This document shows, piece after piece, positions 1 to 64,000 of a stretch of 64,000 nt of DNA; within the stretch, counting starts at the first letter, position 1, and each line of letters opens with the position of its first letter. The translations under genes were made by a program, and so were the position numbers. The DNA is taken from positions 3,286,001 through 3,350,000 of the forward strand of contig CP094243.1 in assembly GCA_022749655.1 (NCBI GenBank), written 5' to 3'. The notes below the pieces were generated by a model. That model ran no database searches. It saw nothing but the letters and a program-made list of their open reading frames with translations, and was not told where the DNA came from. This DNA comes from Xanthomonas phaseoli pv. phaseoli (GTDB lineage: Bacteria; Pseudomonadota; Gammaproteobacteria; Xanthomonadales; Xanthomonadaceae).

Positions 1-48
1 GTACATCGCAAGAATCTCGTCGCACCCTAGAGGCACGCGCTACAACAC

Positions 49-2422
49 TCACGCCGACTCCAACACCCAGCACCCAAACGCCGGCCCTGCCGAGTAGCCG
101 GTCTCCGGCTCGATGCGGATCTGCAGGGTGGCGCGGCCGGCCACTGATGCGGGCAAGGGGTAATCGACATCGACGAACTCCAGGCCACTGTTGCCGTCCA
201 GGCGTTCGTTGGCGATGAGTTCGCCCTCGGCGAGGATGCGGAAGCGGCGGCGGGTTTCGTCGCCCCAGTAGCGTAGGCGCAGGATGCGGGCCTGGGCGGT
301 ATTGCGCAGGGTGAAGGCCATGAAGCCGCCAGTGCGCACGTCGCGGCCGGGCCGGCGGCGGTAGCTGAGCGGGTTGGAATTTTCCCCTGCAGTGCATGCG
401 CCTTTTCGGAGGCTTCATCGCCCAGCGCGATGCGATCGAGCGCGCGGGTGTCGAGTGCGTGCTGCGCTGCCGCTGCTGCCGCCCGTTCGGTCTGGCGTTG
501 CCGCCATGCGGCGGCGTCGCGGTGTTCCAGGTAAACCGCGCTGCGGCGGTCGAACTGGGCGTAGAACGGCGACAACTGCCATTGCTGTGCGCCATCGCTG
601 TAAGTAAATGCTGTCTTGCCCGGCACCGGCTGCAGGCGTTGCAGGATGTCCTGCCCCCGATCAATGTCGGGGTCTTGCCCGACCACGGCTTGGCGGCGTC
701 GCCCAGATCGACGGCGAGCACCAGCGGGCCGTGCAGCACCGACACCCAGGCGGGATCGTCCGGGGTCGCTTCCAGGCGCAGCGGCATGTCGAACGACAGC
801 TGGAGGGTATCGCCGGGCTGCCAGACGCGCGTGAGGCGTAGATAGCCATCGCTGGCGCTGCCATCGACAGGTTGGCCATTGAGTCGCAGGCGCGGTTGTT
901 GCGCCCAACCCGGCACGCGCAGTGCGAGCATGCGTTGCGCTGGCGGCGCGCCATCGATGCGCAGCGAGGCGCTGCCCTGCTCCGGCAAGGCGCTGTGCAA
1001 GGTCATGTTTAGTCCGGCGGCGTCGCGCACGGTGGAAGGCACGTACAAATTGATATAGACGCCCTGCCCGTCCTGCCAGTAGATGGAATCGCCGAACTGC
1101 GCGTGCGCTTCCATGCCGCTACCGACGCAGCACCAGAAATCGTCGAACGGCGACGACCAGCCGCGCGCTTCGCCGGCCAGCAGCGGCGTCATGTAGGTAA
1201 ACATGCCGGTGCGTGGATGCTGCTGTGCCATCACGTGGTTGAGCAAGGTGCGTTCGTAGTAGTCGAACAACTCCGCCTGCGGGCCCCATTGATACAGGTG
1301 GCGGGTGAGCTTGAGCATGTTGTAGCTGGCGCAATGCTCGCAGGTCTGCTCGGTGAGGAACTTCGAGATGCTGTCCGGCTGCTGGAAATATTCGCGGTCG
1401 CCATTGCCGCCGATGACATAGGTGTGGTGGTCGGTAACGGTGTGCCAGAAGAAGCGCGCCGCAGCGCCGGATGCGGCATCGCCGGTGACCTCGTACTCGC
1501 GGGCCACACCGATCAGCTTTGGGATGTTGGTATTGGAATGCTGGTGCGCCAATTCATCACGCTGTGCGACCAGCGGGTCGAGTACGGCGTGGTGATGCAG
1601 GCGCTGCGCCAGCGCCAGCCATTGTGCATCATCCGTACGTACATGCAGTTCGACGAACGATTCGTTGAGGCCGCCGAATTCGCACGACAGTACCTTTTGC
1701 AATTGCGCCTCGTCGAGCGCGGAGAAGATGCCCTGCAGATACCCGGCCAGATCCACCGCGACCTGCAGCGCCTGCGCGTCATCGCAATGCGCATGCACGT
1801 CGAGCAATCCGGCGAACAGTTTGTGCCAGGTGTATAGCGGTGTCCAGCTGCCGTTGAGGTAGAACGGCGCCGGGTCGATCTTGCCGCGCTTGAGCTCGTC
1901 GAAGACCTCGCGCCCACTCTCGATCTGCCCGGCCGCGTTCTTGCGCGTGAAGCCGGCCACGTAGCCATCGCCCGCATGTGCCTGGCAGCGCGCGAGTTCG
2001 CTGACAATATAGGCGGCGCGCGTGCGGCACTGCGCATCACCGGTTTGCGCGTGCATCAGTGCCAGTGCGCTGAGATAGTGGCCGAGCGTATGCCCGGCGA
2101 TGGTGTCCGCTTCCCAGCCGCCATAGGCCGGCGCCTTCGGGTCGAGGCCGGCATACAGCACGAAGTTGTGCAACAGCCGGTCCGGCTGCAGCCGCATCAG
2201 ATAGCGCCGGTTGGTCTGCAGCGCATCCAGGAACAACGACGGCGCAAGCCTGACCTGCGCAAGCGGCACCGCGCGCACGCTGCCCGGCTGCGCAGCGCTG
2301 GCCTGGGCCGGAAAGCGCAGGAAGCCGGCCGCAACCGCCAGGCTGCTCCAGGCCAGAAAGCGCCGTCGCGACAACGACGGCGTGTGGTTGCAGGTCGATT
2401 CGCTCGGGTGCGCTTCCGTCAT
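49..2422 (-). CDS. GH127 beta-L-arabinofuranosidase, exported (two frameshifts)
   Basis: Predicted to remove terminal beta-L-arabinofuranose, the sugar attached to hydroxyproline in plant extensins; GH127 is the HypBA1 family. About 791 aa once repaired. The N-terminus has a twin-arginine signal (SRRRFLAW, residues about 18-25) followed by a hydrophobic stretch. The family's zinc/thiolate centre is visible: Glu362 and Cys364 (in TCEHCASYN) and Cys431-Cys432 (in FWCCVGSG), with Cys431 matching the known nucleophile. The start is the ATG at 2422. The reading frame changes near 655 (a run of five G where six restore the frame) and near 383 (in GGGGAAAA). Conserved sequence continues across both, so I read them as sequence errors. 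The gene lies just downstream of a TonB-dependent receptor on the same strand. Family assignment is firm; exact substrate is inferred. Confidence 0.85.
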
Positions 2423-2569
2423 GGGATCAGCTTACCTCCTGAGAGCGCGCACGCTCGCGCGCGTGGTCGCAACACTGCGATCGCAACTGCCCTGGCAACG
2501 CTTGCGGTGACGTGGCATCTGCACAAGCGATCGCACCCGGCCACGCAGCGCAGCGAGACAACGGCGCAC

Positions 2570-5462
2570 TCAAAACTTCACCGTCGCGCGTGCCCAGTAA
2601 AAACGCCCGAGCAGATCGTAGGTGGCCACATCGGTGTTCGCATTGCCCACGTTATTGGAGTAATACAACGGCGGCTGCTTGTTGGCGATGTTGTCTACGC
2701 CGACTTCGAAGCGCGTATGCCACGGCTCCACGTTATAGCCAAGCTGCAGGTTGTTGTAGACGTAAGCGCCGATATTGCGCACCACGGTCGGTTCGCTGGA
2801 ATCGGCCGACAGGCTCTGGTCCGGATCCGAATTACCGATGGCGGTGTGGCCCACATAGCGGATGCGCCAGGTGGCGCTCCAGTCGTCCAGCGCCCAGTTA
2901 ACCGTGCCAAGTGCGCGCCAGCGCGGAAATTGCCGTAGGCCTGGGTGTAGCGGCCGACGTTGTGGATGGTGACCGAGCTGGGATCGGTGGTGTCGGGCAG
3001 CACGTCGTAACGGGTGAGATAGGTGCCGTTGAGGCCGGCGGTGACATTACCCCACGTCATTGCAGGCAAGCGGTAGGTCAGATTGAAGTCCATGCCCTTG
3101 GCCCACAGCTTGCCCAGGTTGACGGTGGGCTCGGCGATGTAATTGATGGTGCCATTGCCGTTGCGATGGATGAGCGCACAGAACGCGCTGGCGGAATTGG
3201 CGAAGCATTGATTGAGCACCGTCTGCGCCGACACCGTGGTGATGGTGTCTTCCAGGTCGATGCGCCACCAGTCCGCACTCAGCGACAGGCCGTCGATCCA
3301 TTGCGGGTCGTACACGAATCCGACGTCGTAGGACTTACCGGTTTCCGGCTTGAGCTGGTAGCCCGCCACTGCCGCGCCGGAGACCTTGCCCGACACCTGC
3401 CCGTCCGATTGCTGGTAGCTGCCGTCAGTGGGCACATTGGCGCAGGCCACCGTATTGCCGCCGGTATAGCCATTGCACGGGTCGTTGACCGTGGCCGCAT
3501 CGCCAGCTACGCCGGCATACAACTCGTTGATGTTGGGTGCGCGAAACACCTGAGAAACGGTGCCGCGCAGCAGCAGGTTTTCGATGGGGCGGTATTCCAG
3601 CGACAGCTTGCTATTGGTCTTGCTGCCCACCGAGCTGTAGTCGGAAAAACGCGTGCCCACGGTGATGTTCAGCGCATTGATGCCGGGCAGGTCCTTGAGC
3701 AGAGGGAACAGTGCTTCGGCATAGGCCTCCTTGACATCGAAACTGCCGCTCAAGCTGGACGAGCAGAATTCGATGACCCCGCACAGGCCGTTTTCATCAC
3801 CGGTCCATAACGGATCCGAAGCGGTGGTGGAGCGTTCCTTGCGGTACGAAATGCCCGCTGCCAGGCTGGCCTCGCCGGCCGGCAACGCAAAGAGCGTGCC
3901 GTTGGCATTGGCCTCGAATTGCTTGACCGTGTAAACGCTGGTGACGATCGGGTTGACCACCATGCCCTGCAACGTGGCCAGGTTGCCGCTGTCGTTGAGG
4001 TTGAAGAAATTCAACGGCGTACAGCCGGCAATCGCTGCGCCCGCACTGCCGCACTTGACCGTGCCGTCGCTGTCCAGGAACGAGGGGCCGATGGCCTGAT
4101 TGAACGCGGCATAGTCGAGAAAGCCGTTGTTGATCGACTTTTGCTTGACCTTGCCGTAGTTGAAGGTGGCATCCCATTGCCAGGAGCTGTCGCCGAAACG
4201 GCCGCGCAGACCCGGGCTGATCTGGAAGTTGTAGGTGTTGTACTGGTAACGGCGGTTGCCCAACACGGTGGCGCGCGTATTGAGGTCGTTGTAGGAGGTG
4301 CCGGTGGTGCGGTCGGTGCCGAAGTTGACGCCGAACGGGTTGTAGTAACTCTGCGCCGACACCAGGATGTTGTCGCCGTTGGAAAAAATCGGAATCGGCG
4401 CAATGATCGAAGCCGACTCGGTTTTGCTAAACCAGGTATTGACGTAGCCTTCGACGCTGTCGCTGAAGCGGTAGGTCCCCAGCAGGAAGGCGTTCGTGCG
4501 TTTTTGCGGGGTCTGCAACAGGTTGAACGGCTGATAGTTGTAGGAATCTGCAGCAGCGTTATAACAATGGAAATCGCCAGGACCTGCCCGCCCGCTGACG
4601 CCGCTGTTGAGGGTGACGCGCCCGCAACCATTGGATTGTGCAAGCAGCTGCGATTGATCCGACCCGTCATTGAAGTTCACTGTGCCGGTGGGCGTGGCGG
4701 AGGAGCCCTGCTTCACCGGTTGGCCATTGGTCAGCGCGAGCGCGTCCTTGAGTAGTCGCGCGCCGCTGCCGAGACGGCATCGATGTTGTGATACGACAGG
4801 CCGCCGATCAAGCTGCCGCGCTCCCAGGTCTTGCCGGCGGTCAAGGTGAAGTTGCGGCGGTTGCCATCGCCTTCGCTGCTGGTGCCGAAGTCGCTGCTGA
4901 ACTGCACGCCGTCGAAGCGCGAGCGCAGGATAAAGTTGACCACGCCACCGATCGCATCGGAGCCGTACACCGCAGACGCGCCATCGCTGAGCACCTCGAT
5001 GCGTTCGATCATGCTGGAAGGGATGGCGTTGACGTCGTTGTAGGCCAGCCGGATGCCGTTGACCAGCACCAGCGTGCGCTTGTCGCCCAGGCCGCGCAGC
5101 GAGATCGCCGAGGCGCCGGTGCCGCCGCCGTTGTTGGTGTAGGGATTGGTGGCATTGCCGGCGATGGATGGCAATTCCTGCAGCAAATCGCCCACGGTCG
5201 CCTTGCCGGTGGCAGCGATCTGCTCCTGGCTGACGGTGACCACCGGGTTGGCGGTTTCGGTGTCCACGCGGCGCAGGCGCGAGCCGGTGACGACCACGCT
5301 GTCCAGCGTCTGCGTCGCATCGCCACCCGCCGCCTGCTGCGCAGCCACCGGCGCGGCCGCACCTGCCGACAGCGCCAGCAACAGCGCGGAAGTGAGCATG
5401 CTCGGCAACGGCCGCGTGGTGGCGTTGGTCGTGCGGGAGAGAGGCAACGGCAACATCGGCAT
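2570..5462 (-). CDS. TonB-dependent outer-membrane receptor 1 (two frameshifts)
   Basis: Outer-membrane active transporter, probably for an oligosaccharide or glycopeptide released by the neighbouring hydrolases. About 964 aa once repaired. It has a signal peptide ending near AQQAAGG, a TonB-box-like LDSVVVTGSR, a plug domain (DLLQELPSIAG ... LVLVNGIRL ... IERIEVLSDGASAVYGSDAIGGVVN) and a long beta-barrel ending in aromatic Phe (RATVKF). The start at ATG 5462 gives MPMLPLPLSRTT and the signal peptide. Frame shifts near 4757 (AA for AAA) and near 2925 (CC for CCC on the coding strand) are each repaired by one base, and the barrel sequence continues through both. A spaced motif shared with receptor 2 lies about 270 bp upstream. 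Substrate is not determinable from sequence alone. Confidence 0.88.
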
Positions 5463-5955
5463 GCAAGGCTCCTGAGTGTGACGAAAGACAAACAGTGGGC
5501 AATACCTGCCCGTGCCGACGTACAGCGGCGCAGGGCGACGTAGATGGCAGACGCACGCTGCAACGAACCGCTGACACGGTCGTGTTGCAGACACGCACAC
5601 AACGTGCGACGCAGGCGACCGGAAAATCGCGCAGCAACGCGTATTGCCAGGAAGGTGGTGCATTCCACACTGGATGCGCGTTTGCGCTCCAGTTTTCATC
5701 AGCTGGTCACAATGTGCCTGTGCGCGGACGCTACGTCTTGTCGCATTTGGCGAACGCGCATGCGGAAAACAGCATGGTTCGCAACTGAACGATCATGCGT
5801 GGCGGCACGAGCGCGCTCGAGCCCGCACGCTTGCGCACTGCTTGCGGCGATTGGAGTGCAGATCAAGCTGACCAGGATCGCTGCGCGGACCGGGGCATCG
5901 GGCTGGGTGTGCCGCGCACGTCAAATCGACGCACGCGACCGGCAGCGTACGCGCA
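5463..5955. other. Intergenic region upstream of TonB receptor 1
   Basis: No convincing gene. It separates the end of the S9 peptidase from the start of receptor 1 and must hold the receptor promoter. The only structure I can single out is the spaced motif at 5734-5768. The leader between that motif and the ATG would be about 270 nt. Confidence 0.5.
5734..5768 (-). promoter_or_regulatory. Shared spaced motif, copy 1 (upstream of receptor 1)
   Basis: On the plus strand this reads CGTCTTG, 20 unmatched bases, then TGCGGAAA; on the gene's strand TTTCCGCA-N20-CAAGACG. Identical half-sites with identical spacing occur at 18020-18054 and 20644-20678, each upstream of a minus-strand gene for an exported protein. 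Copies 1 and 2 also share GCGCATGCGGAAAA and an internal ATTT. Bipartite conservation suggests an activator site or promoter; the factor is unknown. Confidence 0.5.
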
Positions 5956-8271
<2,316 letters not shown>

Positions 8272-8616
8272 GGCGGGGATCTGTGGCACCTGCGACCTCA
8301 TGGAAGCATTGGAAAGACAGTGTGGCGTTGATGGACGAAGGCCGAGCCGCTGGCGGCAACCGCTGCGGCAGACATACACCAAGGACGCTGCGGCAAGGCC
8401 GCCAGGGTGAGCAGATGCGACGGCTGCGCGGGGCGACACAGCTGCTTGCAATGTGGGGCAACGCACGTCAGCGCGCCTGAACCACTCGGGACACGGTTGC
8501 AAGGCACGCGCGGCCAGTGCGCAGAAGCCGATGCGTGATGTCCAGCCCATGCACTGCCCTGCTCGCGCACCCTGAGCCATCGTTCGATTGCCGCACGCGG
8601 CGCCTTGTCAGTTGCT
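8272..8616. other. Intergenic region, no gene seen
   Basis: 345 bases between the GH43 stop and the start of S9 peptidase 1. Reading frames here lack homology I recognise and overlap on both strands as expected for GC-rich DNA. It probably holds the S9 promoter; I could not identify elements. Confidence 0.4.
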
Positions 8617-10191
8617 TCACGGCGCATCGCAACGCGTGCTGTCGGCGGCCGCGGCAGATGGCAGCCGTTGTGGCTGTGGCGCCAGCACTTCCCATTCCTG
8701 CACTGCCAGCGCGGCGTAGCTGGCCGGGTTGCCGGAGGCGTCCATGACCACGCGCACACAGCGCGTTGTCACCGGCGCGAACGACACCGCTTCATCGTGA
8801 TCGGGACGCGTGCCATACCCATCGCGCGGCTGCACGGGCTGCCATCGCCCCGCGCTCCGGTATTCCAGATGCCAGCGCGCTGGCGGTGCCACGCCGACGT
8901 CGGCACCGGCCGGGTGGTCGGCCCAGAACACGATGCGCGTGCGATCCACGGTGATCGGTTGCGCCCAGCTGTACTGGATCCACTGCTGCGATGGGTTGTT
9001 GTCCGTCCAGCTGCCCCACATCTCCGGCGGCAAGGGATTGGCCTTGACGATGCCGTCGTTGAGCGCGGATATCCAGTACTGCACCGGGATATCCGGGCCA
9101 TTGGATGCGGTTGCATAGGCCGATGGCGCTTGATTGCGCGTGGGCGGCGCAGGTGGCATCGGACGCCGCGTCGGCACCACGGTACGGATGCTGGCCGGCT
9201 GGGTGCTGTCGTCCCATTCCAGCCGGTCGATCGCCACGCTGCGGCGGAAATGCCCGCCGCCGCGCGCATCGGCGGTGTGATACACCAGATACCACTGCCG
9301 CTGAAATTCGACGATGCCCGGATGCGAGGTGGTGGAAGACACCGGCGGCAATACGATGCCGCGATATGTCCACGGCCCCAGCGGGGTTGGCGCGCTCGCA
9401 TAGGCAATGCAGGCGTGATACAGCGTGGGCGTGCATGGCGAAAGACGCCCGGCGTTGTTGGCCGCATACGCCAGATAGTAGGTGCCGTTGCGCTTGAACA
9501 GCCAGGGCGCCTCGAAATAACCGTCCAGCGCGTCCACCAGGACCGGCGTGCCCTTGAAGCTGACCATGTCGCGCTGCAGCTCCACGCCGTACAACGCGCC
9601 GAAGGTGCCCCAATACAGATACGTCCGCCCGTCGTCGTCGACCATCACGGTCGGGTCGATGTTCTGGATGTCGTTGTGGACCGGCACCGACTGCGAGACC
9701 ACCGGGCCCTGCGGATGCGCGTCGGTCCACGGGCCGAGCGGACTATCGGCCACCGCCACGCCGATCGCGAATGGGTCGGCATTGGGCGAATCGCGCTGCT
9801 GCACCGGCGCATACAGGTAATAGCGCCCATCCGGGCCCTGCACGATCTGCGCGGCGTAGGCATGACGCTTGTCTGCCCAGGCAAAGACCTGCTGCGGCCG
9901 CAATAGATCGCGGTAGTGGGTCCAGTCGCCACTGGCCGGATCGCTGCTGACGAACAGTTGCCAGCCGGGCATGACGAACGCATTGAGATTCGGAGCAGCC
10001 GTATCGCGGCCAGCAATGATGTATAGCTTGCCATCGGCCACCAGTGGTGCCGGATCGGCGGAATATGTGCTGCCATCGGCGAGGATGGGATTGCCGGGTG
10101 CATGCAGCTGCGTTCCCTGCGGCGGCGGGATGGCGCAGGCCGGCGCGCTGGCCTGCGACAACCCGCCGGCCAGCACCGCAACAGAGAACAT
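8617..10191 (-). CDS. GH43 family glycosidase with C-terminal galactose-binding-like module
   Basis: Five-bladed beta-propeller glycosidase, family GH43 (xylosidase/arabinofuranosidase/arabinanase/galactosidase group). 524 aa with signal peptide (MFSVAVLAGGLSQASAPACA). Candidate catalytic residues are Asp46 (SADPAP), Asp179 (QNIDPTVMVDDDG) and the general acid Glu227 (GYFEAPW). After the propeller (to about residue 350), residues about 380-510 form a discoidin/galactose-binding-like domain resembling one in the next upstream protein. An in-frame GTG at 10200 overlaps the upstream TGA as GTGA, so translational coupling from GTG is a real alternative to ATG 10191. It is probably co-transcribed with the large hydrolase upstream. 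Family is sure; substrate (arabinose side chains suspected from context) is inferred. Confidence 0.87.
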   Translation of the reverse strand: MFSVAVLAGGLSQASAPACAIPPPQGTQLHAPGNPILADGSTYSADPAPLVADGKLYIIAGRDTAAPNLNAFVMPGWQLFVSSDPASGDWTHYRDLLRPQQVFAWADKRHAYAAQIVQGPDGRYYLYAPVQQRDSPNADPFAIGVAVADSPLGPWTDAHPQGPVVSQSVPVHNDIQNIDPTVMVDDDGRTYLYWGTFGALYGVELQRDMVSFKGTPVLVDALDGYFEAPWLFKRNGTYYLAYAANNAGRLSPCTPTLYHACIAYASAPTPLGPWTYRGIVLPPVSSTTSHPGIVEFQRQWYLVYHTADARGGGHFRRSVAIDRLEWDDSTQPASIRTVVPTRRPMPPAPPTRNQAPSAYATASNGPDIPVQYWISALNDGIVKANPLPPEMWGSWTDNNPSQQWIQYSWAQPITVDRTRIVFWADHPAGADVGVAPPARWHLEYRSAGRWQPVQPRDGYGTRPDHDEAVSFAPVTTRCVRVVMDASGNPASYAALAVQEWEVLAPQPQRLPSAAAADSTRCDAP

Positions 10192-10196
10192 GCGTA

Positions 10197-13100
10197 TCAC
10201 GGCGTAGCCGCCTTGATCTGCAACACCAGCGGCACCGACACTTTTCGGGTGGGTGCACGCCCTTGCGCGGTGCCGGTGAGTTGGATCTCGCCAGGCTGAG
10301 CGTAACGCGCAGGCTGCAACGTGGGCCATTGCACTGGCAAGCGTTCGCGCGAGCCGTCGTTGTATTGCACCGTCACAAAGCCCGGTAGCGTCGGTGCATG
10401 CCCGACCACTGCGCTCACCGTCGGCAACGGCTGCACGGTATTGATCTGCCCCGGCGGCGTCGCGCGTACCCAGATGGTGGCCTTGACGGGAATCGCGCCT
10501 TCCACCAAGCCTTGCAGTTCCACCGCACCTTCGTGGCCCAGGCGGCCGGCGGCCAGCTCGGACCACTGCACCGCCACCGGCAGCACACTGCCATCGGCAA
10601 AGAACGCGGTGATCTCCTGTGGCAGCGTCGGCAGTTGCCCGGGGCCGTGCGCAGATCGATCGCCTCCAACTGCTTGGGCAGATCAGACAGCGCCTGCCAT
10701 TCGTCCACACCGATGGCGGCATGTCCGTCGCCCTTGGTCTGCGTCGTCAACACCACGCGCAGCCCGGTGGTCACGATCGGAGCGAAGCTGGCGGTGCTCG
10801 CCGCACCTGTCGCCCCCGCGGCAATCGGGTAGCCGCTTTTGCTGACGATGTCCTGCCAACGTCCGCCCTGCAGCATCTGCAACGTCCAGCCGGCCGGCGC
10901 TGCCACCCCGCCATTGGGCTGGTCGTTCCATAGATAGAGCGTGCTCGACGACAAGCGCACCGGACGTGGCCATTGATACTGCAACCACACCGTCGCTGGC
11001 TGGTCTAGCCCATAGCTGCCCCAGCGCAGGCTGCCACTGGGAAAGCTGCCCGCCTGTGGGATGAAGCCATCGTTCAAGGCCTGCACGCGGTACTGCATCC
11101 CGGTGAGTTGCGCACTGACAGCAGCCATGGCTTGCAACGGGATGCTCTGCAGCGGCCGCGAGGCCGGTGCGTTGACCTGCACATCGGCATGCCCCATCAG
11201 CGCCCCATCGTTGGCGACCAATCGCAAGATGTATTGCCCGGCACGGGTGAAACGTACCGAAGTCTGTAGCGCGGCGGCATCGGCAAACACCGCATCGCCA
11301 CCTTCCGGGGCCTGCTGCACGCGCCAGCGCACCTGCAGCGTGCCAGTGGGCAAGCCGTCATCACCAACGCGGCCTTGCACCGCCACCGCGCCATCGGCGC
11401 CCGGCGTGTCCAGCTGCCATGCCTGCACCTGCGGCGGCGTGTTGCCCGCAAATGCCGGCGCCGGTAAGCCGCTATCGAACAGCTGGATTTCCTTGATGCC
11501 GGTGCGCGCCGTGCCAGCGTGCGTCACCACCAGGCGCAGCGCGGCGGTGCGGATGGCCGGAAAGCGCACCCGATTGCGATTGCCCTCCGCCATCGCGGCA
11601 TCGCGGACCTGGCCGGGAACGTTCTTCCATCCACCGCTGCCATCCTGATATTGCACGGTGTAGATCCACGGTGCCGCGTAGCCAGGCAGCGTTCCGAGGG
11701 AAAGCCGTTCTGATCGCCGCCCGGCGAGGAGCTGCGATAGAAGTACAGCACGACCTGATCCACGGTCTGCAGGCTGCCCAGGTTCAGCGCAATCCAATCG
11801 CTGGCCGACGGCGAGCCGGCGGTGCCCCAGAACGGCGTGCTGGCAGTACTGCCGTCCACCGCTGCCGTCGCTGGCAAACCGGCTGCAGCGAAACTGGCGC
11901 TGACGCGGGCGCCCTCGGCAAGATCGCGACTGTGCGCGGGCGGCAGCGTCACATCCACACCGGCCTTGGCCAGGATCTGCGCGATCCGCGAGCCGGCCGC
12001 GAACGGCACCTGCGTCATCGACGCCAGTGGCGCGGGATGCGCTTCCAGCACCTGCGCGGTGCCATTGCGGTTGACCGCGTCCGGCGCGGCACTGACCTGG
12101 CCGCTGGCCGGGTCGTACACCACATGCGCCAGCCGGTCCACGCGGAACGCCAAGCGGCCATCCAGATAGACGCTATAGCCCTTCGGCAGCCGGCCGCCGT
12201 AATGGCTGCCATCACGATCCCAGACGATGCTCAGATTGCGGTCGCGATAGCGCAAATTGTCGGCGGCGAAATGGTCCCAGCCAATATCGATCGGATACAA
12301 CTCGATCTTACCGTCGCTGCGCGGGCGAAAGCCCATCGCATCCTCGATCATGCTGAAGTTGGTCGCGCCCAGCTGGGTATGGTGGATCCAGGAGCGATAC
12401 CCGATCTTGCCGCCGTTCTTGGCACTGCCCTTGGCCCAGAATTCGTTCTGGTCGGGATAGCGATTGTCGCCATTGATAAAGGGCGCCCAGGCATTCCAGT
12501 ACAGCAGCTTGCGGTAGCTCTGCGCGTTCAGATACGGGCTGGGGTAATCGCGCAGGACCGAGCCGAACAGACGGAATGCCACCGTCGCATTGATGGTGGA
12601 AAAGTTGTTGCTGCCCACATCGGTGCCGCTGCCCCGCGCCTGCATGTCCACCTGGTTGGCGGTATAGAACGGGAACAGCGGGTATTGCGCTGCGTCGGCG
12701 AACAGTCGCAAGGCGCGCACATACTTGGGGGCGTAGTCGGAATCGCCCTGCTTGGGCATCAAGCCCACGCTGAACGAGTAGTAGTTGTTGGTTTCCTTCC
12801 AATCGACCGCCAGCCGCGGCCCGTCGGCCTGGCGATGCTTGAGCAGATCGCCATACAGGCCAACTGAGTCGGGCGCGTCGCTGTGGTCCTGCCACAGCAC
12901 GTCCAGTACAGCCTTGCGGATACGGCGCGCGGCGGCCTGCATGCGCTGCGCCGTAGCGGTATCGCCCGCAAGCGCCGCCGCCTGCGCCGCCGCCTGCGCA
13001 TTGGCGTAGACGTAGGCGCTCTCGGTGCGATCCATGCGGATCTGGCCGTGCTGGTCGGCCCAGTCGAACGACACCGCGTCGGCGTCGTTGCCGGTCATCG

Positions 13101-14553
13101 CCGCCCAGTCGTATTCGATCAAACCGTTGTGATTGAGATCGTAGGCCGCCAGTACGCCGTCCACGTCACCGCTGCCATAGCGTGCCAGCTTGCCCGCCAG
13201 CGCCGCTGGCCCGCCGTGGATCTGCATCGACCGCCATGCCGCGGCCGTGATGTATTGCGCGTAGGAGTTGGACCAGTTCTCCGGCGAGCCAGGGTTGTCG
13301 GTGTACTTGCCGCCGCCCGCGGTCTCGCCCGCGCTAAGCCAGGTGCCATAGGCGTACAGCGGATTGCGCAGGTATTTCAGATCGTCCAGGAACATCCCGG
13401 CGGTCAGCACGATGGCATTGTCGTAGCCAAGCACACCCTCGATGGCGACCGGGAACTGGTAGTCGTTGCCGGGGACGTTGGCATCGAGGAAGTTGAAGCG
13501 CAGCACCCACCAGCGATAGAACAGGCTCTTGCTGATGTTCTCGTCGGGCGTATCCAGGTACGGCAGATTGTCCACCCACCAGCGGTTGTAGCTGGCCACG
13601 TGCTGCTGGTAGGCCTGCTGCGGCGTCTGCGCGGCAATGCGCGTGTACTCGGCGCGTGCTTCGGGCAATTCGCGGGTAAGCATGCCGAGCTGCAGCTTGA
13701 TTACCGCGGTTTCGCCGCTGGAAGGGATCTCCACATCGCGCACCAGCCGCTGCCCCTCGACGCGGAAGCTATCGCCGGACAAACGTGGGAAGACCGTGGT
13801 GATGTGGTTGTAGGCGTCGAATGCACCGGTCAACTCGTTGCCGTCAGCATGCTGCGCGATCGGCGACACAGCTTGCAGCGACAGCATGTGCGCCGCGCCA
13901 TCCAGACTGGACAGCACGACGCCGGCCACCGCCACGTTCTGCTCGGTGATGTACTTGACCAGGCGCATGCGCACGCCCGCATCAAGATCTTCGAACACGG
14001 TGGTGAAATAGCTCGGCGTCTGCCGCCGCTGCTGCGACACCTCCTTCCAGTGGATACGCCGCTTGCCCAGCGTGGCGTGGATGTGGAACAGCGCGTCGTA
14101 ATCGGTGGCATGCCAATACGCCACCTGCCCGACGAAGCCAGGCGCATCGGGCGCGTGAGAGGTCAGATACGCGGCGCGACCACGGGTAAACAGCCAGTCG
14201 TTGTGATCGTCGAAACCGCCGCCGGTTCCCTCGCGCACCAGCATGCGGTCGATCCAGAAATCGTTGCCCGGCGCCCGCCCTGCCCCATGCGCGACATCGG
14301 CCGCGTAGATCCGTGCCAGTTGTCCGCCGGGCGCAAACGGCACTTCGCTGGAAGGCATCGGGTGGTCGAGGCCGCGGAACAGCGGCTCGCCGATCATTGC
14401 GTTGGGCTGGGCGATCGGCGCTTCCTGGGCGACTGCAAGCGGCCAGCCCAGCATGATGCATGTCCACAACAGCGCAGCAGCGCCGGTGCGTCGGGTCAGA
14501 CGCAACCAGCGCCGGTGCCGCGCCAGGAACGACTTCCAGCGTAAATTCCTCAT
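10197..14553 (-). CDS. Very large exported (alpha/alpha)6 glycoside hydrolase, candidate GH121 (two frameshifts)
   Basis: About 1452 aa once repaired. Signal/anchor region at residues 10-43 (ALLWTCIMLGWPLAVAQ). Residues about 330-800 resemble the six-hairpin MGH1-like fold (WWVLRFNFLDANVPGNDYQ, GYDNAIVLTAGMF, NPGSPENWSNSYAQY, TNNYYSFSVGLM). A galactose-binding-like segment (DWIALNLGSLQTVDQVVLYF) and Ig-like regions follow. Next comes a module like that at the GH43 C-terminus (LNDGF ... SFAPIVTTGLRVVL), and a terminal group-4-type Ig-like domain ends the protein. The combination with GH127 suggests the GH121 beta-L-arabinobiosidase family, which releases arabinobiose from Hyp-arabinosides; I cannot confirm the family number. 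Frame changes near 11703 (CCC for CCCC) and near 10642 are both repaired by one base. It lies directly upstream of the GH43 gene. Confidence 0.7.
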
Positions 14554-14957
14554 GCATCCATCTCATTAGCGTGCAAGGCAGTGCGATCGATGCGGCGGCT
14601 GGTGCGCATCGGACAATAAACAGCGGCGATACTCCCCACTGCATCGCAAGCGATGTAATGCAGCCGCCTCACCATAGTTGTTTGCGCCGGCAACACCCGC
14701 GTCAACACGAAGTGCAGCGATGCAATGCGAACCTTGCTATGCGTCGTCTGCCACCACGCGCAGCGATCGTGGCGACAGATGACGCGAACCCCCGGCCGCG
14801 CACCCACCGGCTGACGCAGGCCATGCAGGGCAACCCCAGCCTTGCGCCAACTTGGCGCGCCATTGCGCGGTGCGGCATGTAACGCGCGTCCACTACGTTC
14901 CAAGGGCGGAGCGCCGTCTACGTTGCCTGACATCTGTTTGTTGCCTTGTTAGCCGCC
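14554..14957. other. Intergenic region upstream of the large hydrolase
   Basis: 404 bases with no gene I can support. It lies between the receptor 2 stop and the ATG of the large hydrolase and should contain the promoter of the hydrolase-GH43 pair. No copy of the CGTCTTG-N20-TGCGGAAA motif is present, so this pair may be controlled differently or transcribed through from the receptor. Confidence 0.4.
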
Positions 14958-17775
14958 CTAAAACTCCACGCGCAGCCGGCTCCAGACATACCGCCCGAGC
15001 GTGTCGTAGGTGCTCGCTTCGGTATTGGCCGCATTGAGTAGCTATAGAACCGTGGCGGCCTGCGGTCGCCCAGGTTGTCGATGCCCACCGCCAGCGTGCT
15101 ATGCAGCGATGCGATCTTCCGGCTCAGCGAGGCGTCGTGATACACCACCGAGCCGATTGGGAAGTAGGCGCAGCTACCATCGGCATTGGTGTCGACGCAG
15201 AAATTTTCGTACTGGCTACCGTTGACCGTGCGGCCCAGGTAACGGGCGTTCCAGCTCGCATGCCACGGCCCCTTGTCCCAGGCCAGATTGGCCACGGCGC
15301 GCCAGCGCGGCATGTTGCCCCAGCTGGAATTTTCGCCAACGTAATTATGCGAATCGCCCGCAAAGCGATAGCTGGAGAAGAACGTCGCATCCAGCCCCAG
15401 CGCAAACGTGCCCCAGGCAGTATCGGCCAGCGTGTAGTGAATGCCGGCATCGTAGCCGCGAATATCGACCTTGCCGCTGTTGTACGCGAACGGCACCGAC
15501 ACCCGCGTCAGCTGTCCGGTGGCATCGCGTTGAATCAGCGGACAGAAGGCGGCTTCGCTGCCGTCGAAGCAATCGCTGACGACCTGCTGATAGCCGAGAC
15601 CGCTCAGCATGTCGTCCAGCACGACTCGCCAGCTGTCCACGTTGAGCGACAGCCCGCGCAACCGATCCGGGTCGTAGACCACGCCCACATTGTAGGAGCG
15701 GCCACGCTCGGGCTTGAGCTTGAAGCCCACGTTATTGGCGCCGGAGGTCACCACGTTGAACTGCGCAGTGTTGATGAAGCTGCCATCGTTGGGCACGTTC
15801 GCGCAGGCCGGATTGGGCGCGCCGGTCAAGCCTGTGCACGGGTCCTCGAAATCGCCGGTGGTGTCGATCACGCTGTTGTAGGGCGAGCCATACAAATCGC
15901 CCAACGCCGGCGCCCGGAACACCTGCGAGCCGGTGGCGCGCGCACCAGCAGATTCGCAATTGGCCGCCACTCGATCGCAAGCTTGCTGTTGGTGGTGCTG
16001 CCCCAGGCGCCGTAGTTGGAATAGCGCGAGCCCATATTCAGGTTCAACACATCGGCGAACGGCACATCCTTCAACAGTGGCAGCAGCAGTTCTGCATAGG
16101 CTTCCCTGACCGACTCATCGCGCCCCTGCTTGAGGATGCAGCCATCGTTGTAATCGCAATTGCCATCGGCATCGGCAGCGGCCACCTCGCTCGTCGTGCC
16201 CTGCGCGAACGTATTGGTGCGATACACCAGGCCGATGGCCGCCTGCACCATTCCGGCCGGCAGTTTGAACAGATCGCCATTGGCGCTGATATCGACAAAG
16301 CGCATCTGGCTTTTGTCAATCAGGTCCACCGGCCGCTGCGTGCCACGCAATGCAGCGATGGTGGCCGGGTCGTTGGGATTGAAGACATTGATCGGCGTGC
16401 AACCGGCGATCACTGCGCCCGGGGCGCCGCACTTAACTCCGCCATCGCTGTGCAGGAACGAAGCACCGACTGCGTTGTTCAACGCCGAGGTGATCGAAAA
16501 ACCGGTGCGCACCAAGGTGTCCTTGTAGCGTGCATGGCCGGCCGCCGCATCCCACTGCCAGCTGGTGCCATCCACGCGCCCGCGCAAGCCAGCCACGATA
16601 TTGGTCTGGAACATGGTGGAGGTGTAGACGCGCGTATTGGCCTGCGGAGAGCGCAGATAGTAGGCGTCCAGTTGATCGCCGAACGGGTTGTAGTAGTTGT
16701 CTACCGCGTCCGGCATTTCCAGCCCGTAGGCATCCAGGCGCGAGACCGTCTTGCTGCGCGTCCAGAACACGTCCATGTAGCCCTGCACGCTGGGGGTGAA
16801 GTCGAAACTGCCGTGCAGCGAGGCATTGGTGCGTTTGATCGGGGTGATCAGGTACTGCGCGTCGTAGACGTTGTAGCTGTCGGTGGCGCGATTGTAGGGG
16901 CGAAACGCCTCTTCGCCGACCGGCCCCGGCGCGGTGCCATCCACCGGCGTCAGCACGCGCCCGTCGGTCAGGAAGGCGCGGGTGTTGGCGCCGCGAACCT
17001 CGCTGACCTGCCCATCGAGATATTCCACCGCCTTGGCCGCATAACTGCGGTCGCGATTGAACACCGGGTTCATCGAGTTTCGGCTGAGCCCCACGATCAG
17101 CCCGCCGCGGTCCCAGGTCTTGCCCCATTCCAGCCCGAGCGTGCGTCGATTGGCATCGCCATGGGTGCTCTGCGCGTAGTCCGCGGTGGCAGCGAATCCG
17201 TCGTATTTGTCCTTGAGGATGACGTTGACCACCCCGCCGATCGCATCGGAGCCGTATACCGACGACGCACCGTCGGTGAGCACTTCCACGCGCTCCACCA
17301 TCGCTGCGGGGATTGCATTGACGTCCACGCCGGGTGCCGACGCCACGCTGCTGGCAGGCCCTGCCATGCGATGGCCGTTGACCAACACCAACGTGCGCTC
17401 GGGCCCGAGATTGCGTAGCGACACCAGCGCGCGGCCGTGACTGAAGTTGGAATTGAGCGCGGGCCCGGTCTGGAAGCCGGCCATCATCGGCAAGCGCTGC
17501 AGCAGCTGCCCCAGCGTGTTCTGCCCGCTGTCTTCGATACGCTGCCGGTCGATCACCACCACCGGGCCGGCGGTTTCGGCGTCGACGCGGCGCAGATGGG
17601 TGCCGGTGACGTTGATCTGATCCAAGGTCTGGGTGGCATCGTCTGCGCCATCGCCACGCTGTTGCGCGGCGGCCGGCACGGCGGCGACCGCCAGTGCAAA
17701 CAACACAGCGTTGACGAGCCTGGTGGTCTGCAAGGCGCGTCGTTGGGGAGCAACGGCAGTGCGGCTGGACGACAT
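14958..17775 (-). CDS. TonB-dependent outer-membrane receptor 2 (two frameshifts)
   Basis: Second outer-membrane transporter of the locus, about 939 aa once repaired. Signal peptide (LVNAVLFALAVAAVPAAAQQ), TonB-box-like LDQINVTGTHL, plug (LLQRLPMMAGF ... LVLVNGHRM ... VERVEVLTDGASSVYGSDAIGGVVN), then the barrel ending in Phe (RLRVEF, stop at 14958-14960). It is clearly paralogous to receptor 1, sharing the RRVDAETAGP/RRVDTETANP hinge. Start ATG 17775 places the signal peptide correctly. The frame shifts near 15940 and again near 15040 (AA for AAA); without the second repair the last barrel strand and terminal Phe would be lost, which argues for sequence error. It lies upstream of the large hydrolase and GH43 and probably imports their products. 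Confidence 0.88.
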
Positions 17776-18244
17776 CGGAAATCCTCGTGCTGACGCAGGG
17801 TACGGGCCACCTTCCTGCACGACCGCGCACGGCCAAGCCGCACCGGCACAGCGCACAGATGGAGGGATCGATCACGACAGAAACTGCACCGGCCTGCCGT
17901 CTCAGCGGCAGGTCTCTACGCATGCAAGGACGGCACCTGCTACGGCACCGCTCTCCCCTGAGAGCACACGTTGTGACACACACGTTACGTTAAAAAATCT
18001 TGCGACAACGGCACTGCGCCGTCTTGACGAATTTAGTCGGGGCGCATGCGGAAAATCGCGTGCTTGCGCCTGCTTTCGGGCATGCCTGGATTGCCCAAGC
18101 AGCGACATACCGACACGATCATCCGATGTGCCCTGGTCTCTACGATCGACCACAGCACCTGCATGCGATCAGCAAAGCGGCACTGTGGACGCGATGTCCA
18201 GCAACACTGCAGCAAGGCGATGCTTGCGCATCGCGTCGCGGTTG
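17776..18244. other. Intergenic region upstream of TonB receptor 2
   Basis: No gene supported in 469 bases. It carries motif copy 2 at 18020-18054. Nearer the gene is an unusually AT-rich stretch (17983-18000) which on the minus strand reads AGATTTTTTAACGTAACGTG, with AACGT repeated. This is a plausible core-promoter or repressor site, but I cannot place the -35 and -10 with confidence. Confidence 0.4.
18020..18054 (-). promoter_or_regulatory. Shared spaced motif, copy 2 (upstream of receptor 2)
   Basis: Plus-strand CGTCTTG-N20-TGCGGAAA, identical in both halves and in spacing to the copies at 5734 and 20644. It lies 245-279 bases upstream of the receptor 2 start, almost the same distance as copy 1 from receptor 1. 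The palindromic core CGCATGCG is shared with copy 1 only. Confidence 0.5.
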
Positions 18245-20593
18245 TCAGGCGTACCACGCCTGCACCTTCACCAGTGCAGCAGCACCGGGCAAGGCCACCC
18301 GATCCACATGCGAGCCCTGCACTCGCGCCGGTTTTCCATCGACCAGCACGCGCTGCAGGCGTGTGCCTGCGGGCGTGCGCAAGGTGAGCCAGGTGCGTGC
18401 AGGTGCGCGTTCCGGCAACCGCACATCGGCACTGATGCAACGCGCCGCAGTGTCGGTGCGCAGCGTCAAGGTGACCGTGCCCCAGCGCGTTGGCGCTGCG
18501 GTGATGCCAACAGGCGCACCGCTTCCCAGCCACGCGCGCGGTACCGCACGCGCGAGAAACAACTGCTCGCCGGCGCTGTCGTCGCTGACCAGCATCCAGC
18601 GCAGCAGCAAGGGAATGGTCATCTGCGCCGGGATGCAGAACAACGGCATGCCGCCGGTGATGCCGCTGACTTCCCCGGCGGTCCAACTGCCGCGCGTGTG
18701 CACTTGATAGCGATGCGCGTAGACGAACAACAGGTATTCTTCGATGCGATCCAGCCGCAGCAGTTGTTGCGCGTAGCCGTAGGAAATGAAACCGAGCAGA
18801 TCGCGGCTGCCCGGCTCCGGCGGTGCGATGTTGGCCACCACGCCAATACTGGTGCCGCCGTGGCCACGCAGGCAATCGATCACCAGGTGGGCCAGATCGT
18901 CCGGCAACACATCGGTTTGCAGCAGTTCGGCATAGGCACGATGCGGCCATTGCTGTTCGCTGGGCTTTTCCTGCAGCAGCGATTGGCGGAAGGTCAATGT
19001 GGTCCCGGGCAACGGACCCACGTACGGCGGCGAAAGGTCGCGACGCAGGTTGGCACGCAGGCTGGCCTCCAGCCGCGTACGCAGCTGCTTGGCGCGGCGT
19101 TGCCATTGCGCGGCCTGGCCGGCATCGCCATCGAGCGTGCTCCACACCTGTGCGATGTCTTCCCAGCCGCGAATGGTCAGCGCGCTATTGGCGAAATACG
19201 GTTTCCACCATAGCGATGGATCGGGAAACAGGCAGGCATCGGATTCGTTCCAGCCGTGCAGCAACCCATGGCCATGCGCCGTGCGCGGCAGTGCCAGCGC
19301 CTGGTCGTGCAAGGCGCACAACAGCTGCGCGGTGGCGGCGATCTTGGGCAGCACGCGGCGTAGCCGTGGCGCATCGTCGGTGTAACGCAGGTACCGCGCC
19401 AGCAACGACAAGGTGAGCCCGAACTGCCCGACTTCCGGCCCGCGCATGTTCGGCAGGCCATCGTCCTGCACGAAGGCATCGAAGTAGTTGTCGAGCACCG
19501 CCGCGGCTTGTGCAAAGCGTCCCCACTCCAGGTTGGCGTACAACGAGCTGGTAAAGGTGTCCTGGAAACCGTCGTATTCGTTGCCGTAGTAGTCGCGTTC
19601 CACCGCGCCATACTTCGGGTAGTCGCCGCCAGGGCGCACCACCAGCTCGCGCGCGAACGCGAACTGCGCCATGTCGTTCCAGCTCGCATCGGGAAACTGC
19701 GCCTGCACGGTGCCCCGCAGCGCCTGCTGCCAATACGCAGCGAAATCGATCAGCGCGGCGTAGAACTGTTCGGCCGTGGCGGCGCTGCGCGAGGGTGCAA
19801 ATTCGGGGTAGCTGTGCGTGTAGTGCACCGCGACGATGGCGCCGGCCTTGACCTTCATCGTGCGGTGCCAGGTCTGCACCACGAAGCGGTCGCTTGCCCG
19901 CACGTCGGCAAACACCAGCACGTCGTACCAGCTGTCGGGCTCGCCCTCGCGGCGCATCACCTTGCGCACCGCCGGCATCCAGCCGCCGAGCATGCCTTCT
20001 TCGCGGCGCTTGATCAGCGCTTCCTCGCCCAGCTCGGCGAAGGCATGTTCCGGACGCGAGGTGCGGCTGCGACCGTTGGGGAGGATGGGCATGGTGTCCA
20101 GGCTTTCGCGTGTGCCCACAAAGGTGGTCCACGGCCAGCGGCCGCCGTTGTCCTTGGGGTCGAGCAAGGAGGCAGGCGGCGGCGCGGCATCGCGCACCTG
20201 TGCCTCGTCCGGGTCGCCGTCGCGCAGCAGGCGGTCGGCCAGCAGGTCGGCTTCGGCCATTGCCACCTGCGCCAGCGGCAGCCCGAAATACGGCGTGCCC
20301 TCGGCCGGATAGGCCGGCTCGGTGCGTTTGTCCAGGCGCAACATGCCGCTGTCGGTGCACAACGTGAGCTGGCCTTGCGCGTCGTCCAGATGCTCATAGA
20401 CCGTCCAATGCCGCTGCAGGTGGGTGAAGCTGCACAGCGTGCTGCCGACATGCGCGGCCGAAGGCAGCGGTTCCAGACGGGGCAGCGTCGGCGCCGGCAG
20501 CGTGCTTGCAGCCGACGACGTGGCCAGCGTGGCACCTGCACCGACCGCCGCGGTGGCCGCCATGCCCCGACGCAGAAAGGTTCTACGGTCCAT
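18245..20593 (-). CDS. Exported (Tat) six-hairpin glycosidase-like protein
   Basis: 782 aa. The start at ATG 20593 gives a twin-arginine signal (MDRRTFLRRGMAATAAVGAG...). The middle (about residues 330-650) is rich in aromatic and acidic motifs typical of (alpha/alpha)6 barrels: YYGNEYDGFQDTFTSSLYAN, GLPNMRGPEVGQFG, LLHGWNESDACLFPDPSLWW. The C-terminus looks like a beta-sandwich (TWLTLRTPAGTRLQRVLVDG). I do not recognise the exact family and give no substrate. The frame is intact across the whole gene. It lies upstream of receptor 2 on the same strand, with motif copy 3 only 51-85 bases ahead of its start, and it is divergent from the S53 peptidase. A hydrolase or lyase acting on plant glycan is the natural guess from context. 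Confidence 0.7.
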   Translation of the reverse strand: MDRRTFLRRGMAATAAVGAGATLATSSAASTLPAPTLPRLEPLPSAAHVGSTLCSFTHLQRHWTVYEHLDDAQGQLTLCTDSGMLRLDKRTEPAYPAEGTPYFGLPLAQVAMAEADLLADRLLRDGDPDEAQVRDAAPPPASLLDPKDNGGRWPWTTFVGTRESLDTMPILPNGRSRTSRPEHAFAELGEEALIKRREEGMLGGWMPAVRKVMRREGEPDSWYDVLVFADVRASDRFVVQTWHRTMKVKAGAIVAVHYTHSYPEFAPSRSAATAEQFYAALIDFAAYWQQALRGTVQAQFPDASWNDMAQFAFARELVVRPGGDYPKYGAVERDYYGNEYDGFQDTFTSSLYANLEWGRFAQAAAVLDNYFDAFVQDDGLPNMRGPEVGQFGLTLSLLARYLRYTDDAPRLRRVLPKIAATAQLLCALHDQALALPRTAHGHGLLHGWNESDACLFPDPSLWWKPYFANSALTIRGWEDIAQVWSTLDGDAGQAAQWQRRAKQLRTRLEASLRANLRRDLSPPYVGPLPGTTLTFRQSLLQEKPSEQQWPHRAYAELLQTDVLPDDLAHLVIDCLRGHGGTSIGVVANIAPPEPGSRDLLGFISYGYAQQLLRLDRIEEYLLFVYAHRYQVHTRGSWTAGEVSGITGGMPLFCIPAQMTIPLLLRWMLVSDDSAGEQLFLARAVPRAWLGSGAPVGITAAPTRWGTVTLTLRTDTAARCISADVRLPERAPARTWLTLRTPAGTRLQRVLVDGKPARVQGSHVDRVALPGAAALVKVQAWYA

Positions 20594-21047
20594 CGTTACT
20601 CCCTCGAATGATCGTGGCCCATCGTGCGCGCGTTGCTGCACGGCGTCTTGTGACGGCGGTCAGACACCGGTGCGGAAATCTGCACATCGCCCCGACGCGT
20701 GGACCGCTGACGGTTGTGCGCGCGGCGGCCCTGAGTGCGCCATGACGCTGGCCTCGCAAACCACGCGGCATGCTGTCGCAGGATTTGAGGCGCACGCGGG
20801 CGATGCTGATCTTGCTGCAACCGCTTGCCGTTGCGTGCCATTGGCCGTTGGCTATGCGATCGATGCGTCCGTGCTTCGTATTGCAGTCCATCGCACGCGG
20901 TACCCCGCTGCACGGACAACCCGCGCATGGCGTTGAATGCACACGCTGGCCGTCGTGCGCGCCGCGCTGGTCGCGCAGCACGCGACGGCGACATTGGATC
21001 TGCACCAACCCACGTTGGCCCACCCACCTCAATGGAGTTCTCCCCGC
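20594..21047. other. Divergent intergenic region (Tat glycosidase-like / S53 peptidase)
   Basis: 454 bases without a supportable gene, between divergently transcribed genes. It contains motif copy 3 close to the minus-strand gene and a Shine-Dalgarno-like GGAG at 21034-21037 before the plus-strand S53 start. Confidence 0.4.
20644..20678 (-). promoter_or_regulatory. Shared spaced motif, copy 3
   Basis: Plus-strand CGTCTTG-N20-TGCGGAAA again with exact spacing, 51-85 bases upstream of the Tat glycosidase-like gene. The next bases complete TGCGGAAATCTGCA, close to the perfect inverted repeat TGCGGAAATCCGCA at the hydroxyproline promoter (42707-42720). The short distance to the ATG fits a promoter-proximal element. 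Confidence 0.5.
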
Positions 21048-22616
21048 ATGCACACGATCCTGGCCGGCAGTGAGCGCCGTACCGCCCCCTCCACCATCCA
21101 AGCCGGACGACCGCCGCAGGACGAACGCCTGCGCGTCCTGCTCGCGGTGCGGATGCCGGCATTGAATGCCGCTGCCGATGCGCTGCTGCAACTGCAGCCC
21201 GATACGCTACCGAGTGCGTGCACGCGCGCGGAGTTCAGCGAGCGCTTCGCTGCCAGTGCGACAGATCTGCAGGCCGTTGCCGACTTTGCCGCCAGCTATG
21301 GCTTGACGATCGAGCACGCGCACGCAGACAGCGGCAATGTGATCGTGGAAGGCACCGTGCAGCAATGCGAGGCCGCATTCCAGGTCAGCTTGCGCGACTA
21401 TATCGATGGTGCATTGCGCTATCGCGGACGCACCGGCCCGGTATCGATTCCACAGACCCTGGGCGGCATCGTCACCGCCGTGCTGGGGCTGGACGCACGC
21501 CCGCAGGCTCAGACGCTACCCAGCGTGCCCGAGGCGACTGCATCCTCGCCGCCCGCGGTGCGGCCCACAACGCTCGACAGTCAGGATGGTCCGATCATGC
21601 AATACACGCCACCGCAGTTGGCGCAGCTCTACGGCTTTCCCGAGCACGACGGGCACGGTCAATGCATCGGCATCATCGTATTGGGCGGCGGCTATGCACG
21701 CGAACAGGTGGCTGCCTATTTCGCGCAGCTGCGCGTGCCCATGCCGACACTGGTCGATGTGCTGTTGCCCGGGGCCACCAATACCGTCAGTCGCGGCAAT
21801 GCTGATGCCGATGTCGAAGCGCAGATGGATATCCAGATCGCCGGGGCAATCGCGCCGGGCGCCAAACTGGTGGTGTATTTCGCGCCCAACACCGACAACG
21901 GTTTTCTGGAGGCGATCAACGCCGCCATCCACGATGCAGAGCATTCTCCTGGCGTCATCGGCATCAGCTGGGGCTTCACCGAATCGCAATGGACGCCGCA
22001 ATCGCGGCAGGCGTACGACTGTGCGTTTCAGGCCGCTGCACTGATGGGCATCACCGTGTGCATTGCCGCTGGCGACGATGGCGCCAGCGACGGGCAGCCA
22101 GGATTGAATGTCTGCTTTCCGGCATCCAGCCCGTTCGTGCTTGCCTGCGGCGGCACTCGGCTCCAGGTAACGGCCGACAGCGCCAACGAACAAGCCTGGA
22201 CGAACGGCGGCGGCGGAGAAAGCAGGTTCTTTGCCCGCCCTGCCTGGCAGATGGGTCTGCGCATCACCAATGCGCAGCATCAGTCACGCCAGTTGGGCAT
22301 GCGTGGTGTCCCCGATGTGGCAGCCAATGCCGACGCGCAGACCGGTTACTACCTGTCGATCAACGGGCAGCCCGCCGTGATGGGCGGCACCAGCGCCGCT
22401 GCGCCATTATGGGCGGCCTTGCTGGCACGCATCTACGGCGCAAACCGCATGCAACCCCGCTTCGTGTTGCCGCGTCTGTACGGTCGGCCGGGTGCATTCC
22501 GCGACATCGTTGCCGGCGATAACGCCGGCTTCCGTGCATCCACCGGCTGGGACGCCAATACCGGGTTGGGCGTGCCCGACGGCGCACGCTTGGCCGAGGC
22601 GCTGCGACCGGACTGA
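21048..22616 (+). CDS. S53 family (sedolisin/kumamolisin-like) serine-carboxyl peptidase
   Basis: 522 aa acid peptidase of family S53. Residues about 25-150 are the activation prodomain (VVEGTV-like NVIVEGTVQQCEAAF). The catalytic domain shows Glu257 and Asp261 (DVEAQMD), the oxyanion Asp in AAGDDGASDG, and Ser449 in GGTSAAAP, so the Glu-Asp-Asp-Ser set is complete. I choose ATG 21048 because GGAG lies at a good distance; an earlier ATG at 20937 would add 37 residues of unlikely sequence. No obvious Sec signal precedes the prodomain, as in some other kumamolisin-like bacterial proteins, so the export route is unclear. It is divergent from the Tat glycosidase-like gene. Intact frame. Confidence 0.88.
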   Translation: MHTILAGSERRTAPSTIQAGRPPQDERLRVLLAVRMPALNAAADALLQLQPDTLPSACTRAEFSERFAASATDLQAVADFAASYGLTIEHAHADSGNVIVEGTVQQCEAAFQVSLRDYIDGALRYRGRTGPVSIPQTLGGIVTAVLGLDARPQAQTLPSVPEATASSPPAVRPTTLDSQDGPIMQYTPPQLAQLYGFPEHDGHGQCIGIIVLGGGYAREQVAAYFAQLRVPMPTLVDVLLPGATNTVSRGNADADVEAQMDIQIAGAIAPGAKLVVYFAPNTDNGFLEAINAAIHDAEHSPGVIGISWGFTESQWTPQSRQAYDCAFQAAALMGITVCIAAGDDGASDGQPGLNVCFPASSPFVLACGGTRLQVTADSANEQAWTNGGGGESRFFARPAWQMGLRITNAQHQSRQLGMRGVPDVAANADAQTGYYLSINGQPAVMGGTSAAAPLWAALLARIYGANRMQPRFVLPRLYGRPGAFRDIVAGDNAGFRASTGWDANTGLGVPDGARLAEALRPD

Positions 22617-22966
22617 GCGTGGCATGGGCGATGCTGCAAGCAGCCATCACCGCGCGCGGAATGCCCCGATATCCGCGTACAAGCGCGGTGGCTGCCGCTC
22701 GCCTCGCTGCGTCGCTCGAGCTCCCCTGCAGGTTTGCCGCCACGCACGCTCAGGCCATTTGCATGCGGCACGTGCAACCCACCGTGACCGACGTTTCACC
22801 ACCAGGCAAAAACCTCGCAGGGTGGGCGCACTGCCGCCCCTGCCATTTGACCGCATGACTTTCCGGCCGGGCCCGCCGCCCGCTGCCTCGGCCACACTCG
22901 CCGCACGTCCACCGCCGCAGGGTGCGCTTGCGGTGGCGCGGACACGATCATTCCACAAGGAGCGTC
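22617..22966. other. Intergenic region, no gene seen
   Basis: 350 bases between the S53 stop and the DUF5694 gene. Nothing recognisable beyond an AAGGAG-like ribosome binding site (around 22957-22963) just before the DUF5694 ATG. Confidence 0.4.
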
Positions 22967-24122
22967 ATGCAGATCCCAGTCCCTTGCGAACCGAATGGCG
23001 TCAACGCTGCGGCATCCCGTTCGGCCGTGACCGCGCCATGGCGGCATCGCATGTTGTGCTCCGTCTTGCTGACGCTCATCACGCCCTGCGTAGCGCAGGC
23101 GCAAGTGGATCTGTCGCAGCTGGATGCGGAGATGGCCGCGCCACGTACGCAGGTGCTGGTACTCGGCAGCGTGCATCTATCCCAGTTGCCCAAGGGCAGC
23201 GACATCAGTGCCGCGCGTCTGCAACCGCTGATAGACCGACTGGCTGCTTACCGCCCCACCATCATCACCGTCGAAAACCTGTCTGGCGAAAGCTGCGATC
23301 TGATGCGCCGGCATCCTGCGGTCTATCTGCCCGAAGACACCACTAACTATTGTCCGGACACCGCCGACGCTGCGCGTGCCACCGGACTGGATGTGCCAGC
23401 CGCCGTTGGCCAGGTACGCAGCGCATTGAAGACCTGGCCGCAGACGCCCATGCCGGCACAACGTCGCCATCTGGCAGCGCTGTTCCTGGCCTCCGGCGAC
23501 CCGTCATCTGCGTTGGTGCAATGGCTACAGCTTGCACCCGCCGACCAACGTGCCGGCGACGGGCTGGATGCTGCGCTGGTGGCGCGCTTGCGCAAGGCAC
23601 AGGAGCGCCCCAACGAGAGCAACCAGATCGCCGCGCGGCTGGCGGCACGGCTTGGTTTGCAGCGTGTGTATTCGGCCGACGATCACACCGGCGACAACAT
23701 CGATATAGGCGATCCGGTGTCCTACGGCAAGGCGATTCAGGCGGCCTGGGACAAGGCGGCGCCGCGTGCACGTACCATGCGCGAACACGAAGACCGGTTG
23801 GCAAGCGAAGGCAAACTGCTGGAATTGTACCGCGCGATCAATCTACCTGCCAGCCAGCAGCTGGCGATTGCAGTGGATTTTCGCGCTGCGTTGAGCGAGG
23901 AGTCGCTGGAGCACTACGGCTATCGCTACGTCGTCCGGGTGGGAAATCCGCAACCTGCGCATGGTGTCTAACGTGCGTGCCAGCTTTGCCGACCAACCCG
24001 GCGCACGGGTATTGGCGGTGGTCGGCGCGATGCACAAACCCTGGTTCGACAACTGGCTAGGACAGCTACAGGGCGTGGATATCATAAATGCGGCACAGGT
24101 GCTGGGCACTGACGGGCAATGA
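22967..24122 (+). CDS. DUF5694-like exported protein (one frameshift)
   Basis: About 384 aa once repaired. A long positively charged N-terminus precedes a hydrophobic signal (MLCSVLLTLITPCVAQA) and then the family-type opening TQVLVLGSVHLSQLP. The C-terminal part, IRNLRMVSN ... VLAVVGAMHKPWFDNWL, is also typical and is read only after a one-base change near 23938, where CCGGGTGG carries one base too many. The biochemical role of this family is not established; the fold resembles TraB/EreA-type proteins, but that is an impression. AAGGAG lies 5-10 bases before ATG 22967. It stands alone between the S53 gene and a repeat cluster. Confidence 0.72.
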
Positions 24123-24436
24123 GGTTGTGAGTACAGCGATTTCAGTATGACGCTCCAGATCAACGCCTGTTTATTTGAATACGTGATGCCCTCACCGCGC
24201 CTGCGTTGCGAGGAGATCGACGCGTCGCGTGTGCGGTGCCCTCACCGCTCGCGGGACACGCCGTCAACCCGTCCATGGGGGCTCGATGGCGGCATCCATG
24301 CCGCCAACGGTCCCGCAATCGGCGAGGACACCGCACCAGACAGTTGGCGGGTGGTTTTGATGAAAGCGAAGGAAAAGGGCAAAGCCCTCTGCCGGTTGCT
24401 TTGCCGAACCATGCGCACCGACCATCTCGACTGGTC

Positions 24437-24536
24437 CTTGCCCGCCCACCGTCGCGGGACCCTTGGCGGCATGGATGCCGCCACGGAGCTTACACGGACG
24501 TACTTGCAGCATGCCCGGCGATGGTGGGCGGGCAAG
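24437..24536. repeat. Inverted-repeat element, copy 1
   Basis: A 100-bp element bounded by perfect 14-bp inverted termini CTTGCCCGCCCACC / GGTGGGCGGGCAAG, extendable to 18 bp with one mismatch. A palindrome (24465-24482) is near the centre. It is about 90% identical to copy 2. No target-site duplication is obvious. It could be a MITE-like or REP-like element. Confidence 0.75.
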
Positions 24537-24670
24537 GGCCCTGCAGCAAAACGCGAAGACCTTGAGTGCGCGGTGCACTCACCGCACCAGAGAGTTGGCT
24601 GGTTATTTTCGACGGCGTCGCATTGATGGTTGCTTGTTGAAACGCTGTGCACCGGCCAGGTTGGCCGGTC

Positions 24671-24770
24671 CTTGCCCGCCCACCGTCGCGGGGCCCTTGG
24701 CGGCATGGATGCCGCCACGGAGCTTACAAGGACGTACTTGCGGCGTGTCCTGCGATGGTGGGCGGGCAAG
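24671..24770. repeat. Inverted-repeat element, copy 2
   Basis: Same length, termini and central palindrome (24699-24716) as copy 1, exactly 234 bp further on and in the same orientation. Differences are scattered substitutions, suggesting local duplication followed by drift. Confidence 0.75.
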
Positions 24771-24881
24771 GGCCCTGCAGAAAACACGAAGACCTTGAGT
24801 GCGCGGCATCCTTGTCGCTCGCAGGACACGCCGTGCACACAATGCAACTGGTCGACGACCGTCCTCGTGTAGGCCAACCGC

Positions 24882-25178
24882 TTAGGTCAACACATCCAAC
24901 AAGCTACCCAGCATCTCATCGGAGCGCCGCAACACGTTGGCATTTGCCTGGAAGTCGTTGCGTGCCGATAGACCTTCCACCAGATCGGTGGCCGGTGCAG
25001 ATGGATCGGCGCTGGCATCGACCACGCTGGCCGCCGCGCCGCCATTGGCCTGGGTGCTGGCGGCAACGGACTGACGCGGGCTGCCGTCCACGGGTTGGCG
25101 GGCTACATTGCTGGCCGCGACCTGCTGACGCAGCGCGGCGACCTGCATTCCGGAACTGGCGATGCTGCTGATGCTCAT
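24882..25178 (-). CDS. Small flagellar rod/hook-like protein
   Basis: 98 aa. The N-terminus MSISSIASSGMQVAALRQQVAASNVA matches the flagellar rod/hook N-terminal motif (helix with SNVAR/SNIAN). The C-terminus LVEGLSARNDFQANANVLRRSDEMLGSLLDVL matches the FlgC/FlgE-type coiled-coil C-terminus, with only about 45 Ala/Ser/Gly-rich residues between. It therefore has both ends of an axial flagellar protein but no middle domain. Start ATG 25178 is chosen for the conserved opening. No other flagellar genes are nearby. Whether it assembles into a rod or is a relic is unknown. Confidence 0.7.
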   Translation of the reverse strand: MSISSIASSGMQVAALRQQVAASNVARQPVDGSPRQSVAASTQANGGAAASVVDASADPSAPATDLVEGLSARNDFQANANVLRRSDEMLGSLLDVLT

Positions 25179-25400
25179 GATGGCTCCGCTGTAGAAACTG
25201 AGAACTAACCGATGACGTTTGTTGACAACCCACCAACACACTTGCAGCTGGCAACCGCGTTCTACTGCTTTGGCACTCGCATCAACAAATAAGTGTCAGG
25301 GGCACTGCTCGGAACACTAGAACCGGCGGACAGCAGCCGCAATGTCCTGCCCAGCTCGTCGATTCCCCAAACACCCGCCTTACAGGCGCGTCACGCGCGC

Positions 25401-27041
25401 TCAGTAAGTACCCACCCGCACCCGCAACACCACGGGCACATTGCCAGCCGCATCCACACGCCCGAAGTTGAGGCCGTAGTCGGTCTGGTCGCCGTTGAGC
25501 TGCCTTTCCATCTGCCAGCGCCCATCGACATACCGCCCCTGCTCCACCCGCAACAGTTGTCCATGACGGGTATCGGCCGCGTCGCGGAAAAATTCAATGC
25601 GCGCCGCCATACCGGTCACCAGAAATTCCTCCGGCCCCAGTTGCGCCACCAGCAGCCTGCCGGCGTGGTCGTCGTTGCCCGGCAGAATGGGCGGCGCATC
25701 GCCCCACATGGGCGCACCGAACGACACCTTGGCCTCCCAGTCGCCGAAGCGCAGCGTCCGCTGTGGCGCGCCGGGCTGCTCGGTCACCGCCTGCAGCCGG
25801 CCGTCGAAGGCCGCCTGCGCCAGAATCCGCTGCATCGGCGCGAGCAGTGTGAAGTTGGCCGCATGGGCTGCAACCGCTGCGCGGTTGGCCTCGCTGTCGG
25901 GGTTGCCATCCATGCCGAACACCGAAAAGCCCACCCCGCCCTGCCCCAGCACATGGAACAGATACGGCGCGGTGGCCGCTTCGAAGCCGGTTTCCGATAC
26001 CCAGGCCGGGTTGTCGGGCCGCGCGTACTGGCCGATGACCTTGGTGTACTCGTTGTAATCGTTGGTGTAGATGTCGGTTCCGATGAAATCGATCGACGGC
26101 GTGGCCGCGCGCCACAGCGCGAAGACGTTCACCGTCGCACCGCCGGACGGATAGTCCATGCCCGGATAGCGCTTGCCCTTGTAGCGCAGCCAGGTGTTGA
26201 CGTAGAACGGCAGCGGATACACACGCTTGCCGGCGGCGGCCACCTGTTCGATATACGCGGCGGTGGCATACGCATTGAACGCTTCGGCTGCTTCGGCACC
26301 GAACAGTTGCTGCCAGCTGCCCTGCGGCTTGCCCAGCGCGCGCGCAATCTGGGCCGGCACCGGTCGTGCGAACGCGGCCTCCCCTGCGGGGCCGTGATCG
26401 CGCACGGTACCGATGGCGCCCGGCTCGTTTTCCACCTGCACCAGGATCACGGTATGGCGGTCGCCATCCACCTTGCGCAGGTGCTGCATCAACGCAGTGA
26501 ACGCACGCGTATCGGCCTGCATGTTGGCGGCCACATGGGGCGACAACACATCCACCGGCTCGCCATTGGCGTCGCGCATGCGCGGGTAGGTCGCTTCGTC
26601 GCGCTTGATCCATTCCGGCACGTAATGCATCTGGCCATTCTTCCAGCTGCCGAACCACAGCAAGGCCACGCGCAGGCCCCGCTTGCGGGCGCCGGCAATC
26701 AGCGCGTCCACATTGCTCGTGTCGAAGCGGCCCTGTTCCGGCTCGAACTGCTCCCAGTACACCGGCGCTTCCACCGTGTTGGCATGCAGGGCAACCACCT
26801 CGTCCAATGCCTTGGGCAATACCGCCGGCCATGCGCTGGAGTTGTGCAATTGCGCGGCCAGGATCGTATACGGCGCACCATCGACAAACAGCGCGTGGCG
26901 GCCGTTCTGGGTGACCAAGCGCGGCAGTTCTTCGGCACTGGCCAGCAGCGGCGCGCTAGCGGCCAACATCACCAACGACCACAGCAGCGCCGCGAGGCGG
27001 CCGCGCCGCTGTGCCTTGAATCGAACAAACAAACCCATCAT
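25401..27041 (-). CDS. GH35-type beta-galactosidase-like glycosidase, exported
   Basis: 546 aa, signal peptide (LAALLWSLVMLAASAPLLASA). A TIM-barrel GH35/GH42-clan enzyme with the acid/base Glu206 in VQVENEPG and candidate nucleophile Glu350 in WVSETGFE. A beta domain follows (about residues 400-546), as in the DUF5597-containing beta-galactosidase-like group. The start codon at 27041 overlaps the upstream stop as ATGA, so it is translationally coupled to the S9 peptidase gene. Serine-linked galactose occurs in extensins and galactose in pectin side chains, so either could be the target; that is inference. Frame intact. Confidence 0.85.
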   Translation of the reverse strand: MMGLFVRFKAQRRGRLAALLWSLVMLAASAPLLASAEELPRLVTQNGRHALFVDGAPYTILAAQLHNSSAWPAVLPKALDEVVALHANTVEAPVYWEQFEPEQGRFDTSNVDALIAGARKRGLRVALLWFGSWKNGQMHYVPEWIKRDEATYPRMRDANGEPVDVLSPHVAANMQADTRAFTALMQHLRKVDGDRHTVILVQVENEPGAIGTVRDHGPAGEAAFARPVPAQIARALGKPQGSWQQLFGAEAAEAFNAYATAAYIEQVAAAGKRVYPLPFYVNTWLRYKGKRYPGMDYPSGGATVNVFALWRAATPSIDFIGTDIYTNDYNEYTKVIGQYARPDNPAWVSETGFEAATAPYLFHVLGQGGVGFSVFGMDGNPDSEANRAAVAAHAANFTLLAPMQRILAQAAFDGRLQAVTEQPGAPQRTLRFGDWEAKVSFGAPMWGDAPPILPGNDDHAGRLLVAQLGPEEFLVTGMAARIEFFRDAADTRHGQLLRVEQGRYVDGRWQMERQLNGDQTDYGLNFGRVDAAGNVPVVLRVRVGTY

Positions 27042-29374
27042 TGCGCCTCCGATGGCAGGGAATTCCAGTGCGGCGTGGATTCGTTGCGCAGATGGCGCAC
27101 GAAGAAGTCGTACTGGCGACGTTGCACGTAATCGATCGGCCCGCTGGAGCGGCCGACCGAATGCTCGCCACCCGGCACGGTGAGCAGGTCGAATTCCTTG
27201 CCGGCCTTGATCAGGGCGTCGACGACTTGTGCGGTGGACGCCGGATCCACATTGCTGTCCTGCTCGCCGACGATCAGCAGCAGGTCGCCCTGCACCTTGC
27301 TTGCATTGGCCACGCCAGACGCCTGCGCATAGTGCGCATCCACCGGCCAGCCCATCCACTGCTCGTTCCAGCTGATCTTGTCCATGCGGTTGTCGTAGCA
27401 CCCGGCAAACGCAACGCCCACCTTGTAGAACTCCGGATGACGCTCGAGCGCTCCCAGCGTGCTCTGCCCGCCGGCCGATGCACCGTAGATACCGACGCGG
27501 CTGATGTCGTAAGACGGGTCCTTGGCCGCCAGCGCACGATGCCAGGCAATGCGGTCGGCAAACCCGGAATCGCCCAGATTTTTCCACGCCACATCATGAA
27601 ACGCCTTGGAGCGATTGGCGGTCCCCATGCCGTCGATCATCACCACGATGAAACCCAGATCGGCCTGCGCCTGCATGCCGATCTGCTTGTCGCCGCCGGA
27701 GTGATAACCGAACGGCCAGAACGTCTTGGGGACGAAGGAATCGTGTGGCCCGGCATAGATGTTCTCGATCACCGGATAGGTCTTGCGCGGATCGTAGTCG
27801 CGCGGACGCACCACCATGCCCCAGATATCGGTGGTGCCATCGCGGCCCTTGGCCACGAAGGTCTCCGGCGCGCGCCAGCCGGCGGCCTGCAGCTTGTCGA
27901 TCGTGCCACGCTCCACGGTGTGCAGCAGCTGGCCATCGATGGCGTGCAGCTCCATCACCGGCGGCAGGTCCGGCCGCGAATAGACATCGACGTAATGCAG
28001 GCCGTCATCGGCTATCGCCACATCGTGGTCGGCCTCGGCGTGGGTCAAGCGGGTCAACCGGCGGCCGTCGAAATCCACGCTGTAGAGCTGGCGGTCGTAC
28101 GGATCCTTGCCCGCATCCATCCCGCTGGCCGTGAACCAGATGCGGCGTTGCGCATCGTCCACGCGCAGCACATCGCGCACCACCCACGGCCCGCGGGTGA
28201 GCTGGCGTTTCAGCTTGCCGCTGCGTCCATCGAACAGATACAGGTGCCGCCAGCCGTCACGTTCGGAAATCCACAGCACCTCAGCGCCACGCCCGTCTAC
28301 GTCGTGGCGAAAGCTGCGGTCGGCATACACGAAGGTGCGCGCGTCTTCACCGACTGCCACGCGCGCGCGCCCACTGATTGCATCCACCGAAATCACGCGC
28401 ATGCGTTGAAAACCACGCTGCACATACTCGAACGCCACGCTGCGCCCATCGCTGCGCCACTGCAGCGGCGACAACGAATACGGGTTGTCGAACAACGCGG
28501 TGTCCACGTCGCGGCGTGTGCCGTCCAGCGCAAATAGCACCGGCCGTTCCACATCCACCGCATCGCCCGGCTTGGGATACAACTGGGTATGCACCACCGG
28601 TTGCCCGCCGCCGGCAGGCGCGGCTTCGACGCGGGTGACACGGCGCGCCAGCCCCGGACGCACGCGGTACACCGCCAGCTGCCGCGAATCCGGCGACCAG
28701 GCAACACTCTCCAGATCGAAATAGTCATCGGCACGGCCGTCGCTGCTGAGCCGGGTAAACTGCCCGTCGGCGACATGGCGCAACACCAGGTTCCAACCAT
28801 CGGCCAGCACCTCCCACGTGGCATCGGGCGAGCGACGCGGCGTGGTGTCGGCGGGCACCAGCGGGTCGCGCACCACGCCGAAACCGCGTGGGCGTGCCGG
28901 CTGCAGCCGAGCATCGGGTGCGCAGTGGTAGGTGGTCAGCGTGCAGCGCCAGGGCGCATCGTCCAGTGCGAAGACAATGGCGCCATCGCTGCGTTCGCCC
29001 TCGGTTGAAAACCAGAACTGCTCGAACGGCAGACGCAGCGGCGCATAGGGCTTGCCGGTTGCCGCACTCAGGCCCTGGGCCACGCGCGCCTGATCGAAGG
29101 CCGGCTGCTTCTGCAACGTGGCCACATCGGCACTGACAAACGCAAAACCACCCGGCACCGTCTTGCGGTAATGGAACCTGCCATTGTCCTGCCATTGCGC
29201 CGGCCAGGCGACATTCTCCGTCAGCGTGATCCACTGCTCGCGCAACCCCAGCGAGCGTTGGTAATCGGCAACGCTGGGCGCAGCCTGCACAGCACCGGAC
29301 AACAGCATCACCGAGGCGGCCAGCGCACACCATCGACGCAAACCAAGTGCGCTGCGGCGCGCCTCACTCACCAT
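27038..29374 (-). CDS. S9 family prolyl oligopeptidase / DPP-IV-like exported peptidase 2
   Basis: 778 aa, signal peptide (RRWCALAASVMLLSGAVQA). N-terminal propeller and C-terminal hydrolase domain with Ser633 in GASAGGQ, acidic loop VGEQDSNVDPAST and His in PGGEHSVG. It resembles peptidase 1 throughout, including MDKISWNEQWMGWP. Start ATG 29374 lies inside the last codons of the APC permease (11-base overlap), and its stop overlaps the GH35 start (ATGA). Permease, peptidase and glycosidase therefore form one operon. This favours peptides or glycopeptides, with products taken up as amino acids, as the substrate of the set. Frame intact. Confidence 0.88.
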   Translation of the reverse strand: MVSEARRSALGLRRWCALAASVMLLSGAVQAAPSVADYQRSLGLREQWITLTENVAWPAQWQDNGRFHYRKTVPGGFAFVSADVATLQKQPAFDQARVAQGLSAATGKPYAPLRLPFEQFWFSTEGERSDGAIVFALDDAPWRCTLTTYHCAPDARLQPARPRGFGVVRDPLVPADTTPRRSPDATWEVLADGWNLVLRHVADGQFTRLSSDGRADDYFDLESVAWSPDSRQLAVYRVRPGLARRVTRVEAAPAGGGQPVVHTQLYPKPGDAVDVERPVLFALDGTRRDVDTALFDNPYSLSPLQWRSDGRSVAFEYVQRGFQRMRVISVDAISGRARVAVGEDARTFVYADRSFRHDVDGRGAEVLWISERDGWRHLYLFDGRSGKLKRQLTRGPWVVRDVLRVDDAQRRIWFTASGMDAGKDPYDRQLYSVDFDGRRLTRLTHAEADHDVAIADDGLHYVDVYSRPDLPPVMELHAIDGQLLHTVERGTIDKLQAAGWRAPETFVAKGRDGTTDIWGMVVRPRDYDPRKTYPVIENIYAGPHDSFVPKTFWPFGYHSGGDKQIGMQAQADLGFIVVMIDGMGTANRSKAFHDVAWKNLGDSGFADRIAWHRALAAKDPSYDISRVGIYGASAGGQSTLGALERHPEFYKVGVAFAGCYDNRMDKISWNEQWMGWPVDAHYAQASGVANASKVQGDLLLIVGEQDSNVDPASTAQVVDALIKAGKEFDLLTVPGGEHSVGRSSGPIDYVQRRQYDFFVRHLRNESTPHWNSLPSEAQ

Positions 29375-30935
29375 CGTCCTCCTCCAGCGCAAGCTCGTCG
29401 CTGCGCAAACCGCTGCGCGCGCCCCAGTGGTAAATGAAGAACGCAATGGCCGCCACGGCCAGCGTATCGAACGGATGCGCAATCCAGCCATGTCCGCCGA
29501 ACGTCCCTGCCCACGACACCAGCATCACCAGCACGAAGAACACGATCAGCCACAACGATGCGTGCACCTGCCGCACCAGGCGCGCGCGGCCTTCGCGCGA
29601 AGGCAGGCGGTACAGCACATACAGCACGAACGCGAGCACCTGCAAGCCCAGCAACCACGACAAGGTCGGCCAGGTGGACCAGTACACGATCAACGCCGCC
29701 ACCATGAACGACAGCGGCCCCAGCACCGGCAGGCCACGCACGAAAAATGGGCGCGGCAAGTCCGGCGCGCTGCGGCGCAGGGCCGCCACCGTGATCGGCG
29801 CCACCGCATAGCTCAGCACCAGGGCCGCTGATACCACGCCGATCAGCGTCTCCCACGAGGGAAACGGCAGCGTCCAGAAGATCGACAAGCCCAGGCTCAA
29901 CCACAGTGCCGGACGCGGGATGCCCGACGCCGGATCCACCCGCGTCAGCGCCGGCAAGAATCCACCGCTACGCGCCCAGCCATACACCACGCGCGGCGTG
30001 GCATTCATGTAGATATTGCCGGTGCCGCTGGGCGAGACCATCGCATCGCAGATCACCAGTGCCGCCAGCCACGCCATGCCCAGCGCTAAGGCGATGTCGT
30101 GGTACGGCAGCGAGAAGGCCTTGTCGATACCCGCCCAGCCGTGTGCGAGCTGCGCGGCCGGGATGCTGCCCAGGAACGCCAGCTGCAGCAGCACGTAAAT
30201 CACCGTGGACAGCGCCACCGACAGGATCAGCGCAATCGGAATATTGCGCTGCGGGTCGCGCACTTCGCTGGCCACCGACACGATCGGGGTCAGTCCCAGG
30301 TACGCGAAGATGATGCCGCCGGCCGAGATCGCCGCTTCCACGCCTGCCATGCCCGATGGCGCGAACCCATGCACGCTCAGATTGCCGGCATCGAAGTGCT
30401 GCATCAGCAGCACGATCACCAGGATCGGCACCAGAAACTTGAAGATGCTGACGATGTTGTTGGCCAGCGCAAAGGTCTTGACGCTGAAATAGTTGAGCAC
30501 GAAGAACAGCACCAGCAACGCCAGCTGCACCAGCCAACCCGCCGCGCTGGGATGGGTGCTGTTCGGCTGGCTCAACCACGGGAACCACGCCGCTGCGTAT
30601 TGCCGCGCCGCCTCCACTTCGATCGCGATCAGGCTGGAGAACGCGATCAAGGTGATGAAGCCGGTCAGCGAGCCGAGCAAGGCGCCATGCGAATACTCCG
30701 GGTAGCGCACCACTCCGCCGGCGCGCGGCAATGCCGCACCGAGTTCGCAATACACCAGCCCAAGCAACAGCACCGCGATGCCGCCGAGGATCCAAGACAC
30801 GATGCCCGCCGGCCCCGCGATCGATGAGACGTGGCTGGCCGAAAACAACCACCCGGAACCGAAGATCGAACCCAGCCCGATGAAGGTCAGGTCGGTCAGG
30901 CTCAGCCGCTTGTGGAACTTGCCTTGTGTGGCCAT
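29364..30935 (-). CDS. APC superfamily amino-acid permease
   Basis: 523 aa integral inner-membrane transporter with about 12-14 hydrophobic segments. The opening, SLTDLTFIGLGSIFGSGWLF, is the conserved first helix of APC permeases. Overall length and the helix after residue 480 resemble aspartate/proton symporter-type (YveA-like) members; the real substrate cannot be read from sequence. I start at ATG 30935 (MATQGKFHKR); upstream in-frame codons are in GC-rich intergenic DNA. First gene of the permease-S9-GH35 operon. Given the neighbourhood, proline, hydroxyproline or a peptide product is conceivable, but this is speculation. Confidence 0.85.
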   Translation of the reverse strand: MATQGKFHKRLSLTDLTFIGLGSIFGSGWLFSASHVSSIAGPAGIVSWILGGIAVLLLGLVYCELGAALPRAGGVVRYPEYSHGALLGSLTGFITLIAFSSLIAIEVEAARQYAAAWFPWLSQPNSTHPSAAGWLVQLALLVLFFVLNYFSVKTFALANNIVSIFKFLVPILVIVLLMQHFDAGNLSVHGFAPSGMAGVEAAISAGGIIFAYLGLTPIVSVASEVRDPQRNIPIALILSVALSTVIYVLLQLAFLGSIPAAQLAHGWAGIDKAFSLPYHDIALALGMAWLAALVICDAMVSPSGTGNIYMNATPRVVYGWARSGGFLPALTRVDPASGIPRPALWLSLGLSIFWTLPFPSWETLIGVVSAALVLSYAVAPITVAALRRSAPDLPRPFFVRGLPVLGPLSFMVAALIVYWSTWPTLSWLLGLQVLAFVLYVLYRLPSREGRARLVRQVHASLWLIVFFVLVMLVSWAGTFGGHGWIAHPFDTLAVAAIAFFIYHWGARSGLRSDELALEEDDGE

Positions 30936-31109
30936 GGTGCCCCTCATTGAAAAGGTTGTCGCCGGTTCCCAACTACTGCAGCTGTTCCCTTCTCCCTGCG
31001 GAAGAAGGTGCCCCGGAGGGGCGGATGAGGGTGCGCGCATAGCCTCGTGTCCTTCGACACTGCGCAGCTTCGCGCCGGACCCTCACCCCAACCCCCGCTC
31101 TGCGCCCCG

Positions 31110-31170
31110 GCCCGCGCTTGCGGCGCGGGCGCTCAAGGCACGCGCGCCAGTGGCGCGCAAACTGTGCCTT
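31110..31170 (-). terminator. Tandem hairpins after the DUF885 operon
   Basis: Two strong stem-loops lie 35-95 bases past the DUF885-1 stop. At 31135-31170 AAGGCAC pairs with GTGCCTT, enclosing an inner GCGCGCC/GGCGCGC stem. At 31110-31130 GCCCGCG pairs with CGCGGGC. No clear U-tract follows, so this may be a rho-associated or attenuator structure between two operons. Confidence 0.4.
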
Positions 31171-31204
31171 CTCGCCCCAAAGGCAGCGGGGCTTCACAGC
31201 ATTG

Positions 31205-33035
31205 CTATTGCTCCGACGCCTCCTGTGCCCAGGGCGACTTCCCGCCCTCGGCGATGAAGCGGGCGATGCGTTGCTCCAGCACCGGGAGCGGCACCGAGCC
31301 GGTTTCAGGATCGCGTCGTGGAAGGCACGGATGTCGAACTTCTCGCCGAGCGCGGCTTCGGCCTTGTGCCGCAACTCGATGATCTTCAGCTCGCCCAGGT
31401 AGTACGACAGTGCCTGCCCCGGCCAGGCGATATAGCGGTCCACCTCGGTGGTGACTTCGTGCTCGCTCAGCGCAGTGTTGTCGCGCAGGTAGGCCTGCGC
31501 CTGCTCGCGCGTCCAGCCCTTGTGGTGGATACCGGTATCGATCACCAAACGGCAGGCGCGCCACATCTGGTAGGTGAGGTAGCCGAACCGGTCATAGGGC
31601 GTGTCGTACATGCCCATTTCCTGACCCAGGTACTCCGAATATAGCGCCCACCCTTCGCCATACGCGGAGATGTAGCTGTAACGACGGAACTCCGGCAAAC
31701 CCTGCGCCTCTGCCGCCAGCGGCATCTGCAACGCGTGGCCGGGCGAGGATTCGTGCAAGGTCAGCGCGGTCAGGTTGTACAGCGGCCGCGACGGCAGGTT
31801 GTAGGTGTTGACCAAGTAGATGCCCGGCCCACCGCGACCGCCGGTGTAGAACGGCGCCAGCTCCGGCGGCACCGGTTCGATGGCGAAGCGGCGGCGCGGC
31901 AGCCGGCCGATGTAATCGCCCACCTTGGCGTCCACGCGCTTGGCGATCCACGCCGCCTGCTTGAGCAACTCTTCCGGCGTCTTGGCGTAGAACTGCGGTC
32001 GGTACGCAGGAAGTGCAGGAATGCCGGGAACACCGCCTGTCCGGCCGGCGGCTTGAAGCCGCTGGCCGCGATGGTCTGGTCCATCTGCGTGCGCAGCTTG
32101 GCCACTTCCTGCAAGCCGATCTGATGGATCTGGTCGGGGCTCAAGTCCAGCGTAGTGAACTCGCGAATCTGCGCACGGTAATACGCCTGCCCGTCCGGCA
32201 ACGCTTCGCCGGCCAGCGTGGTGCGTGCGCGCGGCTGGTACTCATTGCGGATGAAGTCCAGCAGCCTGGCGTACGCCGGCACCACCTGTGTCTGGATGAC
32301 ACTGACCGCCTGCTGGCGCAGTTGCGCCTGCACATCGGCCGGCAGCGTCGCCGGCATCTGCTTGAATGGCGCGTAGAACGGGTTGGCCTCGCCTTTGGCC
32401 TGCGCCACATCGGCGATGGATTGGTCGCGCCCGGTCATCGTGACCCGCGGCTGGGTGAAACCGCGCGCCAGCCCGGCGCGCATATTGTCGGTGTGCTCGG
32501 CGAAATAGCGCGGGATGTCGGCCAGCATCTTCAGATAGCGCTGGTAATCCTCGCGCGTGCGCAGCTTGGCTTCGGCGCTGAAGCCCAGATCGCTCCAGAA
32601 CGCCGAGTCGCTGTTGAACGGCATTTCCCAGGCGCGAAAATGCTGCTGGTCCAGCAACACCTGCAATTGCTGCCGGTACACCTGGTAACTCACCTGATCC
32701 TCGGCCGACAGCTGCGCCTGCGGGATGGCATCCAGTTCCTTCAACACCTGTTGCCAATACGCCGTGCGCAGGTTTTGCGTGGCGACATCGACCTTGGGCA
32801 GATGGTCGGCCTGTTGCTCCTGCGTGGCCTGGTTGTCTTCATCAACCGCGCCGGACGCCTGCGCCTGGCGCCAGCGCCACTCGCGTGTGTACAAGGCCTT
32901 GAAGCGTGCCGCTGCGGTGTTCTGCGTGGCCGCAGCCGCGACCTCGGCCGCTTTCGCAGGCAAGGCCAGGCCGCCCAGGCTGGCTGCAATCAGCAGCGTC
33001 AATGTGCTCGCGCGTAACGTACCGATGGTGCTCAT
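31205..33035 (-). CDS. DUF885 family peptidase-like protein 1, exported (two frameshifts)
   Basis: About 610 aa once repaired. Signal peptide (LTLLIAASLGGLALPAKAAE). The DUF885 signature HESSPGHALQ, then YGEGWALYSEYLG, gives likely metal/catalytic His and Glu; HE..PGHA is a variant of the family's HE..PGHH, so the last His is Ala here. DUF885 proteins are thought to be metal-dependent carboxypeptidase-like enzymes. Frame changes near 32005 (CC for CCC) and 31312 (AAA for AAAA) are each repaired by one base. The start at 33035 overlaps the stop of the paralogue upstream (ATGA), so the two are coupled. The pair are only moderately alike, suggesting old duplication with different specificities. 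Confidence 0.78.
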
Positions 33036-34846
33036 TGGTGTGCCTCCGGCGCCGCCTTGGCCTGCGCAATCCACTGCCGCACGCGTTGCTGCAGCAGCGC
33101 CAGCGGCATCGCGCCGCCGCCCAGCACCGCATCGTGGAAGGCGCGCACATCGAAGCGCTGGCCGAGTTCTTTCTCGGCTTCCGCACGCAGCGCCAGGATC
33201 TGCAGCTGCCCGAGCTTGTACCCCAGCGCCTGGCCGGGCCACACGATGTAGCGATCGGTTTCGGACTGGATGCTGGGTTCGTCGTCGGACGGATGTGCGT
33301 GGAAGAAATCCACCATCTGCTGGCGGTTCCAGTGCTTGTAGTGCACGCCGGTGTCGAGCACCAGCCGGTTGGCGCGCAGCAACTCGCCGGACAGGCGCCC
33401 ATAGTCGTTGTACGGGTCCTTGAAGAAACCGATCTCCTTGCCCAGGCGCTCGGCATACAGCGCCCAACCCTCGATATAGGCGTTGTAGCCGGCCTGCTGG
33501 CGGAACGGCGGCAACGGCAAGGTCTGCGCGAGCGAGATCTGCAGGTGATGACCCGGGACCCCTTCGTGATAGGCGGTGGTTTCGATATTGATCAACGTGC
33601 GGCTGGCGAAGTCGCTGGTGTTGACCTTCACGATCGCCGGCTTGGTGCCTTCCGGATTGCTCTGCCAGTATTCGGCACCCGGTGCGGTGCGTCGGAAGGC
33701 CGGCATCGCCTGCACTTCCAACGGGGTCTTGGGCAGATGGCCGAACAACTTCGGCAGCTGCGGTTCCATCGCCGCGATGTACTGGCGGTACTGCTGCAGG
33801 ATCTGCTCGCCCGAGGTGGCGAAGTGTCGCTTGTCGGTCTCCACCGCCTTGCGGAAGCTGGCCAGATCCGCAAAACCCTGCGCCTTGGCGATCTGCGTCA
33901 TCTCGCCTTCGATGCGCGCCACCTCGTTCAGGCCGATCTGGTGGATGTCCTCCGGCGCCATGTCGGTGGTGGTCTGGGTGTGGATGGCGTAACGGTAGCG
34001 GCGCTCGCCATCGGGCAGCGACCAGACACCTTCCTGCGCGCGCCCCTGCGCGGCATATTCGTCGCGGACGAACGCGGCCAGCTTTAGGTAAGCCGGGCGC
34101 ACCTGTTGGTCGATCGCGGCGAGCAGCTGTTTGCGCAGCACCTCGCGCTGGTCGGCCGGTACGGCGGCGTCGAGCTTTTTCAATGGCGAGGCGAACGGAC
34201 TCTGCTCGCCGGTCAAGGCCGCAATCTTGTCGATCTGCTCGGGCAGGCGCTCGAGCAGATAACGCGGCTGGGTGAGGCCGTCCTTCGCCCCCTGCCGCGA
34301 CACCGCGATCACCTGGTCGATCACCGTCGGAATCGTCTGCAGCCGCTTGATGTAGTCCTGGTAATCCTTGGCGTTTTCGAACGGGAAGGCATCGCCGTAC
34401 CCTGCCAACGCCAACTGTATGCCGCCGATCGGTTCCAGCGGCATTGCATAGGTCTTCAGGTCGATGCCTTCCAGCTTGTCGCGCAACTGGCCCAGCATCA
34501 TCTGCAGGCTGAGCTGGCGTTGCGCGTCCAGCGGCTTGGCATCCACCGCTTCGAACTGCTGGAGCAGGTCGGCCGTTGCGCTGCGCTCTGCTTGCACGGC
34601 CGCCAGCGAGTAATCGCTCCAGCGGTCGTTGTAGCGCTTGTCGCCGATGATGCTGGCGAACTCGGGGTTGTGCTGCAGTTGGGACTGCCACTGCTTGTCC
34701 AGCAGCGCATCGAAGGCCTTGGCAGCCTGCTCGCCGGTCGAGGCGGAGGCAGGCGTGGCCTGCTCCGCTGCGGGTGGCGCCGGCTTGCAGGCGGTGAACA
34801 AGGCCGCGGCGAGCAGACCGATGGCAACAGGACGCAGGTGTTTCAT
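33032..34846 (-). CDS. DUF885 family peptidase-like lipoprotein 2
   Basis: 604 aa, frame intact. The N-terminus MKHLRPVAIGLLAAALFTAC has a lipobox (FTAC), so it is probably a membrane-anchored lipoprotein. The complete family motif HEGVPGHHLQ and IEGWALYAERLG are present, as are LNEVARIEGEM and QIGLNEV upstream. Predicted periplasmic metallopeptidase-like enzyme; its substrate is unknown to me. First gene of a two-gene operon with DUF885 protein 1. It follows the M24 peptidase gene on the same strand after a 115-base gap. Confidence 0.82.
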   Translation of the reverse strand: MKHLRPVAIGLLAAALFTACKPAPPAAEQATPASASTGEQAAKAFDALLDKQWQSQLQHNPEFASIIGDKRYNDRWSDYSLAAVQAERSATADLLQQFEAVDAKPLDAQRQLSLQMMLGQLRDKLEGIDLKTYAMPLEPIGGIQLALAGYGDAFPFENAKDYQDYIKRLQTIPTVIDQVIAVSRQGAKDGLTQPRYLLERLPEQIDKIAALTGEQSPFASPLKKLDAAVPADQREVLRKQLLAAIDQQVRPAYLKLAAFVRDEYAAQGRAQEGVWSLPDGERRYRYAIHTQTTTDMAPEDIHQIGLNEVARIEGEMTQIAKAQGFADLASFRKAVETDKRHFATSGEQILQQYRQYIAAMEPQLPKLFGHLPKTPLEVQAMPAFRRTAPGAEYWQSNPEGTKPAIVKVNTSDFASRTLINIETTAYHEGVPGHHLQISLAQTLPLPPFRQQAGYNAYIEGWALYAERLGKEIGFFKDPYNDYGRLSGELLRANRLVLDTGVHYKHWNRQQMVDFFHAHPSDDEPSIQSETDRYIVWPGQALGYKLGQLQILALRAEAEKELGQRFDVRAFHDAVLGGGAMPLALLQQRVRQWIAQAKAAPEAHQ

Positions 34847-34961
34847 GCATTCACTCCAAGATGCAAGGACCGCGGTAGGGGCGCGCCTGAGCGCGAATGG
34901 CGTTACCTGGCAATGCCCGTCGCGCCGGGTGCGCTCTACGCGTGCGTGAACCTTTGCAGGC

Positions 34962-36160
34962 TCACGCAAACGGTTGATCGATCGCCACCGACGGCGGCGT
35001 GAACCACTGCGCGCCATCGTCGGTCACGTGGAAATGGTCTTCCAGGCGCACGCCGAACTGCCCCGGCACCACGATCATCGGCTCGTTGCTGGCACACATG
35101 CCCGGCTGCAACGGCAGCGCATTGCCGCGCACCAGGTAAGGCGCTTCGTGAATCGCCAGGCCGCAACCGTGACCGGTGCGATGCGGCAACCCGGGCAGCC
35201 GGTAGTCGGGCCCGAGCCCGGCTGCTTCCAGCACCTTGCGTGCCGCCTGGTCCACCGCCTCGCATGCCACGCCGGGGCGGATCGCTGCGAATGCCGCCGC
35301 CTGCGCGGCCTGCTCCAGGTCCCAGATGCGCTGCTGCGCGTCGTTGGCCGCACCATAGATCCAGGTGCGGGTGATGTCGGAGTGGTAGCCCTGCACGGTG
35401 CAGCCGGTGTCGATCAACACCATCTCGCCCTCGCGCAGGTGCTGCACGCCCGGGATGCCGTGCGGAAACGCAGTGGCGTGGCCGTACTGCACGATACAGA
35501 AGGTCGATCCGTTGTCGGCGCCCAGCGCGCGATGCGCCTCGTCGATGAAGCGCACCAGTTCATCGGTCCCGAGCCCTTCGTGTGCGAGACCGGCCGCCAG
35601 CCGTTGCACCAGCAAGGTCATATCGCACGCCTGCTGCATCAATGCCAGCTCGGCCGGCGACTTGCACATGCGGCAGCCATCGATGATCGCGCCGGCATCA
35701 CGGATCGCCTTGCCCAGATGCGCGCGCAGGCCGGTGTGCACGGCGAACGCAATGCCCGGGTCCAGCGCCAGGGCGTGCGCATGGCGCTCGTCCATGGCCT
35801 GTACCACCAGTGCATACGGGTCGTCGTGCTCTTCCCACAGGTATTTGGTCACCGGGATCTTCAGCACCGCATCCAGCGAGCCTTCCTCGAACATGGGGCA
35901 GAGCAACACCGCATCGCCCTCCAGCGTCAGCAGCAGGGCCACCAGACGCTCGCTCGCCCCCACGGCACACCGGTGAAATAGCGCAGCGACGTGCCGGCAC
36001 CGATCAACAGCGCATCCACGCCATGCGCGCGCATGAGGCTGCGTGCACGCTCGATGCGGCGCTCGTATTCGTCCGTGGCGATCGGCGCGGCGCGCCGTGT
36101 CCACGGCGCGAGTTGCTTACGCGCTTGCTCCACCGACAGCCCGCCGATCTGGCTGCTCAT
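34962..36160 (-). CDS. M24 family Xaa-Pro-type peptidase (one frameshift)
   Basis: About 399 aa once repaired. A creatinase-type N-domain (RIERARSLMRAHGVDALLI) and pita-bread C-domain show all five metal ligands: the two Asp of LIDTGCTVQGYHSDITRTW, His of PHRTGHGCGL, Glu of ASNEPMIV and Glu of VRLEDHFHV. Cytoplasmic, as no signal is visible. The frame shifts near 35960, where five G occur and six are needed. Its ATG at 36160 overlaps the stop of the aldehyde dehydrogenase (ATGA), so it belongs to the hydroxyproline operon. An Xaa-Pro or Xaa-Hyp dipeptidase feeding free hydroxyproline to the pathway is the economical reading; specificity is inferred. Confidence 0.85.
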
Positions 36161-37773
36161 GCGCCGGCTCCAAGATCGGCGGTGCTCCATTGCCCGTCGA
36201 CCAAACGCGCCACGCCGCCCGGATTGCGCTGGCGCAGTTCGGCGGGCAGCAGTGCGTCGGGTACCGCGTCGTAGCTGTGCAAGGCGGCAAACCGGCGGAT
36301 GGCGCCGGGCATGCCCACCGCCGTGAAGCCCGGATGCCCGGTGCTCGGGAACGGTCCACCGTGGTTCTGCGCCGCGCTCACGGCCACGCCGGTTGGCATC
36401 TTGCTGTTGATCAACCGCCCTACCCGCGCGCGCAACACCGGCGCGATGGTCTGCCACGCGGCATCGTCGCGGCCGTCGGCCGCGCGGTACAACGTGCCGG
36501 TCAGGTTGCCTTCGAACGCGGCAGCCACCTGTGCCATCTGCGCCACATCGGCTGCGCGCACCAGCAGGCTCACCGGGCCGAAGGCTTCGGCCTGCAGGGC
36601 ATGCGGGTTGGCCAGGAAGGCATGCGCATCCACGCTCAACAAGGTCGGCGCATAGCGATAGCCGTCCTCGCCGGTGTGTCCGCCGGCCAGCATGCTGGCG
36701 CCGGCGGCACGCAGGCTCGCCACACCACGTTGCACGCCTTCCACACCAGAGGCGGAGAACAGCACCATCGGCATGGCCGCTTCGAAATGCGCCTTGGTGG
36801 CCGCCACGAACGCATCGCCAACCGCGCCATGCGGCACCACCACCACGCCGGGATTGGTGCAGAACTGCCCGCTCCCCAGCGTGCAGGAGGCGAAGAAGTC
36901 CTGCGCAAGCGCGTCGCCGCGTTCGGCCAGCGCGCCCGGCAACAGGAAGACCGGGTTGACGCTGGAAAGCTCGGCATAAAACGGCACGCCCGCCGCGTCT
37001 GCGGCCGCCTTCAGTGCCAGCCCGCCGGCACGGCTGCCAGTGAATCCGATCGCGCCCAGCCGCGCATCGCCCGCCAATCGCAGGCCGATGGCAGTGTCGA
37101 AGTGATACAGCAGTTGCACCGCCGCCGCAGGCAGACCGGCCGCGACCAAGGCCTGATGCGCGAGCTGCGCCATGCGCTGGCTGGTGGCCGGATGCAACGG
37201 ATGGGCCTTGGCAATGACCGGGTTGCGCGCGGCAATCGCCGAGGCGAAATCGCTGCCGGCAATCGCATTGAAGGCGAACGGAAAATTGTTCGGGCCGAAC
37301 ACCAGCACCGGTTTGCCCAGCGGCGCCAGGTGCGAACGCAGATCTGCCGCGCTGTCGATGATGGGCTGGGTCCAGCTGTAGCTGCGCACGGCCTGTGCGG
37401 CCTGCCGCAGTTGTCCGCTGGTGCGCGGCAGTTCGTTACCGCGCAAGCGTGTGGGCGCCGGCAGCGCCGTCTCGGCATGCGCCAGCGCGACCAGGGTATC
37501 GGCGTCGGCATCCAGCGCGTCGGCGTAGCTCTCCAGAAAGGCAGCGATCCGCTCCACCGGTGCGGCCGCCAACTCCGCCGCGACTGCCTGCGCCGCCGCC
37601 ACGGCCGCTTCCACATCGTCCGCTCCACTGACCGGAAAGTGCGGCCCGATCGGTTCGCCGGTGGCCGGGTCGGCAGCGCGGAAGCTGCCGGTGGCGGCGC
37701 GGCTGACTTGCCATTGCCCTGCCAGCAGGATCTCGGCTGCGGCCGCGGGAATGGAGTGGTTCGTATCGTTCAT
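36157..37773 (-). CDS. lhpG: 2-oxoglutarate semialdehyde dehydrogenase (hydroxyproline type)
   Basis: 538 aa NAD(P)-dependent aldehyde dehydrogenase converting 2,5-dioxopentanoate to 2-oxoglutarate, the last step of trans-4-hydroxy-L-proline breakdown. The catalytic Cys305 (SGQFCTNPG) and Glu268 (YAELSSVNP) are in place, as is the coenzyme segment GFTGSRAGG. The FGPNNFPFAFN stretch matches the KGSADH subgroup linked to hydroxyproline or glucarate pathways. Start ATG 37773. It sits between the deaminase gene (211-base gap, so possibly its own promoter) and the M24 peptidase (ATGA overlap). Symbol follows Pseudomonas usage and is provisional. Confidence 0.85.
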   Translation of the reverse strand: MNDTNHSIPAAAAEILLAGQWQVSRAATGSFRAADPATGEPIGPHFPVSGADDVEAAVAAAQAVAAELAAAPVERIAAFLESYADALDADADTLVALAHAETALPAPTRLRGNELPRTSGQLRQAAQAVRSYSWTQPIIDSAADLRSHLAPLGKPVLVFGPNNFPFAFNAIAGSDFASAIAARNPVIAKAHPLHPATSQRMAQLAHQALVAAGLPAAAVQLLYHFDTAIGLRLAGDARLGAIGFTGSRAGGLALKAAADAAGVPFYAELSSVNPVFLLPGALAERGDALAQDFFASCTLGSGQFCTNPGVVVVPHGAVGDAFVAATKAHFEAAMPMVLFSASGVEGVQRGVASLRAAGASMLAGGHTGEDGYRYAPTLLSVDAHAFLANPHALQAEAFGPVSLLVRAADVAQMAQVAAAFEGNLTGTLYRAADGRDDAAWQTIAPVLRARVGRLINSKMPTGVAVSAAQNHGGPFPSTGHPGFTAVGMPGAIRRFAALHSYDAVPDALLPAELRQRNPGGVARLVDGQWSTADLGAGA

Positions 37774-37983
37774 GAAGGCACCTTCGGTAACAGGGAAGCA
37801 GGACCTGCGCTCGGTGCGCTGGCGGCCGGCCAACAAAACGATGAGGATGCAGCACTGGATGCCACATCCGCATCGGCCAACGCATCGCAGCGCGCGCAGG
37901 CAAGGCGCGTGCTGCGAATCGGCACAACTGGCACCCTGCGCTCACCTACAGCGACGACGGACCAGGGCAGCATCAGTGCGCCA

Positions 37984-38892
37984 TCAAGGCAATGTGGGCG
38001 CGGTGGCGATGGCATGGTCGATCACCTTCAACGCGGCATCGCGCTCGGCGCCGGCCACCACCAGGCGCGGCGCACGCACCTGCTCGCTGCCCATGCCCAC
38101 CTTGGCCTGCACCAGTTTGATCAGCTGCACGAACGTAGGCACCGTGTCCAGGCGCAGCAGCGGCAGGAACCAGTGGTAAAGCTCCCTGGCCGCCGGGTAT
38201 CCGCCATCGCGGGCGAGTTCGAACAGGCGTACCGATTCTTTCGGATACGCATTGACCAGGCCGGCGATCCAGCCCTTGGCGCCCATGCTCAGGCCCTCGA
38301 CGATGGCATCGTCCATGCCCACCAGCAGCGCCAGGCGATCGCCCAGCAATTCCTGCAGCGCGGCGAAGCGGCGCACGTCACCGGACGATTCCTTCACTGC
38401 CTGCAGGTTCGGGAATTCGGCGGCCAGCTCGGCGATCTGCGCCGGGCCGAAATCGGTCTTGTAGGCGACCGGGTTGTTGTACAGGATCACCGGCAGATCG
38501 GTGGCGCCGATCACCGCGCGCACATGCGCGCCCATTTCGCGCCAGTCGGTGGAATACACGTACGGCGGCAGCACCATCAAGCCGCCGCAGCCAATGTCCT
38601 TGGCCGCCTTGGCCAGCGCCACCGCTTCGCCGGTGGCCAGGCTGGCGATGCCCGGCACCACCGGCACGCGGCCGTTCAAGGCGGTGACCAGCGTGCGCAG
38701 GATCGCCAGCTTGTCTTCCACGCTCAAGGTCGCGGCCTCGCCCAACGAGCCCAGCGGCACGATCGCGGTGCAACCGGCATCCACCAGTTGATTGGCGTGC
38801 TTGCCGAGGAAGTCGTGGTCGATCTCGCCGTTGGCGGTGAACGGAGTGGTGATGGCCGGCAGCACGCCGTGCCAGAACGCAGCATTGCTCAT
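37984..38892 (-). CDS. lhpC: 1-pyrroline-4-hydroxy-2-carboxylate deaminase (DapA superfamily)
   Basis: 302 aa (beta/alpha)8 aldolase-fold enzyme. In this context it deaminates and dehydrates 1-pyrroline-4-hydroxy-2-carboxylate to 2-oxoglutarate semialdehyde. The Schiff-base Lys167 (LQAVKESSGD) and Tyr138 (LYNNPVAYKT) are visible, with a GSLGEAATL loop in place of the GTTGE of true DapA. A role in lysine synthesis is unlikely given the neighbours. Start ATG 38892 overlaps the stop of the dehydrogenase alpha subunit (ATGA). Frame intact. Confidence 0.86.
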   Translation of the reverse strand: MSNAAFWHGVLPAITTPFTANGEIDHDFLGKHANQLVDAGCTAIVPLGSLGEAATLSVEDKLAILRTLVTALNGRVPVVPGIASLATGEAVALAKAAKDIGCGGLMVLPPYVYSTDWREMGAHVRAVIGATDLPVILYNNPVAYKTDFGPAQIAELAAEFPNLQAVKESSGDVRRFAALQELLGDRLALLVGMDDAIVEGLSMGAKGWIAGLVNAYPKESVRLFELARDGGYPAARELYHWFLPLLRLDTVPTFVQLIKLVQAKVGMGSEQVRAPRLVVAGAERDAALKVIDHAIATAPTLP

Positions 38893-40201
38893 GGATGTTT
38901 CCCTTGCGAGTCGGAAGTGAACGGGTCGGCCAGCGCCGCGAGGCGGACCGGAAACAACGGCGGCCGGCGGCCGGCGTCGGTGGAAAGATCGGGCGGGCAA
39001 CGCCCCAGCTCGGCCAGCGCAGCGCCGCAGATGCGGCCCTGGCAGGCGCCCATGCCGCAGCGCGAGGCAAGCTTGGCGTCGCGCGCATCGGTGAAGCTGT
39101 CCAGGGCGGCCAGCGGTACGTCTTCGCAGCGGCAGATCAACGTGTCCGCCTGCGCCAGGGTGCGGATGCGCGGGTCAAGCGCGAATTGCCGCTGCAGCAG
39201 GTCGGCAAACGCACGCGCGGCGTGACGCCGTGGCTGCAGGCGCAGCGCCGCCTCCGGTGCATCGGCGGCCATATGCCCGGCCATCGCCCCTTCGATCACT
39301 GCGCAATCGCGCCCGCCGATGCCGCAGACTTCGCCGGCGGCAAAGACCTGGTTAACGCTGGTACGCAACAGCGCATCCACCTGCACCTGCTGGTGCGCGC
39401 CGTAGGCTTGCAGCTGGCAACCCAGCAATTGCGCAAGTTCGGTGTTGGGCACCAGGCCATAGCCCACCGCCAGTTGATCGCAGGCAAGACGCGTGCGGCC
39501 GCCGGGCCCGGCGAGTTCCACTTCGCGCAGTTGCGTGTCGCCATGCGCGGCAATCACGATGCTGCCGGCGCGATATGCCACTGCACGCAGCTGCAGGCGC
39601 AACGCCACCGCCTGCGCAGCCTTGCCCGGCCAGCGCCACAACTGCAGTGCGAACTGGCGCAGGGCGGCCGGGGAGGTTTGTTCGTGAATGCTGAGCACGC
39701 GCGCGCCATGCCGTTGCAACGTGGCCGCACTGGCCAGCAACAACGGGCCACTGCCGGCCACCAGCACGCGCTTGCCCGCCAGCGGCCAGCCCTGCTTGGC
39801 CAGCGCCTGCGCCGCGCCGGCACCGGTGACGCCGGGCAAGGTCCACCCGGGAATGGCAGCAGCAGTTCGCGCGCACCGGTGGCCAGCACCAATGCGGCGT
39901 AATGCAGCTGCAGCGTGCCGTCGGGGCCATCGGCCAGGAGCCAGCCCGGTTGCGCCAGCAAGATCTGCGTGCGCGTCAGCACGGTGATCGATGCATTGCC
40001 AGCCACTTGCTGCAGCAATGCGCGCGCATCGGCCGGCCCGCCGTGTTGCACATCGCTGCGCCACACCTGACCGCCGGTACGTGGCTGCATGTCGACCATG
40101 CCGACGCGCACGCCTTGGCTGGCCGCCGCCTGCGCCGCCGCCAGCCCGGCCGGGCCGGCGCCGATCACCAACACATCGAAATGCAGCGCGCGCTCAGCCA
40201 T
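38889..40201 (-). CDS. D-hydroxyproline dehydrogenase, FAD/BFD-like alpha subunit (one frameshift)
   Basis: About 437 aa once repaired. The N-terminal dinucleotide fold (VLVIGAGPAGLAAAQAA) and a second nucleotide motif (VLVAGSGPLLLASA) place it with the pyridine-nucleotide-disulfide oxidoreductase-like subunit of bacterial D-hydroxyproline/opine dehydrogenases. The C-terminus has a four-Cys Fe-S motif (ICRCEDVPL ... SRCGMGACQGRIC). The frame shifts near 39852 in TTCCCGGGTGG, one base short. It overlaps the small 2Fe-2S subunit by 8 bases and the deaminase by 4, a tightly coupled operon. Function as part of a three-subunit enzyme is inferred from gene order and family. Confidence 0.82.
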
Positions 40202-40439
40202 CGGTGCGCACCTGCATGCCATCGCATGCGTCCACCAGGCAGGCGCGTTGCTGTCCCACGCCGTCGATGCGCACGCGGCATTCGAAACACACGCCCATGC
40301 CGCACAGGGGCGCGCGCGCTTGCCCACTGCTCGATTGCCGAAACTGCAACGTCGCCTGCGCCACTGCCGCCGCCACGCTGGCACCGGCCGGCACCTGGAC
40401 CATGCGCCCATCCACGTGCAGACGCACCGTTGCGCTCAT
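40194..40439 (-). CDS. D-hydroxyproline dehydrogenase, small 2Fe-2S ferredoxin subunit
   Basis: 81 aa ferredoxin-like protein. The cysteine pattern C-G-M-G-V-C-F-E-C followed by a later C (RACLVDAC) fits a plant-type 2Fe-2S cluster as in the gamma subunits of heterotrimeric D-hydroxyproline or opine dehydrogenases. Its start overlaps the beta-subunit stop (ATGA), and its end overlaps the alpha subunit by 8 bases, so stoichiometric synthesis by coupling is likely. Electron transfer between the two flavoproteins is the expected role. Confidence 0.85.
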   Translation of the reverse strand: MSATVRLHVDGRMVQVPAGASVAAAVAQATLQFRQSSSGQARAPLCGMGVCFECRVRIDGVGQQRACLVDACDGMQVRTDG

Positions 40440-41712
40440 GCGGGCGCGCCTTGCACGGCACGCGCCGGTGCGTAGGGCGCCGGGTCGATGGCCGGGGTGC
40501 GCCCGAGCAGGCTGTCCACGATCACCCGCGCGCTCCCCAGCGCCGTGGTGACCCCCAACCCCTCATGACCGGCGGCCACCCACACATCGCGTCGGCCGGG
40601 CACCACCCCAAGTACGGGCGCCCGTCCGGCGTGGCCGGACGCAGGCCGGTCCACACGCGGATCGCCTGCAGCTCGCGCAGCACCGGCAGGTACGCAAAGG
40701 CGCGCTGCAACATCTGCTGCAACACCGGCATCGAGACTTCGCGGTCGTGCTCGCCGAACTGGCGCGAGGAACCGATCAGAATCTGCCCGGTGGGCCGCGG
40801 TTGCACATTGAAGGCCACGCTGGTGTCGTCGGCCCCATGCGCCGAATCCGCGTAGCCCAGTTCCAGCAGCTGATGCCGGATCAGCCCCGGGTGCCGGTCG
40901 GTGATCACCAAATGGCCCTTGCGCGGGCGCAATGCCAGCTCGGGCAATAGCTGCGGCAAGGCCACACCGCTGGCCACCAGCACCGGCCCGGCGAGCATCT
41001 GCCCGTCGTCCAGACGCACCGCATGCTCCTGCAGCTGCACCACGCGGCGGCCGGCAAACACGCGTGCACCGGACGTGCAGGCCGCGCCGACCAGGTGGCG
41101 CGCGACCCGCGGCGGATACACCACCGCTTCATCGGGCACGCGCATGCCGCCAGCCAGCCCGGGCACCAGCTGCGGCTCCAGCGCATACAGCTGCGCGGCA
41201 TCCATCGCTTCGGCATGCAGGCCGGCCGTTGCCAGGCGCGCGATCTTGGCTGGCACTGCCGCCAGTTCGCGCGCATCGCGGGCCACCCACAGCGTGCCGC
41301 AGCGGCTGAATTCGGCGTCGCCGAGCGTGGCAAAGCGTTCCCATAGCCGCAGCGAATACGCCGACAACGCCAGCTCGGCCGGGTCGTCGTCCATCGCCAC
41401 CAAATGCCCCATCGCCGCGGCGGTGGCGCCACCGCCGATCGGCCCCGGCTCGACGATCGCAACGCGAAGGCCCTCGCCCGCCGCGGCTTCCGCGCAAGCG
41501 GCGCCCACGATGCCGGCGCCGATCACGATCAGGTCGTAACTGCGTCGCGTGTATCCGGCAGACGTAGTGGACCCGGATCCGGCAACCGCAGCCAATCCAG
41601 GCGCCGCTGCCGACGCGTGGGTTGCAGCAACAGTCCCTGCCATCGCAGCAGACAGTGCTGCGCCAGGCGGCGTGACCGACGCAAGCACCGGCGCGGGCCG
41701 CTGGGGTTCCAT
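40436..41712 (-). CDS. lhpB: D-hydroxyproline dehydrogenase, FAD oxidase (beta) subunit (one frameshift)
   Basis: About 425 aa once repaired. DAO-family flavoprotein (DLIVIGAGIVGAACAEAA; C-terminal RPATPDGRPYLG ... VAAGHEGLGVTTALGSA) that oxidises cis-4-hydroxy-D-proline to 1-pyrroline-4-hydroxy-2-carboxylate. The C-terminal flavin motif is read only after a one-base repair near 40607 (four G where five fit). The start at 41712 shares a base with the epimerase stop (TGATG). It leaves about 58 Ala/Ser/Thr-rich residues before the Rossmann motif, so a later start is possible. The subunit follows the epimerase directly, matching the order of reactions. Confidence 0.83.
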
Positions 41713-42650
41713 CAGGCCACGATGCCCCAGGCGAACGGGTCCGCCGGGTCGATCACCAGTTGCGCGCGCGCGGTGATGTACGCCCGCCCACTGATGCGCG
41801 GTGCGATGCCGCGCCCGCTCAGCCGATAATTGCCTTCGAAGGCGCTGCCCAGAATGCCTTGCTGCACCCAGCGCTCGCCTTCGGCCAACTTGCCGTCCGC
41901 CGCCAGGCAGGCCAGCTTGGCGCTGGTGCCGGTGCCGCACGGCGAACGGTCATAGGCCAGCCCCGGGCACAGCACGAAATTGCGCGCCACCCCGCTACCG
42001 TCGGGCGCAGCGCCGTTGACTTCGATATGGTCGATCTCGCCACCGGCCTCGCCGGTGATCCCGGCCGCTTCCAGGGCCAGCCGAATCGCCTCGGTATAGG
42101 CGGTCAGCGCGCGCTGGTGCGCCAGGTCCAGCGCGCACGGCGCATGCTCGGTGATGAAGAACCAGTTGCCGCCCCAGGCCACGTCGCCGCGCACCCGGCC
42201 ATGCCCGGGCACCTCCACTTCCACCCCGCTGGCAAAGCGATAGCTCTCGACATTGTCCACCGACACCGTGCCGTCCTCGGCCAATGCCACCCCGACCGTT
42301 CCCACCGGTGTCTCGATCCGGTGCTGGCCCGGCCCGATGCGCCCCAACGCGGCCAGCGTGCGGACCACCCCGATGGTGCCGTGCCCGCACATGCCCAGGT
42401 AGCCGACATTATTGAAGAAGATCACCCCGGTGCAGGCGCCTGGGTCGCGCGCGGGCAGCAACAAGGCGCCCACCATGGTGTCCGACCCACGCGGTTCGCA
42501 CGCGATGGCGCTGCGCCAGTGGTCGAACTCGTTGCGAAAGCGTTCGCGGCACTGCGCCAGATCGCCATCGCCCAGATCTGGAAAACCGGAAAGGACAACG
42601 CGGGTAGGCTCGCCAGCCGTGTGGGAGTCGATGACGTCGATGGTGTGCAT
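41712..42650 (-). CDS. lhpA: 4-hydroxyproline 2-epimerase
   Basis: 312 aa proline-racemase-family enzyme that converts trans-4-hydroxy-L-proline to the cis-D isomer, the first step of the pathway. Both catalytic cysteines are present: Cys88 (GMCGHGTIG) and Cys238 ([10 protein letters not shown]). That Cys/Cys pair separates epimerases from the Cys/Thr dehydratases. Start ATG 42650 gives the family opening [17 protein letters not shown]; an in-frame ATG five codons earlier (42665) is less likely. First gene of the operon, divergent from the PAS-AraC regulator. A palindrome and a degenerate copy of the shared motif lie 30-70 bases upstream. Confidence 0.9.
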
Positions 42651-42679
42651 GCCCCATGCTCCCACTGCCGACCTGCGGG

Positions 42680-42720
42680 CGACTAGCGTTCAATGCCAAG
42701 TGAAAATGCGGAAATCCGCA
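42680..42720. promoter_or_regulatory. Hydroxyproline promoter: palindrome plus degenerate shared motif
   Basis: TGCGGA-AA-TCCGCA at 42707-42720 is an inverted repeat with 6-bp arms, in the 159-base gap between lhpA and its regulator. Plus-strand CGACTAG at 42680-42686 followed by N20 and TGCGGAAA repeats the spacing of the CGTCTTG-N20-TGCGGAAA motif, with 5 of 7 matches in the first half. It is a likely operator for the adjacent AraC-type protein. Confidence 0.45.
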
Positions 42721-42809
42721 CAATCACCACCCCAATCACGACCACGCGTTTGCGCTAGGATCATTGCTGGGCTGCACCGTCGTGCAACCGTCTAATCGTG
42801 ACCGCTACC

Positions 42810-43526
42810 ATGACCCTGATGGACCTCAACCTGCCCGCCCTGGAAATGCAGACGCTGTTCGATGCACTGCCGGATGTGGTGTTCTTCATCAAGGATAGCG
42901 AGGGCCGCTACACCCATTGCAACCTGACCCTGGTGCGCCGGCTGGGACGCAAGCTGCGCAGCGAGATCATCGGCCGCTCGCCGCTGGAAGTGTTTCCGTT
43001 GCCGCTGGGCGGCAGCTACATGATGCAGGACCGCCGCGTGCTGTGCGGCGAGCTCATCGACAACCAGCTTGAAGTGCACCTGTACCCCAACCGCCTGCCG
43101 GGTTGGTGCCTGACCTTCAAACGCCCGCTGTGCGAGGCCAATGAGGTGATCGGCGTGGTCGGCATCTCGCGCGACCTGGGCCAGCCCGACAGCCGTCATT
43201 CCGCGTACGAACGCTTGAGCCAGGTCATGGACCACATGCAGGCCAACTTCGGCGACAACCTGCGCGTGCAGAGCCTGGCCGACCTGGCCGGGCTGTCGGT
43301 GGCGCAGCTGGAACGCCACTTCCGCCGCGTGTTCCAGGTCACCCCGCAGCAATTGCTGACCAAGTTGCGCATCGAATCGGCGATGCGGCTGCTCTACGGC
43401 GACGACAGCATCGCCAGCATCGGGCAACGCTGCGGGTTCGCCGACCAGAGCGCCTTCGCGCGCCAGTTCAAGGCCACCGTCGGTATGACGCCGCGCGATT
43501 ACCGCGCGCTCAAAGGTCAGTTGTAA
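42810..43526 (+). CDS. PAS-domain AraC-family transcriptional regulator of hydroxyproline genes
   Basis: 238 aa. Residues about 10-125 form a PAS-like sensor (LFDALPDVVFFIKDSEGRYTHCN). Residues about 140-238 are a double helix-turn-helix AraC domain ending with the family signature (CGFADQSAFARQFKATVGMTPRDYR). Divergent placement next to the epimerase strongly suggests it activates the hydroxyproline operon in response to hydroxyproline or a pathway intermediate; equivalent AraC-type regulators are known beside such clusters in pseudomonads. The start may be ATG 42810 or the in-frame GTG at 42798; neither has a clear ribosome binding site. Frame intact. Confidence 0.86.
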   Translation: MTLMDLNLPALEMQTLFDALPDVVFFIKDSEGRYTHCNLTLVRRLGRKLRSEIIGRSPLEVFPLPLGGSYMMQDRRVLCGELIDNQLEVHLYPNRLPGWCLTFKRPLCEANEVIGVVGISRDLGQPDSRHSAYERLSQVMDHMQANFGDNLRVQSLADLAGLSVAQLERHFRRVFQVTPQQLLTKLRIESAMRLLYGDDSIASIGQRCGFADQSAFARQFKATVGMTPRDYRALKGQL

Positions 43527-43723
43527 GGACACAACTTCGCGTTGACACATCGCTGGCACAAATGCCGAATTCGGCAGGATTTGTCATGCGCTGGCGCAGC
43601 TAGGTGAGTCGCCGGACCTGCGTGCGGCGGTGCATGCAATGCGCCCGGGCGCGGCGCTGGAGGCAGCGTCAAGGTGTCGGGGGCCGGATGATAGAATTTC
43701 GGGTTTCCCCTACTGCGTTGCCA

Positions 43724-45326
43724 ATGGCCAGCTTTTTCGCCGTCACAAGCCAACCACGCCAGACAGCTCGCGTACCTCGCGCTACAGCCTGGAAGAACTG
43801 GCAGCCGCATTCCCCACCGCGCCGTCTGCCGCCACCCCGGCAGCGCCGGTCCAAGCGCTTGCCACGGCCGAGCCAGGCACAGAGACGGCTGCAACGCCGG
43901 CCGTTGCGCCTGTCGCGCCTGCTCCGGCAGGCAGCGAGCCTGCTGCGCCGGCACCGCCGCAGACCACCGCTGCGCCAGCCGACCAGCTGGCACAGGAGAT
44001 CGCTGCACGCACGGGCCAGGCGCAAAGCATTGCCGCCGTTCCCAGCGCGCCGACAACTCCTGCGGCGCCTGCGCCGACCGCATTGCAGGCGCTGCCAGAC
44101 CCGGTACCCGCCAGCGCCCCCAGCGCGCCGGTTGTGGTGGTGCCGCCGGTCGTGGCGCAGCCGCAGACCGTCCCAACGCCGCCTCCCGTCGTGCCTGCGC
44201 AGCCGGCCGCGCCTTCGCAACGCGCAGCGCCTGCCGTGGTCGCGCCGCCGGTCTCGACGCCTGCAGCGGCTGCTGCAGCTCCCGCCAGCGCGCCGCCAAC
44301 CAGTGCCGCGCCGACGGTCACCGCACCGGCCATCGTCAGCGCACCGCTGCCGAGCACGCAGGACGACAGCATCGTCGGCCGGTGCGACGCCCTCCCCGCC
44401 GCACCGGCCGGAAAGCCCGGCTGGCGCGAACGGCTACGCAACAGCACCTTCGCACGCAGCTTCGGCGGCCTGTTCTCGCGCAACCCCAAGCTCGACGACG
44501 ACCTGCTCGACGAGATCGAAACTGCGTTGATCACCGCCGACGTCGGCATCGGCGCCACTACCGCGTTGATCGACGGCCTGCGCAAGCGGATGAAATCGCG
44601 CGAATTCGTCGATGCCCAGGCGCTGTTCAAGGCCTTGCGCGCCGACCTCATCGCGCTGTTGCAGCCGGTCTCCAAGCCGCTGGTGATCGACCGCTCGCTC
44701 AAACCGTTCGTGGTGCTTACCGTTGGCGTCAACGGCGTCGGCAAGACCACCACCATCGGCAAGCTCGCCAAGCGCTTCAAGGACGACGGCAGCAGCCTGA
44801 TGCTGGCGGCCGGCGATACCTTCCGTGCTGCCGCGGTGGCGCAATTGCAGGCCTGGGGCGATCGCAATGGCGTGGCCGTGATCGCGCAGGGACAAAACGC
44901 CGATGCCGCTTCGGTGGCGTTCGACGCGTGCAGGCCGCCAAGGCGCGCGGCACCGATGTGTTGATCGCCGACACCGCCGGCCGCCTGCATACCCAGACCG
45001 GGCTGATGAACGAGCTCGGCAAGATCCGCCGCGTGCTCGGCAAGATCGATGCCGCCGCGCCGCACGAAGTCTTGATGGTCATCGACGGCACCACCGGCCA
45101 GAACGCCATCTCGCAGCTGCGCCAGTTCCATGCTGCCGTGGGCGTTACCGGCCTGGTCGTGACCAAGCTCGATGGCACTGCAAAGGGCGGCGTGGTGTTC
45201 GCGCTGGCGCGCGAGTTCAATATCCCGATCCGCTTTGCCGGTATCGGCGAGCGCCCGGAAGATCTGCGCGTCTTCGACCCGGTCGCCTTCGTCGATGCGC
45301 TGTTGCCGGACGCGTTGGGCGGCTGA
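43724..45326 (+). CDS. ftsY: Signal recognition particle receptor FtsY (two frameshifts)
   Basis: About 534 aa once repaired. SRP-GTPase receptor that docks ribosome-nascent chains at the inner membrane. After MASFFRRHKP comes a roughly 200-residue Ala/Pro/Thr-rich acidic-poor linker, then the N domain (LDDDLLDEIETALITADVG) and the G domain with GVNGVGKTTTIGKLA, DTFRAAA, DTAGRLHT, TKLDGTAKGG and GIGERPEDL. Frame breaks occur near 43738 (one C missing after TTTTT) and near 44931 (GCGTGCAG for GCGCTGCAG). As ftsY is essential, these cannot be real, and they are the best internal evidence for base-call errors. A strong hairpin follows the stop. Confidence 0.95.
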
Positions 45327-45674
45327 TTGGAAGAAGCCTGCGCGCATCTGCAACCGCTGTGCGCGCAGGCGCTACAGGCAGGTGGCACGGTGCGGCAGGT
45401 GTCATGCGATTGGCCCCAGACAAGACCCGTACTGGAGTTCGCCCAGCCCTTGCCCGCAGGACTCTGAAAGCAAGGTCGCGCGGATGCGTCAGTGGCCTGG
45501 TCCCATGCGCCGACACCACCGCAGTGGCCGCCTGGCGATACAGGATGGCGCTGCGAACGGTGCCTGGGCGCAATGACGTGCCGCTGCGGTGAATGGATGC
45601 GCCGCACGAGGTACGCAGCAGATCCGCTCCGCGTCACGTAACTCTCGCCTCGCCCTCCATCGCCAGCACAGCTC
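45327..45674. other. Intergenic region ftsY-mutY
   Basis: 348 bases. It contains the hairpin at 45336-45370; I see no gene or other recognisable element in the rest. Confidence 0.4.
45336..45370 (+). terminator. Hairpin terminator after ftsY
   Basis: Perfect 11-bp inverted repeat GCCTGCGCGCA / TGCGCGCAGGC around a 13-base loop, starting 10 bases after the ftsY stop. Very stable; no T-run follows, so it may act with Rho or as a 3'-end protector. Confidence 0.55.
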
Positions 45675-46747
45675 ATGCCAGCCGACCACGCCACTCCTTC
45701 CGCTGATGCATTCGTCGACCGCCTGTTGCACTGGTTCGACGGCCATGGCCGCCATGATCTGCCCTGGCAGCATCCACGCACGCCCTACCGGGTATGGCTG
45801 TCGGAGATCATGCTGCAGCAGACCCAGGTCGCGGTGGTCATTCCGTATTTCCACAAGTTCATGGCGCGCTTCCCGCAGCTGGCCGATCTGGCGGCGGCCG
45901 ACAACGACACCGTGATGGCGCAGTGGGCCGGACTGGGCTACTACGCCCGCGCGCGCAATCTGCATGCCGCCGCCAAGCAATGCGTCGCGCTGCACGGCGG
46001 GCAAGTGCCGCGCGACTTCGATGCACTGCTTGCGCTGCCGGGCATCGGCCGCAGCACGGCAGGCGCGATCCTGAGCCAGGCCTGGAACGATCGCTTCGCG
46101 ATCATGGACGGCAACGTCAAACGCGTGCTCGCGCGCTTCCACGGCATCGCCGGGTATCCCGGCCTGCCGGCGATCGAAAAACAGTTATGGCAACTGGCCA
46201 CCACCCATGTTGCGCAGGTCCCGGCTGGCCGCCTGGCCGACTACACCCAGGCGCAAATGGATTTCGGCGCCACGCTGTGCACGCGCGCCAAGCCCGCCTG
46301 CGTGCTGTGCCCGCTGCAGACCGATTGCATCGCACGCCGCGATGGCTTGGTCGAGGCGTTGCCCACCCCAAACCCGGCAAGCAGCTGCCCGAACGCGAGG
46401 CCACTGCGCTGCTGCTGCTCAATGCCAACGGCCACATCCTGCTGCAGCGACGCCCGCCAACCGGCATCTGGGCTTCGCTATGGACGCTGCCGCAGGCCGA
46501 TACCGACAGCGGCATGCGCGCCTGGTTCGCAGCGCATATCGACGGCACCTACGAGCGCGCCGACGAGATGCCGTTGATCGTGCACACCTTCAGCCATTAC
46601 CGGCTGCACTTGCAGCCCCTGCGCCTGCGCAAGGTCGCGCTGCGTCCGGCGGTGCGCGACAATGACGATCTACGCTGGGTCGCGCCCGCCGATCTTGCAT
46701 CGCTGGGCCTGCCGGCGCCGATCCGCAAGTTGCTCGACGCGTTATAA
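45675..46747 (+). CDS. mutY: Adenine DNA glycosylase MutY (one frameshift)
   Basis: About 357 aa once repaired. Removes adenine mispaired with 8-oxoguanine. The helix-hairpin-helix region [17 protein letters not shown] with catalytic Asp ([13 protein letters not shown]) and the 4Fe-4S ligands ([17 protein letters not shown]) are all in the first frame. The NUDIX-like C-terminal domain ([21 protein letters not shown] ... [13 protein letters not shown]) is read only after one base is restored near 46370 in ACCCCAAACCC. Start ATG 45675 gives the usual N-terminus. The yggX gene follows after 23 bases, the common mutY-yggX pairing. Confidence 0.93.
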
Positions 46748-46770
46748 GCGCGTCTCCCAAAGGAATCCGC

Positions 46771-47049
46771 ATGACCCGCACCGTGTTCTGCCACTACCAG
46801 CAAAGCGACGCCGAAGGCCTGGATTTCGTGCCGTATCCGGGCGAGCTCGGCCAGCGCATTTTCGCGCAGATCGGCAAGACCGCCTGGCAAGCGTGGCTGG
46901 CGCATCAGACCATGCTGATCAACGAAAACCGGCTGTCGCCGCGCGACCCCAAGCACCGTGCCTTTCTCGAAGCCGAGCTGCAGAAGTTCCTGTTCGAGCG
47001 CAACGCCGACAAGCCGGACGGCTACGTGGCGCCGCTGGGTGAGGAATAG
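46771..47049 (+). CDS. yggX: Oxidative damage protection / Fe(II)-trafficking protein YggX
   Basis: 92 aa, full length for the family. [19 protein letters not shown] carries the conserved Cys7; [20 protein letters not shown] and the C-terminal FLFERN complete the signature. Protects iron-sulfur proteins and is commonly co-transcribed with mutY, whose 4Fe-4S cluster it may support. AAAGGA lies just before the ATG. Frame intact. Confidence 0.95.
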
Positions 47050-47153
47050 TGGCGCAGACATTGGGATTTGGGGATTGGCAGCAAGGTCGGGCGTTGATAG
47101 CCCGAATGCGGGATCACGCTTCATGGCTGTGCTCCGGGCATCTGGAATGGTGA

Positions 47154-47429
47154 TTGGCGACGACAGGCACTGGCCCATCCGACGTTGAACGCGCAATCGA
47201 CGCATTTATCAATGACGCTGGCGGCGCGTGGCAAAAAGTCGCCTTGATGATTGCGCGAGCGCTCACTGACGCGCCGTTGAATCTGGCCGACGTCGAAGAT
47301 GCAGCCGACCGCGTCGCACAGCGCATTGCCTGGCTTGTTCGGAGCGGCCGGCTGGAGGCTGCGGGCGATGTGGCCGACTGGCGACATGGCGAGGTGCGTC
47401 TTGCTGCGCATTCGCCGCACGCACGCTGA
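47154..47429 (+). CDS. Small DUF3658-like protein, uncertain start
   Basis: 91 codons of well-formed helical sequence (SDVERAIDAFINDAGGAWQKVALMIARAL ... ADRVAQRIAWLVRSGRLEAAGDVADWRHGEVRL) resembling the DUF3658 domain often found at the end of DUF1835 proteins. Function unknown. The frame opens right after a TGA at 47151-47153 with a TTG, so either TTG is the start or the N-terminus was lost to truncation or a frameshift (an ATG at 47147 is in another frame). Its end runs into a transporter remnant. Treat as a possible gene fragment. Confidence 0.45.
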   Translation: MATTGTGPSDVERAIDAFINDAGGAWQKVALMIARALTDAPLNLADVEDAADRVAQRIAWLVRSGRLEAAGDVADWRHGEVRLAAHSPHAR

Positions 47430-47690
47430 CGCACTCATGTGGGGACTGCGCGACGCATCGCTGCAGTTCCGCGCCCAACGGTACCTCGATGGCCCACTGC
47501 TGTATGGCAGCGCGCTCTTCGGTATCGGCTGGGGGCTGGTCGGGCGCTGCATGGCACCCGTATTGCCGAGCGCGGCTGCGTTACGGCCGTCCAGGCTGGT
47601 GTTCGTGGTCGGTTCGTGATCGCAATGCTGATCGGTAGGCGGCTGCACCTGCGCTATCGACAGCGCAAAGCACATGATCCGCGTCGCTGA
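47406..47690 (+). pseudogene. C-terminal remnant of a YeeE/YedE (DUF6691) transporter
   Basis: Translation of this stretch gives LQFRAQRYLDGPLLYGSALFG... followed by IGWGLVGRCMAPVL, the characteristic membrane segment of DUF6691/YeeE-type thiosulfate transporters. After a one-base shift near 47615 it continues as FVIAMLIGRRLHLRYRQ and a stop. Only the last third of such a protein is present, with no start codon or N-terminal helices, so this is a truncated gene rather than just an error-broken one. The usual YeeE partner is absent. Confidence 0.55.
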
Positions 47691-47920
47691 TCGCATCACT
47701 GGCCGCGACGGCTGCATCGCCGCTCATCGGCAATACACCCCGCTACCTCAGCTCGCATGCATCGGGCCAACGACCCAACGCATGGCCATTGATATCCGGG
47801 GAATTTCCACAAAGACACTGCAGGAGCATCGCGATCTTCACCCGGCAGCCGATCGGCAATTGCAAGCATGTCTCGGTGACGCCACCGCAGCGCGATAGCG
47901 TCACCGGGCGGCACACGCGC

Positions 47921-49540
47921 TCAGCCCACCCCGGTCGGCTCATCCAGCAGCATGCGGATGCGCTTGAGCAATTCCTTCTGCGTATAGGGTTTGTTGACCA
48001 CATCGAACTCGGCGCCGCCCACATCGGTGCGCTGGATGCTGGCATCGGCGTAACCGGTGGTGAGCAGGATCTTGATCTTGGGCAACATGCGGCGCGCCTC
48101 ACGGGCGAGCATCACGCCGTTCATGCCGCCGGGCATGATCAGGTCGGTGAACAACGCATCCACCTGCGGGGTCTTCTCCAAGATCTCCACCGCCTCGCGT
48201 CCGCTGGACGCCGACAGGATGCGGTAACCGGCGTTTTCCAGAAACATCCGCGCCACCACCGCCACGTCCTGCTTGTCCTCCACCACCAGGATGGTTTCGT
48301 TGCCCCCTTGTCGATGGCGCGGCTCTTGGCTGCCTGCAAATCGTTTTCGAATTCGCTGGAGGCGGGGAAATACAGCCGCACCGTGGTGCCTTCGCCCACC
48401 TCGCTGTAGATGCGCACGGTACCGCCGGACTGCTTGACGAACCCGTACACCATCGACAAGCCCAGGCCGGTGCCCTGCCCTTCCTCCTTGGTGGTAAAGA
48501 ACGGTTCCATCACCCGGCTGACCACCTCCGGCGGCATGCCCGAGCCGGTGTCGGTCACGGCGATGCTGACGTAGCGGCCCGGGGCCAGCTGGTGATACAT
48601 CGCCAGGTCGTGGCCGGTGATCTCCACGTTCTGGGTTTGCACCGTGACTTCCTTGCGCTCGGCCTGCGCCATCGCGTCGCGCGCATTGATCAACACATTC
48701 AACAACGCCACCTCTGCCTGGGTGGTGTCGATCTGGCAGTTCCACAGCCCTTCTTCCAGCGCCTGGCGCAACGTGACACCGCCCCCAGCGCGCGCTCGGC
48801 CATGTTGGTCATGCCGGCCACCAGCCCGTTGAGGTTCACGACCCGCCCGCGCAGTTTCTGCTTGCGTGAAAACGCCAGCAATTGCTGGGTCAAGGTGGCC
48901 GCCTTGGCAGCCGCTGCCGCGGCGTGTTCGGCACTGAAGGCAATCCGCTCGGCATTGCCCCCGCCGGCGCTGGCCATCATCTGGATCACTTCCAGATGTC
49001 CAGACATCACCTGCAGCAGATTGTTGAAATCGTGCGCGATGCCGCCCGTCAGCTGGCCCAGGGCTTCCATCTTCTGCGCCTGGCGCAGCGCGTCTTCGGC
49101 ATCGCGGCGCCGGCTCACATCCAGCTGCGAGCCGAAGAAATACACCAGGTTGCCCTTGTCGTCGAACACCGGCGAGATGAACAGCGCATTCCAGAACGAA
49201 GAGCCGTCCTTGCGGTAATTCAGCACCTCGGTGGCAAATTCGCTGCGGTTTTCGATCGATTCGCGCACATCGCTGATGCTGGCCGGATCGGTTTCCGGCC
49301 CCTGCAGGAAACGGCAGTTATTGCCGATGACCTCATCGGCGGCATAACCGGTCATCTCCAGAAACGCGCGGTTGGCGAACACGATGGGATTGTCCGGAAG
49401 ATGGGGTCGGTCACCGTCATTGGCATGCGCGTGGTTTCCACGGCGGCAAAGAAGATATCCGAGCGGTGCTTCTCGACAGGCAGGCTGCTTGTGTCGCTGA
49501 TCTGAGGCGCCCGCAGCTCTCCGTGACCGGGATCGTTCAA
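47921..49540 (-). CDS. LOV blue-light receptor histidine kinase with response-regulator domain (three frameshifts)
   Basis: About 540 aa once repaired. The LOV domain has the photoactive Cys76 in GNNCRFLQG and the [15 protein letters not shown] helix. The kinase has H170 in [13 protein letters not shown] plus N, G1 and G2 boxes ([36 protein letters not shown]). The C-terminal receiver has phospho-acceptor Asp467 ([12 protein letters not shown]) and KPYT. It senses blue light through FMN; in Xanthomonas citri a LOV kinase of this layout influences motility, adhesion and virulence. The start is a TTG at 49540 with GGAGA a few bases upstream. Frame breaks near 49405, 48783 and 48305 are each one base missing from a C or G run. 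Confidence 0.9.
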
Positions 49541-49670
49541 GTGATGTTCTCCGCGGGGCCATTCCCGTGGCGACAGTCTAGTTGGGTCCGGTGAGGCAAT
49601 TCGTCACATCCATGAGCATTTCCCGTACGGCCGCGCCCGCCATCGAAGCGGATGCGCTGCAATAGCCCCA

Positions 49671-50282
49671 TCACGGTCCAGGCGTATAGGCAGACAGCAG
49701 GACCGGCTGACGCGGGTCGGCGGCAATTTCTTTGTGCTTGCGCAGGCGCAGCGCCTCGGCATCGGGCGTGTCCTGGGTATTCATTTCCCATGCTTCGATC
49801 ACGCGCTTGTGGAATACGAAAACGCCGCGGCGGCGGTCGTAACGAAAGGTGATGTAGTCGGTCCAATGTTGTCCGCACGCCACCCCATTCTGTACGGTGA
49901 AATACGCGCCCTTCGCGACCAGGCCCTGGTCGCTGTCCAGGAACGGATCGCACTGCCCGCCTTCGTCGGCTCTGAAGATCACCCGCGTGTTGCGTGCGGC
50001 TTCGACAAACCCACCGTCGGCGTTTGCAACCAGCACCAGCAAGGTACGTGGCGGTGCCGCATCGCCATGACCACGCAGCACGTGTTCTGCCGATGCACGC
50101 AACGCAACCACGTAATCCAGCCGGCCATCGCCGGTGAAATCTGCGCTAGCGACGCTCATCACCGACTGCCCGGCAGGTAACAACGTGGCGGCACCGGCCG
50201 GCAGCGTGGCGGCGCCGGCTGGCGTGGCAAACGTCGCCGTCATTGCCAGCACTGTTGCCCAACCTCGGTATTGTGTCGTCAT
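49671..50282 (-). CDS. Exported FG-GAP/VCBS-like hypothetical protein
   Basis: 203 aa with a signal peptide (VLAMTATFATPAGAATLPAGA). Residues about 45-60 (SADFTGDGRLDYVVAL) match the calcium-binding FG-GAP/VCBS repeat, and LVLVANADGGF continues the blade. The rest (CDPFLDSDQGL, WTDYITFRYDRRRGVFVFHK) has no function I recognise. Start ATG 50282 begins directly at the signal peptide. Frame intact. A periplasmic or surface role is likely, but nothing more can be said. Confidence 0.65.
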   Translation of the reverse strand: MTTQYRGWATVLAMTATFATPAGAATLPAGAATLLPAGQSVMSVASADFTGDGRLDYVVALRASAEHVLRGHGDAAPPRTLLVLVANADGGFVEAARNTRVIFRADEGGQCDPFLDSDQGLVAKGAYFTVQNGVACGQHWTDYITFRYDRRRGVFVFHKRVIEAWEMNTQDTPDAEALRLRKHKEIAADPRQPVLLSAYTPGP

Positions 50283-50604
50283 CGCTGTGTCCTGGCCTGC
50301 GTCGCGGCGGCCAGCATAGCCGGCCGCGCCTGCCACGCGCGCCGGCACCAGATTGCAACACGCCGCACGCTCGTCGCATGCGCTGCGGCGCACGCGCACG
50401 ATGGCGCCGCAATACTGTCGAGCGTCTGCAACGTTACTTCGCCACTCCGCGTTTTTCGCCAGTGAAGACCGCTCGTCACGCCCGCGTGCCGGCTCACGCC
50501 TGGCTGTCGAAATCCCCACGTCCGATCGGTGCCTGCACCGCGATGCTGGCCTCGTGCCACGGCGTCCAGTGGTGCACTCCCCAACCGGCGAACGAGAATC
50601 TGCA
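50283..50604. other. Intergenic region, no gene seen
   Basis: 322 bases between two divergent small genes. No recognisable element apart from a weak GA-rich sequence shortly before the KGG-protein ATG. Confidence 0.4.
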
Positions 50605-50794
50605 ATGGCAGATCAGAACGGCAACAAGGGTGGCACCGGCAACCGCGGCTTTGCTTCGATGGACGGACACAAGCAGCGCGAAATCGCCTCCATCGGCGGC
50701 AAGGCGGCCCATGAAAGCGGCAACGCCCACCGAACAAGCGCGCAAGGCCGGCACGAAGGGTGGCCAGGCGAGCGGTGCCGGCAACAACCGCTGA
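50605..50794 (+). CDS. KGG-motif (con-10 type) general stress protein (frameshift)
   Basis: Small hydrophilic protein of about 62 aa. NKGGTGNRGFASMDGHKQRE, IASIGGKAAHESGNAH and, in another frame, EQARKAGTKGGQASGAGNN are the repeating KGG blocks of the GsiB/con-10 stress family. The frame changes near 50732; one base too many or two too few at CCCACCGAAC. Such proteins are disordered and made under desiccation or general stress. Start ATG 50605 gives the usual MADQNGNKGG. Confidence 0.75.
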
Positions 50795-51031
50795 GCTGCA
50801 CAAAACGGCAGGTACCACGGCGCTTCCGGAAGGGCCGTAGCTCTTCCGGAGGCGCATTCTTTTCCGGAATCGCGCCGCGTCTCAGCTGATGCGACAGCAC
50901 ACCGGCACGCTGCTGCCCGATGACCACGATTGTCCGCACACACTCGCTTCCCACCGTGCATGTAGCAACGCCAGGCCAGCTGGATGGTTGCACTCGCGTC
51001 GAGACGCTGACGCAGCAGACCAAGGTCCGCC

Positions 51032-51886
51032 GTGGCACGCAGTGAACGCGTTCGCCGCGGGCTCGGGGCGGTCGAATACGCCTATCCCGATCATTTACGC
51101 AGCACGCTCGCAACCTTGCCAACGACTGCCGGGGTGTATCTGTTCCACGGCCAGGACAGCGAACTGCCGTTGTACATCGGCAAGAGCGTCAACTTGCGGG
51201 TGCGGGTGATGGATCACTTCCGCACGCCACGCGAAGCCGCGTTGTTGCGCCAGACCCGTCGCATCAGCGTGTTCGAAATGGCCGGCGATCTCGGTGCGCA
51301 GCTACTGGAATCGCAGCTCATCAAATCGATGCGCCCGCTGTACAACCAAAAGCTACGTCGCGTCCCGCGTCAGTTTTCGATCCGGCTGTATTGTGGCGAG
51401 GTGTCTATCGTGCATTCGGCCGAGCGCGATCCGGCGGTAACACCGTGGCTGTATGGGCTCTATTCCAGCCCACGCGCCGCCAAGGAAGCACTACGACGGC
51501 TGGCCGATCGCGACCGCCTTTGCTACGGGCTGCTCGGCCTGGAACGCGCCACCGATGGCCGCCCGTGTTTCCGCGCCATGTTGAAGCGCTGTGCCGGTGC
51601 CTGCCATGGCGCCGAATCGCTGGGCGACCACGAGACGCGTCTGCGCGCTGCCCTTGAGCATCTGGAACAGGCCGTCTGGCCCTTTCCTGGCGCGGTGGCG
51701 TTAAAGGAAGAAGGCAAGCAGTTGCGCCAGTTCCACGTGCTACGCAACTGGCATTATCTGGGCAGCGCCACCTCGCTGGCTGCTGCCCGCAAACTGAAGA
51801 CCGCACCCGGCGACTTCGATCGCGATTGCTACCGGATTTTGCGCAAGGGGCTACAAACGCATCTGCACAACGTGGTGTTGCTATAA
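51032..51886 (+). CDS. cho: Cho-type excinuclease (GIY-YIG)
   Basis: 284 aa, starting at GTG 51032. The GIY-YIG nuclease domain (residues about 28-110: TTAGVYLFHGQDSELPLYIG, Arg in VMDHFRTP, Glu in LLESQLIKSMRPLYN) resembles the N-terminal half of UvrC. The C-terminal RNase H-like and HhH domains of UvrC are absent, as in E. coli Cho. It makes the 3' incision in UvrAB-dependent repair of bulky lesions. The FRAMLKRCAGACHGAES segment fits the Cys-rich region of this family. Frame intact; no operon partner evident. Confidence 0.85.
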   Translation: MARSERVRRGLGAVEYAYPDHLRSTLATLPTTAGVYLFHGQDSELPLYIGKSVNLRVRVMDHFRTPREAALLRQTRRISVFEMAGDLGAQLLESQLIKSMRPLYNQKLRRVPRQFSIRLYCGEVSIVHSAERDPAVTPWLYGLYSSPRAAKEALRRLADRDRLCYGLLGLERATDGRPCFRAMLKRCAGACHGAESLGDHETRLRAALEHLEQAVWPFPGAVALKEEGKQLRQFHVLRNWHYLGSATSLAAARKLKTAPGDFDRDCYRILRKGLQTHLHNVVLL

Positions 51887-52039
51887 GCACGACATGAGCG
51901 GGCGCGCTCATTTCGGCACTCGCAGTAGGCGCTGAGTTCATGCAAGACATCGCGCGCCTTGCCGCCGGCTGTCCTGTTCCATCACCAACAACGCCCCCTT
52001 GCCTGCACTTGCGTAGCGCACGCGAGAGTCTTCGATGCT

Positions 52040-52315
52040 TCAGCCGCTCTGCCTCTCGCAGCAGCGGTATTGCTTGGGATCCAGAAACTCCGCCAGACAA
52101 GAACCTACGCGCAGCGCCTGCTCGCGTGCATCGCCCCGGTACTCGCCCTGCCCTGCACCCTCGATCGTGGCCACGGGCGCGGCGCGATCGCGGTGGTAAA
52201 CGAACGCGGTCGAAAGCCACAGCGTCGCGCCTGGCGCCTGGCTTTCCAGGGTCTCCACGCGGAATTCACCGCAGTAGCCGTGGATCAGGGTGCGTCGAAG
52301 TGTCTTGTGCGTCAT
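52040..52315 (-). CDS. Hypothetical small protein
   Basis: 91 aa beginning MTHKTLRRTLIHGYCGEF. The composition is ordinary for a cytoplasmic protein (RVETLESQAPGATLWLSTAFVYHRDRAAP), and the C-terminal YRGDAREQALRVGSCLAEFL looks helical. I do not recognise a family. Support comes from amino-acid use unlike a GC shadow and from lack of a better frame. It is a stand-alone gene between cho and tRNA-Phe. Confidence 0.5.
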   Translation of the reverse strand: MTHKTLRRTLIHGYCGEFRVETLESQAPGATLWLSTAFVYHRDRAAPVATIEGAGQGEYRGDAREQALRVGSCLAEFLDPKQYRCCERQSG

Positions 52316-52568
52316 GCGCGCAGTATCGCCATGCGCACTTGAAGACCACGTCGAAATCGATTGCATCGCGCGCACATAGGACCTCCGCGGATGCTGACCG
52401 GGCGGCCGAACCAACGCGCGAGTCTGCGTCCACGCTGGATCGCGTCAGCGCACGCACGCGCGCAGCACAAAGACAGCACACCGCGTGCGCAATCGAGCCA
52501 GTGACAAGTGGTGGGGAAGCAGTAGATCCGGTGGGAACCGGGAAGCCTTGCGAACGAAGGCTTGGATA

Positions 52569-52644
52569 TGGTGGCCGAGGACGGAATCGAACCGCCGACA
52601 CGGGGATTTTCAATCCCCTGCTCTACCAACTGAGCTACTCGGCC
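52569..52644 (-). tRNA. tRNA-Phe (anticodon GAA)
   Basis: On the minus strand GGCCGAG pairs with CTCGGCC in the acceptor stem. D-arm GCTCAGTTGGTAGAGC, anticodon stem-loop GGGGATTGAAAATCCCC with GAA in the loop, T-arm with GGTTCGATTCC, and encoded CCA (52569-52571). All stems pair. A 7-bp stem-loop AAGCCTT/AAGGCTT follows at 52543-52563 without a T-run. Confidence 0.97.
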
Positions 52645-52825
52645 ACTTACCCTGCAACACGATGCCTGCGTTGCGAGGACGCGCACTATAGCGAGCAGGC
52701 GCAGTTTGGGCAAGCGTTGCGAGCAACTTTATTGACGGCCGCCTTGAGGAACGCGTTTCTTGCACCGCTTCACGCCGCGCGGCCGGGGACATGGCCTAGC
52801 CTGCGCGCGTCCACCGGAGATTGTC

Positions 52826-53362
52826 ATGCGCCTGCCCCGCCTGCTGCTGTCGTTCGTCGCCCTGCTGCCGCTGGCCGCGTTTGCGCAACAGCCGGTGCGC
52901 GCGGTGCCGCAGCTGGACATCTCGCGCTATGCCGGCCAGTGGCATGAGATTGCACACCTGCCGGTGTCGTTCCAGAAAAAGTGCCGTAGCGACATTACCG
53001 CCATCTACACCTTGCGCGACGATGGCTTGATCGGCGTGCGCAATGGCTGTCGCACCGCCGATGGCAGCCTGACCCAGGCCGACGGCGTGGCGCGCCCGGT
53101 CGCCGGCCAGCCCGGGCAGTTGCAGGTGCGCTTTGCTCCCGAGTGGCTGGGTTGGTTGCCGCTGGTGTGGGCCGACTATTGGGTGATCGCGCTCGACCCG
53201 GATTACCAATGGGCGGTGGTCGGCGAGCCGGATCGCAAGTACCTGTGGATCCTGTCGCGCTCGCCGCAGATGCAGCGCGCGCAACTGGAACGGCTCAAGG
53301 CGCAGGCCACCGCGATGGGCTACGACCTGTCGCCATTGATTGTGGCCGCGCCGGTGTTGTGA
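52826..53362 (+). CDS. blc: Bacterial lipocalin (Blc-like)
   Basis: 178 aa with a Sec signal (LLLSFVALLPLAAFAQ). The lipocalin signature is clear: DISRYAGQWHEIAHLP (G-x-W motif), YTLRDDGLIGVRNGC, WADYWVIALDPDYQWAVVGEPDRKYLWILSR. No lipobox Cys is seen after the signal, so unlike E. coli Blc it may be periplasmic rather than lipidated. The family binds lipids or lysophospholipids under envelope stress. Start ATG 52826 has GGAG at 52815-52818; the longer frame opening at a TTG is unlikely. Frame intact. Confidence 0.9.
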   Translation: MRLPRLLLSFVALLPLAAFAQQPVRAVPQLDISRYAGQWHEIAHLPVSFQKKCRSDITAIYTLRDDGLIGVRNGCRTADGSLTQADGVARPVAGQPGQLQVRFAPEWLGWLPLVWADYWVIALDPDYQWAVVGEPDRKYLWILSRSPQMQRAQLERLKAQATAMGYDLSPLIVAAPVL

Positions 53363-53475
53363 GGCCTGCCCGCGCCCCGGCCTAGGATCGCCACCTCCGC
53401 TGTGCGCGCTGGGGAGCAGCGACCGTACTGCGTAGTATTCTTGGCGCCGCCTCATTCCGCCAAGGACCCGAGTCC

Positions 53476-53952
53476 ATGCGTCGTGCCTATCGTCTTCTTC
53501 TTGTGTCGCTGGCCTGCGGGTTGCTGCTGAGCGCCTGCGGCGGCGCAGTCCGCCGGGTGTCCGAGCCGGCCGCCAGCATCCAGCAACTGACCGTGCGTGC
53601 CGACGGCGCCTGGTCGGTGGACCTGCGCCTGCAGAACTACAGCAGCATCCCGATGCAGTTCGAGCGCGTGGCACTGGAAATCTCTGCCGGCGATCAATTG
53701 GCCGGCAAGCTCGACCAGGCAGTGGGCATGTCGATCGGCCCGGAAACCGCCGACGTGGTCACCGTCACCGTGCAACCCACCTCGCTGGGCCGCATCACCG
53801 TGGCCGACGTGCTGGCCGGCGGCCGCTCGTTCCCGTATGCGCTCAAGGGCACCGTCTGGGCGACCCCACAGGACAAGAAACAACGCGAGTTCAGTGTGGA
53901 ATCGCGCAATACGCTCAGCCCGGCTCCCGGCCTCAACGGCGTGCTGCGCTAA
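53476..53952 (+). CDS. LEA type 2-like lipoprotein
   Basis: 158 aa. The signal ends in a lipobox (LLLSACGG). The remainder is a single beta-sandwich of the LEA14/WHy type (VDLRLQNYSSIPMQFERVALEISAG ... VVTVTVQPTS), usually linked to desiccation tolerance or structural roles. It probably sits on the periplasmic face of a membrane. It lies 49 bases upstream of the acyl-CoA dehydrogenase on the same strand, so co-transcription is possible without an obvious functional link. Confidence 0.75.
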   Translation: MRRAYRLLLVSLACGLLLSACGGAVRRVSEPAASIQQLTVRADGAWSVDLRLQNYSSIPMQFERVALEISAGDQLAGKLDQAVGMSIGPETADVVTVTVQPTSLGRITVADVLAGGRSFPYALKGTVWATPQDKKQREFSVESRNTLSPAPGLNGVLR

Positions 53953-54001
53953 GAGTGGCTCTAAGGCGCACGCCTCCCGTACCCGCTTCCAAGGATCCCG
54001 C

Positions 54002-55794
<1,793 letters not shown>

Positions 55795-55800
55795 GCGCTC

Positions 55801-56116
55801 GCGCCGGGTGCGCTCCTACGGCTAACGTCGCGGGATTCCGCTGTTGTCGTAGGAGCGGACCTAGCCGCGACTGGGATATCGCGCGACAAGCCATCGCGCC
55901 AGGGTGCGCTCCCACGGCTAACGCCGCGGGATTCCGCCGCTGTCGTAGGAGCGGACCTGGCCGCGACTGGGAGTATCGCGCGCCAAGCCATCGCGCCCGG
56001 GTGCGTTCCTACGGATCACGCCGCGGGATTCCGCGCTGTCGTAGGAGCGGACCTGGCCGCGACTGGGAGTATTGCGCGACAAGGCGTCGCGCCCGGGTGC
56101 GCTCCTACGGATCACC
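55801..56116. repeat. REP/BIME-type array, three ~96-bp units
   Basis: GTCGTAGGAGCGGACCT recurs at 55846, 55942 and 56038, exactly 96 bp apart, each followed by GCCGCGACTGGGA. Between them the inverse partner GTGCG-TCCTACGG recurs. Alternating GTAG(G)AGCG and its complement form the stem-loops typical of GTAG-headed REP sequences of xanthomonads. No RAYT transposase gene is present in the window. The array follows the acyl-CoA dehydrogenase and may protect its 3' end. Confidence 0.85.
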
Positions 56117-56270
56117 GACGCCATCACTGCGTTCGAAGCGTGATCCCGCGGCGCGGCGGCCCGGAATCGCAGACAACAGTGCTCGTCGAGCCAGTGCTTT
56201 CGAGTCACGCGCCAACGCCGTTCGCTGCGATACACAAACTGTCAACGATCGGGTATAAGCTGTTTTCCCG

Positions 56271-56927
56271 ATGGAGACAGACACGCACGTTCGTGATGTG
56301 ATCGTCCCCGGAGGCAACCCTGCCCCGGACGCGGGCAGCGCTGTCGCTGCAATCCACCAACTCCCCACGCTTCGCCTGTTGTCGCTCGATGCGCACGGCC
56401 GCGTGCTGGACTGGATCAACTGGCAAGACGCTGCCTGCCTGTACGCCCGCGATGCGGTGTCGTGGACGCTGGGCGAGCCTTGCATGCAGATCCACGGCGG
56501 CATCTCGCGGCTGACCGGCGAGCGCAGCACGCTGGAGCTGCACCCCATCATCGCCGCGCGCGGGCATGCCCGTTCGCGCGCGCTGGACCCGACCCCGACC
56601 CTCAGCAACACCGCGTTGTTCGCGCGCGATTCGCAGCTGTGCATGTATTGCGGCCAGCATTTCAGCCGCCCGCACCTGACCCGCGACCACGTCATGCCGG
56701 TGTCCAAAGGCGGTCGCGACAGTTGGGAAAACGTGGTGACCGCCTGCTTCCAGTGCAATTCGCGCAAGGCCAACCGTACGCCGCAACAGGCGCATATGCC
56801 GCTGCTGGCGGTGCCCTACCGGCCGAGCTGGATCGAGCACCTGATCCTGTCCAACCGCAACATCCTGTCCGATCAGATGGCCTTCCTGCGCGCGCAACTG
56901 CCCAAGCGCTCCAAGCTGTCGCTGTAG
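56271..56927 (+). CDS. HNH endonuclease family protein
   Basis: 218 aa. The C-terminal half carries a zinc-ribbon HNH nuclease: CMYCGQHF, then LTRDHVMPVSKGG (DH of the HNH), WENVVTACFQCNSRKANRTP (N and second CxxC). The N-terminal half (LLSLDAHGRVLDWINWQDAACLYARDAVSW) is the conserved lead-in seen in chromosomal HNH proteins of this type, with no known function. It stands alone, so it is not obviously part of a restriction or phage system. TATAAG at 56254-56259 could be its -10 box. Frame intact. Confidence 0.85.
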   Translation: METDTHVRDVIVPGGNPAPDAGSAVAAIHQLPTLRLLSLDAHGRVLDWINWQDAACLYARDAVSWTLGEPCMQIHGGISRLTGERSTLELHPIIAARGHARSRALDPTPTLSNTALFARDSQLCMYCGQHFSRPHLTRDHVMPVSKGGRDSWENVVTACFQCNSRKANRTPQQAHMPLLAVPYRPSWIEHLILSNRNILSDQMAFLRAQLPKRSKLSL

Positions 56928-57360
56928 GCCCACTGGTCACGCGTTGCGCCTCCTGGCTGGTGACTTGCCGCGCCAGGCTCGGTGCAGGGCCGGGGCAGCC
57001 GCGAATGATTGAGCCTGGACACGCGTGCTCGTGCCCCACGCTCGCAGCAGCGCTGGCGGCTTCACTGGCGCGCCGGGTGTCCCACGTGATATCGAACCCG
57101 GCCACCGCGACCCAAGGCATGACACGCCTCGATACGGCCCAGTGCCCTCCGCCCGATGCAGGCACTGAGGCCGAGTGATCTGGACGACACGGCGCAATCG
57201 ACCCATCCACAGGTGCGGCAGATTGCCGCAGGTGTCGATGAGCGCCGCGCCCGCCAAGCGTGACGATGCGCGTGCCCATCACTTCCCGCTGACAGCTGAA
57301 CCGGTTTGCTTGCCGGGCCTTCGCATGGGGAGGACAATACGGATTCAGAAAATTGACACG
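56928..57360. other. Intergenic region upstream of dxs, no gene seen
   Basis: 433 bases. Frames on both strands are open by composition only. It should hold the dxs promoter; I could not define one, though GGGGAGGAC lies about 30 bases before the dxs ATG. Confidence 0.4.
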
Positions 57361-59281
57361 ATGATGATCGACACCACCCGCTATCCGCGCCTGTCCCGCA
57401 TCCAGACTCCCGACGATCTGCGCCGCTTCGACGAAGCCGAGCTGACCGCGATCGCCGAAGAACTGCGCTCCTATCTGATCGAATCGGTGGGCAAGAGCGG
57501 CGGGCACTTCGCGGCCGGCCTGGGCGTGATCGAGCTCACCGTCGCCCTGCACTACCTGTATCAGACGCCGGTGGACCAGCTGGTGTGGGACGTCGGGCAT
57601 CAGACCTACCCGCACAAGATCCTCACCGGCCGGCGCGACCAGATCCACACGGTCAAGCAAAAGGACGGCGTGGCGCCGTTTCCCAAGCGCGAAGAGAGCA
57701 TCTACGACACCTTCGGCGTTGGCCATTCGTCCACCTCGATCTCGGCCGCGCTTGGCATGGCCATCGCTGCGCAGCGCAACGGCGACGAGCGCAAGGTGGT
57801 GGCGGTGATCGGCGATGGCGCGATGACGGCCGGCATGGTCTATGAGGCGCTCAACCACGCCGGCGGCATGGACCCGGAACCGAACCTGCTGGTGATCCTC
57901 AACGACAACCGCATGTCGATCTCCGAAGCAGTGGGCGGGTTGACCAAGATGCTCGGTCGCGCTAGCGGCAGCCGCACGCTCAATGCGATCCGCGAAGGCG
58001 GCAAGAAGATCCTCGGCGACAAGAAGAACAATCCCACCGCGCGTTTCGTGCGGCGCTGGGAAGGAACACTGGAAAGGCATGTTCGTGCCGTCCACGTTGT
58101 TCGAGGAAATGGGCTTCCATTACACCGGCCCGATCGATGGCCACGACCTGCCCAGCCTGATCGGCGCACTGAAGACCCTGCAGAGGCTCAAGGGCCCGCA
58201 GCTGCTGCACGTCATCACCACCAAGGGCAAGGGCTACGAGCTGGCCGAAGGCGATCAGATCGGTTATCACGCCGTTGGCCCGTTCGATCCGAGCAAGGGC
58301 CTGGTCGCCAAGACCGGTGCCAAGAAGCCGACCTATACCGACGTCTTCAGCGACTGGGTCTGCGACATGGCCGCCGCCGAGCCCAAGTTGCTGGTGATCA
58401 CCCCGGCAATGCGCGAGGGCTCGGGCCTGGTGCGCTTCAGCAAGGAATATCCGCAGCGCTACTTCGACGTGGCCATTGCCGAGCAGCACGCGGTCACGCT
58501 GGCCGCCGGCATGGCGACCCAGGGCGCCAAGCCGGTGGTCGCGATCTATTCCACGTTCCTGCAGCGCGGCTACGACCAACTGGTGCACGACGTGGCGGTG
58601 CAGCAACTGGATGTGCTGTTTGCGATCGATCGCGGTGGCGTGGTCGGCCCGGATGGCGCTACCCATGCCGGCAATCTGGACCTGAGCTTCCTGCGCTGCG
58701 TGCCGCACATGGTCGTGATGGCGCCGGCCGATGAGGCCGAATGCCGTCAGATGCTAAGTACCGGCGTGCAGTACCAGGGCCCGGCCGCGGTGCGCTACCC
58801 GCGCGGCACCGGCCCCGGCGCAGCTTTGGACACCTCGCTGGCCACCCTGCCGATCGGCAAGGCGCAGCTGCGTCACAGCGGCACCCGCATTGCCCTGCTC
58901 GGCTTCGGCGCGACGGTGGATGCGGCCGAGGCAGTGGGCCGCGAACTGGGCCTGACGGTGGTCAACATGCGCTTCGTCAAGCCACTGGACAAGGCGCTGC
59001 TGCTGGAACTTGCAAAAACCCACGACGGCTTCGTCACCATCGAAGACAACGTGGTTGCCGGCGGCGCAGGTTCTGGCGTGTCGGAACTGCTCAACGCCGA
59101 AGCCATTACCGTGCCGATGCTGCACCTGGGCCTGCCGGACAGCTTCCAGCATCACGCCAGCCGCGAAGACCTGCTGGCCGAGGCCGGCATCGACCAGGCC
59201 GGTATCCGTGCCGCCGTGCTCAAACGCTGGCCGCAGCTGATGACCAGCAAGACGCCTGCGTTGAACGCAGCGGCAGGCTGA
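57361..59281 (+). CDS. dxs: 1-deoxy-D-xylulose-5-phosphate synthase (one frameshift)
   Basis: 639 aa once repaired. Thiamine-diphosphate enzyme that condenses pyruvate and glyceraldehyde 3-phosphate in the MEP isoprenoid pathway. [17 protein letters not shown], the TPP motif [18 protein letters not shown] ... NDNRMSIS, and the transketolase pyrimidine and C-terminal domains ([39 protein letters not shown]) are all present. The frame breaks near 58063, where GAAGGAACAC contains one G too many (GAAGAACAC restores RRWEEHWKGMF). As the gene is essential this is an error, and an insertion rather than the usual deletion. Start ATG 57361 or the next ATG at 57364. Confidence 0.95.
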
Positions 59282-59315
59282 TCGCCCCTACAGGCTCGTT
59301 GTGGCGCGTGCCGCA

Positions 59316-60571
59316 TTACACCGGCGGCACTGCGCCAGTCTGCGCGAAATCCTCCACCAGGTGCGCGATGCGCGCCTGCGATTGATCAGCTGTAGCTCCG
59401 CCTGCAGGCGACGCACGCCGCGTGGCACCTCGCCGGCGCCGAGCGCCTGACGCAGCAACGCCGGCAAGCCATCCAGATCGCGCAACCACCAGGCAGCGCC
59501 CGCTACCTGCAGGCGCGCGGCGTGATCGAACTGGTCGTAGTCCAGCGGGTAGACGATGGCCGGCAATCCCGCGGCAAGGCAGGCGTAGAGAATGCCGGCA
59601 CCGCCGTGATGGATCACCAATGCGTAGCGGTGCAGGTGCTGTGCGTAATCCACATAGGGCAGCCGCTGATAATTGCCCTGCCCCGGCTGCGGCGGAGCGC
59701 CGGTGTCGCCGTCGCTGAAATGGAAAATCACCTCCGGGAACTGCGGCGCCAGCGCGCGCAACACGCCATCCATGCGCTGCTTGACCCATTGCAGATGCGT
59801 GCCCAGCGTCACCAGCACATGTCGGCGACCGTGGACGAAGGTAGGCGCCGTCACCGACGAAGGCGGCGTGCACAACTGCGGCCCGACGAAGCGCACTGCC
59901 GCCGGCCAATGCTGCGCCAGCTCGAACGACGGTACTCCCAGGGCCAGGATGCACTGCGGCGAATACACCGTCTCGCTGCGATCGCTGCGATAGATCGCCG
60001 GCAACCCGCACGCGCGCATCTGGCGCCGATAGCACAGGTGCAGGGTCCGTTTGAAAGCACGCGTGAGCCGGCGCGCCGCTGCATGCCAGACACGCTGCAA
60101 GGGCGTGGTCGCAGGCAGCAATCCACCAATGTATGCGGGCGGCCCATCCGTGGTTTCGATCACGCACGGCGACGGCATGCTGGTCCACCAGGCGATGCCC
60201 ATCGCCTGTGCGGCCAGTCCTGCGCTGGGCAGGGTGAAGTCGACGATCACCAGATCCGGCCGCCGCTCGCGCCAGCGCTGCTGTAGCACTTCGCCCAGCT
60301 GCGCCATGAGCCCGAGCGCATGGTGCAACTGCCGACGCAGGCGCACGGGGTTGTGGCCCACGGCATGCGGCGGGTTGGCGATGGAAAGCAGCAAGCGATC
60401 GGCGTGCGCGTCCAGCGCGCTGGCAGCGGTGAGCCCACATGCTTCGATGCGCGCCTGGGCGGCAGGCGTACTGATGACGCAGACCTGGTGCTGCGCGCTG
60501 AGTTGTTGCGCGATTGCCAGGATGGGATGCAGATGGCCGCTGTAGGGCGGTGCGATCAGATCAATGCGCAT
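59316..60571 (-). CDS. GT1-family (UGT/MGT-like) glycosyltransferase (one frameshift)
   Basis: About 418 aa once repaired. GT-B fold transferase: the N-terminal acceptor half opens RIDLIAPPYSGHLHPILAIA. The C-terminal donor half has the family loop HVLVTLGTH and the signature IHHGGAGILYACLAAGLPAI followed by DYDQFDHA, where Asp-Gln contact the sugar nucleotide. It resembles enzymes glycosylating hydrophobic acceptors (macrolides, carotenoids, lipids). Near 59371 one base must be restored so that the end reads ARIAHLVEDFAQTGAVPPV. The start is ATG 60571 or 60583; both overlap the gene upstream, so it is the last gene of the operon. Confidence 0.82.
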
Positions 60572-61172
60572 GCGCTGCGCCATGTCGCGTCCGTTCGATC
60601 TGCGCGAGGAAGCGCTGGCACTCGGCAAGCACCTCGGCGTTGCGCAGGTACGCCATGTGTCCGCACGCAGGCCTCGCATCGACGTGCCCATCGAACAATG
60701 TTCGAGAGATCCAGTCGCTGCGGCCCTGTACCACGCGCAGCTGGCCGAATACTGCAGGCGCATCGCACACCGGGCCGTACGCAAAAACCGCCAGACGTGC
60801 GCGCAACGCATCCGGCAACTGCAAAGCGGTCAGCAGCTGCAGCCCGCAGCTGCCGGCAAGAAGCAGCGTCATCGGCGCCTGTTCCAGCAGCGCATGCACA
60901 CGCTTGCGATCGGCCTCGGCAAGGCGGGCATGCCGGGCCGCAAGATACTGCCGCGCATTGGACAGGCTGGCACGCCATAACGGCGTGCGCTGGTGCGGCA
61001 CGTTGTTTCGGCGGTACGGGTAATTGCAGTCCACCAACTGCCTGCCCGTGCCCCGCAGCTCTCGCAGAAATGCGCCCTGCTCCGCACTCAAGGCGCAGCT
61101 TGCCGGATCGCTCTGCCCGGTGAGGAAGGCGATCTGCAGCGGACCCGACTCACTCTGCACGAAAGCACCCAT
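60561..61172 (-). CDS. Small alpha/beta-hydrolase-like protein of the glycosyltransferase operon
   Basis: 203 aa, start ATG 61172. The segment TLLLAGSCGLQLLTAL looks like a strand-nucleophile-helix turn of an alpha/beta hydrolase (G-S-C-G, with Ser or Cys as nucleophile), and GHMAYLRN near the end could supply the His. The opening LQIAFLTGQSDPASCALSAEQGAFL and DCNYPYR are unfamiliar. I cannot name a family; thioesterase or lipase-like activity on the operon's lipid product is a guess. It overlaps the upstream GT2 gene by 23 bases and the downstream GT1 gene by 11 or more, so it is tightly coupled. Confidence 0.6.
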   Translation of the reverse strand: MGAFVQSESGPLQIAFLTGQSDPASCALSAEQGAFLRELRGTGRQLVDCNYPYRRNNVPHQRTPLWRASLSNARQYLAARHARLAEADRKRVHALLEQAPMTLLLAGSCGLQLLTALQLPDALRARLAVFAYGPVCDAPAVFGQLRVVQGRSDWISRTLFDGHVDARPACGHMAYLRNAEVLAECQRFLAQIERTRHGAAHAH

Positions 61173-62304
61173 TGGCTAACACGCGGTAGCGCCGCGTGCG
61201 CCAGCGGATCGTGCGCACCAGCGCGGCGTGCAGCAGATGCAACGGTTGCAGACATTCGGCGCAGAGCGACACCAGCAGGCGATGGCGAACGGCGCCGGTG
61301 ACGCGCCACTGCACACCGCACAGCAGCAACGCGCGCGCCAGCAAGACGATCAATACGCACAATGCAGCCGGCCAGGTGTGCTGCACGCAAGCGCAAACCA
61401 GCATGGCCACCAGCAGCACCGGCGGCAGCCCCTGCAACACGCCGATGGCACTGCGTACGCGCAGGCGTTGACGGCCTAGCAGGATCGTTGCGAACAGCAT
61501 CCAGCGATGCATCTGGCGCACATAGCCACGCAGGTCGGGCATGGCGGTACGCATCGCCACCGGCGCAGTGGATTGCCAGAGTCGCCCGCCGCGGTCGCGC
61601 ACCAGGGTCGCGAAGGCCAGATCGTCGGTCAGTTGCTCCAGCAATGCGGTAAAGCCGCCCCAGCGGCGCAGCTGTTCGGTACGCGCGGCGTAGCACATGC
61701 CATTGATGGTCAGCGGCGCTGCGAATGGCAGCCACCCCAAGTATGTGAGCGCGGCATTGTTGTTGACGAACTGCGCCAACAGGCGCCCGGCCAGCGTGGT
61801 GCTGTCGCGGTAATGCGGCAGCGCGGTGACGACATCGGCATGCGTGAGGTCCGACAACAGTTGCGACAGCGCATGTCCGCCCAGATGCGCATCGTCGTCG
61901 AGAATCAGGCTGACAGGCGCATCGATGTGCGGCAACGCGTAATCGAGTTTCCACGCCTTGGGGTTGATGCCTGCTGGTGCCGCCGGCACCAGCAGGCGCG
62001 CGATACGCCGCTGCGGATAGTGCGCAACGACTGCATCGGCAGCGGCGTTTCCCAGGCCATCGTCGGCATCCAGCAACCAGACGAACTGCGCCTGCGGCAA
62101 TGCCTGCACGTTGGCGCTGAGCACCTCTTGCAGGTGCGCATCGCCACCAAGAATCGGCTGCAGGATCGCCACGTCGGCCGGGGTTGCAATGGCACTGCGC
62201 GCTGACCTCCTGCGTTCGCCACGCATGATCCACAGCACGGCCACCGTCTTGACCAGCAGCACGGCCAGATACAGCGCCGCCAGGATGGGGACGATCAGGC
62301 CCAC
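61150..62304 (-). CDS. GT2/GT21-type membrane glycosyltransferase (ceramide glucosyltransferase/HpnI-like)
   Basis: 384 aa starting at GTG 62304, which overlaps the epimerase stop by 10 bases. The N-terminal membrane helix (VGLIVPILAALYLAVLLV) is followed by the GT-A catalytic domain: VWLLDADDGLG, the DXD-like LILDDDAHLGG, the acceptor-base Asp in QLTDDLAFA, and QMHRWM (Q-x-x-R-W). Two to three hydrophobic helices follow (residues about 270-340). The D, D, D, QxxRW set and topology match lipid glycosyltransferases such as ceramide glucosyltransferase and hopanoid HpnI. The acceptor is unknown. Frame intact. Confidence 0.82.
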   Translation of the reverse strand: MGLIVPILAALYLAVLLVKTVAVLWIMRGERRRSARSAIATPADVAILQPILGGDAHLQEVLSANVQALPQAQFVWLLDADDGLGNAAADAVVAHYPQRRIARLLVPAAPAGINPKAWKLDYALPHIDAPVSLILDDDAHLGGHALSQLLSDLTHADVVTALPHYRDSTTLAGRLLAQFVNNNAALTYLGWLPFAAPLTINGMCYAARTEQLRRWGGFTALLEQLTDDLAFATLVRDRGGRLWQSTAPVAMRTAMPDLRGYVRQMHRWMLFATILLGRQRLRVRSAIGVLQGLPPVLLVAMLVCACVQHTWPAALCVLIVLLARALLLCGVQWRVTGAVRHRLLVSLCAECLQPLHLLHAALVRTIRWRTRRYRVLANGCFRAE

Positions 62305-63254
62305 TGCGCTGCCTGCCAACGCACGAAGGCGTCCACGCCCTCGTCCAGGCCGACACTGGGCGGGCCAAGATCGGCCAGCGTGCGGCGCGGATCGAAGGTT
62401 TTGGAGTACGCGAACACGCCAACGCCAAAGCGCGTGATCGGCGGCTCGCTCCGCAGCCGCAGCCCGCGATACACCGCCTCCACCACGCTGGCCATGCGCA
62501 ATGCGGTGCCGATGCGTACCTCGCGCCGCGGCAACGGCAGTTGCAGACGCGCCAGCACCTCCAGCAACAAGTGCTGCAGGTCCACCGGGTGTGCGTTGGT
62601 GAGGTTGTACGCCGGCTGCAACTGCGGCGCGGTGGCCGCGCGGTACAGGTAATCGCACAGCGTATCGATATAGATCAGGTCGCCGATTACCGGTTCGGTC
62701 TGGCCGACAAAACGTGGCAAGGCACCCTTGCGCGCGGCGGCGATCACGCGTGGAAAAAGCACCGTATCGCCGGGCCCGAACACCGCACGCGGGCGCAACA
62801 CGCTCTTTTCCCCGGGATAGTCGTCGAGCAGGGTTTCGCCAAGATATTTGGTTCGTGCGTAGGTATTGACGAACGCCGGGCCGATCGGGCTGTCTTCATC
62901 CAGGTCGTATTGATGCGCTTCGCGATAGAACACCGAACTGGAGGAGACATACAGCAGACGCGGGCAACCGTGCCGCTTGCAGAAGTCGATGACGTTGGCG
63001 GTGGCCTGCACGTTGTGCTGGTGGAACTGCGCGCGCGTTCCCCACGGCGAGGCCAGCGCGGCCGCATGGATCACCACATCCGGTCGCCAGTCCAGCGCGA
63101 ACGGTTGGCTCAGATCAATGCGATGGTAGTTGGGCAGATCGCTGGCGCGCCGCCCGATGCCATGGATCTCCACACCGGGCCGCCCCTGGAAACGCCGCAG
63201 GAATGAGCCACCGACAAAACCGGATGCACCGGTCACGAGAATGCGCAGGCTCAT
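62295..63254 (-). CDS. NAD(P)-dependent epimerase/dehydratase or 3-beta-HSD-like SDR
   Basis: 319 aa extended short-chain dehydrogenase. Nucleotide motif TGASGFVGGSFL, VIHAAAL, the catalytic Ser region YVSSSSVFY, the Tyr-Lys pair in YARTKYLGE and RPRAVFGPGD. These features are shared by sugar epimerases, 3-beta-hydroxysteroid dehydrogenases and OleD-type reductases; I cannot decide among them. Start ATG 63254 overlaps the MBL gene stop (ATGA). Its position before a lipid glycosyltransferase recalls HpnA/HpnI or ole-like clusters, but no OleA or OleC homologue is visible in the window. Confidence 0.82.
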   Translation of the reverse strand: MSLRILVTGASGFVGGSFLRRFQGRPGVEIHGIGRRASDLPNYHRIDLSQPFALDWRPDVVIHAAALASPWGTRAQFHQHNVQATANVIDFCKRHGCPRLLYVSSSSVFYREAHQYDLDEDSPIGPAFVNTYARTKYLGETLLDDYPGEKSVLRPRAVFGPGDTVLFPRVIAAARKGALPRFVGQTEPVIGDLIYIDTLCDYLYRAATAPQLQPAYNLTNAHPVDLQHLLLEVLARLQLPLPRREVRIGTALRMASVVEAVYRGLRLRSEPPITRFGVGVFAYSKTFDPRRTLADLGPPSVGLDEGVDAFVRWQAAQWA

Positions 63255-64000
63255 CGCCACTCCGGCTGATAACGGTCAAGACTGGGCTGGCAATGCGAAG
63301 GCAGGATGACCAGCTCCGGGTGCGCCTGCGACAGAACGTGCAGTTGCCGCACGGTGCGCTGGAATGCGTGCCAGTCGTGCATCAGCAAACGCGTGGGCCA
63401 GGCTGGCCATTGCAGCGAGGCCCAGGTGGCCGAGGACCACACCGCGTCCGCACACAGCAACACCTCGCGGCCGTGCTGGTCGCGTAGCCACAACCCCATC
63501 TGGCCGGGCACGTGCCCGGGTAGCGGTACCGCGAGCACGCTGCCGTCCTCGAACAGATCGTAGGCCGGGCCGAGCTCCTGCCAGGCTCCAGTCAACGCGC
63601 GCTGCGGTGCCTGGTCGGCAAAACAGGCGCTGGTCGAAGTCGTCGGGCAACAGCTGCGGCAGCAAGGCGCGGCGCAACCCGCCCACGCGCGAGCAGCTGC
63701 GCAGCTGCTGATAATCCGCGCGCAGGCAGATGAAGCGCGCATTCGGCAGATCGCGCAGGCCACCGATATGGTCGGCGTGGAAGTGCGAAATCAGACACCA
63801 GGCGATCTCGTCCAGCTGCACGTCGCGACGCGCCAGTTGCGCGCCCAGGGTTTCGTGCGCCGGCAGCGTCACCGGCGTGGTCCAGCGATACAGGCGCTCC
63901 GGCCACGGATCAGTGGCGCGAAAAAAATGCTCCGCATAGCCGGTGTCGTAGAGCAGCGCGCCACGCTGTGGATGCCGAATCAGCACGCTCAAGGCTGGAA
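63251..64000 (-). CDS. MBL-fold metallo-hydrolase, N-terminus beyond window (one frameshift)
   Basis: Partial: about 250 residues seen, continuing past the right edge. The zinc motif is HFHADHIGGL, with a preceding LLYDTGYAEHFF and later PGHVPGQMGLWL, CADAVWSS and PSHCQPS, typical of lactonase-like MBL hydrolases. The frame shifts near 63622, where TTTT carries one T too many (or two too few). In-frame codons continue upstream of the TTG at 63992 to the window end, so the true start is not in view. It is the most upstream gene visible of the five-gene operon. Confidence 0.78.

What the first reader, a model, noticed from the sequence alone, without database searches (positions are those of the whole stretch)
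49..43526. Possible plant hydroxyproline-rich glycoprotein (extensin) utilisation region
Within 43 kb lie a GH127 beta-L-arabinofuranosidase, a giant candidate GH121 hydrolase, GH43 and GH35 enzymes, two TonB receptors, two S9 proline-directed peptidases, two DUF885 peptidases, an S53 peptidase, an amino-acid permease, an Xaa-Pro-type peptidase and a full 4-hydroxyproline catabolic operon. GH127 and GH121 act on arabinofuranosides attached to hydroxyproline. Together the set could strip, import, cleave and burn extensin-type glycoproteins. I recall published work on Hyp-arabinoside enzymes in X. euvesicatoria, but not one joining them to hydroxyproline catabolism.
Basis: partly seen in the sequence, partly recalled or inferred. 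Interest (0 to 1): 0.75.

Follow-up and report, generated by a model that had tools for sequence, protein, structure and literature searches.

The report
Plant-glycoprotein hydroxyproline utilisation regulon
A block of about twenty genes in Xanthomonas, whose core is kept together in several related bacteria and carries a repeated promoter element, likely lets them strip sugars from hydroxyproline-rich plant proteins, cut up the chains and burn the hydroxyproline, which would explain sugar-cutting enzymes whose purpose had been left open.

Summary
The gene list is real. Corrections: the "GH127" enzyme is of the GH146 type, and several genes are split by frameshifts that look like assembly indels (ftsY and dxs are split too).

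The hydroxyproline (Hyp) operon, peptidases, an unnamed Tat-exported protein ("TatU"), TonB receptors and the beta-arabinofuranosidase, or most of these, form compact one-strand clusters in Stenotrophomonas, Pseudoxanthomonas, Luteibacter and Dyella. There, 15 genes from the operon's other side are essentially not found within 20 kb.

New here: a 19-bp element lies upstream of the Hyp epimerase in 56 of 80 loci, in 52 beside a divergent PAS-AraC regulator. In the window its core occurs only twice (0.04 expected): before the Hyp epimerase and before TatU. In some relatives it also precedes the arabinosidase or TonB receptor. An 800-kb sample of the same genome has no site above 16.3 bits, against 23.7 for TatU.

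TatU has no Pfam, NCBIfam or PDB sequence match. It is predicted to be an (alpha/alpha)6-barrel glycosidase.

The GH121-GH43 module is optional, lacks the element and here carries a HrpX-type box.

Substrate, flow and regulation are inferred. Published work asked why Xanthomonas keeps these enzymes; Hyp, not arabinose, would be the reward.

The parts
42705..42723 (-). Shared promoter element (call it Hyp box) upstream of the hydroxyproline epimerase start (ATG near 42650)
   Evidence: PWM 32.2 bits; conserved in 56 of 80 named 4HypE loci; core matched exactly at 42707-42720
20669..20687 (-). Second Hyp box, directly upstream of TatU (ATG near 20593), between TatU and the divergent S53 gene
   Evidence: 23.7 bits, not among the training sites; core exact at 20671-20684, only two cores in the window against 0.04 expected; 13 of 15 clusters have a site of 13 bits or more upstream of TatU, 11 of them 18 or more
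5759..5777 (-). Weak Hyp box upstream of TonB receptor 1
   Evidence: 13.3 bits, within the genome background (5 sites of 13 bits or more in 800 kb); same sequence before TonB receptor 1 in G007, G022, G034
42798..43526 (+). PAS-AraC regulator, divergent from the Hyp operon; predicted reader of the Hyp box
   Evidence: PF08448, PF12833; element found in 52 of 54 loci with this regulator at 60% identity or more within 1.5 kb, and in 4 of the other 26
41712..42665 (-). 4-hydroxyproline 2-epimerase
   Evidence: PF05544; NF010577 415.6 bits and NF052296 411, both under their cut-offs of 442 and 450; 4juu (X. campestris) E 5.3e-197; both CG[HT]G cysteines present
40522..41940 (-). FAD-dependent D-hydroxyproline dehydrogenase, DAO subunit (role from position)
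   Evidence: PF01266
40194..40439 (-). 2Fe-2S subunit of the dehydrogenase (role from position)
   Evidence: PF13510
38889..40411 (-). NAD/FAD oxidoreductase subunit, split over two frames
   Evidence: PF07992 halves in 38889-40064 and 39554-40411
37984..39000 (-). DHDPS-type deaminase of the Hyp pathway (role from position)
   Evidence: PF00701; place in the operon
36157..37836 (-). Aldehyde dehydrogenase, predicted 2-oxoglutarate semialdehyde dehydrogenase (role from position)
   Evidence: PF00171; no listed NCBIfam model reaches its cut-off
34962..36104 (-). M24 Xaa-Pro-type peptidase, no signal peptide seen
   Evidence: PF00557 and PF01321
33032..35017 (-). DUF885 lipoprotein peptidase a (lipobox FTAC, HExxxGH motif)
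   Evidence: PF05960; 3o0y lipoprotein E 5.5e-85
30973..32900 (-). DUF885 protein b, split over two frames
   Evidence: PF05960 halves in 30973-31968 and 31770-34850; HExxxGH
29364..31040 (-). APC-family amino-acid permease
   Evidence: PF13520
27038..29491 (-). S9 peptidase b, signal peptide, GxSxG
   Evidence: PF00930 and PF00326; 5yp1 and 2ecf DPP IV are the nearest solved chains; no double-Glu motif
25401..27587 (-). GH35 family enzyme with DUF5597
   Evidence: PF01301, PF18120; NF051902 475 bits, under its cut-off of 500
20937..22616 (+). Pro-kumamolisin (S53-type) peptidase, divergent from TatU
   Evidence: PF09286, PF00082; GTSA motif
18245..20641 (-). TatU: Tat-signal protein without family match, predicted (alpha/alpha)6 glycosidase
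   Evidence: No Pfam, NCBIfam or PDB sequence match; model pLDDT 84.1, pTM 0.87; fold matches; E466, D468, E657 invariant in 58 aligned sequences and in 10 that include distant ones
14918..17856 (-). TonB-dependent receptor 2, split over two frames
   Evidence: PF07715 in 15868-17856 and PF00593 in 14918-15970
14707..14731 (-). PIP box TTCGC-N15-TTCGT upstream of GH121, followed after 30 bp by TATGGT
   Evidence: not found within 500 bp upstream of GH121 in 7 of 7 relatives examined
10415..14553 (-). GH121 beta-L-arabinobiosidase (HypBA2 type), split by a frameshift near 11.7 kb
   Evidence: NF041578 E 1.1e-270; 6m5a E 1.5e-209 with the three catalytic acids conserved; long single frames in relatives
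8617..10722 (-). GH43 (HypAA type) with F5/8 C domain
   Evidence: PF04616; gene order as in PMC6085000
5956..8580 (-). S9 peptidase a, signal peptide
   Evidence: PF00930, PF00326
2695..5670 (-). TonB-dependent receptor 1
   Evidence: PF00593
2..2422 (-). Beta-L-arabinofuranosidase, GH127/GH146 family (GH146-type), twin-Arg signal; runs off the window
   Evidence: PF07944 E 8.4e-138; 5opj E 1.2e-115; E-x-C and CC motif of the zinc site

Best explanation
The locus is a conserved gene cluster whose hydroxyproline operon and deglycosylation block carry the same promoter element, and it likely works as one PAS-AraC-controlled regulon that would turn glycosylated, hydroxyproline-rich plant proteins into 2-oxoglutarate. 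Proposed order of events. (1) Secreted or Tat-exported glycosidases would strip the glycan: GH43 and GH121 take Ara4-Hyp to Ara1-Hyp, and the GH146-type enzyme frees the last arabinose (activities shown for the X. euvesicatoria enzymes, PMC6085000; transfer to this strain inferred). TatU is predicted to be a further glycosidase of the set; GH35 would remove galactose. (2) The S53-type peptidase would cut the bared chain and the TonB receptors would import peptides (inferred). (3) Periplasmic S9 peptidases and DUF885 proteins, the APC permease and the cytosolic M24 peptidase would release and import Hyp (inferred from family and targeting signals). (4) Epimerase, FAD/2Fe-2S dehydrogenase, DHDPS-type deaminase and ALDH would convert Hyp to 2-oxoglutarate (established pathway; the enzyme set is present, roles after the epimerase from family and position). 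The prize would be the amino acid and not the arabinose: no L-arabinose isomerase was found in 35 of 35 genus genomes. The GH121-GH43 module is an optional add-on that here has a HrpX-type promoter.
For: Gene content. Genus linkage, 35 genomes: GH127-4HypE on one contig in 27 of 34 with both; TatU-4HypE 28 of 34; GH127-TatU 33 of 34; GH121-TatU 23 of 24. Beyond that set the cluster is tighter: in S. rhizophila GH127-TatU-GH35-S9b-APC-DUF885-DUF885-M24-Hyp operon lie on one strand in 21 kb, GH127 11 bp after TatU. TatU lies 8.7-20.3 kb from 4HypE in all 10 Lysobacterales genomes with a full TatU among the 40 examined (three of the 10 are named Xanthomonas but were reached outside the 35-genome set; coordinates). 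Selectivity: 15 proteins from the other side of 4HypE give no hit over 60 bits within 20 kb in 5 of 6 genomes, and in the sixth only two histidine-kinase fragments. Shared element: 56 of 80 loci, tied to the regulator 52 of 54 against 4 of 26; upstream of TatU in 13 of 15 clusters, of GH127 in 5 of 17, of TonB receptors in several; in 0 of 116 tests at genes inside the Hyp/peptidase operon; 800 kb of the same genome has no site of 17 bits or more. No araA in 35 of 35 genomes, 5 of 14 controls positive. Two Luteimonas genomes, Dyella jiangningensis and an Acidobacteriaceae genome also have a GH127-family gene within 20 kb of 4HypE.
Against: No expression, growth or binding data. In the window GH127, GH121, GH43 and S9a have no Hyp box of their own, and the box at TonB receptor 1 (13.3 bits) is within genome background, as are the TatU sites of G035 (15.4) and G036 (13.9); G049 and G037 have no site at TatU. 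S9b lacks the double-Glu motif of DPP IV, so dipeptidyl activity is doubtful. 28 of 40 4HypE genomes have no TatU match, and of the 15 of 19 genomes with a GH127-family gene only 4 were shown to have it near 4HypE. In Acidobacteria TatU is not shown to be linked to 4HypE. Published views differ: deletion of the three arabinosidases left symptoms unchanged, a GH121 homologue is annotated as a pseudogene in X. phaseoli, the S9 gene next to GH43 is frameshifted in X. euvesicatoria, and the authors suggest the genes are disappearing (PMC6085000, Discussion); PMC7263609 (abstract) suggests a shared sugar-import system instead. Related genomes are not independent samples.
Confidence: 0.72

Rival explanations
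1. Two neighbouring systems, a Hyp-peptide operon and an arabinosidase locus, sit side by side through ordinary chromosome conservation and are not functionally joined.
For: ftsY or mutY is also kept beside 4HypE in 18 of 67 loci with 5 kb or more upstream, the 13 Xanthomonas loci L032-L044 among them, so genus synteny alone proves little; the GH121-GH43 module has its own HrpX-type promoter and no Hyp box.
Against: Where the 15 flank proteins are not found, the cluster side stays and is even tighter; shared promoter element.
Confidence: 0.12
2. The cluster serves arabinogalactan proteins, or several Hyp-glycoproteins, more than extensin; GH35 and TatU would act on galactose-rich Hyp glycans. 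This is compatible with the regulon reading and changes only the substrate.
For: GH35-family gene in the cluster; a bifidobacterial GH146 enzyme acts on AGP (PMC10850190, passages); GH121 not found in 10 of 34 genus genomes with TatU.
Against: The X. euvesicatoria enzymes act on Hyp-arabinosides (PMC6085000: abstract, Results part 1, Discussion).
Confidence: 0.3
3. The Hyp/peptidase operon is for collagen-like or free Hyp, and the sugar genes are used for arabinose-containing wall polysaccharides or for sugar import.
For: The Hyp operon with M24 or DUF885 occurs without TatU or GH127 within about 10 kb in many Dyella, Rhodanobacter and Lysobacter loci; HypR regulons elsewhere include collagenases (PMC5343134, section 11 read); some kumamolisin-type peptidases are collagenolytic (recalled); PMC7263609 (abstract) suggests import of the arabinose disaccharide.
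Against: No collagenase family other than the S53-type gene among the ORFs scanned; the shared element is at TatU and, in relatives, GH127; no araA to use arabinose.
Confidence: 0.12

Closest known systems
XeHypBA1/XeHypAA/XeHypBA2 of X. euvesicatoria (XCV2724, XCV2728, XCV2729; PMC6085000)
   Same: Same three enzyme types, PIP box before GH121, GH121 and GH43 in one operon, an S9-type peptidase gene next to GH43
   Different: In the abstract, Results part 1 and Discussion that I read, hydroxyproline catabolism, TatU and the PAS-AraC element are not mentioned; the authors ask why the enzymes are kept
Bifidobacterium longum HypBA2/HypBA1 system (PMC7263609, abstract and passages)
   Same: GH121 plus beta-arabinofuranosidase acting on Hyp-arabinosides
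   Different: There sugar import by an ABC transporter is the aim; here the amino acid would be
HypR regulon of Alteromonadales with collagenases and prolidases (PMC5343134, section 11 read)
   Same: Hyp catabolism co-regulated with upstream polymer-degrading enzymes, peptidases and a TonB transporter (predicted there)
   Different: GntR-family regulator and collagenases there; PAS-AraC regulator, another operator and plant-type glycosidases here
Latescibacteria in silico HRGP degradation (PMC4454575, passages)
   Same: GH127 proposed to act on extensin, with sugar and peptide transporters in the same genomes
   Different: Arabinose is named as the product used; the passages do not mention Hyp catabolism or a shared regulator
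Pseudomonas LhpR-controlled Hyp catabolism (seen only as a reference title)
   Same: A dedicated regulator of Hyp catabolism and transport
   Different: Glycosidases are not named in that title; the regulator was not compared

Membership tests
trans-4-hydroxy-L-proline catabolic operon | Epimerase, FAD dehydrogenase subunits, DHDPS-type deaminase and 2-oxoglutarate semialdehyde dehydrogenase in one cluster | tested here: met
   epimerase nearest to 4juu, named a 4HypE in PMC4113996 (passages). NCBIfam epimerase models score under their cut-offs (415.6 of 442, 411 of 450) and the ALDH reaches none of those listed, so the later roles rest on family and position
trans-4-hydroxy-L-proline catabolic operon | Induction by hydroxyproline | not testable with these tools
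   No expression data
GH121 beta-L-arabinobiosidase | Family homology with the three catalytic acids of HypBA2 (E383, D515, E713) | tested here: met
   NF041578 901.6 bits over model 14-956 of 1709 (cut-off 3200, gene split); 6m5a alignment read by hand, residues named in PMC7263609; positions 372, 490, 704
GH146 beta-L-arabinofuranosidase | Closer to GH146 than to GH127 references; Cys3-Glu zinc site | tested here: met
   5opj 391 bits (GH146 recalled), 8k7y 165 (GH146 by title), GH127 chains 72 or less; NF049879 aceric acid hydrolase 72.5 of 950; ExC and CC motifs. No tree was made
HypR (GntR) Hyp regulon | GntR-family regulator | tested here: not met
   The adjacent regulator is PAS-AraC
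HrpX regulon (PIP box) | TTCGB-N15-TTCGB before the gene | tested here: met
   Only for GH121; the -10 TATGGT fits YANNNT (recalled) but not TYNNNT as printed in PMC5146329. HrpX dependence itself was measured in X. euvesicatoria, not here
Known glycoside hydrolase family, for TatU | Sequence-profile match to a described family | tested here: inconclusive
   No match in Pfam, NCBIfam or PDB (only Tat-signal and chance rows under cut-off) and none to local GH121/GH127 profiles, but CAZy itself was not searched
DPP IV (S9B) for S9 peptidase b | Double-Glu motif that binds the substrate N-terminus | tested here: not met
   No EE in the protein; motif from PMC5807507 passage

The most novel reading that the evidence does not exclude
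Lysobacterales carry a dedicated, PAS-AraC-controlled Hyp-glycoprotein utilisation system in which the reward is hydroxyproline, and TatU founds a new family of (alpha/alpha)6 glycosidases that act on Hyp-linked sugars of plant wall proteins, doing in GH121-less species what GH121 does in others.
Probability: 0.4. Interest if true: 0.85.

Novelty: new variant of a known kind. Interest (0 to 1): 0.72.

Why it matters
Plants armour Hyp-rich wall proteins with arabinose, and Xanthomonas keeps enzymes that remove it although the X. euvesicatoria arabinosidase mutants still cause disease and that species is reported not to use L-arabinose (PMC6085000). A joint regulon with Hyp catabolism would give those enzymes a purpose that can be tested at once, puts an unnamed, conserved exported protein forward as a likely new glycosidase, and names the regulator and operator to test.

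Tried and rejected
GH127 as the family of 2-2422: replaced by GH146-type. GH121 as a pseudogene here: not concluded, because ftsY and dxs are split in the same assembly; but PMC6085000 reports a GH121 pseudogene in X. phaseoli and a frameshifted S9 gene in X. euvesicatoria, so real decay is not excluded. TatU as a remote GH121 or GH127: profile comparison gave nothing (probability 0.3 and 4.9; shallow alignments, 8 and 45 sequences); only the fold is shared. TatU linked to Hyp genes in Acidobacteria: not supported. G553 has only 32-49% epimerase-like pieces on another contig; in G070 the two genes lie on different contigs, unresolved. A GH127-family gene does lie near TatU-like genes in 3 of 6 such genomes (G070, a fragment at a contig end; G553, on the opposite strand; G489, a 27% relative). 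TatU in Gammaproteobacteria at large: 1 of 274 genomes has a full match (our own), 4 have short partial hits. VIA-align's 50 rows did not name GH121 or GH142, which excludes nothing. The second PIP-like site (30839-30863) was set aside as chance: 1.49 matches of the looser pattern expected, 2 found. The Hyp-box-like site at 43561 (15.9 bits) is left unexplained. HrpX control as the general rule: not supported, 7 of 7 relatives lack the box. Rows dropped: tblastn hits under 80 bits (Fer2 kept), 90 bits (maps), 60 bits (control) and 45 bits. In one search TonB receptor, S9 and DUF885 rows can name a paralogue, because best hits cross-match. In one search some gaps could not be read, because window ORFs have false N-terminal extensions. 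Literature: ten searches listed no paper that I recognised as joining the arabinosidases to Hyp catabolism; one search listed 20 of 120, and the library holds open-licence papers only.


Full report
What was checked. The window is G000:C1:3286001-3350000, a Xanthomonas genome of 5.33 Mb in three contigs; its TatU protein is 99% identical to one from X. citri. From 42.7 kb down to the window's left edge the cluster genes run on the minus strand, except the S53-type peptidase and a DUF5694 gene near 21-24 kb. Left of the cluster lie transposase/integrase genes and a ShlB-type gene.

Corrections. The beta-arabinofuranosidase is nearer to GH146 than to GH127 structures (5opj as GH146 is recalled, 8k7y by its title), and PMC10850190 (passages) files the X. 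euvesicatoria enzyme XCV2724 in GH146. That the window's gene is the counterpart of XCV2724 rests on family and gene order, since no XCV sequence was compared. GH121, one TonB receptor, one DUF885 gene and one oxidoreductase are split over overlapping frames. The other 23 genus genomes with GH121 have frames of 1430-1575 aa, G023 with one stop inside the match, and ftsY and dxs are split here as well, so I read the splits as assembly indels. PMC6085000 (Discussion) does report a GH121 pseudogene in X. phaseoli and a frameshifted S9 gene in X. euvesicatoria, so decay in the living strain is not excluded. The three GH121 catalytic acids named in PMC7263609 are present in the window protein, read by hand from the alignment and located.

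Linkage in the genus. In 35 genomes, GH127-type was found in 34 and 4HypE in 35, TatU in 34 and GH121 in 24 (which examined 61 genomes, 29 positive). The one genome without GH127, TatU and GH121 is 81% complete. GH127 and 4HypE are on one contig in 27 of 34, 24.5-45 kb apart; TatU and 4HypE in 28 of 34, 16.3-24.5 kb; GH127 and TatU in 33 of 34; GH121 and TatU in 23 of 24. The remaining cases lie on different contigs of assemblies with 110 contigs or more. Ten genomes have TatU without a GH121 match, and in nine of them TatU and GH127 lie 3.6-6.4 kb apart (15.5 kb in the tenth, G019): the GH121-GH43 part is an optional module.

Linkage beyond that set. Of 80 named 4HypE loci (the best 80 of 575), 74 have 9.5 kb or more downstream; 47 of those have the M24 gene and 51 have M24, DUF885 or S9b on the same strand within 11 kb. 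TatU was sought in 40 of the genomes behind these loci: 12 matched, one of them with short partial hits only; the other 11 are full, 10 in Lysobacterales and one in Acidobacteriaceae. In the 10 (three of them named Xanthomonas), TatU lies 8.7-20.3 kb from 4HypE (coordinates). Reading the stretches (mapped) shows one-strand clusters. In S. rhizophila GH127, TatU, GH35, S9b, APC, DUF885b, DUF885a, M24 and the Hyp operon follow each other within 21 kb, GH127 starting 11 bp after TatU. Luteibacter and Dyella acidiphila keep 4HypE to ALDH, DUF885, TatU, GH127 and a TonB receptor but gave no match for APC, S9b or GH35. Two Luteimonas genomes, Dyella jiangningensis and one Acidobacteriaceae genome have a GH127-family gene within 20 kb of 4HypE; 15 of the 19 genomes searched (20 asked) have such a gene somewhere, and for the other 11 nearness was not shown.

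Control for mere synteny. Fifteen proteins encoded on the other side of 4HypE in the window were sought in 20 kb of that side in six genomes (Stenotrophomonas, three Pseudoxanthomonas, Luteibacter, Dyella). Five gave nothing over 60 bits and the sixth only two histidine-kinase fragments at 44-47%. The cluster side is kept while the other side is not. In five further loci outside L032-L044 ftsY or mutY is still beside 4HypE (L051, L055, L057, L059, L069).

A shared promoter element. Aligning 4HypE upstream regions showed a block TTRTGCnnAnTTCCGCAT, found in 56 of 80 loci, 57-76 bp before the 4HypE match in all but one of them, 123 bp in that one. It occurs in 52 of 54 loci with an AraC homologue of 60% identity or more within 1.5 kb, in 1 of 8 with a weaker or farther one and in 3 of 18 with none, so that protein is its likely reader. 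A weight matrix made only from the 35 distinct 4HypE sites was scanned over the window and 17 other clusters. In the window the two best sites are before 4HypE (32.2 bits) and before TatU (23.7 bits). The core TGCNNANTTCCGCA occurs exactly at these two places; 0.04 matches are expected and 0 of 100 shuffles had two. In upstream regions (-350 to +10), TatU has a site of 13 bits or more in 13 of 15 clusters (18 or more in 11; G035 and G036 only 15.4 and 13.9; G049 and G037 none), GH127 in 5 of 17, and TonB receptors in several (rows may cross-match paralogues); eight genes inside the Hyp/peptidase operon have none in 116 tests; GH121 and GH43 have none in 8 each. The 4HypE sites are the source of the matrix and prove nothing by themselves. 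In 800 kb of the same genome, taken as forty 20-kb samples, there are 5 sites of 13 bits or more, 1 of 15 or more and none of 17 or more, with one exact core. So the Hyp operon and the deglycosylation block are predicted to form one regulon with at least two promoters. The divergent S53 gene shares the second element's intergenic region. Genes between TatU and GH127 in the window have no strong site of their own and would depend on read-through or other control.

HrpX. A PIP box TTCGC-N15-TTCGT lies before GH121, as PMC6085000 and PMC5146329 (passages) report for X. euvesicatoria. It is not found within 500 bp upstream in 7 of 7 other clusters with GH121, so this control looks lineage-specific.

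Why hydroxyproline. PMC6085000 (abstract, Results part 1, Discussion read) shows that the three enzymes together degrade Ara4-Hyp completely, states that X. euvesicatoria cannot use L-arabinose, that mutants remain pathogenic, and asks why the enzymes are kept; it suggests they may now be useless. PMC7263609 (abstract) suggests a sugar-import system shared with bifidobacteria. No L-arabinose isomerase was found in 35 of 35 genus genomes, while 5 of 14 control genomes rang. Other arabinose routes were not tested. A complete Hyp pathway in the same predicted regulon offers a different reward.

What is shown and what is inferred. Shown: gene content, conservation of the cluster, absence of the opposite flank, the shared element and its rarity, the predicted TatU fold. 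Inferred: that the PAS-AraC protein binds the element, that the genes are co-expressed, that peptides pass through the TonB receptors, that TatU is a glycosidase for Hyp-glycans, and the plant substrate. S9 peptidase b lacks the double-Glu motif of DPP IV. A reference title in PMC5807507 reports activity of S. maltophilia DPP IV on a 4-hydroxyproline substrate; that paper was not held.

Verdict. The kind of system, Hyp catabolism joined to upstream polymer breakdown, has been predicted for collagen in Alteromonadales (PMC5343134, section 11); this is a plant-glycoprotein variant with another regulator, another operator and a probable new enzyme family.

Noticed in passing
43630-44964, 57983-59281, 48139-49562: ftsY, dxs and a PAS histidine kinase gene are split over frames or truncated; with 90.46% completeness this suggests indels in the assembly.
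   Followed up: partly
43561-43579: A palindromic Hyp-box-like site (15.9 bits) behind the PAS-AraC gene and before ftsY, nearly the same in other Xanthomonas clusters (G002, G007, G022, G034); a terminator or a weak operator.
   Followed up: no
L138:8740-9966 and L138:14154-15701: Mutator-type transposase and rve integrase genes just left of the cluster, with a ShlB-type two-partner secretion gene beyond.
   Followed up: no
56271-56927: HNH endonuclease with weak PADLOC matches to PtuB and Cas9 HNH domains; looks like a lone HNH protein.
   Followed up: partly
22922-23971: DUF5694 gene between the S53 gene and GH35; two matches in the G022 cluster.
   Followed up: no
L128:357-3218: A DUF5695 protein and a large outer-membrane barrel protein lie upstream of the TatU homologue in an Acidobacteriaceae genome.
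   Followed up: no
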